Positions 1 to 35,721 of a DNA stretch of 35,721 nt are shown piece after piece. The position numbers were made by a program, and so were the translations under genes. How positions within the stretch are numbered: position 1 is the first letter of the stretch; each line of letters starts with the position of its first letter. The notes below the pieces were generated by a model. That model saw only the letters and a list, made by a program, of their open reading frames with translations, ran no database searches and was not told where the DNA came from. The stretch is from Bacteroidota bacterium (lineage in GTDB: Bacteria; Bacteroidota; Bacteroidia; Bacteroidales; Paludibacteraceae), in contig JAFNAV010000029.1 of NCBI GenBank assembly GCA_017860345.1, positions 1 through 35,721 on the forward strand, given 5' to 3'.

Positions 1-1
1 C

Positions 2-244
2 GTATCGAACCTTGTTATCAAAGGAATTGTATCAGACAAAACAACCAACGAAAACCTTGCCGGTGCTGTAATAACAGTGAACGGACAAAAAGTTTATTCA
101 GACCTCGATGGTAATTTTGTAATCAACAATGTATGCGAAGGACAATGCACTATCAAAGTTAATCTGATTTCGTACGAAGCTCAAACGCTCGTAATCGACA
201 CTCAGAAAGACAAAAGCGTGCAAATCAAACTCAGTCAGTTGTAA
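2..244 (+). CDS. C-terminal end of a protein with a carboxypeptidase-regulatory-like domain (partial)
   Basis: An open frame enters from the left edge and ends at TAA 242-244; only about 80 residues are visible. They read as a small beta-sandwich of the carboxypeptidase-regulatory-like (CarboxypepD_reg) type: KGIVSDKTTNENLAGAVITV, then a 'SDLDGNFVINNV' turn, then 'TIKVNLISYEAQTL'. In Bacteroidota this module sits in TonB-dependent receptors (N-terminal), surface lipoproteins and anti-sigma-type membrane proteins. Here it lies at the C terminus, so the protein is not a normal SusC. The rest of the gene is outside the window and its function cannot be named. It converges on the minus-strand operon and shares a terminator with it. 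Confidence 0.75.
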   Translation, partial: VSNLVIKGIVSDKTTNENLAGAVITVNGQKVYSDLDGNFVINNVCEGQCTIKVNLISYEAQTLVIDTQKDKSVQIKLSQL

Positions 245-266
245 TACGCAATAATAAAATCTAATC

Positions 267-305
267 AAAAAGGCAGTTCGAAAAAAACGAACTGCCTTTT
301 TTTGT
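267..305. terminator. Bidirectional rho-independent terminator between convergent genes
   Basis: A perfect 9-bp stem (GGCAGTTCG 272-280 with CGAACTGCC 288-296) closes a 7-A loop. It is flanked by an A-run on the left and a T-run on the right, so it can work on both strands. It lies between the stop at 244 (+) and the stop at 313 (-). Confidence 0.9.
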
Positions 306-312
306 TAACCAA

Positions 313-2313
313 TCAACCCAAATCAAACTCTTTCAACCGGCATTCTACAAAAGCTTCTATAGCTTCGTACGAAGCCAGACCTAAATCTCTGTACAGACCA
401 GCCGTAGCTTTATTCCTTTCTTCGGAACGTTGCCAGAACAAACGCTCATCATTACCTAAAAACGGTGCAGCTTCCATTTGCGATTGATGCTTAAGTATGG
501 AGTTTCGCTTCTTTCTTAGTTCTTCTGGACTAATAGGAACTGCCATTTCTATATGATCTATCTCCCACTCTGCCCATGCACCCCTATACATCCATATACG
601 ACAATCCTTAAGCCAGTCCTCTTTACGCAATTCATAAATGGCAGCCAAAGCAGCATCCAGACAGACCTTATGCGTTCCGTGCGGATCGGCCAAGTCGCCG
701 GCCAAATATATCTGGTGAGGTTTAATCTCCTGCAGCAAAGCTATTATTTTCACAATATCCCTGTCAGAAAGATTATCCTTTTGAATTCTGCCCGTTTCGT
801 AAAAAGGAAGTTCGAGAAAATGAACATTTTCACTTTTTATACCTATGTAACGACATGCTGTGCGAGCTTCTTCTTTTCTGATTTGCCCCTTAACAAACAG
901 CACATCCGCAGTATCCAAATCGCCTGTTCTTTTATCTACCGTCAAAAATTTCAATGTTTCTTCGCATTTATCTTCCAATTTTTTATCATTGTTGTTTAAA
1001 GCCTCATTCAAATGCTGAATCAGCGAAACTGTACGAATAACTTCCTCGTCGCCCACAGCAATATTGCCCGACGTCTGATAAGCTACATGAACATCATGCT
1101 TCTGATCAACCAGGCGTTGGAGTGTGCCACCCATAGAAATAACATCATCGTCGGGATGCGGACTGAATACCAAAACACGTTTAGGATAAGGCAATGCCCG
1201 CTCCGGACGGTTTGTATCATCGGCATCAGGCTTTCCACCGGGCCAACCGGTAATGGTGTGTTGCAAATCATTAAATATTCTTATATTCACGTCATAAGCC
1301 GAGCCATAAAGCGACAACAGCTCATCCAATCCATGCTGGTTGTAATCCTTGTTGGTCAGTTTTAAAATAGGCTTCCCTGTTTCGGCACATAGCCATACAA
1401 TAGCACGACGTATCAACTTGTTAGTCCATTCGCACGGACCCACAAGCCAGGGCTGACTAATACGCGTTAACTGTTCGGCAGCCCCGAGGTCAATCACAGC
1501 TGTGGCATTTTTGTGCAGCTGGAGGAATGAAGCCGGAACATTGTCGTCCGTTTTTCCCTGAACCACCTCTTTGATTACTGCCGATTTATTCTCGCCCCAA
1601 GCCAGAAGAACCACCTCGCTGGCATTATTAATAGTAGAAAGTCCGATGGTTATGGCGCTATCAGGCACTTCGGAAAACGAAGAATAAAAACGTCTTAAGT
1701 CGCGGCGCGATTCGTGATCGAGCAACATCAATCTCGTAAGCGTACTTATTTGCGAACCCGGCTCATTATAAGCTATATTGCCCACCAATCCTACGCTTAA
1801 CAAAACCAGATCCAACCCGTCATTTTTGTCTATCAACTCTTCGTATTTATGACAATATTCATATACATTGCTACGATTTACGGAAGAATCGGGCGTTATA
1901 AAATTCTCAGGTTTGATATTTATTTTATCAATCAGATGTTTCCTCAACAGCTTGCCATTGGAATGTCTCTCATCATCGTAAATAGGAAAAAATTCAGATA
2001 CATTAAAAACAATTACTTCCGAAAAGTTCAGATCCTCTTCCTTATGCATTCGCACCAGCTCTTCGTAAACAGCCAGAGGCGAAGAACCTCCTGACAAACC
2101 AAGCACACAAGGCTCGCCCAAATTCTCTTTTTCGCGAATTAATGTTGCAATTTTATTTGCAACGAAAACCGAACCTTCGGTCGAATCTTTGTATATATTA
2201 GTTCGCAGTTTTTCAAATCTCTTCTGCCGTAATCCCTCAATCATATCCGATGAGCGATAATATCTTTCGTGTATCATTTCCAGCGTAATCGCTGAGCTTA
2301 AATCGTATCTCAT
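313..2313 (-). CDS. NagB-like / PIG-L (LmbE) deacetylase fusion protein
   Basis: About 666 aa in two parts. Residues ~40-290 are a sugar-phosphate isomerase (NagB/6-phosphogluconolactonase) fold. Residues ~378-600 are a PIG-L/LmbE zinc de-N-acetylase with SPHPDDD (384-390) and a downstream HGTH zinc ligand. Databases usually name such proteins glucosamine-6-phosphate deaminase. However, the E. coli NagB catalytic residues Asp72, Asp141 and His143 are Ser106, Val177 and Asn179 here (NVSEFF and GLVGNIAYNEP); only the Glu148 equivalent (Glu184) remains. Deamination by this domain is therefore doubtful, while the deacetylase half looks intact. I chose the ATG at 2313 (MRYDLSS) because the longer frame to 2385 would overlap nagB by 47 bp; from 2313 the gap is 25 bp. 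No signal peptide, so cytoplasmic. It is the last gene of the operon. Inferred role: deacetylating an N-acetyl amino sugar next to NagB. Confidence 0.88.
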   Translation of the reverse strand: MRYDLSSAITLEMIHERYYRSSDMIEGLRQKRFEKLRTNIYKDSTEGSVFVANKIATLIREKENLGEPCVLGLSGGSSPLAVYEELVRMHKEEDLNFSEVIVFNVSEFFPIYDDERHSNGKLLRKHLIDKINIKPENFITPDSSVNRSNVYEYCHKYEELIDKNDGLDLVLLSVGLVGNIAYNEPGSQISTLTRLMLLDHESRRDLRRFYSSFSEVPDSAITIGLSTINNASEVVLLAWGENKSAVIKEVVQGKTDDNVPASFLQLHKNATAVIDLGAAEQLTRISQPWLVGPCEWTNKLIRRAIVWLCAETGKPILKLTNKDYNQHGLDELLSLYGSAYDVNIRIFNDLQHTITGWPGGKPDADDTNRPERALPYPKRVLVFSPHPDDDVISMGGTLQRLVDQKHDVHVAYQTSGNIAVGDEEVIRTVSLIQHLNEALNNNDKKLEDKCEETLKFLTVDKRTGDLDTADVLFVKGQIRKEEARTACRYIGIKSENVHFLELPFYETGRIQKDNLSDRDIVKIIALLQEIKPHQIYLAGDLADPHGTHKVCLDAALAAIYELRKEDWLKDCRIWMYRGAWAEWEIDHIEMAVPISPEELRKKRNSILKHQSQMEAAPFLGNDERLFWQRSEERNKATAGLYRDLGLASYEAIEAFVECRLKEFDLG

Positions 2314-2338
2314 ATCTTTGGGTAATAAATAAACAAAT

Positions 2339-3130
2339 TTAAATTTCAGATTTCTCAATATCTTTAAAGTACCGGTATGTACCAACCTTTAATTCGGCAG
2401 TAGCCTCTTCGTCGCATACAATAATTCCTTTCGGATGCAATTGTAAAGCCGTAATGGTCCATAAATGGTTGACTGAGCCTTCCACAGCTTGCTGAAGCGC
2501 GCGTGCCTTATTATATCCCGTAGCCAGTACAAGCACCTCGCGCGAATTCATAACCGTTTCCACACCCACCGTGAGCGCCTGTCGGGGCACCTCGTCGGTG
2601 CGGTTACCAAAGAAGCGTGAATTGGCAATAATTGTATCTTCGGTAAGCGTTTTCACCCTTGTAGTAGACCGGAGAGATGAGCCCGGCTCATTGAAAGCGA
2701 TATGACCATCGGCTCCCACTCCACCCAGAAACAAGTCTATTCCTCCGCAAGCTTTTATTTTTTCTTCGTAAGCCGAACATTCTTGTTGCAAATCAGGCGC
2801 ATTACCATTAAGTATATTTACATTTTCGGGCAAAATATCTATATGCGAGAAAAAATTTTCCCACATAAAAGTATGATAGCTTTGTGGGTGATCTTCAGGT
2901 ATTCCCACATATTCATCCATATTAAAAGTCACCACATATCTAAAAGAAACCCGCCCCTGCTTATATAACTCAATCAGCTTTTTGTAAGTACCCAAAGGCG
3001 TAGAACCAGTGGGCAAGCCAAGTACAAAAGGGTGCGAAGCGGTAGGAGTAGCATTGTTTATCCGGCTTGCTATATAATTAGCCGCCCAGTTTGAAGCACC
3101 TGAAAAATCAGGCTGTATAATTAATCGCAT
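2339..3130 (-). CDS. nagB: Glucosamine-6-phosphate deaminase
   Basis: 263 aa, full family length. It converts glucosamine-6-phosphate to fructose-6-phosphate and ammonia in the cytoplasm. Numbering coincides exactly with E. coli NagB: Asp72 in FNMDEYVG, and Asp141, His143 and Glu148 in [17 protein letters not shown]. Residues of the GlcNAc-6-P allosteric site also appear kept (Ser151, Ser152, Arg158, Lys160, Tyr254), so allosteric activation is plausible. It lies 25 bp before the NagB-like/PIG-L gene and about 106 bp after the DUF5009 membrane protein gene. This is the clearest metabolic anchor for the operon: its end product is an amino sugar entering glycolysis. I see no nagA or GlcNAc kinase in the window. 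Confidence 0.96.
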
Positions 3131-3236
3131 TTTATTTAGTATTTAAAAAAGAATTTCACAAACATGTATAAATTATTTTGAAGAGACTTATCAGCAGGGA
3201 AACCTAACATGGAAAGCCTCTGATTTCGGATTGATA

Positions 3237-4661
3237 TTACGTACGCCAAAACCACCTGATGCGGGTGAAAAACATGGTAACTAAAACCGCTACAGCAGTA
3301 AGTACAACCCCCTGTAAAACTCCCAGACAAGGATTTAAGCTAAAAAAATGAAGCCATGGCGTAATACCGAGCAATCCAAATACAGGCATGATAAATAAAT
3401 CGCCGGCCACGTAAGCAATCATAGGGTTTTGACCCGACATGACTAGAAATTTTGTGGCGCGTACATAGCCATAAAAATCGCAAATGATATTGAAAGCCAG
3501 TAAAGCCAGAAAGGCAAGCCCCGATGTTACAAAGTAATAGCTATAGCTGGGCGGATCTTTCTTGATACCTCCTTCGTAAGCTTCAAAACATAAGCCCAGA
3601 AAGAGTAAATAAGCCCCTGTATAAAAAAGATTACGCCAAAGTTTACGGTTGAACCCAGCCCCCTTACGAAGCAGGAAATAACCAGCAAGCAACAGCACTG
3701 CCGTAATAAGCAAATTGGCAACGAGCAAACGGGTGTAGAGAAAATACAGATTTAGCACAATAACGGTAACTGACAATATCAATAAAAATACGGACAATTT
3801 CCGGTCACCATCCCGGCCTTCGGACTGAGCAGTATTTCTTTTGTTCATCCATGAAGCAAGGTATTCACCGGCAAAACTTCCCGGAATTACAATAAACAGA
3901 TATTTAAGATAAGAGAACTGATACATCCATGGAAATGGCGAGAAGTTTAACAAAGTTTGAGCCCACGAGCCATCAACTGATGACGAAAGCAACAAGCCCA
4001 TTAAACAGAAAAGAACCGCTATACGAGCCAGTGGATTGTTTTTTGTGAAGATATACAATACCGACCCGAAAACGGCCATATTGGCCAACAACAAAATAAT
4101 GATATTGCTCGAATACAAACTCCATGAAGCCCCTCCGGCATAATCTACATGAGTCATCAGCCAAAATGCAAATCCGTACGCCAGCAACTTAATTGCAGTG
4201 TGAATCCATGCAGGCAACTTTAGCGGAATGCGCATAAACATGAGAAAAAGCAAGGCAAAAGCCAACAAAGCCAATCCCCATGAGCGGGCATCCTGCGGTG
4301 AACTAAGCACATAAGGATAAAAATGCTGTATGAAAATGGCAAAAAAAGTGAGTTGCAAACCCCTGAGCAGCGAATCCCAAATCAAGCGATACTTACTTTC
4401 GCCTTTGTCCATTCTTTTCCCTATTGAAAACGGGAATGCAGCCCCCATGGCAAAAAGGAAAAACGGGAAAACCAGATCGACCCAGGTAAGCCCTGAAAGC
4501 GCTGCATTGTAGGCATGTCCCGGAGGTGGCGTTTGGGTGTGATACATCCAGCCCGGTAGAATATCCGGCACCACAGTAGCCGACAGTACCATCGTAATAA
4601 TGGCGTAACCACGCAAAGCATCCAGCGCATAAGCCCGCTGATTAATTATCTGTTTTCCCAT
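3237..4661 (-). CDS. DUF5009 / NagX-like (HGSNAT-related) multipass membrane protein
   Basis: 474 aa with about 10-12 hydrophobic segments and almost no soluble domain. The start RAYALDALRGYAIITMVLS and the segment GLTWVDLVFPFFLFAMG match the COG4299/DUF5009 family, related to human heparan-alpha-glucosaminide N-acetyltransferase (HGSNAT). HGSNAT passes an acetyl group from cytosolic acetyl-CoA across the membrane to a terminal glucosamine, using a His just before the GLT..DLVFP segment; a His (GHAYNAALS) is near that place here, but spacing differs. Bacterial relatives (NagX; also a Tannerella MurNAc transporter, from memory) sit in GlcNAc/MurNAc gene clusters and are thought to bring amino sugars through the inner membrane. 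With nagB downstream, amino-sugar uptake or acetylation is the best inference; I cannot choose between them. It follows the GHL10-like gene by 87 bp. Confidence 0.85.
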   Translation of the reverse strand: MGKQIINQRAYALDALRGYAIITMVLSATVVPDILPGWMYHTQTPPPGHAYNAALSGLTWVDLVFPFFLFAMGAAFPFSIGKRMDKGESKYRLIWDSLLRGLQLTFFAIFIQHFYPYVLSSPQDARSWGLALLAFALLFLMFMRIPLKLPAWIHTAIKLLAYGFAFWLMTHVDYAGGASWSLYSSNIIILLLANMAVFGSVLYIFTKNNPLARIAVLFCLMGLLLSSSVDGSWAQTLLNFSPFPWMYQFSYLKYLFIVIPGSFAGEYLASWMNKRNTAQSEGRDGDRKLSVFLLILSVTVIVLNLYFLYTRLLVANLLITAVLLLAGYFLLRKGAGFNRKLWRNLFYTGAYLLFLGLCFEAYEGGIKKDPPSYSYYFVTSGLAFLALLAFNIICDFYGYVRATKFLVMSGQNPMIAYVAGDLFIMPVFGLLGITPWLHFFSLNPCLGVLQGVVLTAVAVLVTMFFTRIRWFWRT

Positions 4662-4748
4662 GTTAGCAGTTTTTTGCCCTGTTTATGCCCAAAACATGGC
4701 GCTCTCTAAAAACAAGACGTCGCCAATCAGAGCATTGAGCATTACTTT

Positions 4749-6104
4749 TTATTTATTTTTTTTCGCACATTTCTTAGCCGGTTTAAGCGCTCCACCGTCT
4801 ATCATTCCTTTTTCTACCTCTTTCCAAAGATTTTTAGTGATGATATGCACAATATCGAACACCATCAATCCATCAGATTCTTTCAGATTCATTGCAATTG
4901 TTTTAGATAATTTTGCAGGGTTTGAATAAAACTGATCTACCAGAATTCCACCCAGAAATTTATTATCTTTTAAAATCGTTCTCAGATGTTTACACGAGCC
5001 TTCGACACAATACCATGTACCCGATTGAGCTTCGCTGTCGGTTTCGTTCCAGATACTGTTGTTGTTTTTACGATATTCCTCAATAGTTATATCGGTATAG
5101 TAGTTTCCGGTCATATAAAAATCGAGCAAATCGCCGTAAGCATAATTCTTATAACCGGGAGTTGCCCAGTCAAAATCCTTACTTGGATCGTATTTATTGC
5201 TGGCAAAGTTTACCCCCACCTCGTAATACGAAGGATACCAGGCACCTGTATACGTTCCGAAAGAGATGTTTTGATTTACCGATTTTATTTCGTTACGAGC
5301 CTGCACGAAGAAATCATAAATATTTTTGGTACGCCACTCCACCCATTTCAGGAAATACTTGCCACGTTCGACCGAATATTTACCATCATTATTTTTTTTC
5401 CACGAAAAAATATCAGCAGGGAAGTTAGTCACTTTTTCACCAATATATTCTTCAAATTTTGTTTTCGACAGGTTCGAGAAATCTGCCGTAATCCCATCGT
5501 ATCTGGCTCTGTCCAGTATAATTCCGTCTAATTTTGGATATTTGCGAACCACTTCTTTCAGTACATTCAGGATATGTTCGCGAAACTCAGGATTAATCGG
5601 GTTTACCATGGCTCCATACTTATGTTTTTCCTCGGTAATGGGAATTATTCCTTTTTCCGGAGTATATACCATGGTAGCCCATTCAGGATACCCCCGGTAA
5701 ATTTGTCCTCTATCAAAATAATTATGACCCGCCACAAACACATTCAGGTTAGCCTGAACTTTCAAACCCAATTCATGGCCTTTTTTTATAAAATAACCCA
5801 GATAGTCAAGATCGCTACTGCGGTTAGCGCCATGCCATTCGAGCATTTCGGGAGCATAGGCGCTTTTATAAAACACCTCACCCGTTATGGGACGAATATC
5901 CACTACCAAATCGGTAAAACCTAATGATTTAAGTTTAGTTACATAGAAATCAATACTATCGGTATTACTGAAGCGAGCAAAATTTGCTTCACCATCAATC
6001 CACATTACTGCTCTTTTAGGCTCGGTCGCTATCTTTTTTTTAGCCGCTTGAACGCTTACCGATACGGCCAATATCATGACCATTAAAAATATAATCTTCT
6101 TCAT
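4749..6104 (-). CDS. Secreted GHL10-like TIM-barrel glycosidase-related protein
   Basis: 451 aa with an SPI signal (MKKIIFLMVMILAVSVSVQA), so exported to the periplasm or beyond. The body looks like the GHL10 (DUF187-type) TIM-barrel fold seen in YngK-like proteins: RAVMWIDGEANFARF near the N terminus, then VVDIRPITGEVFYKS, and DGIILDRARYDGI around residue 200, where Asp/Arg line the barrel end. The C terminus is an unusual Lys/Cys-rich tail (KPAKKCAKKNK). It is clearly paralogous to the lipoprotein at 10620-12038, sharing blocks such as GTYTGAWYPSYYEVGVN, DWATPGYKNYAYGDLLD and LMVFDIVHI. Substrate unknown; GHL10 members are mostly uncharacterised. Gap to the esterase gene upstream is 39 bp. 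Confidence 0.82.
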   Translation of the reverse strand: MKKIIFLMVMILAVSVSVQAAKKKIATEPKRAVMWIDGEANFARFSNTDSIDFYVTKLKSLGFTDLVVDIRPITGEVFYKSAYAPEMLEWHGANRSSDLDYLGYFIKKGHELGLKVQANLNVFVAGHNYFDRGQIYRGYPEWATMVYTPEKGIIPITEEKHKYGAMVNPINPEFREHILNVLKEVVRKYPKLDGIILDRARYDGITADFSNLSKTKFEEYIGEKVTNFPADIFSWKKNNDGKYSVERGKYFLKWVEWRTKNIYDFFVQARNEIKSVNQNISFGTYTGAWYPSYYEVGVNFASNKYDPSKDFDWATPGYKNYAYGDLLDFYMTGNYYTDITIEEYRKNNNSIWNETDSEAQSGTWYCVEGSCKHLRTILKDNKFLGGILVDQFYSNPAKLSKTIAMNLKESDGLMVFDIVHIITKNLWKEVEKGMIDGGALKPAKKCAKKNK

Positions 6105-6143
6105 ATTTGTTTTATTATTTGTGTGTTATCTATTAAAATTGTT

Positions 6144-7571
6144 TTATTTTATTACAATACGAAAAGGCGATGCGGGAATCCCGGTGTTGTTATACAGATT
6201 GCCTTCCATATAATTTCGGAAGCAATATCTTAGCTCATGAGGCGATGCTATACTATCGTTCCAAACTTTAACTATATTTGAGCCACCGATAATTTCGGCA
6301 TGCGCATGGAGAAATTTGCCATCGGCGCCAGCAATTTCAAATCCTTTAAGCGCTTCGTTCTCAGGAGTCATGCCATCTTCGCCATATTCAAACTGAACTT
6401 CAACCGTTTTTCCATTCAGTTTGTATGAACTGTAAATTGGCCCGCTATACGGAATTCCATCTCTGCCATAAGTTTTAGCCAAGGCCCAGTATGCCAGGCG
6501 CTCACCTACCTTAATTTTGTAGGGAGGATGAATAAAAATCTCGCTCCCGGCATCGGTAGTTGTTACCATGCCTACGTGCGGCACTTCCTTCATCAGTTCG
6601 AGCTGCGCCTGCCTGAACCATGCCCAGTCCAGTTCGTTTTTTCCTCCCGATTGCCAGGGAGCTATTTGCACATAATAAAAAGGCATATCCGGCGAACGAA
6701 AAAAAGCTCGCCATTGCTCCACCAATGCCGGAAATAGTTTTTTGTACAATGCCGGATTGTTACTATTAGCTTCGCCCTGATACCAGATTACACCTTTTAC
6801 AGGAAATCCTTCCAATGGTTTCACCATCGCGTTGTGTAGCAGGGTTGGAGTTCCGTTGGGGTAGCCAAACTCTTTGTTGCCAAGCACAGATAGATCAACT
6901 TCATCAAAACGCGAAAGAGTTTCTTTGTCCATCCAGGCTTCAATTTTAGAAGCGCTCCATGAGCAATGTACCAAACCCACCGGCACACGCAGCGTTGCCT
7001 GCAATAAGTTTCCGAAGAAATAGGCTGTGGCGCTAAAATCGGCCACTTCTTTTGACGAACTCAGGCTCCAGTGTCCTTCTACATCCTCCCGGGGGGTTGT
7101 ACTCCAAGCATTTTTTACGGTAAATAGCCTCAGTGGACGATTTGAATCGGCCGAAACGATATAAGGTTGCGAGCCAAAAACCGGTTGTCCCCGAAAGCCT
7201 TTTACCGGCATTTCCATGTTAGACTGACCGGAGCAGAACCAAACTTCGCCTACAAGTATGTTTTTCAATTCCAATAATTCCCCATCGGAAATAGAAATAC
7301 TAAACGGACCTCCGGCAGCAGGCGTAGGTACGGTTGCCGACCAATGTCCGGTTGCATTGCTCTTGGTACGAATTGTATTATCGCTCCACGAAGCCTTAAT
7401 TGTTACCGGTTTACCTGCAATTGCTTTACCATGAAAGCGAATTTCGGACTGCTGTTGCACTACCATATTATCGCCCCAAATCGAAGGAAGTATTATTTTG
7501 GCCTGAGCAAAACCTGCTATTAGCAAGCCCGCTATCATCAGTTTTATTTTATACATATCGTTCATTTTCAT
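6144..7571 (-). CDS. Sialate O-acetylesterase-like (SASA/SGNH) esterase
   Basis: 475 aa with an N-terminal signal (MYKIKLMIAGLLIAGFAQA); ATGs at 7571, 7565 and 7556 all precede it. Residues ~25-105 form a small beta domain, followed by the SGNH esterase core. The nucleophile motif is CSGQSNMEMP (Ser117), with WYQGEAN at 263-269 and the catalytic His at 348 in FIHPPYKIKVGERLA. The family removes O-acetyl groups from sialic acids or from plant and microbial glycans. The position two before the His, normally Asp (DIHP), is Phe346 here, so activity may rest on a Ser-His pair or on another acid. It lies only 3 bp after the phosphoesterase gene. No sialidase or sialic acid lyase is nearby, so a general O-deacetylase role on the locus substrate is more likely than sialic acid work. 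Confidence 0.88.
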   Translation of the reverse strand: MKMNDMYKIKLMIAGLLIAGFAQAKIILPSIWGDNMVVQQQSEIRFHGKAIAGKPVTIKASWSDNTIRTKSNATGHWSATVPTPAAGGPFSISISDGELLELKNILVGEVWFCSGQSNMEMPVKGFRGQPVFGSQPYIVSADSNRPLRLFTVKNAWSTTPREDVEGHWSLSSSKEVADFSATAYFFGNLLQATLRVPVGLVHCSWSASKIEAWMDKETLSRFDEVDLSVLGNKEFGYPNGTPTLLHNAMVKPLEGFPVKGVIWYQGEANSNNPALYKKLFPALVEQWRAFFRSPDMPFYYVQIAPWQSGGKNELDWAWFRQAQLELMKEVPHVGMVTTTDAGSEIFIHPPYKIKVGERLAYWALAKTYGRDGIPYSGPIYSSYKLNGKTVEVQFEYGEDGMTPENEALKGFEIAGADGKFLHAHAEIIGGSNIVKVWNDSIASPHELRYCFRNYMEGNLYNNTGIPASPFRIVIK

Positions 7572-7574
7572 GTT

Positions 7575-9017
7575 TTATATTGTACTTACATATACCTTTC
7601 CGAAACGGTCGGTCACTCTGATTTCAATTTTGGAGTTTTTGTTTTGTGGAGTCGCTCTGAATAAATGATCGGTTGGATTGATTGTAATCCAGTCGTACTT
7701 CATTTGTTGCCTGTCGGCACAACGTTGTTCAGCCAGCGGATCATTACCTGAATAGTGGGTCATTTCTCCTCGGGTTATACCATTTTCAACCCATTCTACT
7801 TTCCAGTTTTTGTCCCAGTTCCATACATTCGCTATTACGTCGTCGGGAAATTCCGGTGAAGAACCCACGGGGTAAACGCGCATTTGATATTCTTTGGGAA
7901 ATCCCGCACTTTTATAATACCATTTTACAGCCGCACCATCTACCTCGTATACACCGTAGCCGCGGGGAGTTCCATCCAGCCCTATATCACTACGCCACCA
8001 GGTTCCGCAAACTGCCCCGGTGATGTGCTCCATCAGTTTAGGCGAATAAACCAGATTGCGGTTGTAGTGCATGTGCCCCGAAATAATATGCGCATTAAAC
8101 GGCTTAAGTATTTCATGAAAGGCACCCGCATTGACCATCTGGTCGGCAATGACGCTGTAATTATACTCAAAAGGCATTTGTTGCTCCTGCAACCGGGAAG
8201 GGATATGCATTATCACAAAAACAGGAGAGTTTTTATCAACACCGGCAAGATCCTGTTCGAGCCAACGGAATATTTTTTCGTCGATGTAACCCATGTAAAA
8301 ATACTCCCTGCCCAGAAAGAAGTTGTTATTCAACACAATGTAATGAGCTTTCCCTTTATTGAAAGAATAGTACGTGGGACCAAAGTATTTTTCAAAGGTT
8401 TTGTACGATGTTTCAAAACTGCGTCCGTAATAATCCATATCATGATTTCCGATAGCTCTGTAAACCGGAATATCCAAAACGCTTACGGCTTTGATATAAT
8501 CGGGAAACAATGCCGGAGTATCCCCCACAATATCGCCACAATCGACACCAAAAACATCCTGAGCAGCATACTCTTGTCTGATCAGGTTTATACAGTCGGG
8601 CAACATACGTTTGTAGGTATCCAGACAGTCATTGTCAGTCAGCTGCACATCCGCTTGAGCCAGAAACACGTGCTTCGTATCGTCTTTAGGGTTCTTCAGG
8701 AGTTCAAAGTTATACACTTTAGTTCCGGGATACACTCTATGGTAAAAAGCAGGAATTGAGTTTTCTACTTTAGTCAGATAACCTGCTGGAGTGGAGATAA
8801 AGACAAAAGAAGGACAGGTTGAAATCAGTTTATAGCTACCATCCGTATTTGTACGTACACAGTTAAACCCGTCGCTTACCATTACATTGGCAATTGCCCG
8901 ACCCTCACAAGTTACTTTACCACGCAGTACATTCTGTTGCTGCGCCGACAAGCTTAAGGTTAGCAACAAGTAAAAAACACCGAGCGTACTTATTCTATAT
9001 CGAGAGAAAAATTTCAT
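7575..9017 (-). CDS. Secreted calcineurin-like phosphoesterase (three-domain Bacteroidetes type)
   Basis: 480 aa. An SPI signal (to about SLSAQ, residue 25) is followed by a small beta domain (~30-107, MetallophosN-like), a calcineurin-type metallophosphoesterase core (~115-330) and a C-terminal beta domain (~345-480, MetallophosC-like). Metal-site blocks are AQADVQ (Asp123; Gln125 replaces the usual His of DxH), GDIVGD (161-166), GNHD (190-193), MHIP and GHMH. The fold cleaves phosphomono- or phosphodiesters with two metals; the substrate of this subfamily is not known to me. Its start overlaps the stop of the ADP-ribosylglycohydrolase gene (ATGA, 9014-9017), suggesting translational coupling. 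With the NAGPA gene, it gives the locus two enzymes aimed at sugar-phosphate esters. Confidence 0.9.
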   Translation of the reverse strand: MKFFSRYRISTLGVFYLLLTLSLSAQQQNVLRGKVTCEGRAIANVMVSDGFNCVRTNTDGSYKLISTCPSFVFISTPAGYLTKVENSIPAFYHRVYPGTKVYNFELLKNPKDDTKHVFLAQADVQLTDNDCLDTYKRMLPDCINLIRQEYAAQDVFGVDCGDIVGDTPALFPDYIKAVSVLDIPVYRAIGNHDMDYYGRSFETSYKTFEKYFGPTYYSFNKGKAHYIVLNNNFFLGREYFYMGYIDEKIFRWLEQDLAGVDKNSPVFVIMHIPSRLQEQQMPFEYNYSVIADQMVNAGAFHEILKPFNAHIISGHMHYNRNLVYSPKLMEHITGAVCGTWWRSDIGLDGTPRGYGVYEVDGAAVKWYYKSAGFPKEYQMRVYPVGSSPEFPDDVIANVWNWDKNWKVEWVENGITRGEMTHYSGNDPLAEQRCADRQQMKYDWITINPTDHLFRATPQNKNSKIEIRVTDRFGKVYVSTI

Positions 9018-10600
9018 TTAGATACTGATTTGTAAGCAATAATGCGTTCGACATAAAGTTTATTCCCTTTTGAATGTTGATTTTTATCTTCAGATACAAC
9101 AACTTTCAAAGTATGCTTCCCGTTTTTTAATCCAAACTGATGAAAAAGATAAGCACGGTTGACGTCGTATTTACCGGCTTCCTCGCGATAATATGTATCA
9201 ATTTCCTTTACAAACCGGTTGTCGATATATATCCGCGCTTTTCCGGCATCATTGTTCCAGCTACCAAGCAAAGCCACTCCGGATCCCGAAAACTCTACCT
9301 CCATAGTAGCTCCCGGCACATTTGCCACAGCATACAAATCATTGTCGCCGTCACCATATACAAAGTCAGTCCAGTTTGCATCAAACTTCCAGTTAGCTTT
9401 ATCTTTTACCTGTACCTGATAATTCATGCGTATATTTTTGAAACCCTGCTCAAGTTTGGGGGCCACAGGACGTTGTACTTTAATCAGAAAGTCGCTGTCG
9501 TTAACCTTACCTCCGTTGTTTTTTATATTCTCGGCAATAAATGCCATGGACTGCTTCACAGCTTTATTGAAAGAGTAGGATGTATATAAAAAGTTTTTAT
9601 CTGCTATTTGGGGAATGTGCGATTTTAAGTTATCGGGAATGGCCTTATAGCCGTTAATCACGCCCAATACCGCGGCTGCATTAGAAGTATTGCAGTCGGT
9701 ATCCTGCCCGCATCGAACGGCTATCTCCATAGTTTTGTAAAAATCGCCATTGCCATAAAGCAATGCAATGGTAATAAACGCTCCATTCAGTTTGGCATCT
9801 ATATTAAAAGTATGATACGGAGCACAAATATCTATATCGCCCCATTGCTTATGCACCTTTTCCCAGGCAGTACGCCAGTTTGAAGGGTTACTTTTATGTG
9901 CAAGAATTACATCTGTTATACATCTGGCATAATCACTTTTAGCCGGTATCGATTTCAGGGCTTCACCCACAATCTGGCAGATATTAGTGTTCAGGTAAGC
10001 AGAAGCATGCAGCGCCGCCATGTACATGCCTCCATACATGCCATCGCCATATGCCATAATACTTCCCACTTTGTAGCAGAGCTTGTTTGATGACCGGGGC
10101 ATACCGGGATTTATAAATCCGATAAAATCCGATTCTATCTGAAAATCAATATCATCGGCATGCATATTATTTTCCGGTTTGCCCGAGAGGGAAGCCGGAA
10201 TACCATCGAAATAGTTTTTACGACTCTGCAGATTGGCATGGCACAAAGGAAAACCCGCGCGGGCAAAGTTTCCGGCCAAACTATCGGCCGACACATCAAG
10301 CCCATAGCGCTCCATGGTCATCATAAAACTCAGCTGGCCGTATATATCGTCCTCCAGCAGTGCGTTTTCCACCATTTGAGGTTTCCACAGAATTTCGTCC
10401 TCGTAAGTAGTAGCGGTAGCCTTGAATTCCATAGACCTACCATACATGACACCAATCATTTTTCCTGCCCAGGCACCTCTTACCTTGTCCTCCATAGTGG
10501 CTTTGGGCAAGCTTTTAAATTGTTGGGCATTGATAGTGGTATGGCTATTATTTATCAAAAAGACAAAAAGCAGCAGAAAAAAAGCCTTATTAAGTTTCAT
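9014..10600 (-). CDS. Secreted ADP-ribosylglycohydrolase-family protein with C-terminal beta domain
   Basis: 528 aa from the ATG at 10600, chosen because MKLNKAFFLLLFVFLINNS is a clear signal peptide; the frame is open to 10717 but that start would overlap the upstream gene. Residues ~35-370 are an all-helical ADP-ribosylglycohydrolase fold: KVRGAWAGKMIG, LLEDDIYGQL, NMHADDIDFQIESDFIG and CGQDTDCNTSNAAAVLG, the last giving the Asp cluster for two Mg ions. Residues ~400-525 look like a galactose-binding-type beta sandwich (VEFSGSGVALLGSWNNDAGK). Intracellular family members remove ADP-ribose from proteins; an exported one in a Sus locus is more likely a glycosidase acting on an alpha-linked or phosphate-bearing sugar. 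That is inference. It lies 19 bp after the GHL10 lipoprotein gene and overlaps the phosphoesterase start by 4 bp. Confidence 0.86.
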   Translation of the reverse strand: MKLNKAFFLLLFVFLINNSHTTINAQQFKSLPKATMEDKVRGAWAGKMIGVMYGRSMEFKATATTYEDEILWKPQMVENALLEDDIYGQLSFMMTMERYGLDVSADSLAGNFARAGFPLCHANLQSRKNYFDGIPASLSGKPENNMHADDIDFQIESDFIGFINPGMPRSSNKLCYKVGSIMAYGDGMYGGMYMAALHASAYLNTNICQIVGEALKSIPAKSDYARCITDVILAHKSNPSNWRTAWEKVHKQWGDIDICAPYHTFNIDAKLNGAFITIALLYGNGDFYKTMEIAVRCGQDTDCNTSNAAAVLGVINGYKAIPDNLKSHIPQIADKNFLYTSYSFNKAVKQSMAFIAENIKNNGGKVNDSDFLIKVQRPVAPKLEQGFKNIRMNYQVQVKDKANWKFDANWTDFVYGDGDNDLYAVANVPGATMEVEFSGSGVALLGSWNNDAGKARIYIDNRFVKEIDTYYREEAGKYDVNRAYLFHQFGLKNGKHTLKVVVSEDKNQHSKGNKLYVERIIAYKSVSK

Positions 10601-10619
10601 TATGTAGCGTTTAATTCTT

Positions 10620-12038
10620 TTATTGATTTTTATAAGCATCAATAGTTGATTTGATATCGTTGTACAATTGCACCCCAAATTGATTGTACTGCGCACCATC
10701 AATATGAACCAAATCAAACAACATGATACCTCCTGTATGATTAAGAATAGTAGAAATTGATGTGGTTAAGTTGTTCTTATCAGCCCAGCTTGTATTTCCC
10801 AAATCTACCGACCCATAATATCTTGAAGCCAACAATCCGGTAGAGCTTTTCAGGATAATATCCGTTCCTGACAATTGTCCGTTTACCGTCCACCAGCCCG
10901 GTCCATTGATAGTACTGGTATAGTTTCCGGTGTAAAACTGGTCAAGCAGTTCGGCATAACCAGTTTTTTTATAGGTTGGAGTTGCCCAATCGTAGGTTAA
11001 CGAGGCGTCGTAATTACTGCTTGCCCAGTTCACACCTACAGTGTAATAAGAATCGTACCACGCACCGCTGTAAGTTCCAAAAACGATATTAGGTTTTATT
11101 GCTTTCAGGTCGGTTCTTACTTTTTCAACAAAGTTTTTGATATTGGTAGCCCTCCACTCGCACCACTTTTTGGCATAAACTCCGGGTTCTTTAACTCCGG
11201 TAGCCACATTACCAGCCGAGGTATTCCGGTACCACGACTTCACAATATCCGAAGGAGCCGGAGCTACAGCCAAGCCAGCCCAAGTTTTAAATTGTTCCAG
11301 TGAGTAGTTTGAAAAATCGGCACAAATATCGTAATAGCGACAATAATCCAGGATAATTCCATCCACATCATAGTTCTGTACAACCTCTTTCAATAGCGAT
11401 ACTTCGTAATCGTACACTTTAGAATAGGCCGGGTTCATAAATACCACATCGGTGGCATCAGGCATCTCTGTCATCTTTTTTACAGTCACATCGGTTCCCT
11501 CGCTGTTGTTTACCTGAATAATCTGAGCCTGCATATTCATGAACTCAGCATTCTGATAAGCCAGTCCCCTACCATCGGCACCTTCGCCCATTACGCTCAT
11601 GGCAGCGTAGATATACAAGTTGTTTTTACGGGCAGCTTTAATCATTTCTGCCAGATAGTCTAACGATTCCGGTTGTGTTTTGCCATTCACTTCTTTCAGA
11701 TGAGTGGCTATTTGGCTGTTGTACTGCACCATTCCTGTCAATCCCTTAATTTCGGCTATAATTCCGGTAGCACCCATGGCTTTGACCTTGGCCATGACGG
11801 CATCCATTTTTTCGGCCGAGTTTAAACGTTCAAAATTGGCATTACCCTCAATCCAAACCACAATATTATTTTTCTTCAGCACATTGGCAACTACCGGATT
11901 GGGGTTTTCGTTGGCAACGCCCTCGCCGGGCTCAGGTGCAACCACATCAGGTATATCGGGATTATTCTGTTTGCACGACGCACATACGAGTGCAACGAAA
12001 ATAATTATTAAAGAGCAGCAATATTTAAATATCTTCAT
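10620..12038 (-). CDS. GHL10-like lipoprotein, paralogue of the 4749-6104 protein
   Basis: 472 aa. The N terminus MKIFKYCCSLIIIFVALVCA ending ..ASC (Cys22) looks like an SPII lipoprotein signal, followed by an acidic/proline linker (PDIPDVVAPEPGEG) typical of surface-exposed Bacteroidota lipoproteins. Cys at -3 of the lipobox is unusual. The barrel domain repeats the blocks of its paralogue: NIVVWIEGNANFERL, GIIAEIKGLTGMVQYNSQ, DGIILDYCRYYDICADFSN, FGTYSGAWYDSYYTVGVN, DWATPTYKKTGYAELLD and IMLFDLVHI. The two differ in the segment after the first third and around the GNYTSTINGPGWW loop, so they may act on different parts of one substrate. Probable glycoside hydrolase, unproven. It lies 12 bp after the NAGPA gene. 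Confidence 0.83.
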   Translation of the reverse strand: MKIFKYCCSLIIIFVALVCASCKQNNPDIPDVVAPEPGEGVANENPNPVVANVLKKNNIVVWIEGNANFERLNSAEKMDAVMAKVKAMGATGIIAEIKGLTGMVQYNSQIATHLKEVNGKTQPESLDYLAEMIKAARKNNLYIYAAMSVMGEGADGRGLAYQNAEFMNMQAQIIQVNNSEGTDVTVKKMTEMPDATDVVFMNPAYSKVYDYEVSLLKEVVQNYDVDGIILDYCRYYDICADFSNYSLEQFKTWAGLAVAPAPSDIVKSWYRNTSAGNVATGVKEPGVYAKKWCEWRATNIKNFVEKVRTDLKAIKPNIVFGTYSGAWYDSYYTVGVNWASSNYDASLTYDWATPTYKKTGYAELLDQFYTGNYTSTINGPGWWTVNGQLSGTDIILKSSTGLLASRYYGSVDLGNTSWADKNNLTTSISTILNHTGGIMLFDLVHIDGAQYNQFGVQLYNDIKSTIDAYKNQ

Positions 12039-12050
12039 AAATGAGTTTTT

Positions 12051-13079
12051 TTATTTCAATGATACAGCAGTCACTACTTTTCGCTGAGTTCCATCGCTTG
12101 GTTTAATGGTTTCCTTACCGTTAATCAGCATACAGGAGGAACCTCCTCCATCTAAATTCAGGGCTTCGGTGCAACCCAAGTCCTGAAGTATAACAGCTTC
12201 GTCGGCAAGAGAAAGACCCGGAACTCCCGGAGTCATATTCCGACCTTCGCAAACAAAGAAAATCATACGATTATCTTTGGTAATTCCAATAGCCGATCGC
12301 GGCGCATTTTTTTCGGGCTGCACCCCGCTTTCGTCGTCAAACAATTCTTCGACATATGAGTTAATAATTTTCCCATCCTTAATCAGTACAGGTCCTGCGC
12401 CAATGGCAGTTTTTGCCTTCCACACCACAGCACCGGCCGGAAATGTAGCCGAAGGCATTTGCAAAGGCGTATTCCCCGACTTATTGGGTGCAGGTGCCGG
12501 ATACGCATAAGTTATATTATTATTGGTATATATCCAGTTTACTTTAAACGTTCCATCATTCATCCACCCGAAAACACCCCGGGTAGGGTAGTACAGCACG
12601 GTAGCATTGGAACGATATTCTATTTGATTATTAGGGCTCAGTACCTGTCCGTTGCGGCAAAGCATGCTCAACGAGCTACCGTCCCAAAAATATCCAGCAT
12701 TTAAAATTACAGAAGCTTGCTGTGAGGAATAAAACTGAGTTGGTGTTTTATATCCCGAGGCCTCACCCAGTGTGCTGAATGTGGCCTTATTGTTCATATC
12801 GGCTACTGCGATATAGGCAATTGTATTTTTATTTTGCAAAACAGAGGGCGATTTATACACCCTGATATACGCAGGCAAGTCGCCAAAGCCCGTTTGCAAT
12901 ACCCAGCCATGCGCCACTATAGCAGAGTCGGATCCTGTAGTCAGGGTATCTGTAGCAGGGTCTTCCCAGTCCCAGTCGGGAGGGTTACCATTATCTTTGC
13001 TGCACGAGAACAATGCCTGAACAAAAACAAAGCAAAAGATAATGATTAAATTCGATGTTTGAGTCTTGAATGTGTACAC
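12051..13079 (-). CDS. NAGPA/DUF2233 phosphodiester glycosidase lipoprotein
   Basis: 342 aa. The SPII signal ends in ALFSC (Cys26), then an Asp/Pro-rich linker, so probably a surface or periplasmic lipoprotein. The body is the phosphodiester glycosidase (NAGPA, DUF2233) domain: VILNAGYFWDG, the core block AIGAGPVLIKDGKI, PRSAIGI and the signature NLDGGGSS (308-315). The human relative is the mannose-6-phosphate uncovering enzyme, which hydrolyses GlcNAc from a GlcNAc-alpha-1-phosphodiester. The family therefore points to a sugar-1-phosphodiester in the target glycan. It is separated from the SusE-like gene by 263 bp that hold two inverted repeats, and I see no good promoter of its own, so it may be expressed by readthrough. 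Confidence 0.92.
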   Translation of the reverse strand: MYTFKTQTSNLIIIFCFVFVQALFSCSKDNGNPPDWDWEDPATDTLTTGSDSAIVAHGWVLQTGFGDLPAYIRVYKSPSVLQNKNTIAYIAVADMNNKATFSTLGEASGYKTPTQFYSSQQASVILNAGYFWDGSSLSMLCRNGQVLSPNNQIEYRSNATVLYYPTRGVFGWMNDGTFKVNWIYTNNNITYAYPAPAPNKSGNTPLQMPSATFPAGAVVWKAKTAIGAGPVLIKDGKIINSYVEELFDDESGVQPEKNAPRSAIGITKDNRMIFFVCEGRNMTPGVPGLSLADEAVILQDLGCTEALNLDGGGSSCMLINGKETIKPSDGTQRKVVTAVSLK

Positions 13080-13145
13080 TATGAGTAAAATATTTATAAA
13101 GAAAACTTAGTTATTTTATTTAAAAAGCCAGATTATTATAAAAAT

Positions 13146-13243
13146 CAGGTGCCGGACACAAGAAAAAAATTTATAAAAATACTTACAAACAAGTAATTAC
13201 AAAAAATAATAAAAAACATTCATATTAACATGTCCGGCACCTG
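13146..13243. repeat. Long-loop inverted repeat (13-bp arms)
   Basis: CAGGTGCCGGACA at 13146-13158 is the exact reverse complement of TGTCCGGCACCTG at 13231-13243, with a 72-nt AT-rich interior. On the minus-strand transcript the second arm is followed by GATTTT, so it could serve as a weak terminator or a processing stem. The same GGTGCCGG core recurs in the hairpin at 13289-13327. Confidence 0.7.
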
Positions 13244-13288
13244 TTTTTATGCACAATTACATGAATAAGAAGAATTTTCAGAATCAGA

Positions 13289-13327
13289 TTCCGGCATCTC
13301 TCGTTTATCACAAGAGAGGTGCCGGAA
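13289..13327 (-). terminator. Hairpin just downstream of the SusE-like gene
   Basis: TTCCGGCATCTCTC (13289-13302) pairs with GAGAGGTGCCGGAA (13314-13327), 14 bp with one G-T type mismatch and an 11-nt loop; flanking CAG/CTG can extend it with one bulge. It starts about 15 nt after the SusE-like stop on the minus strand. There is no proper U-tract, so it may be a 3'-end stabiliser or attenuator that lowers expression of the genes after SusCDE rather than a full terminator. Confidence 0.6.
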
Positions 13328-13342
13328 CTGAAATTTTAAGAT

Positions 13343-15022
13343 TTATTTCTTGATACAATCGAACTGATAAGCTCCCAGTGCTTTACAGTTATTGTCGATA
13401 TAGTACAAGCTCAGGGTATATCCATCGGACGAGGGAACTAATAATACATCGCCTGAGGCTGATACTCCTTCGAGACCATTGAACGACGTTACAGATGGTC
13501 TAAAGGTCAGCGCTGGAGAAGTATCCACTGTTCCTGTAAATTGTCCGAGACTTGTTACGTCGTACAGATAGAGCTGCGTATTGATGCTCCACTGCGGGAA
13601 GTGCGAAACGCAACCCAGCAACAGGTATCTCGCTCCATTAAAGGCTTTCACATCCAAACAATTGTTGTTGTATGCCCATCCGCTACCATCGCTTTGAGGG
13701 TCGAGGCTTGCCATACTGCTTGTTCCTTTCATATAGTGCAATACATCGGCACTGTAAAACGATGTAAAATATCCGTCGGCAGGATTTTCAGAAGCGTAAA
13801 CCACATCGGCCACAGTAACCCCGGCGCTCCAGTTTGACACCCCACTCATCGCAATAATTTCGGGTGTACCTACTACGCCACCTGTAACAATCCAGCGTAC
13901 AAAGCTACTTGATCCGTCCCAGCTTTCAAGCTCAGCCGAAACGATAGCGTCGCCATCGATGCTACCCTGTACCGACACTTTACGACCCAAGGTATAACCT
14001 GTAGAGTTAGCATAGGTAATAAAGGCTGTAGGTGCTGTTGTCACTGATTTAGTTTTATAAATTCTGAATGTATTACCATTATCGGCATAGTTACATATCA
14101 GAAGGTTACCATTCAGGTCGTTTGTAATACAACCTTCAGCACTGGCCGAACCAAGGTTAATGTCCCCGATTTTCACTCCTGTGATTCTGTTGAAATACTT
14201 CGGCGTAGTACCATTACCCATATTAACTATCAGATTATTTCCTATAGCAGCTAACGAAGCATGGTTAGAGCCACCCCAGGCAAAGCCGGAAGTAGTGAAA
14301 TCGAATGACCATAGTAGTTTTTCGCTACCCGAACGATATCCATAACCAATTTTTTCGGGAGCAGCTTTGGTTACCGTATACGTAGTGGTAGTACCATCCT
14401 GAGCTGTTACGGTAAACTGGGTGTCCTGATTCAGGTTCACCTTGGTTGTACTTGGGTCGGGCGAAATCGTGGCATGAGGCGACAATTTGAATTCGGCATT
14501 TACCGATGATAAGTCATCCACTGTAATTAAAGAGATAACTTTATCTTCCTGATCGATAGTACCGGTTACGCCAGCAAAAGAAGTAGCATCATCGGCGGGA
14601 ATAGCAAAATAAGTAATTTGCGATCCGCTAAGCATTTTAACAGCTCCGGTGATACATATTTTTTTGGTCTCGCCAAGTCCGTTAGTAAATGTGAAATAGT
14701 TCTTCTTTGTAAGATCGAGCACTCCCAACTTGGGCGATATGGTACAATTGTCATCAATCGAAGCGATAACCCTCATTTTCCCAAGTGTCGTTTTATTATT
14801 CGTTTCTTCCGGAAAATAATAGGGGATATTAATCACAATATCAGCATTAATGTCCGTCACAGTAGTTCGGAATTCAGCATTAGTATATTCGCCATCAATA
14901 AAGTAAGCTGTAATACTATTAAATCCCATACTGTTGGTTGATGGAACCAGGTCATCGGGCGACTGGCACCCGATGAAAAATCCCACAATCCCTGTAAAAA
15001 TTAAATATATATACTTTTTCAT
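13343..15022 (-). CDS. SusE/F-position surface lipoprotein with DUF5018-like domains
   Basis: 559 aa. SPII signal MKKYIYLIFTGIVGFFIGC (Cys19) followed by QSPDD, typical of surface-exported Bacteroidota lipoproteins. Residues ~30-220 look like two DUF5018-type beta domains (NSITAYFIDGEYTNAEF; TVTAQDGTTTTYTVTKA), and ~225-559 a beta-rich, possibly propeller-like region with repeated short strands and Gly/Ser/Thr turns. No catalytic motif is visible. Placed directly after SusD (21 bp), it most likely binds glycan at the cell surface and hands it to SusCD. The name rests on position and the DUF5018-like N-terminal part. Confidence 0.8.
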   Translation of the reverse strand: MKKYIYLIFTGIVGFFIGCQSPDDLVPSTNSMGFNSITAYFIDGEYTNAEFRTTVTDINADIVINIPYYFPEETNNKTTLGKMRVIASIDDNCTISPKLGVLDLTKKNYFTFTNGLGETKKICITGAVKMLSGSQITYFAIPADDATSFAGVTGTIDQEDKVISLITVDDLSSVNAEFKLSPHATISPDPSTTKVNLNQDTQFTVTAQDGTTTTYTVTKAAPEKIGYGYRSGSEKLLWSFDFTTSGFAWGGSNHASLAAIGNNLIVNMGNGTTPKYFNRITGVKIGDINLGSASAEGCITNDLNGNLLICNYADNGNTFRIYKTKSVTTAPTAFITYANSTGYTLGRKVSVQGSIDGDAIVSAELESWDGSSSFVRWIVTGGVVGTPEIIAMSGVSNWSAGVTVADVVYASENPADGYFTSFYSADVLHYMKGTSSMASLDPQSDGSGWAYNNNCLDVKAFNGARYLLLGCVSHFPQWSINTQLYLYDVTSLGQFTGTVDTSPALTFRPSVTSFNGLEGVSASGDVLLVPSSDGYTLSLYYIDNNCKALGAYQFDCIKK

Positions 15023-15043
15023 TTTGCCTTAATTATTTATGTG

Positions 15044-16696
15044 TTATTTCCATTCTGGATACTGTTGAATAGCCGTATTATTTACCAACTCATCCTGCGG
15101 GATAGGAAGACGGTATAGTTTTTCAGGGAAGTAACGATCCTGTTTATCACAGTCAACATAAGTATATGTGAAAGTTCCATCAAAGTTTTTCTCAATTTTA
15201 AGCCCATGTACACGATACCCGGTATATTGAGTAGCAGCCAGTTTCCAGCGGCGCATATCCCAGAACAAATGTCCTTCGTAAGCCAGTTCCACTTTTCGTT
15301 CCTGCCTGATAGAAGCCATCAGTTCATTTCCCGATTTCGTAGTATGCTGCAATCCTACTCTGGCTCTGATGGCTTTTACCGCAATATTGGCGCTATCGTT
15401 GTCGCCGGTACGATAACAAGCTTCGGCAAAGTTAAGTAGCACTTCGGCGTATCGAATTGCCACCCAGGGCTGTGTACTGGCTGAATTTACAGTAAGATTA
15501 TGACCTTCGTCAACAAGCTTTCTTAAATAATATCCCGTAGTAGTACGTCCGGCAGGAGCGGGGTCGTCAGGATACTGACACCAACCATCGGCACCATTTA
15601 CAAACGGCTCAATTGTACGTCCTTTCCACGAAGCCCCATTGTATAAAACTGTAGCTTGAAAACGCGGTTCGAGTTGATCGTAAGGCGGATTAGTATTCGT
15701 AGTACCGTGCCACTCCGACCAGTCGGGGAAACCACCAGTAGCTAATTCGTAAGACTCAACCATTTCCTGAGTTGGAGTTCCCAAACCACCCTGTTGCACT
15801 CCGGGGTCGCCTCCGGGCGAAAATAAATCATCGAAATTATGCGTAATTCCACTCAAATTGTAGTTATATTCCAAAATCGACTCTTTGTTGCCAGCACTGC
15901 CTGATTTAAACGCATCAGCATAATTATCGGCCAGTTCGTAAATTTTTGAGTTCATAACCGTTGAAGCAGCAGATTTGGCCACTTCCCACCGCTCGGCATA
16001 GAGCATAGCCCGCGACAAAAAGGCGTACGCAGCACCACTCGTAATGCGACCTAAATTAGCCGACGACCATTGCAAAGGAAGATTTTCGCCAGCATACTGA
16101 AGATCAGCCTGTACCATATCCCATCCCTGAGCTTCGGTGCTAAGGGGTTTGTTGGTATTGATAGCTGTCATATCTTCGTTGTACAAAATCACTTCCTTGT
16201 AGCGTTTCAGTAATTCAAAATAATAGAAAGCACGGAAGAAACGCAACTGACCGGCAAATTGAGCGGTAGTTTCAGCATCAAATGAGCTGTATTTATTCAT
16301 ATTACTCAGCGCCTCGTTCACGCGTCGAATCCGGTTATACAAATCGCTCCAGGCACCCAAATCGTACGAGGCCCAGCTCGAAGATATTACTCCGGCATAT
16401 ACAAACAGATTACATCTGTCCATGTGAGTACTGTTGGTTTTCGAACCGTATTTGAGAGTTTCGGTAAAACCTTCAGTTAATCCATCAACCGACTGTTTGA
16501 TGTCAAAACTACCATATAAACCTATTGAGTTATAAAAATCATTTATAGCAAGTTCGGCATATTCAGGTTTACTCCAGATTAATTTATCCGAAGCGCGGTC
16601 AGTCGGCGTTAAATCGAGATAATCGCTACACCCGATAAAACCAAATGAGCAACAAACTATCAGTGCACTCAGTATTTTTTTATTTATACTTTTCAT
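15044..16696 (-). CDS. susD-like: SusD/RagB family surface glycan-binding lipoprotein
   Basis: 550 aa. SPII signal ends GFIGC (Cys23) and is followed by SDYLDLTPTDRASD, the classic SusD start. Helical TPR-like content and family blocks are present: QLRFFRAFYYFELLKRYKEVILY near residue 150, WVAIRYAEVLLNFAEACYRTGDN, IRQERKVELAYEGHLFWDMRRWK near 470, and a C-terminal YRLPIPQDELVNN segment before IQQYPEW. It sits as the lid on the SusC channel and captures the ligand. It lies 10 bp after susC, in the usual order. Residues that would tell the ligand cannot be recognised by eye. Confidence 0.96.
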   Translation of the reverse strand: MKSINKKILSALIVCCSFGFIGCSDYLDLTPTDRASDKLIWSKPEYAELAINDFYNSIGLYGSFDIKQSVDGLTEGFTETLKYGSKTNSTHMDRCNLFVYAGVISSSWASYDLGAWSDLYNRIRRVNEALSNMNKYSSFDAETTAQFAGQLRFFRAFYYFELLKRYKEVILYNEDMTAINTNKPLSTEAQGWDMVQADLQYAGENLPLQWSSANLGRITSGAAYAFLSRAMLYAERWEVAKSAASTVMNSKIYELADNYADAFKSGSAGNKESILEYNYNLSGITHNFDDLFSPGGDPGVQQGGLGTPTQEMVESYELATGGFPDWSEWHGTTNTNPPYDQLEPRFQATVLYNGASWKGRTIEPFVNGADGWCQYPDDPAPAGRTTTGYYLRKLVDEGHNLTVNSASTQPWVAIRYAEVLLNFAEACYRTGDNDSANIAVKAIRARVGLQHTTKSGNELMASIRQERKVELAYEGHLFWDMRRWKLAATQYTGYRVHGLKIEKNFDGTFTYTYVDCDKQDRYFPEKLYRLPIPQDELVNNTAIQQYPEWK

Positions 16697-16706
16697 ATCT
16701 TCAAAA

Positions 16707-19700
16707 TTAGAATGTGAGGGTAATACCTGTCATAAATGTTTTTTGTTGAGGATAGTAGCCATTGTTTACCCGTGGCGATTCAGGGTCAATTCCTTCGGGC
16801 AATCCTGATAAGGTGAACAAGTTAGACCCCTGTACAAAAATCCTCGTTCTGGCAATACCCACTTTTCGGGTTAAAGAAGCCGGAAGGCTATAGCCAATCT
16901 GAGCCGATTTTAAACGAATGTATTTAGCATCCCGAAACCAGAATGTAGAAGCCAATCCATTATTGTTATGTGGGTCGTTAATGGTTAATCGCGGATATGT
17001 ACCATCGGTATTATCCGGACGCCAGGCGTTTTCAACCAGATAAACAGGCGAGTTAGCTCCTCCGTTAAATGCTTTGGTGTAAATCGTGTTATCGTCATAA
17101 CCATTATAGTAAGTACCAGTAAGAGATACTTCGCAAACAGCTGCACCTGTAAACTGAAGGCTAAAATCGAATCCTCGCCAGTCGCCCGAAAGGTTAAGAC
17201 CGGCAGTAAGTTCCGGACGATTTGATTTTCCGACAAAAGCTTTGTCCTGATAATCAACAATTCCATCGCCATTCAGGTCTTCGTACTTAATATCGCCCGG
17301 ACGGGGTCTTTCGCCAAACGGCCATGGCGAATTATCAATTTCCTCTTCGGACTGGAACAAACCATCGGCTACCCAACCATACAGTGTACCAACCGGCTTA
17401 CCAGTGATTTTTGCGTAATCGGGCGTATTGGGGCTATCAGGATAACGTAACCAACGGCTTTTGGCATACGTAAGGTTTAGCCCAGCACCAAAGTTAAATT
17501 TATTTTTTCCTGTTCCAAAACTGCTTTTATGGGTAAGTGTTACTTCTATACCTTTAATATCCATTCTTTCGTAATTTTCGTAAGTAGGATAATATCCACC
17601 CATAGAAGGTGCATAGTTGGAGCCCATAGCAGTAAGGATGTCGTATGTAAAACTGTAGAATGCATCAAACTCCACACCCAAAAGGCCTTTCCACATATTC
17701 AGGTCGAAGCCACCATTGTACGACAAGGTACGCTCCCAGGTCAGATTAGGATTTGCATATCCTGTTGTGTATACCGAGTTTACCAGCTCTCCTCCAATCG
17801 TTGTTGAGTTATCTCTGAAGTCGTAAGTATTCAGGTAAGCATAAGCCGGAACGCCATCGTTGCCCAGCATACCTACCGAACCGCGGATTTTAAAATTATC
17901 AACATAGCTCAACCCATCCATAAAGTCTTCGCCACTAACTCTCCATCCTACCGAAAGTGAAGGGAAGAAACCCCAGCGCTTTCCGCTTACATTGCCGGAG
18001 AATTTGTACGACCCATCGTAACGTCCGGTAAATTCGGCCAGATATTTATCGGCATAATCATATTTCAGTCTGAAAACGTATCCCAAACTGCGCGATTGAT
18101 TACTTGCACCGGCTATCGGATTATTGTCGGGCTGAGCCAATCCAAGCTCAGGCAACGATTCAAAAATAGGATTGGTACTTTTACCGTAAGCAGCAAAGCT
18201 ATTAGTTTTATAATCACGCACTTCACTTAATGCCATAGCGTCAACATGGTGTTGTTCGCCAATCGTTGTTGCATAATTCACACTGGCTTGTCCAACCAGT
18301 TGTGTATATTCAGACACACCCTCGCCCAATGAATAATATGTATTTCCACGAGCATCAATCACCTTATCAAAAGTAATATCGGAGGTAGAAGTATCGGGTA
18401 TTCTGGCCATATTTACATAATAGGGTGTACTTAAGTTTTTACTTCTCGACGTGGAGAAATCGTAAGAACCGGTAGCTTTTAAATTCAAACCTTTTACTCC
18501 GGGAACATCATATTGCAAGCTGAAGTTAGACTGGATGTCATGACTATAATTATTGAACTTGCCCGAGTTATTCAAAGCGGCAACAGGGCTGTTAGGCTGA
18601 TTGCTGGCGTTGGGAGTAGCCACATACATACCGTTATAAGTAACCGGCAAATAAGGACGGCTGTTTACCGCCTGATAAACTATTGTCATCCATGGGTCGC
18701 CATCGGCTCCCGATGTACCAGCCTCGTATCCGGGCCTTTGCGAGTTTGCAAGCTGTCCGGCTAAGCCAATGCTGAATTTCCAGTTTTTGGCAATATTGGC
18801 ATCAATATTAGCACGTACATTATAACGTTCATAGGTGTAGTTTTTGATATTACCAACCTGATCCATGTAGCCCATCGATACAAAGTATTTGATATCTTCA
18901 GTACCACCTTGTACCGTTACGCTGTGTTGCTGATTATGGCCAACACCGAATATTTGGTCGAGCCAGTCGGTGTTTCCCCAACCGTCGGTATCGTCTCCGT
19001 TGGTCATCTTGGCAATTTGCGATTTGGTAAAAACAGGTGAACTGCCATCCATTTCCAAAGCCTTATTGTAATACAAAGCGTAGCTCGGACCATCCAGAAA
19101 TTTAGGGAAATTGGCGTTCTGAGAAATCCCGTACGAACCATTGTATGTAATCTGCGATTTGCCTACATGTCCTTTTTTAGTGGTAACAATAATAACCCCA
19201 CCGGCACCTTTAAGCCCGTAAACAGCTGCTGCTGCCCCGTCTTTTAGTACCGAAATAGATTCAATATCATTAGGATCAATATCGTTGATTGACCGCGGCA
19301 TACCATCAACAATATACGTAACTCCATAAATAGAGCCGCGGATGGTTAATGCAGCCTGATCGGCTCCCGGCTGACCCGAAGACTGTACCGACTGAATACC
19401 GGCTACTCTACCTCCAAGTAAACTTGATATATTGGTAGAAGGAGTTTTAAGCAACTCATCGCCTTTTATCTGAGAAACAGAACCTGTTAGCGTACTTTTT
19501 TTCTGAATGCCATAACCTACCACCATTACTTCATTGAGTAATTCGTTGTCTTCTTCCATAACAACGGTAAGTTCTTTGATAGCACCCACGGTGATTGTTT
19601 GTTTTTTGTAGCCTAAAAACGAAAACGTTAATACAGGATTAGTTGCAGAAACTTTCAGCGAAAACAGACCGTTATTATCAGTAACAGTTCCGATGGTAGT

Positions 19701-19868
19701 TCCTTTCACTACAACACTTAGCCCTACAAGAGGGTTACCTTCCGTGTCTTTTACCTTTCCACGGATATTTGTCTGTGCAAATGCAGAAAATCCACAGCAA
19801 AACATCCACAGCATAACAAGGTATTTCAAGCCCCGAAAGCGCAGTTTTGATAAGTTAGTTTTTTCCAT
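16707..19868 (-). CDS. susC-like: SusC/RagA family TonB-dependent outer-membrane transporter
   Basis: 1053 aa. Signal peptide to about FSAFAQ; CarboxypepD_reg domain (~33-110, RGKVKDTEGNPLVGLSVVVK); plug domain (~115-235) opening with LNEVMVVGYGIQKKSTLTGS and holding SIYGVTYIVDGMPRSINDI and DIESISVLKDGAAAAVYG; then a 22-strand beta barrel ending in an aromatic residue (ITLTF). There is no STN domain, so no anti-sigma signalling arm. It imports oligosaccharide fragments bound by the SusD partner into the periplasm using TonB energy. The 114 bp to the AGE gene upstream show no convincing promoter, so co-transcription from the promoter near 22330 is likely but not certain. Confidence 0.97.
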   Translation of the reverse strand: MEKTNLSKLRFRGLKYLVMLWMFCCGFSAFAQTNIRGKVKDTEGNPLVGLSVVVKGTTIGTVTDNNGLFSLKVSATNPVLTFSFLGYKKQTITVGAIKELTVVMEEDNELLNEVMVVGYGIQKKSTLTGSVSQIKGDELLKTPSTNISSLLGGRVAGIQSVQSSGQPGADQAALTIRGSIYGVTYIVDGMPRSINDIDPNDIESISVLKDGAAAAVYGLKGAGGVIIVTTKKGHVGKSQITYNGSYGISQNANFPKFLDGPSYALYYNKALEMDGSSPVFTKSQIAKMTNGDDTDGWGNTDWLDQIFGVGHNQQHSVTVQGGTEDIKYFVSMGYMDQVGNIKNYTYERYNVRANIDANIAKNWKFSIGLAGQLANSQRPGYEAGTSGADGDPWMTIVYQAVNSRPYLPVTYNGMYVATPNASNQPNSPVAALNNSGKFNNYSHDIQSNFSLQYDVPGVKGLNLKATGSYDFSTSRSKNLSTPYYVNMARIPDTSTSDITFDKVIDARGNTYYSLGEGVSEYTQLVGQASVNYATTIGEQHHVDAMALSEVRDYKTNSFAAYGKSTNPIFESLPELGLAQPDNNPIAGASNQSRSLGYVFRLKYDYADKYLAEFTGRYDGSYKFSGNVSGKRWGFFPSLSVGWRVSGEDFMDGLSYVDNFKIRGSVGMLGNDGVPAYAYLNTYDFRDNSTTIGGELVNSVYTTGYANPNLTWERTLSYNGGFDLNMWKGLLGVEFDAFYSFTYDILTAMGSNYAPSMGGYYPTYENYERMDIKGIEVTLTHKSSFGTGKNKFNFGAGLNLTYAKSRWLRYPDSPNTPDYAKITGKPVGTLYGWVADGLFQSEEEIDNSPWPFGERPRPGDIKYEDLNGDGIVDYQDKAFVGKSNRPELTAGLNLSGDWRGFDFSLQFTGAAVCEVSLTGTYYNGYDDNTIYTKAFNGGANSPVYLVENAWRPDNTDGTYPRLTINDPHNNNGLASTFWFRDAKYIRLKSAQIGYSLPASLTRKVGIARTRIFVQGSNLFTLSGLPEGIDPESPRVNNGYYPQQKTFMTGITLTF

Positions 19869-19982
19869 AAACCATAAAACATTTAATTAGAGAGTTTTTA
19901 ATTGTATCTATTTCAGTTATTTTTCTATTCTTCCAATACCAAAAATCCGCATAAGGTGCACCTCTGTTGTAGTACCAGGCCG

Positions 19983-21143
19983 TTAAATCTTTTCGAGTAT
20001 TTTCCAGCATTGATACATGCCCCGGGGCACATGGAAGCAACCCTTCCACTTGCCACCTTTCAAATTAAGCAGCACCTCACCCTGACGATTCAGGTATCCA
20101 AACCATTCGGGATGTTCATGGTCTTTGAAATGCGACCATGTATATTCATGAACGCGTTCAAACCACTCCAAACATCCGGCCGACCCTGTAAGCTGATAAC
20201 CCTTAATCAAGGTAATCAGAGTTTCCACATGCACCCACCACAGTTTTTGATCCCATTCGAGCTGCTGAGGCGGGTTTCCATTTCTGTCGAGGAAGTAAAA
20301 AATTCCTCCGTATTGTTTATCCCAGCCATACTCTACCATTTTCAGAGCTATATCTGTAGCTTTCTGAATCAGTTTTGGCCTGTTGAGCCTTACGCCTAAA
20401 TCCATCATAAACCACATTGCCTCAATTGAGTGGCCGGGATTTACCAGTCGTCCGTCAAAGCTATCGGACAAATTTCCGTTCATATCCACGTTTTCAACTA
20501 CAATTCCCAGTTCAGGCTTGTAGAAAACATCCATTACTTCGTGTATACAAACTTCAATGGTGTTTATCAAAAAATCTTCATCCAGCAAATGCTCTATTTC
20601 CAGAGTAAGGTTACAGAGTATCATTGGCAGTGCAAAGCCTTTCAAATCGCGGGTACCTGGCACAGCCTTGTTCCATTTCCCCTTGGGATTTTCAGTTTTC
20701 GATAATATTTTCCGGAAAGTAGTCTGAGCAATGTACTCGTAATCCTTATTCCCGGTGGCCAAACTAAGCTGGCCAAAAGCCATGGTAGCAAAAGTGTACG
20801 AAAAAATATTGTAGGGTTCCACCAGCGGAGCCCCATCTCTTGTTAGCGAAAAATACCAGTTATAATCTCCATCATGACCATATTTTCGCAAAAACTCTGC
20901 ACCCTGAATAGCGCAGTCGAGCCACTCTTGCTTTTTCTCTACTTTGTTATAAAGCATGGCAAACATCCATACTTCGCGCCCCTGCAACCAAACAAATTTA
21001 TCTGTGTCGTAAACTTTTCCTTCCCTGTCAAGACATGTAAAATATCCTCCAAAATCGCGATCCTGAGAGTTGTCAAGCCAGAATGGGAGAACATTTCCCA
21101 GCAATTCTTCTTTATACTGTTCAGCTAAACCTTTAAAATCCAT
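19983..21143 (-). CDS. N-acylglucosamine 2-epimerase (AGE/RnBP family)
   Basis: 386 aa, full length for the (alpha/alpha)6-barrel AGE family, no signal peptide, so cytoplasmic. Family members interconvert N-acetylglucosamine and N-acetylmannosamine. The family residues are present: Arg56 in VWLQGREVWMF, His238 in LVNPGHSIEAMWF and His371 in KGCFHVPRGMYQCW, the two His acting as acid/base. In Bacteroides the AGE enzyme (NanE) works in sialic acid use, but no aldolase/lyase or sialidase is present here, so ManNAc from another source is a reasonable inference. Cellobiose or mannose epimerases share the fold and cannot be excluded. It lies between the DUF4434 gene (48 bp) and susC (114 bp). Confidence 0.9.
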   Translation of the reverse strand: MDFKGLAEQYKEELLGNVLPFWLDNSQDRDFGGYFTCLDREGKVYDTDKFVWLQGREVWMFAMLYNKVEKKQEWLDCAIQGAEFLRKYGHDGDYNWYFSLTRDGAPLVEPYNIFSYTFATMAFGQLSLATGNKDYEYIAQTTFRKILSKTENPKGKWNKAVPGTRDLKGFALPMILCNLTLEIEHLLDEDFLINTIEVCIHEVMDVFYKPELGIVVENVDMNGNLSDSFDGRLVNPGHSIEAMWFMMDLGVRLNRPKLIQKATDIALKMVEYGWDKQYGGIFYFLDRNGNPPQQLEWDQKLWWVHVETLITLIKGYQLTGSAGCLEWFERVHEYTWSHFKDHEHPEWFGYLNRQGEVLLNLKGGKWKGCFHVPRGMYQCWKILEKI

Positions 21144-21191
21144 TTCTTCTCGTGTGTTGTTTCTAATTTGCCGGCAAGCAAATCAGAACTA

Positions 21192-22145
21192 TTATTTTAT
21201 TGTTTTTAAATACTCTTTATACCTATCATAAAGATGCCCGGCCTGCAAATAGGCCGACTGCGGACTCATAAAATGCGAAAACTCAAATGTAATCGCGTGC
21301 TCTATTCCGGCTTCGGCGGCCAGCGCAAGTTTAAGTCTGAGCTTTTCCCACTTGATGGGCAAAAACTTAATGGGCATATCGCGGTCAAATGTTTCAGAAT
21401 TTGTCCAACACTCCATACCATATTTATCGCACAATCTTTTATTTACCTTCAAAAAATCTGTCAGCTCGTCGTAATCCACATGACCATCCTGAAACGCCAC
21501 AATATCCACAGCACCCTGTATGCCCCTGAATATATTGTCCCATTCTGCTTCGTGGTCGGTTACACTTATTCCTTCAGCTTTATTGGTATCGGCAGTATAC
21601 TGACTGATATTTTTCTTTCCGTCGATATAAGGCGATATCAACACCGGAAGCGCGCCCGAAACCTGTTTACAATACCTGCCCAGCGTTGAAAACATTTCTA
21701 TAATCTTACCATTGTTCCGGCTGCATTCCTGCGACAGATACCAACCCGAGAACGATTGATAATGTCCGTATTTTTGCCAAACTTCATCAATCAGCTTTTT
21801 ATTGACATTCACCTCTTTTTCGTAGTTTCCATCAATCCAGAAATCAGGATCGACCCAGTAGCGACCTGAGTCGTAAAGCCCGAAATAGAACTGCATGCCG
21901 TATTTGTCGCTCAGTTGTAAAAACAGTTCGACCAAATCAACCGGAGGCGTAAAACAACGCTCCTCGTTGGTAAGAACTACAGAAGAAAACGTTTGCCAAC
22001 GCTTGTAACCTGAGCGGATAAGTACCACCATTTCTATTCCGACCTCTTTCATATAGGCGAAATCCTGATCCCACTCAGCTACTCCCCAATTTTGATGAGG
22101 AATATCATGACTTATTTCATCCAGAAAAGTTGCTTTAAATTTAAT
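21192..22145 (-). CDS. DUF4434 TIM-barrel putative glycosidase, apparent ATT start
   Basis: 317 aa if started at the ATT codon 22143-22145; the first ATG (22052) would give 286 aa. The 31 codons before that ATG are open, and their translation (IKFKATFLDEISHDIPHQNW, then GVAEWDQDFAY) runs straight into the domain and matches the family N terminus as I remember it (MKFKATFLDEI..). The frame is closed by TAA at 22161-22163, with no ATG, GTG or TTG between. The fold is a glycosidase-like barrel with candidate acids in SGWYLSQECSR and CWTNSETFDRDMP, and a closing FEFSHFMSPQSAYLQAGHLY. No signal peptide, so cytoplasmic; substrate unknown. First gene of the minus operon, 48 bp before AGE. A sequencing error turning ATG into ATT is the alternative. 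Confidence 0.85.
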   Translation of the reverse strand: MKFKATFLDEISHDIPHQNWGVAEWDQDFAYMKEVGIEMVVLIRSGYKRWQTFSSVVLTNEERCFTPPVDLVELFLQLSDKYGMQFYFGLYDSGRYWVDPDFWIDGNYEKEVNVNKKLIDEVWQKYGHYQSFSGWYLSQECSRNNGKIIEMFSTLGRYCKQVSGALPVLISPYIDGKKNISQYTADTNKAEGISVTDHEAEWDNIFRGIQGAVDIVAFQDGHVDYDELTDFLKVNKRLCDKYGMECWTNSETFDRDMPIKFLPIKWEKLRLKLALAAEAGIEHAITFEFSHFMSPQSAYLQAGHLYDRYKEYLKTIK

Positions 22146-22160
22146 TGTAAAATTTTTTAG

Positions 22161-22187
22161 TTATAAAAATGGATACCGGCCTATCAT
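22161..22187 (-). other. 8-codon leader minicistron in frame with the DUF4434 gene
   Basis: ATG (22185-22187) opens MIGRYPFL and ends at TAA 22161-22163, in the same frame as the downstream gene and 15 nt before its ATT codon. It may be chance in AT-rich DNA, or a leader that delivers ribosomes to the weak start by re-initiation. Confidence 0.3.
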
Positions 22188-22324
22188 ATGTCGTATTTAG
22201 CCGCCTTAAATATACAAATAGAAACCATTTTAGCCTTATTTATCTCATTTTTCATCAATTTTCATTAATAATGTGCAATTTTTTCTTTTTTTCTTTGATA
22301 AATGAAATAGATTTAATATCTTCG

Positions 22325-22356
22325 CAAAGATAAATAAATAATTTTATTAATAGCAA
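22325..22356 (-). promoter_or_regulatory. Candidate promoter of the fourteen-gene minus operon
   Basis: Read on the minus strand, TATCTTTG (22325-22332) fits the Bacteroidota -7 consensus TAnnTTTG. A TTG (22354-22356) lies about 21 bp upstream, as expected for the -33 element. The implied leader is about 170 nt and contains the minicistron. Confidence 0.55.
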
Positions 22357-22479
22357 GCTAAATATGAAATATTTTTTGAAAATATTGCATTATTTTATAT
22401 TTTAATTAAATATGCCTTTACAACAAGCATACATATAAAGCTAAAAATCAAAAGATTATATATATTAATAAAAATTTAT

Positions 22480-22487
22480 TACATTTG
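22480..22487 (+). promoter_or_regulatory. Candidate -7 box for the ROK-MFS operon
   Basis: TACATTTG fits TAnnTTTG and lies 26 nt before the ATG at 22514, giving a short leader. No clear -33 TTG is seen at the expected spacing. Confidence 0.5.
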
Positions 22488-22513
22488 CGACCAAGTTCTT
22501 AAAACATACCCAT

Positions 22514-23722
22514 ATGAAGCATACATTTATTGAAGAAATTGAGCTCGGTTCAAAAAATGCAATACTTAAGATTAATATTATAAAGTATTACATAAACAAT
22601 GGCACCAATACCTTGGCCGAACTTGGCAAAGAAATGGATTTGAGTGTTCCCACAGTCACAAAGTTGGTAGGCGAATTAATTGAAGAAGGTTACGTAATTG
22701 ATTTCGGAAAACAGGAAACCACCGGAGGTCGCAGACCTAATATATATGGCATCAATCCCGACTCGGGATATTTTGTCGGTGTGGATATTAAAAAGTTCAG
22801 AATCAACATAGCCGTCATCAATTTTCAGGGTGATACAATCGATTCAAAATTAAGCATTCCTTTCAGTTATGAAAACACTCAGGAAAGTTTTAATCACCTA
22901 TGCAATATTATAAAGCAGTTTATCGACAACCTGACCATTCCCAAAAACAAGATATTGAGCATCGGAATAAATATGTCGGGCCGGGTAAATACCGAAACAG
23001 GCCACAGTTACAGCTCCTATTTCTTTAGTGAGCAGCCTCTGACCGAAACCTTTCAGGAAAGGCTCGGGTTTCATGTTACAATCGACAACGACTCCCGCTC
23101 CATGGCTTATGGAGAGTTTATGAACGGAGGTGTTAACGCAGAAAAAAACATCCTGTTCGTAAACGTAAGTTGGGGATTAGGGCTTGGCATTATTACTGAC
23201 GGGAAGCTGTATTACGGAAAATCAGGATTTGCGGGCGAATTCGGGCATATTATTGCTTTTGAAAACGACGTGATATGCCATTGCGGAAAAAAAGGCTGTT
23301 TAGAAACCGGCGCATCGGGTTCGTACATCTACCGGCGATTTATGGAGAAAGTGGCCGAAGGCAACTCTACCATTCTCGAAGACCGTATAAAAAAAGGGGA
23401 AACCATAATTCAGGAAGATATTTTGAATGCCGCCTTGCACGAAGATATACTGGCTATTGAATTGATTGAAGAAGTAGGTACATCGTTAGGAAAGCATATT
23501 GCAGGACTGATTAACCTGTTTAATCCGGAACTGGTAATTATAGGTGGAGCAGTAGCTGTTACCGGCGATTACCTATTGTTACCTATAAAAAGTGCTGTAA
23601 AAAAATACTCATTAAATCTGGTAAGTAAAGACACAACAATTAAACTATCAAAACTGGGAGACAAAGCAGGAGTTATCGGAGCCTGCATGTTGGCCCGCAG
23701 TAAAATGCTCGGGCTGATATAA
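22514..23722 (+). CDS. ROK-family transcriptional regulator (NagC/XylR-like)
   Basis: 402 aa. The N terminus (~15-70) is a winged helix-turn-helix (ILKINIIKYYINNGTNTLAE, then SVPTVTKLVGELIEEGYV). The rest is a ROK sugar-kinase fold with the zinc motif CHCGKKGCLE and the sugar-site blocks IDNDSRSMAYGE and GEFGHI. The ATP phosphate-binding motif DxGGT is VDIKKF here, so kinase activity is unlikely and the protein is a sugar-responsive DNA-binding regulator, most likely a repressor relieved by a locus product such as an amino sugar. It is divergent from the utilisation operon, the usual place for its regulator, and 28 bp before the MFS gene, so both are probably co-transcribed. No hybrid two-component or SusR-type regulator is present in the locus. 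Confidence 0.92.
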   Translation: MKHTFIEEIELGSKNAILKINIIKYYINNGTNTLAELGKEMDLSVPTVTKLVGELIEEGYVIDFGKQETTGGRRPNIYGINPDSGYFVGVDIKKFRINIAVINFQGDTIDSKLSIPFSYENTQESFNHLCNIIKQFIDNLTIPKNKILSIGINMSGRVNTETGHSYSSYFFSEQPLTETFQERLGFHVTIDNDSRSMAYGEFMNGGVNAEKNILFVNVSWGLGLGIITDGKLYYGKSGFAGEFGHIIAFENDVICHCGKKGCLETGASGSYIYRRFMEKVAEGNSTILEDRIKKGETIIQEDILNAALHEDILAIELIEEVGTSLGKHIAGLINLFNPELVIIGGAVAVTGDYLLLPIKSAVKKYSLNLVSKDTTIKLSKLGDKAGVIGACMLARSKMLGLI

Positions 23723-23750
23723 CACTCCCCTGTAAAAAAACAGAAAAAAA

Positions 23751-25028
23751 ATGGAAACAGAAAAAATCTCTTCGAACAAACGGCATCCGGCTACATGGGT
23801 GCCATCTGTTTATTTCGCAATGGGCTTGCCCTTTGTAGCGCTATCAACCGCATCGGCTCTGATGTTTAAAAACTTAGGAATTTCCGATTCTAAAATCGCA
23901 TTCTGGACATCATTAATCATGATTCCGTGGACATTAAAACCAATCTGGAGTCCGCTGCTTGAAATGTTTAAAACAAAGAAACATTTTGTTGTAGCCACAC
24001 AGTTAATTACGGGTATCACCTTTGCACTGATTGCTTTCTCGTTACATTTGCCTGATTTTTTTACATACGCCATCGCTTTTATGGCCATAATCGGATTTAG
24101 CGGAGCCACCCACGACATTGCCACCGTAGGCATATACCTGAACGAACTATCGCCCGAAGATCAAGCCAAATATGTGGGTTGGCAAGGCGCATTCTACAAC
24201 ATAGCCAAGATATTATCGGGAGGAGCGCTGGTATATATTGCCGGCGAACTCGAAAAACGTATCGGCATAGTCAATGCATGGACGACAGTAATGAGCATTT
24301 ACGGTATAATTATGGTATTGTTATCAGTTTATCATTTACGCATACTACCGTCGGGCGGTTCGGCACACCAGGTCAAATCGTTTAAAGAAGGCATGCTAAC
24401 CCTCAAGGATGTAGCTGTTACCTTTTTTGAAAAAAAAGGCATTTTCCTGAGTATACTTTTTGTGATTTTTTATCGTTTTGCCGAAGGATTCGCCATCAAG
24501 ATAGCTCCGCTGTTTTTCAAAGCCACCCGCGAAAGCGGAGGTCTGGGCTTGTCCACTTCGGAAATAGGAATGATATACGGTATATTCGGAGCTGCAGCGT
24601 TTGTACTTGGTTCAATCGTTGCCGGCTATTTCACCTCATCGCAGGGTCTGAAGAAATCAATCCTTATTTTATGCGCTGCCTTCAATATTCCATTTATCAT
24701 GTATGCTTTATTGGCTTGGTTTCAGCCGGCCAATCTTTATATTATTTCAGCAGCTGTAATCCTTGAATATTTCGGATATGGATTTGGATTTGTAGGACTA
24801 ATTCTTTATATCATGCAACAAATATCACCCGGAAAATACAAAACTGCCCACTACGCATTTGCCGACGGTATCATGGCACTTGGGTTTATGCTGCCCTCCA
24901 TGATAAGCGGTTTTTTGAGCGATATGGTAGGATATAAAACATTTTTCATCTTCGTACTTATGGCTACTATTCCCTCCTTTTTAGTAACAGTATTAGCACC
25001 GTTTCCACATACAGAGACAAAAGAATAA
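23751..25028 (+). CDS. AmpG-like major facilitator superfamily transporter
   Basis: 425 aa, about 12 hydrophobic helices. The N terminus WVPSVYFAMGLPFVALSTAS and segment SPLLEMFKTKKHFVVATQL resemble the PAT/AmpG group of the MFS, which carries muropeptides or small sugars with protons into the cytoplasm; FSGATHDIATVGIYLNELSPEDQAKYVGWQ (cut in two here: FSGATHDIATVG, IYLNELSPEDQAKYVGWQ) is typical of it. In Bacteroidetes such genes often sit in amino-sugar or mannoside loci, so the exact cargo is open. It follows the ROK regulator by 28 bp and ends before a strong terminator. Together with the DUF5009 protein it gives the locus two possible inner-membrane import routes. Confidence 0.88.
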   Translation: METEKISSNKRHPATWVPSVYFAMGLPFVALSTASALMFKNLGISDSKIAFWTSLIMIPWTLKPIWSPLLEMFKTKKHFVVATQLITGITFALIAFSLHLPDFFTYAIAFMAIIGFSGATHDIATVGIYLNELSPEDQAKYVGWQGAFYNIAKILSGGALVYIAGELEKRIGIVNAWTTVMSIYGIIMVLLSVYHLRILPSGGSAHQVKSFKEGMLTLKDVAVTFFEKKGIFLSILFVIFYRFAEGFAIKIAPLFFKATRESGGLGLSTSEIGMIYGIFGAAAFVLGSIVAGYFTSSQGLKKSILILCAAFNIPFIMYALLAWFQPANLYIISAAVILEYFGYGFGFVGLILYIMQQISPGKYKTAHYAFADGIMALGFMLPSMISGFLSDMVGYKTFFIFVLMATIPSFLVTVLAPFPHTETKE

Positions 25029-25102
25029 CCACCGGCAAACCAAAGTTGCCGTGCAAGCCAGCTCATAAATGTGCCGGTTTAGCAAAAAAACTACTCATAC
25101 GC

Positions 25103-25138
25103 ACACACCAATCAGCGAACGCTGATTGGTGTGTTTTT
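25103..25138 (+). terminator. Rho-independent terminator of the ROK-MFS operon
   Basis: A perfect 15-bp stem (25103-25117 with 25120-25134; ACACACCAATCAGCG and its complement) around a tiny AA loop, followed by a T-run, lies 75 bp after the MFS stop. Confidence 0.93.
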
Positions 25139-25220
25139 CATATAAAGCAATCAAATCAAACGCCATTGGTATACTAATAATTAAGAACTTATTGACCGGA
25201 CAGAATACAATTTAATGAAA

Positions 25221-25247
25221 TGTAATATCTTTGTAACAGATATTACA
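25221..25247 (+). promoter_or_regulatory. Palindromic operator overlapping a -7 box before the response-regulator gene
   Basis: TGTAATATCT (25221-25230) and AGATATTACA (25238-25247) form a perfect 10-bp inverted repeat with a 7-nt spacer. The -7-like box TATCTTTG (25226-25233) sits inside it, 80 nt before the ATG at 25313. A protein bound here would cover the promoter; autoregulation by the encoded response regulator is one option. Confidence 0.55.
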
Positions 25248-25312
25248 CAGCGTCGAAACAACTCTTAAGTTACTTTGTAACGCAAATTTAAAACTCAAAA
25301 CAGATATCAGAT

Positions 25313-26002
25313 ATGAACCATTACAGAATTTTGGTAGTCGACGATGAAGAAGATTTATGCGAGATACTTCAGTTCAATCTCGAAACTGATGGCTATACGG
25401 TAGACGTGGCTTACTCGGCCGAAGAGGCTTTGAAAAAAGACTTGTCGGTATACAACCTGCTGCTATTAGATGTGATGATGGGCGAAATATCGGGTTTCAA
25501 AATGGCCCGCATTTTGCACGACAACCCTAAGACTACATCAATTCCTATTATTTTTCTGACAGCTAAAGATACTGAAAACGACCGACTAACCGGGTTTAAT
25601 ATCGGTGCCGACGATTATATTTCAAAACCATTCTCGATAAGAGAAGTGCTGGCACGCGTTAAAGCTGTATTGCGCAGGGTGGATGCCAACAAAACGCAGG
25701 AAGCAGCCCCTCAGGAGTTAAGCTACGAAGCTTTGAAGATGCTGGTTGGCAATAAAAAAGTTTTTCTTAACGGACAGGAGGTCGCTTTTACGAAAAAGGA
25801 ATTTGAAATACTGAAATTATTCCTCGAAAACAAAAACCGGGTTTTTACCCGCGAAGAAATGCTCTCGCGCGTATGGTCCGACGAAGTGATAGTACTGGAT
25901 CGTACCATCGATGTAAACATTACCCGCCTGCGCAAAAAAATTGGCGAATATGGCAAAAATATAGTTACCCGCTTAGGTTACGGATATTGCTTTGAAGGAT
26001 AA
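25313..26002 (+). CDS. OmpR/PhoB-family response regulator
   Basis: 229 aa. The receiver domain (~1-120) has the acidic pocket VVDDEED, phospho-acceptor Asp53 in LLLLDVMMGE, Thr83 in FLTAKD and Lys105 in YISKPFS. The C-terminal winged helix (~130-229) shows KEFEILKLFLENKNRVFTRE, VIVLDRTIDVNITRLRKKIG and GYGYCFEG. It is a DNA-binding transcription factor controlled by phosphorylation. The kinase gene starts 141 bp downstream on the same strand and is its probable partner. The signal and targets cannot be told from sequence; the architecture is PhoB-like, but no phosphate-uptake genes are near. Confidence 0.96.
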   Translation: MNHYRILVVDDEEDLCEILQFNLETDGYTVDVAYSAEEALKKDLSVYNLLLLDVMMGEISGFKMARILHDNPKTTSIPIIFLTAKDTENDRLTGFNIGADDYISKPFSIREVLARVKAVLRRVDANKTQEAAPQELSYEALKMLVGNKKVFLNGQEVAFTKKEFEILKLFLENKNRVFTREEMLSRVWSDEVIVLDRTIDVNITRLRKKIGEYGKNIVTRLGYGYCFEG

Positions 26003-26143
26003 AAAAAGGGGGCTATACGCGAATGCGAATATATGGATGAGCTAAAAAAAGAATAACCTTATAAAACAAGCATACAGAATCAACCGTTTTTCTGATTTCT
26101 ATTTTCTAATTACAATAAAGTCCCCACCGCGGGGAATACGAAC

Positions 26144-27871
26144 ATGACATTAAACCGACGTCTTTTTTTATATTTTTTCAGTACGTTTTTTCTTCTGATA
26201 GCCATCATTACGTTTTTTCAGTACCAACGCGAAAAAGAATTCCGCACCGAACAATTAGACCAACTATTAACTACCTACAACTACACCATCGACAAATTTG
26301 TAGATAATAAAAACCGTTCGTATCAGGAATTAAGCGAACTTATACACGTATTCCCCGACACTGCCCTGCGCGTAACCCTGGTAGACCTGAAGGGCAATGT
26401 GCTTTACGACAACTCTGTAAAAAAGGGAGTTGTGCTGGAAAATCACCTGCACCGCCCCGAAATACAGATGGCCAACAATCAGAAAACAGGTAAAGCCATC
26501 CGGCATTCGGCCACAATGGGTATCGATTATTATTATCTGGCTCATAAATTCAACCATTATTACATCCGTACGGCTTTGCCTTACAACCTGAACCTGAGCA
26601 GCATGCTCAAGGCCAATATGTTTTTTCTTTACTTTATGGCCTTTGTGCTGGTTATGGCCGTATTTGCTCTATTCTTTATTTCAAAAAACTTCAGCGACTC
26701 TATAAACCGGCTCAGGATATTTACGCAACAAGCCGAAAAAGGCGAAATTCCGGATACCGACATCAAGTTTCCGAACGATGAACTGGGCGAAATAAGCTCC
26801 AATATTGTACACCTGTACAAACGCATGGAGCGCACCAAAGACGAAGTTAACAAAGAGCGCGAGAAACTGATTAAACACCTGCTTATTTCGCAGGAAGGGC
26901 TTGGTATTTTCTCTTCTAATAAAAAAGAAATTCTGGCCAATTCGCATTTCATACAATATACCAACATACTCTCGGACCAACAATCGGAATCGTCCGACGA
27001 AATTTTCGACCTTCCTGAATTTGACGAAATCAACCAGTTTATTCACGAAAGCCTGCAGAACGACCAACTGACCCGCAAACGCATTGTAATAGAAAAAAAC
27101 GGCCGGGCATTTATGGTAAGATGTATTGTATTTCAGGACAATACTTTTGAAATATCCATCAACGACATTACCGTACAGGAACACGAAAATGAGCTGAAAA
27201 GACATTTAACCCAAAACATATCGCACGAACTGAAAACACCGGTTAGCAGCATTTTGGGTTATATGGAGAGCATTCTGGATAACCCCGACTTGGATCAGGG
27301 CAGACAGCGCTTGTTTATAGAGCGATCGTACCAGCAGGCACAGCGCCTGAGCGCCTTATTGCACGATATTTCTACACTAAACAAGATAGATGAAGCCAAA
27401 CGCCTGTACGAAAAAGAGGACTGCGATATAGCTCATGTTATCGAAGAGGTTTTGTATGATGTACACATGCAAATAGAGCAACGCGACTGCAAAATACTCA
27501 AAAACTTTCAGCCACGGCTACCGGCACGCGGAAACCGGTCGTTACTATACTCAATTTTCAGGAACCTGATAGACAATGCCCTGGCTTATGCCGGCGACAA
27601 CCTCACCATCGACATCAATTGCTACCGGGAAGATGAGCAGTATTACTATTTCACGTTTTCTGACAATGGTATTGGTATTTCGGAAGAACACCTCAGTAAG
27701 ATATTTGAGCGTTTTTACCGGGTAGATAAAGGCCGAAGCCGCAAGTTAGGTGGCACCGGACTGGGATTGGCCATTGTGAAAAACGCCGTTTTATTCCACA
27801 AAGGAACTATCTCGGCCAAATCATCGCCCTCGGGAGGATTAAGCTTTGTTTTTTCGCTGCGTAAAACCTGA
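26144..27871 (+). CDS. Membrane-bound sensor histidine kinase (PhoR-like layout)
   Basis: 575 aa. TM1 is ~8-24 and TM2 ~157-179; between them is a periplasmic sensor of about 130 residues (double-PAS-like: DTALRVTLVDLKGNVLYDNS). A HAMP-like linker (~180-235), a PAS-like domain (~245-345), HisKA with phospho-acceptor His361 in QNISHELKTPVSSILGYM, and a HATPase domain follow, with RNLIDNALAYAG (N box), FSDNGIGIS (G1), FERFYRVDKGRSR (F box) and GGTGLGLAIVKN (G2). All catalytic boxes are intact. It should phosphorylate the adjacent response regulator. A short GC stem (TCCCC..GGGGA) lies just before its ATG, with no known role. It ends 13 bp from the convergent glycosyltransferase gene. Confidence 0.95.
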   Translation: MTLNRRLFLYFFSTFFLLIAIITFFQYQREKEFRTEQLDQLLTTYNYTIDKFVDNKNRSYQELSELIHVFPDTALRVTLVDLKGNVLYDNSVKKGVVLENHLHRPEIQMANNQKTGKAIRHSATMGIDYYYLAHKFNHYYIRTALPYNLNLSSMLKANMFFLYFMAFVLVMAVFALFFISKNFSDSINRLRIFTQQAEKGEIPDTDIKFPNDELGEISSNIVHLYKRMERTKDEVNKEREKLIKHLLISQEGLGIFSSNKKEILANSHFIQYTNILSDQQSESSDEIFDLPEFDEINQFIHESLQNDQLTRKRIVIEKNGRAFMVRCIVFQDNTFEISINDITVQEHENELKRHLTQNISHELKTPVSSILGYMESILDNPDLDQGRQRLFIERSYQQAQRLSALLHDISTLNKIDEAKRLYEKEDCDIAHVIEEVLYDVHMQIEQRDCKILKNFQPRLPARGNRSLLYSIFRNLIDNALAYAGDNLTIDINCYREDEQYYYFTFSDNGIGISEEHLSKIFERFYRVDKGRSRKLGGTGLGLAIVKNAVLFHKGTISAKSSPSGGLSFVFSLRKT

Positions 27872-27884
27872 GAAGCAAAAAAAC

Positions 27885-28958
27885 TCAAAACACCGTAAGA
27901 TGGTGAGTAAAAAACAAATCTGCACTTTTCACCCATAAATTAAAACTGATATTAGGCTGGTAATACGGCATATAGTTTATCAGCTTGGTAAGATCGAACG
28001 TAGCTGCTGAAATTCCGGCTCCGGCTCTTTCAGCATCTACAGCATTGCATCGCTGCTCGATATGCGCCGGAATCATCAGTACCGGTTTCTGCAAATACAG
28101 CGCCTCGCAAACCGACTCGAATCCACTTGTGGCAGTATAAGCCATACACGAAGCCATATATGCTGCAAATTTTTCATCATTGATTTTATGTAGTGTAAGT
28201 GTATCGTCCACCCGGGTAACCTCGTCGGCATCCTTATCGTCCCAAAAAAACTCCAGTTTGTACTGCATATTGTTTTTATGCCACTCCATCACCTGTTCTC
28301 TAAACGAAGAGTTAAGCATATAGCCCAGTATAAAATCGCCATTACGAGGTTCAATGTCGGTAATCTCTGACCTTAGCAGCGGTGGCACCACGGTAATATC
28401 GCCCGCATCATAATCAGGATGAGTACCAAAGGACAGAGCCAGAATTTTATCGGCTCGCAGACAGGTTAGTTTGGTAAACAAAAGCAGAGAAGGCAACTCA
28501 GGATGAAAGCGTAAATCGGAAAATGAAAAATGCGGATGCAGAAAAAGATATTGGTGTGCAATACAAACAAACTTCACCTTAGGCCTTTTGAGTTCAAACA
28601 TAATGCCGGCAATAAAATCGTAGAAATTCACCACCACATCGGGTTGGGTTATCTGTATTTCGGCGTATAAAGCCCTGATGCTTCGCAAAAACTCCGGGCT
28701 GCGCTTTGTATTATAAATTACGCTTTTAAGCAACGGCACCTTATTATCTTTCTGAGCGGGTAAAAAATTAGGGCTATCAAAAGTCGTCACCCGGCATTTG
28801 ATTTTATCGGCATAGAAAGCAGGCAATTCTCTGTGTGCGCTTTTGCCAACCATCACCGCTACAACCTCATGTCCGCGAGCTACAAGCAAATCGTGCAACA
28901 CAATAGATTGCATCAGATGCCCTCTACCCTCGCCCTGTACAATGAATAAATATCTCAC
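27885..28958 (-). CDS. MurG-like glycosyltransferase (GT-B, GT28-type)
   Basis: 357 aa, no signal peptide. The N terminus MRYLFIVQGEGRGHLMQS carries the G-x-G-x-G-H loop of GT-B enzymes of the MurG/UDP-glycosyl lipid class; VVVNFYDFIAG and FVCIAHQYLFLHP are typical of the acceptor half. The donor half has YTATSGFESVCEALYLQKPVLMIP, the nucleotide-sugar binding Glu region, and HIEQRCNAVDAERAGAG. It probably glycosylates a membrane lipid or polyprenol acceptor on the cytoplasmic face; donor and acceptor are unknown. It is paired with the LpxH-like metallophosphatase 64 bp upstream, which also points to lipid-linked chemistry. Confidence 0.85.
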   Translation of the reverse strand: MRYLFIVQGEGRGHLMQSIVLHDLLVARGHEVVAVMVGKSAHRELPAFYADKIKCRVTTFDSPNFLPAQKDNKVPLLKSVIYNTKRSPEFLRSIRALYAEIQITQPDVVVNFYDFIAGIMFELKRPKVKFVCIAHQYLFLHPHFSFSDLRFHPELPSLLLFTKLTCLRADKILALSFGTHPDYDAGDITVVPPLLRSEITDIEPRNGDFILGYMLNSSFREQVMEWHKNNMQYKLEFFWDDKDADEVTRVDDTLTLHKINDEKFAAYMASCMAYTATSGFESVCEALYLQKPVLMIPAHIEQRCNAVDAERAGAGISAATFDLTKLINYMPYYQPNISFNLWVKSADLFFTHHLTVF

Positions 28959-29022
28959 TTATATTATATCCTTCCGTTAATCCAAATTTATATTGTTATG
29001 CTTTATTACCGGTAACACACAA

Positions 29023-29790
29023 TCAATCCACCGATTCAATCAGATTTTTATCGTAACTATACACTTGCCAGTTACCGTCAAAATCCTCGGTAAGAGCGGT
29101 AAGCGACTCAACCCAGTCGCCTGAGTTCAGATAATGTATGCCCTGTATCATCTCATTGGCAGCCTGATGAATATGTCCGCAAATCACACCATCCATTTTT
29201 TTTGCTCGCGCCAGTTTAGCCAATTGGTTTTCGTAATCCGACACATAAGATACCGCCTGTTTCACCTGTTTCTTTACAGCTTGCGACAACGAGTAATAAG
29301 GCAGCCCTTTTTTAATTCTTCGCCGGTTCACATATTTATTCAGGCTCAGCAAAATGCTGTAACCCACATCACCAATCTTAGCAAGCCATTTCATCCCCGT
29401 AGTTACACTATCAAACACATCGCCATGAGTTACGTAATACCTTTTGTCGTTCGATTTATGAATATAAAAATTGAGTACCCGGATATTTGCAAAACGAAAA
29501 GGAGCCACAGCATTCAAAAAATCGTCGTGATTGCCCCGAATATAGATTACCTTGGTATCGTCACGTTCCATCATGCGAATAATCTGCTTGAAAAAAGCCG
29601 TATGTTTCTTTTGCCATGGGTTACGGCGATTGCCTTTTTGCAGGTACCAGCCATCCACAATATCGCCATTAAGAATGAGTTTACGACAGGATACCGTTTC
29701 GAGAAACCGGCAAACCTCCGTTACTTTGGAGTGTGGTGTTCCCAGATGGATATCAGACAGAACAATTGTTTTATAAGATGTAATACTCAT
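29023..29790 (-). CDS. LpxH-like (UDP-2,3-diacylglucosamine diphosphatase family) metallophosphatase
   Basis: 255 aa, cytoplasmic. All calcineurin-fold blocks are present: LSDIHLG (DxH), LNGDIVDGWYL, RGNHDDFL, VTHGDVFD, CGHIHQA and YLNSGDWVESL. The family (COG2908) includes LpxH of lipid A synthesis, but this sequence has a basic helical insertion (NKYVNRRRIKKG, SQAVKKQVKQAV) that could sit on the membrane, and the GT neighbour suggests a separate lipid pathway. The true substrate is unknown. It probably forms an operon with the downstream glycosyltransferase. Confidence 0.9.
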   Translation of the reverse strand: MSITSYKTIVLSDIHLGTPHSKVTEVCRFLETVSCRKLILNGDIVDGWYLQKGNRRNPWQKKHTAFFKQIIRMMERDDTKVIYIRGNHDDFLNAVAPFRFANIRVLNFYIHKSNDKRYYVTHGDVFDSVTTGMKWLAKIGDVGYSILLSLNKYVNRRRIKKGLPYYSLSQAVKKQVKQAVSYVSDYENQLAKLARAKKMDGVICGHIHQAANEMIQGIHYLNSGDWVESLTALTEDFDGNWQVYSYDKNLIESVD

Positions 29791-29811
29791 CGTAATGTAT
29801 TAATAAACAGC

Positions 29812-29871
29812 AATGAGGATGAATAAAAACCATGCTCGTTATTTTTAATCTGGTTTTTACACATCCTCATT
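29812..29871. terminator. Long near-perfect hairpin between TonB receptor and metallophosphatase genes
   Basis: Arms 29812-29832 and 29851-29871 pair at 19 of 21 positions (AATGAGGATG..TAAAAACCA) with an 18-nt AT-rich loop. It lies about 20 nt after the TonB receptor stop on the minus strand. The flanking T-run is weak, so terminator or mRNA 3'-end stem are both possible. Confidence 0.7.
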
Positions 29872-29890
29872 CTTAAATTTGTATTTGTAA

Positions 29891-32686
29891 TTAAAATTTA
29901 TAACTTGCTCCTACCGACCAGGTTCGTCCCAGATTATAAACGCGGTTTTTAAGCGTTGCCGAGCGGGTTTCACCGTCCTTAACATAGTCGTATACCTGTT
30001 GCGTTACATAGTCCTGCGCCAGTAAGTCCTTGACTCCGAATTTTAGCTCCAACCGTTTACCTACTTTTTTATTCAATGTAAAATCCACCACGTGGCGCGG
30101 CATTTCGTAAATATCCGGGATTACCACCTCGCCATGATTAAGCTGAGCTGCCACCATAATGCGTTTACCCATTACATTGTACATAAGCGACGACGAAAGT
30201 CCGAGCTTTTCCGACTGGTAAAACAAGGCCATATTCACCACATAGGGCGACTGTCCCTGCAAAGCGCGGCTACGCTGTGTTTGGGTATTGTCAAATTGCA
30301 CTTCGCTGAATATATAAGAGGCATTAAGACTTAAGCTCAAGTTTTCGAGCCCGATAAATGCAAGTGATTTTTTGGCTTCTACTTCCAATCCGTAGTTCAC
30401 AGCGCCTTTGGCATTCTCAAAAGAAAACTCATTGCCTACACCCACACTTACCATTTCTATAGGGTTGGTAAAATGCTTGTAAAATGCAGCCAGGGTAAAC
30501 GTTTCGCCCGGTGTTGGGTAATGCTCAAAACGCAAATCCACATTCTGGATTTTGGCATCTTTAAGATCGGGATTACCACTCACCGAGTTTTTCTCAGTAA
30601 AATCGTAATAGTTCAGTGGCGATACCTCCCTGAATTCCGGACGGTTAATTGTATGCGCGTAAGCCAGTCGGAACAAGGTTTTCTTATCGATATTAAACGA
30701 TGTATTTAACGATGGGAAGAAATTGACAGTCTGATCGTCCTTATGCACCGGCGAGCTTATATTGTAGTATCCATCCAGCAGCAGTCTGTTGTATTCGGCA
30801 CGTACACCTCCATTGATATTAAAAGCTCCCACAGGAATATTTAGCGACACATATCCGGCGCCAAGAACATTCTTAGCTTCGTAGGTATTGGCCACATTGG
30901 TTTGTTCATCTACGCTTATCACTTTATTCTGCCCCAGATAAGGCTCTGTAAACAAGGTTTCAAAATCCAGAGCATTCACTTCATCGTCGGTGAGCGGGCC
31001 ATATGCCTTGCGGTAACAAATGCTGCGCTCATTAAAGTTACGGGTTTTAAATTCGCCGTATGCACCAGCCTTCAGCGTTGGGAGCAAGCTTCCTATAAGC
31101 AGTTTTTGCTCGTAGTTAAGCGCTGCCGTAGCCACATGTTCATGGTTAGTCATATACAGTCGTCCAAGTTCGTTGATACTGGGCACATCGGGCAGCATAT
31201 ACTCATACACACCACTGATGCTGTTTTCTTTCATGCTCCAGTTTTGGCGGTCGGGCTCTATGCGGTTGGCATAGGCATAACCCACATTCCAGTCTAACTT
31301 CTGGTCGTCGCTGTTTTTAATTTTATGATTACCTGACAATTGTCCCGAATAAGTAGTACGCGACGAGTATTGATTGCTGTAATATCTGAAATTGCCCTGA
31401 CGATAATTATTCCAGCCTTCGGTAACGGCCGACTTATCGACCCCAATCTGGTTGAGTATATTTTTAAATTCAATCTTGGTACCATTGGTTCCCTGATAAG
31501 CCCAGTTGTGCATCAATCCCACTTTAAATTCATTGGAGTAAACCGAGGTATTGTAATCGTACATATAAATAGGTATATCCAAATCGGCATCATATTTTTC
31601 GTACATATCATTCTGCATATTGCTGCGTGTGCTGTACGAGTTGCTGTAGGTGAGCGAAGTAATGGTTCCTATTTTAGCTCCACCGTCGAGGCTCCATTTT
31701 TTACCAAAGGCCACCGAAGCTTTTTGGTTGGGCAATGCCGTATAACGCTGCGCTGCCCAATTGGTAGATAACTTAAGTGCATAAGCATCGCGGTTGGCAA
31801 GCGACACACTGCTCAGATCGGCCGGAAAGCCTGAAGGCAAATTGCGGGAAGCGCTCCCCAAGCCTAAAAAGTCGAGCGAATGCGAAGGTAAGTGGTAAGT
31901 GTCCTTGAATGTAGTAACATCATTGTACGCTGCGCCATACTCCACGGTAAGGAAATTTTCGTCGGGGATGTTTTTGGTAAAAATCTTAATAAAACCACCC
32001 GTAGCCTCCGACGATAATTCAGGCGAACCTGTTTTATAAATCATCATGTTATCAATCATGCTACTGGGAATTGCATCAAACGAAAAAGCCTTTACATCGG
32101 TCTCGCTACTTGGAGTGGCCGCATTATTGAGCCATACATTGTTATACCGTTGATTCAGCCCGCGCACTACCACAAAGCGGTTGTCCTGAATAGTAACACC
32201 CGGCACACGTTTCACCACTTCCGAAGCATCGCGATCCAGCGTTTTGGAAATTTGCTGCGACGAAATACCGTTGACAACCTGCACCGCCGTGCGCACACTG
32301 TTGAGCATGGACAACTCCGTATCGGTACGGCGCTGCCCCACCACCTGCACACTTTCAAGCACCAATGCAGCCTCTTCAAGCTCAATGTTTAAAACCGTTG
32401 GTTTTCCTTTTACAACAACCACTCCGGGAATTTTTTGCATCGTATACGAAACATACGAAACCACAATCGTATATTTTCCGGGAGCCACATTCAGCGTATA
32501 GTTACCGTCAATATCGGCAGTAGTTCCATTGGTAGTACCTTCTACCATAATAGCAGCGCCGGTAAGAGGTTCTTTGTATTTTTTATCGGTTATACGCCCC
32601 TGCACAACAGTTTGCGCAACAACAGGATATGCCAGCAACACAAACATGGCCGGAAGTAAAAAGCGAAAATTACTGAATAATTTCAT
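29891..32686 (-). CDS. TonB-dependent outer-membrane receptor, no SusD partner
   Basis: 931 aa from the ATG at 32686, preferred over 32731 because MKLFSNFRFLLPAMFVLLAY is a proper signal peptide. It has a CarboxypepD_reg domain (~28-105, VQGRITDKKYKEPLTGAAIM); then a plug (~115-235) with ISKTLDRDASEVVKRVPGV, VVVRGLNQRYNNVWLN and SPELSSEATGGFIKIFTKN; then a beta barrel ending SVGASYKF. This plug subtype (GISSQQISK.., R.V.RGL) differs from the SusC plug, and no susD follows, so the ligand need not be a glycan. Divergent genes encode exported thioredoxin-fold proteins, but a functional link is not shown. A TAnnTTTG box lies about 107 nt upstream. Confidence 0.93.
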   Translation of the reverse strand: MKLFSNFRFLLPAMFVLLAYPVVAQTVVQGRITDKKYKEPLTGAAIMVEGTTNGTTADIDGNYTLNVAPGKYTIVVSYVSYTMQKIPGVVVVKGKPTVLNIELEEAALVLESVQVVGQRRTDTELSMLNSVRTAVQVVNGISSQQISKTLDRDASEVVKRVPGVTIQDNRFVVVRGLNQRYNNVWLNNAATPSSETDVKAFSFDAIPSSMIDNMMIYKTGSPELSSEATGGFIKIFTKNIPDENFLTVEYGAAYNDVTTFKDTYHLPSHSLDFLGLGSASRNLPSGFPADLSSVSLANRDAYALKLSTNWAAQRYTALPNQKASVAFGKKWSLDGGAKIGTITSLTYSNSYSTRSNMQNDMYEKYDADLDIPIYMYDYNTSVYSNEFKVGLMHNWAYQGTNGTKIEFKNILNQIGVDKSAVTEGWNNYRQGNFRYYSNQYSSRTTYSGQLSGNHKIKNSDDQKLDWNVGYAYANRIEPDRQNWSMKENSISGVYEYMLPDVPSINELGRLYMTNHEHVATAALNYEQKLLIGSLLPTLKAGAYGEFKTRNFNERSICYRKAYGPLTDDEVNALDFETLFTEPYLGQNKVISVDEQTNVANTYEAKNVLGAGYVSLNIPVGAFNINGGVRAEYNRLLLDGYYNISSPVHKDDQTVNFFPSLNTSFNIDKKTLFRLAYAHTINRPEFREVSPLNYYDFTEKNSVSGNPDLKDAKIQNVDLRFEHYPTPGETFTLAAFYKHFTNPIEMVSVGVGNEFSFENAKGAVNYGLEVEAKKSLAFIGLENLSLSLNASYIFSEVQFDNTQTQRSRALQGQSPYVVNMALFYQSEKLGLSSSLMYNVMGKRIMVAAQLNHGEVVIPDIYEMPRHVVDFTLNKKVGKRLELKFGVKDLLAQDYVTQQVYDYVKDGETRSATLKNRVYNLGRTWSVGASYKF

Positions 32687-32792
32687 GCGTTGTCTTTTAT
32701 TTTTTAATTGTCGCATGCAACTCGCACTCAATATAATCTTTGGGTTTAAATGCTCGTTTCATGGGTAGTTTTATTTCAAAAATTTGATACCG

Positions 32793-32800
32793 CAAAATTA
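32793..32800 (-). promoter_or_regulatory. Candidate -7 box of the TonB receptor gene
   Basis: Read on the minus strand this is TAATTTTG followed by CG, the commonest form of the Bacteroidota -7 element. It lies 107 nt before the chosen start at 32686. No clear -33 TTG is visible. Confidence 0.5.
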
Positions 32801-32893
32801 CGACACGAGTATTTCAGAACTGAGAAGAAACTATTACATTGAGGTTACGTATGTATGTGAGGGTAAAACAAGCTTACTCAATAAGGTTCCGGC

Positions 32894-33031
32894 ATGAAAC
32901 TCTTCACGATTTCCCCTAATCTACTTATACAGAACGCTAAAGCCTCAAAGCAATTTCATAAAAAAACAAAAGAAGACTTAATACAGGCCATTAGTGAGAA
33001 CAAAAAGACCCCGAAAGCGGTTTTGATTTAG
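32894..33031 (+). CDS. Possible small protein, 45 aa, unknown
   Basis: ATG at 32894, TAG at 33029-33031. The product is MKLFTISPNLLIQNAKASKQ followed by FHKKTKEDLIQAISENKKT and PKAVLI: basic, lysine-rich, likely one helix, no membrane segment or known motif. It lies alone in the divergent spacer, 87 bp before the TlpA-like gene. I do not recognise it. It may be a real small protein, the remnant of a larger gene, or chance; there is no strong ribosome site. Confidence 0.3.
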   Translation: MKLFTISPNLLIQNAKASKQFHKKTKEDLIQAISENKKTPKAVLI

Positions 33032-33117
33032 AATTCTGACATGATAGATAAACGCTGCTTATCTCTGAGTTTCAGAAAACACATCAATGTACAAATAATA
33101 CCCTATCATTTTCAACG

Positions 33118-33609
33118 ATGAAACAGTTTCTTATTCCCTTAGTTGTATGTATTATGCTGACGGCTGGCGGCACAAGTTACGGACAGGTACTTAAGGCCGT
33201 AAATTATGACGAGCTGAAATCGGTGGTCGAAAAAAATGACGACGTATTATATGTAGTGAATTTCTGGGCTACCTGGTGTTTGCCCTGCGTGGCCGAATTG
33301 CCCGGGTTTATGGAAGTCAATGCGCAGTTTGGCAGTAACCCAAAATTTAAAATGATATTAGTATCGCTCGATCATGTAAAAGGACTTGAAACCACCGTAA
33401 AATCGTTTCTAACTAAAAAGCAGATAACGGCCGACGTATATCTGCTGAACGACAATAAGCGGATGAATGTATGGATACCCGCTATCGACCCCGGATGGAG
33501 CGGCGCTATACCTGCTACCGTATTTTATAAAAATGGCAGGAAACTTTATTTTATCGAAGATCAGATTAACAAATCGACACTCGAACAACTTATCAATCAA
33601 TATCTTTAG
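33118..33609 (+). CDS. Exported TlpA-like thioredoxin-fold protein
   Basis: 163 aa. Signal peptide MKQFLIPLVVCIMLTAGGTSYGQ, then one thioredoxin domain with the active site FWATWCLPCVAELP (Cys54, Cys57) and a cis-Pro block AIPATVFYKNG. TlpA/ResA-type proteins reduce disulphides or cytochrome c maturation partners outside the cytoplasm. The protein is short and lacks the N-terminal extra domain often seen in Bacteroidetes TlpA proteins, so it is a minimal version. It lies 57 bp before another exported thioredoxin-like gene, with which it probably forms an operon. Confidence 0.9.
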   Translation: MKQFLIPLVVCIMLTAGGTSYGQVLKAVNYDELKSVVEKNDDVLYVVNFWATWCLPCVAELPGFMEVNAQFGSNPKFKMILVSLDHVKGLETTVKSFLTKKQITADVYLLNDNKRMNVWIPAIDPGWSGAIPATVFYKNGRKLYFIEDQINKSTLEQLINQYL

Positions 33610-33666
33610 AAAAACTATTTATATATTTATATTTCCAGTTTTAATTAATCTTTCAAAAAAAAATCC

Positions 33667-34290
33667 ATGTTTATGAAGAAAATAAGTTTATTATTCAGCC
33701 TGATTGTGGTACTGGCGCTGACAGTTCAAACAATTACCGCGCAAACCTCCGGTTACAAACCCGGTGATGTAGCTACCGATTTCAAACTTAAAAATGTAGA
33801 TGGCAAATTTGTGTCGCTGGCCGATTACAAAAAAGCCAAAGGTTTCATTGTGGTTTTCACCTGCAACCATTGCCCTTACGCCATTGCGTACGAAGACCGG
33901 ATTATTGCTCTGGATAAAAAATATGCACCATTAGGCTATCCGGTGATAGCCATTAACCCCAACGACCCTGCTGCACAACCTAAAGATAGCTACGAAGCCA
34001 TGCAGGTACGTGCTAAGGAAAAATCGTTCACTTTTCCATACCTGTTCGACGATGGTCAGAAAATTTATCCACAGTACGGCGCCACTAAAACGCCACACGT
34101 ATTTGTGCTTAACAAGGAAAATGGTAAAAACTTAGTGCGCTATATCGGAGCTATCGACAACAACTACGCCGATGCCAACGACGTAAGCGAACGCTATGTA
34201 GAAGCTGCTGTTGATGCCTTGCTGGCCGGAAAACCTATAGCTCAAAACGCTACCGCAGCCATTGGTTGCAGCATTAAATCGAAGAAATAA
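33667..34290 (+). CDS. Exported AhpC/TSA-type thioredoxin-like protein (CNHC motif)
   Basis: 207 aa from 33667; ATG at 33673 (MKKISLLF) is an equally good start. Signal peptide ends near TITAQ. The redoxin domain opens KPGDVATDFKLKNVDGKFVS and has the redox pair in FTCNHCPYA (Cys66, Cys69), followed by FPYLFDDGQKIYPQYGA and the cis-Pro region TKTPHVFVLN. This is the peroxiredoxin-like 'thioredoxin family' group in which CxxC lies in CNHCP. Likely a periplasmic thiol oxidoreductase; the substrate is unknown. A terminator follows. Confidence 0.9.
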   Translation: MFMKKISLLFSLIVVLALTVQTITAQTSGYKPGDVATDFKLKNVDGKFVSLADYKKAKGFIVVFTCNHCPYAIAYEDRIIALDKKYAPLGYPVIAINPNDPAAQPKDSYEAMQVRAKEKSFTFPYLFDDGQKIYPQYGATKTPHVFVLNKENGKNLVRYIGAIDNNYADANDVSERYVEAAVDALLAGKPIAQNATAAIGCSIKSKK

Positions 34291-34343
34291 TTTTCAGAAC
34301 CTTTTCATTTTTCAATACCGTCGCCTTATCAGGGCGCATACCG

Positions 34344-34374
34344 AAGGGGCAGATAAACATCTGCTCCTTTTTTT
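34344..34374 (+). terminator. Rho-independent terminator after the thioredoxin-fold genes
   Basis: GGGGCAGAT (34346-34354) pairs with ATCTGCTCC (34359-34367) through an AAAC loop with one G-T pair, and is followed by seven T. It lies about 55 bp after the stop at 34290. Confidence 0.9.
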
Positions 34375-34649
34375 ATCTATGACACGAGAAAAAATTGAAA
34401 AATGAAAAATGAAAGTCGTAGGTCTTAAGTCATAGGTCTTAAGAGCGCAACGCGAGAAGCATTTAGCATATCATTCATCATTCATCACTTATCATTTATA
34501 AAAAACACCCCATTAAATCTCAATTTAATTATATTTTGAACGCAAAGTCGCCAAGCCGCTAAGCCGCTATGATTCAATATTTTTTAAACACAAAGCCACT
34601 AAGACACGAAAAAACACACCCCACAAACTCCAGCGCTGCTCTCTTAAGT

Positions 34650-34665
34650 CTCCGCCGCGGCGGAG
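34650..34665. repeat. GC-rich 16-bp palindrome, REP-like
   Basis: CTCCGCCGCGGCGGAG is a perfect palindrome within an AT-rich spacer, followed by GGATTTAGGGGGGCTT. The composite resembles dispersed REP-type elements seen between genes in this phylum. Confidence 0.65.
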
Positions 34666-34716
34666 GGATTTAGGGGGGCTTGGCCACTAAGACACAAAAA
34701 AACCTCTCCCACCCAA

Positions 34717-34739
34717 GTAAATGTTTGAAAAACATTTAC
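34717..34739. repeat. Perfect 10-bp hairpin
   Basis: GTAAATGTTT (34717-34726) and AAACATTTAC (34730-34739) flank a 3-nt loop. There is no T-run, so it is not a typical terminator. Confidence 0.6.
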
Positions 34740-34869
34740 AACTATGTGTTCTCGGTTTAAGAGAAAAAAAGAAAAATCTATGTTTTCTATGTGTCCAAAG
34801 CATTAACCCTGTATCACAAAACACACATAAAAAATCATCTTTCCGGGCAGAGATATTCCGTATTTGTCT

Positions 34870-34877
34870 TAATTTTG
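34870..34877 (+). promoter_or_regulatory. Candidate -7 box for the pentapeptide-repeat gene
   Basis: TAATTTTG followed by CAGG lies 19 nt before the ATG at 34896, implying a leader of only about a dozen nucleotides. It also argues against the in-frame ATG at 34791 as the start. Confidence 0.6.
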
Positions 34878-34895
34878 CAGGAAAATACCACCACC

Positions 34896-35459
34896 ATGTA
34901 CTACGACGACCAAACGTACGAAAAGCAAAATTTCGGTGCAGAGCCTCTGCCCAAGGGTAACTACGAGAACTGCCGGTTCAGACTTTGTAATTTTGCTGAG
35001 GCCGACCTGAAACAAATTAATTTTACCGACTGTGTTTTCGAGGAGTGCAATCTGAGTATGGCCAAACTGATAAGCACACAGTTCAACGGCATCAAGTTTG
35101 TAAATTGTAAAATCCTCGGTACCCGGTTTGAACACACCAACCCCTTTCTGCTCAGCATCGCTTTCTCCGACTGCACACTGAATATGTCGTCGTTTTACCA
35201 GATGAAACTGCGAAAAACCGCATTTAAAAACTGCATACTTAAAGAAACTGATTTCACCGAAGCCGACCTGCAGGAAGCCGTTTTCGACAACTGCGATTTA
35301 AGCGGAGCTACATTCAGTTATACGCAACTGCAAAAAGCCGACTTCCGTACGGCCTTCAACTATGCGCTGGATCCTGAGCGCAACAAACTTGCCAAAGCCC
35401 GGTTCTCTAAAGACGGACTTCAGGGTCTGTTGGGTAAATACGGTATTGTTATCGACTAA
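34896..35459 (+). CDS. Pentapeptide-repeat protein
   Basis: 187 aa from the ATG at 34896; an in-frame ATG at 34791 would lie upstream of the promoter box and add 35 residues translated from repeat DNA. From residue ~20 to ~160 the chain follows the A(D/N)LxF five-residue period: FAEADLKQINFTDCVFEECN, TAFKNCILKETDFTEADLQ, AVFDNCDLSGATFSYTQLQ. This gives a right-handed quadrilateral beta helix. The end (NYALDPERNKLAKARFSKDG then LQGLLGKYGIVID) is the C-terminal cap seen in Qnr/McbG-type proteins, which can mimic DNA and protect gyrase. Most chromosomal homologues have no known function and quinolone protection should not be assumed. Cytoplasmic, no signal. Confidence 0.9.
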   Translation: MYYDDQTYEKQNFGAEPLPKGNYENCRFRLCNFAEADLKQINFTDCVFEECNLSMAKLISTQFNGIKFVNCKILGTRFEHTNPFLLSIAFSDCTLNMSSFYQMKLRKTAFKNCILKETDFTEADLQEAVFDNCDLSGATFSYTQLQKADFRTAFNYALDPERNKLAKARFSKDGLQGLLGKYGIVID

Positions 35460-35721
35460 GGCTTTTTTCGGTTTAAGAAAACAGACAGTAAACTTCTTTT
35501 GCAGCACAGGCCGGTCTATGCGTATGTAGACAAATCAGATACCCCGGCTTATAAACTTTATCTGTTCGCAATCGGTTATTTATATAGAAACTTTTAGTAC
35601 ATGACAAAATTCTATTTTGCCAATAATTAATGGATGTGAATAGTGATTCATGTGAATAGAAACGCGGATATAGCGGATAAAACAGATTTTCGCTGTAAAC
35701 TCAAAAGTTTTCATAATACGG
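35460..35721. other. Non-coding right edge with small repeats
   Basis: No believable gene. It contains a near-perfect dyad TGACAAAAT-tct-ATTTTGCCA (35602-35622), a direct repeat ATGTGAATAG (35634-35643 and 35650-35659), and a GCGGATA..GCGGATAA..ACAGATT series (35661-35690). Confidence 0.6.

Follow-up and report, generated by a model that had tools for sequence, protein, structure and literature searches.

The window (the whole stretch analysed, 35,721 nucleotides of contig JAFNAV010000029.1 from a Bacteroidota bacterium) contained a Sus-type polysaccharide utilization locus (PUL), which probably serves an N-acetylhexosamine-rich glycan and would represent a variant within a PUL family conserved in Bacteroidota (probability roughly 0.6). 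Between positions 313 and 25,028, every component named in the original prediction (SusCD, a SusE-like protein, NAGPA, two GHL10 barrels, AGE, NagB, a PIG-L fusion and others) was recovered at its given place from open reading frames, Pfam and NCBIfam:

313–2313, minus strand: NagB-PIG-L (LmbE) fusion, 666 aa from the ATG at 2313; NF002557/PRK02122, 975 bits (cut-off 384)
2339–3130, minus strand: NagB glucosamine-6-phosphate deaminase; TIGR00502, 411 bits (cut-off 237)
3237–4661, minus strand: DUF5009 multi-pass membrane protein, putative NagX/HGSNAT-like acetyltransferase; PF16401, 228 bits
4749–6104, minus strand: GHL10a, GHL10+DUF4985 barrel; PF02638, 72 bits; PF16373, 107 bits
6144–7571, minus strand: SASA/SGNH carbohydrate O-acetylesterase, secreted; PF03629, 76 bits
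7575–9017, minus strand: MetallophosN/C calcineurin-like phosphoesterase, secreted; PF16371, PF00149, PF16370
9014–10600, minus strand: ADP-ribosylglycohydrolase-fold protein, secreted, with C-terminal extension; PF03747, 97 bits
10620–12038, minus strand: GHL10b, GHL10+DUF4985 barrel, probable lipoprotein; PF02638, 90 bits; PF16373, 67 bits
12051–13079, minus strand: NAGPA phosphodiester-glycosidase domain, probable lipoprotein; PF09992, 104 bits (cut-off 25)
13343–15022, minus strand: DUF5018 lipoprotein in the SGBP/SusE position; PF16410, 376 bits; lipobox
15044–16696, minus strand: SusD; PF07980, 211 bits
16707–19868, minus strand: SusC TonB-dependent transporter; TIGR04056, 950 bits
19983–21143, minus strand: N-acyl-D-glucosamine 2-epimerase (AGE), without signal peptide; NF052547, 726 bits (cut-off 600, equivalog)
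21192–c.22145, minus strand: DUF4434 barrel; PF14488, 224 bits
22514–23722, plus strand: ROK regulator (HTH + ROK), divergent from the operon; PF00480, 197 bits, plus HTH_24
23751–25028, plus strand: MFS importer, distant AmpG relative; TIGR00901, 124 bits (cut-off 350)

SusC and SusD were adjacent and the glycan enzymes co-directional, which places the locus among SusC/SusD polysaccharide utilization loci. Three of its genes, encoding the DUF5009 protein, the ROK regulator and the AmpG-like MFS protein, had been missing from the original list. The mechanical ORF starts lay at 2385 for the NagB-PIG-L fusion, where the ATG at 2313 was chosen instead, and at 10717 for the ADP-ribosylglycohydrolase-fold gene, which has an ATG at 10600.

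The same gene order was found in two Bacteroidales MAGs at 71–85 % identity. One (L003, JAATGT010000061.1) matched the window, while the other (L002, MKRS01000370.1, a 9.5 kb contig) did so apart from the absence of GHL10a from between SASA and DUF5009. In both, the sequence compared (the stretch retrieved for L003, the contig for L002) ended before ROK and MFS. The arrangement is therefore not due to chance, nor is it unique to the window. Beyond these, 18 SusCD loci in 14 other genomes, their ends drawn by a 6 kb chaining rule, had a common core of GHL10-DUF4985, DUF5018 (13 of the 18), AGE (12), ROK (12), FAD oxidoreductase (11), DUF4434 (10) and MetallophosN/C (10). These counts include weak matches: three FAD oxidoreductases at 26–27 % identity, one DUF4434 at 22 % and one ROK at 25 %. 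AGE was absent from six loci and just 37 % identical in another (G059). The SusC + SusD pair was not beside 14 of 32 GHL10-DUF4985 loci, some of which were on short contigs. Several of the parts were fused in relatives: GHL10 with MetallophosN/C (L007), SASA with GHL10 (L019, and by BLAST L021) and MetallophosN/C with FAD oxidoreductase (L005), indicating that they belong to one pathway. Judged by sequence, the window locus is one variant of a widespread, conserved Bacteroidota PUL family. In none of the 16 locus proteins did Pfam find a catalytic domain belonging to a numbered glycoside hydrolase family of CAZy; four flanking proteins were also scanned. Thus, the claim that there is no classical glycosidase held by Pfam for the window but not for the locus family, since 6/18 related loci contained one and 12/18 lacked all six classical types probed. 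GH97 and GH28 were found in some; neither is known as a HexNAc enzyme.

A counterpart was apparent in Bacteroides thetaiotaomicron, among the orphan operons of BT0433–BT0454. Here BT_0435 matched by sequence and the other genes by published name: PDB 4h41, which is BT_0435, was 55–57 % identical to the DUF4434 protein of L003, and the latter 81 % identical to that of the window. (The L003 gene begins with an ATG at a point where the window has ATT.) According to a table confined to regulated genes, and hence no guide to NAGPA, ADP-ribosylglycohydrolase or NagB-PIG-L in this species, BT0446–49 encode DUF5009, a family 10 glycoside hydrolase, a calcineurin phosphoesterase C-terminal protein and another family 10 glycoside hydrolase, while BT0451–54 include SusD, a TonB receptor and a sugar-porter MFS (PMC10434189). 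By gene content, the combination of DUF5009, GHL10, MetallophosC, GHL10, SusD and SusC in the window is of this BT0446–BT0454 type.

That the target contains amino sugars, as originally predicted, was upheld by several observations. AGE exceeded the threshold of its equivalog model; GH20 (4/18, one checked by Pfam), GH89 (1/18, G165) and NAGPA (6/18) were added to some related loci as HexNAc modules; and besides the nagB/nagB-PIG-L pair in the locus there was a second pair elsewhere in the genome (C64), so that the window pair appears dedicated. Another genome (G643) likewise had one fusion copy within the locus and one outside it. The regulon predicted for the B. thetaiotaomicron ROK gene BT0433, which includes N-acetylglucosamine (PMC3878776), also fits an amino-sugar target. 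The ROK protein of the window had both ROK and HTH domains but scored 198 bits against the NagC model NF047937 (cut-off 650). The similarity of DUF5009 to NagX, although weak, would fit a heparosan or heparan-like alpha-GlcN glycan, with DUF5009 acting as HGSNAT and alpha-GlcNAc removed by a GH89-type enzyme; the G165 locus contains GH89 (NAGLU), and in B. thetaiotaomicron a GH89-SusC-SusD set (BT0438–40) accompanies the genes described above (PMC10434189). However, the NagX model (NF046061) gave 32 bits against a cut-off of 480, GH89 was confined to that single locus of the 18, and neither Pfam nor NCBIfam recognised a uronate enzyme, lyase or sulfatase in the window locus, making such a substrate highly improbable.

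The further proposal, that the polymer is phosphate-bridged, fared poorly. NAGPA was present in 6/18 related loci and ADP-ribosylglycohydrolase in 1/18, so neither defines the system; by gene content both are optional modules outside the core, and only the phosphoesterase was common (10/18). It is unlikely, then, that NAGPA and phosphoesterase act as a depolymerising pair on an amino-sugar polymer bridged by phosphate, such as a capsule built from HexNAc-1-phosphate or, in wall teichoic acid, the GlcNAc-1-P/ManNAc linkage unit. Consistent with such a pair, both proteins have signal peptides and keep positions conserved among their homologues; in MetallophosN/C, D123, Q125, D162, N191, H192, H271, H315 and H317 were conserved at 95 % or more in 15 sequences. 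NAGPA, the sole match of its kind in the genome, resembles a surface lipoprotein (a lipobox-like signal end was identified in 9/9 cases by reading and 6/9 by script), and at the surface it would meet the intact polymer. AGE would take ManNAc and SASA the O-acetyl groups. Furthermore, 8 of 37 NAGPA matches in 22 genomes selected for DUF4985 lay in the locus, where locus and genome lengths give a rough expectation of about 1 %. Against this, NAGPA was missing from 12/18 related loci, five of which still had MetallophosN/C (G165, G224, G352, G359:C18, G377:C20), so that the substrate of the phosphoesterase need not be a glycosyl phosphate; nor did Pfam or NCBIfam recognise any glycerol- or ribitol-phosphate catabolic gene in the locus. 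The window protein shares PF09992 with animal NAGPA, the uncovering enzyme (PDB 6pku, 6pki, 6pkg and 6pky, about 5e-6), but is a distant, bacterial, putative lipoprotein with closer PDB matches in Slr0280 and a DUF2233 protein. In the ADP-ribosylglycohydrolase-fold protein, D123, D124, D339 and D341 were conserved in four sequences.

The GHL10-DUF4985 barrels probably cut the glycan chain. Both passed the curated PF02638 cut-off of 27.9 bits. By eye, GHL10a had a signal peptide without a lipobox and GHL10b a lipobox-like signal end, which the script flagged in the copy from L003 but not in that of the window; a GHL10a-type protein of L007 had a lipobox, and the division between surface and periplasm is therefore not uniform. 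The prediction that these barrels are new glycosidase families is plausible because 12/18 related loci lacked the probed types and predicted structures, although weak models, had glycosidase-type folds. DigH is a GHL10 protein. Since the lytic transglycosylase Cwp19 (also GHL10) acts on peptidoglycan and DigH on denuded strands, which it cuts (PMC6016235, PMC12288456), the barrels might instead salvage peptidoglycan or denuded glycan, with the MFS protein as AmpG; AmpG-like, SpoIID and NamZ genes border the G224 locus, and Amidase_3 lies next to GHL10-DUF4985 in G313:C15. Yet the barrels did not match the Cwp19 type: Asp196, the active-site residue proposed for Cwp19 (PMC5765458), was replaced in all 47 GHL10-DUF4985 sequences (Arg in 25, Tyr in 21, Phe in one), which also differ from Cwp19 (PDB 5oq2) in their added DUF4985 domain. 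In addition, the MFS protein fell below the AmpG cut-off (124 against 350 bits), NamZ and Amidase_3 each occurred in 1/32 loci (one probe each), and Pfam and NCBIfam recognised no MurNAc gene in the locus; peptidoglycan salvage is very unlikely. It is also quite unlikely that GHL10-DUF4985 and DUF4434, as new glycosidase families, join surface NAGPA and MetallophosN/C at the cell surface to dismantle a polymer linked through HexNAc-1-phosphate, which would constitute a dedicated phosphoglycan Sus pathway needing no classical glycoside hydrolase and partly present in B. thetaiotaomicron.

The GHL10 profile also reached the GH156 inverting sialidase (PDB 6rzd/6s00), a weak match (0.0017) with a shared LDxxR(Y/F) motif, in which GH156 Arg202 aligned with the invariant Arg201/Arg234 of the barrels. 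This would suit a glycan bearing sialic or other nonulosonic acids, with AGE following Neu5Ac lyase, SASA as sialate O-acetylesterase and ROK as NanR, which we regard as a doubtful alternative. The window SASA matched PDB 9ega, named a sialate O-acetylesterase (4e-81), but also an entry named carbohydrate esterase FI8 (2.3e-77). At the G059 locus, NAGPA and GHL10 stood together with GH20, genes resembling a sialidase and DHDPS/NanA, two SASA proteins and an AGE of divergent sequence. In B. thetaiotaomicron, the ROK gene BT0433, linked to the window ROK by annotation rather than alignment, is called NanR with a predicted regulon 'Sialic acid; N-acetylglucosamine' (PMC3878776), and BT0451–BT0461 is termed an N-glycan PUL (PMC7531118). 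However, the same Arg was present in the DUF4015-like protein 4s1a, and is no mark of a sialidase. Of the GH156 Asp14/His134 pair and Arg129/Arg202/Asn346 triad, Arg202 was the sole alignable position (model pLDDT 57); counterparts of His134 and Arg129 were not identified in this alignment. A sialidase lay within 1/18 loci. One NanA-like query found no Neu5Ac lyase in the window genome at E ≤ 1e-20, and relatives in just 4/22 genomes; the window genome is 86 % complete, so this absence is not certain. For B. thetaiotaomicron itself, sialidases are described, whereas genes for Neu5Ac catabolism are said to be lacking (PMC5583593).

Returning to the N-acetylhexosamine-rich glycan, a pathway can be proposed; gene content, order, recurrence, fusions and signal peptide type were read from the sequence, and the functional steps are inferred. 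The ROK regulator would sense an amino sugar, and the polymer would be bound by the surface lipoproteins SusD, DUF5018, GHL10b and NAGPA. GHL10b would make the first cuts and NAGPA, an optional surface enzyme, would remove alpha-HexNAc-1-phosphate (or related alpha-HexNAc) caps before oligomers were imported through SusC. In the periplasm, SASA, GHL10a, MetallophosN/C and the ADP-ribosylglycohydrolase-fold protein may remove substituents (acetyl, phosphate-type and others) and reduce the chain to small units, while DUF5009 would acetylate free glucosamine residues. The products would be taken in by the MFS protein, ManNAc converted to GlcNAc by AGE, and hexosamine phosphate deacetylated and deaminated by NagB-PIG-L with NagB.

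This environmental locus is thereby connected with B. thetaiotaomicron, the gut Bacteroides studied in most depth, and with its orphan operons, which are reported to be switched on inside the animal without a known food (PMC6989115). From the shared core, the fusions and the probable division of labour between surface and periplasm, a short list of proteins for assay emerges: GHL10a, GHL10b, MetallophosN/C, DUF4434 and FAD oxidoreductase. Their activities could found new families in CAZy and show what the substrate is.

Every component named in the original prediction was recovered by ORF and family scans of the window, which comes from an assembly of 3.27 Mb in 113 contigs (86% complete). Both GHL10 barrels, GHL10a (4749–6104) and GHL10b (10620–12038), also carried a DUF4985 domain that the prediction had not named, and three genes were absent from its list:

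Locus genes added to the original list
3237–4661, DUF5009 membrane protein
22514–23722, ROK regulator
23751–25028, AmpG-related MFS protein

Gene order was conserved in two Bacteroidales MAG records, with protein identities to the window of 71–85%. In L003 (JAATGT010000061.1) it was kept from DUF4434 to the NagB-PIG-L fusion. L002 (MKRS01000370.1, 9.5 kb) kept it between DUF5018 and DUF5009 but lacked GHL10a, which would stand between SASA and DUF5009. The mechanical DUF4434 ORF of the window began 31 codons late because ATT (22143–22145) stands where the L003 copy starts at ATG; using the first ATG would remove a strongly conserved N-terminal stretch, and the ATT represents a rare start, a mutation or an assembly error. 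Beyond the locus, a 946-aa ORF (29891–32731) resembled a TonB-dependent receptor on reading.

DUF4985 was uncommon. A sample of the order had it in 17 of 393 genomes and a sample of the phylum in 8 of 395; each count includes the window genome, and G059 and G165 are common to the two. It also occurred in 3 of 38 genomes of one genus and in one of 14 control genomes, Bacteroides ihuae. Related loci were taken as the stretches around the DUF4985 places of the order and phylum samples, minus a 24-bit fragment in G280; the places in G782 and G808 were not among them. Their ORFs were annotated by BLAST against window and partner proteins, most partners being checked with Pfam in one copy. With the window, L002 and L003 excluded, this gave 32 loci from 21 genomes, of which 18, in 14 genomes, had both SusC and SusD. 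Among these 18, DUF5018 occurred in 13, AGE and ROK in 12 each, FAD oxidoreductase in 11, and DUF4434 and MetallophosN/C in 10 each, counts that include weak matches (FAD oxidoreductase at 26–27% in three loci; ROK at 25%, DUF4434 at 22% and AGE at 37% in one each). Less common were DUF5009 (5), GH20 (4, with identities of 25–29% outside G059), SASA (3) and GH97 (2), while GH89, GH33-like, GH28, DHDPS/NanA-like and NagB-PIG-L proteins were found once each.

The prediction that the locus lacks a classical glycosidase held for the window, where Pfam identified zero numbered CAZy glycoside hydrolases among the 16 locus proteins, but not for its relatives: at least one probed classical type was present in 6 of the 18 SusCD loci (G355:C9a on a 26% match alone), a count that covers probed types, since many unmatched ORFs lay outside the family scan and may include others. 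The proposed phosphate-bridged polymer was unproven and not general, with NAGPA in 5 of the 18 loci by BLAST (6 once G337 was added by Pfam) and ADP-ribosylglycohydrolase in one. These counts indicate that both enzymes are optional, with the barrels, AGE and the phosphoesterase nearer the core. GHL10-DUF4985 was fused to MetallophosN/C in L007 and to SASA in L019 (likewise in L021 by BLAST), and MetallophosN/C to FAD oxidoreductase in L005; these fusions are independent evidence for a pathway shared by the four.

A barrel profile built from 34 GHL10-DUF4985 sequences, mostly unfused and picked from 47 aligned, produced 21 hits at E ≤ 10, including Cwp19 (1.4e-20), protein 4s1a (1.1e-5) and GH156 (0.0017), and DUF4434 matched PDB 4h41, the structure of B. 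theta BT_0435, whose deposited name is putative alpha-L-fucosidase. To see the barrels as candidate new glycosidases, as originally predicted, is reasonable; DogH, a GHL10 protein, reportedly acts on starch (PMC9967864), and caution is therefore due in inferring substrate from the GHL10 family. Cwp19, DigH and AmpG suggested peptidoglycan salvage. This was rejected: an Asp at the position of Asp196, the proposed catalytic residue of Cwp19 (PMC5765458), occurred in none of the 47 sequences, and peptidoglycan neighbours were seen once each. In G313:C15 (L018, 7153–17516), a 1178-aa GHL10-DUF4985 protein adjoins an Amidase_3 protein; a 1323-aa protein near this barrel appeared amidase-like by eye, without confirmation by Pfam at E ≤ 1e-5. 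In G224 (L004, 5583–10023), SpoIID, AmpG-like and NamZ genes were convergent with the locus. Asp198 and Arg201 (GHL10a numbering) were invariant in all 47 sequences. Arg201 aligned with GH156 Arg202, which helps to bind the sialic acid carboxylate (PMC6811678), a correspondence that is only a lead because 4s1a carries the same Arg.

Signal peptides were judged by eye and with a simple pattern script. The NAGPA signal had a lipobox-like end in 9 of 9 proteins by eye and 6 of 9 by script, as did window GHL10b by eye. GHL10a, SASA, MetallophosN/C and ADP-ribosylglycohydrolase of the window had plain signal peptides; AGE and window DUF4434 had none, and several relatives' DUF4434 carried RR-type signals. 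From these signal types we infer that action would proceed from surface to periplasm, with one lipobox-bearing GHL10a-type relative (L007) as an exception. DUF4434 and ROK are transcribed divergently, and the gap separating them holds an AT-rich palindrome (22364–22390). It was a candidate ROK operator, but across 10 related regions its pattern was not clearly found again: the top match covered 15 of 18 positions and was equalled in 8 of 200 shuffles. The window's own high score is circular, the pattern having been built from that site.

The predicted amino-sugar target stood, with AGE scoring over its equivalog cut-off, and an N-acetylhexosamine-rich glycan is the best reading (probability roughly 0.6). 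The PIG-L domain of the fusion may be a deacetylase. Besides the window pair (313–3130), the genome had a second nagB/nagB-PIG-L pair (G000:C64:12419–15292), and G643 had one fusion copy inside its locus and one elsewhere. NagA gave zero matches at E ≤ 0.001 in the 86% complete window genome; its model matched all 14 control genomes, in 7 above its cut-off. Across 22 genomes, 9 had the fusion only, 6 both, 5 NagA (above cut-off) only and 2 neither (Fisher p = 0.36), so replacement of NagA by the fusion was unproven.

No paper on this gene set was found by family name among the matches listed, and in one such set of listed papers DUF4434, DUF4985 and DUF5018 were in none. In published work, B. 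theta BT0446–BT0454 has the same annotated parts as the locus (PMC10434189), and BT0439 was seen on GOS and HMO (PMC5238430). BT0433 is the ROK regulator NanR, for which 11 Bacteroides genomes hold 11 orthologues and whose predicted regulon concerns sialic acid/GlcNAc (PMC3878776). BT0451–BT0461 has been named an N-glycan PUL (PMC7531118), which sits uneasily both with an 'unknown' substrate and with a phosphoglycan. Of the readings, a sialoglycan target is the one best backed by the literature, but the window genome (86% complete) showed no recognisable Neu5Ac lyase. The G059:C5 locus (L007/L008), which combines sialidase-like, GH20, NAGPA, NanA-like and AGE genes, is well suited to testing for such a target. 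As far as the searches reach, this is a locus family without a settled substrate; given how the amino-sugar, phosphate-bridge, new-glycosidase and sialoglycan readings stand, the locus is a variant of an already known type of system.
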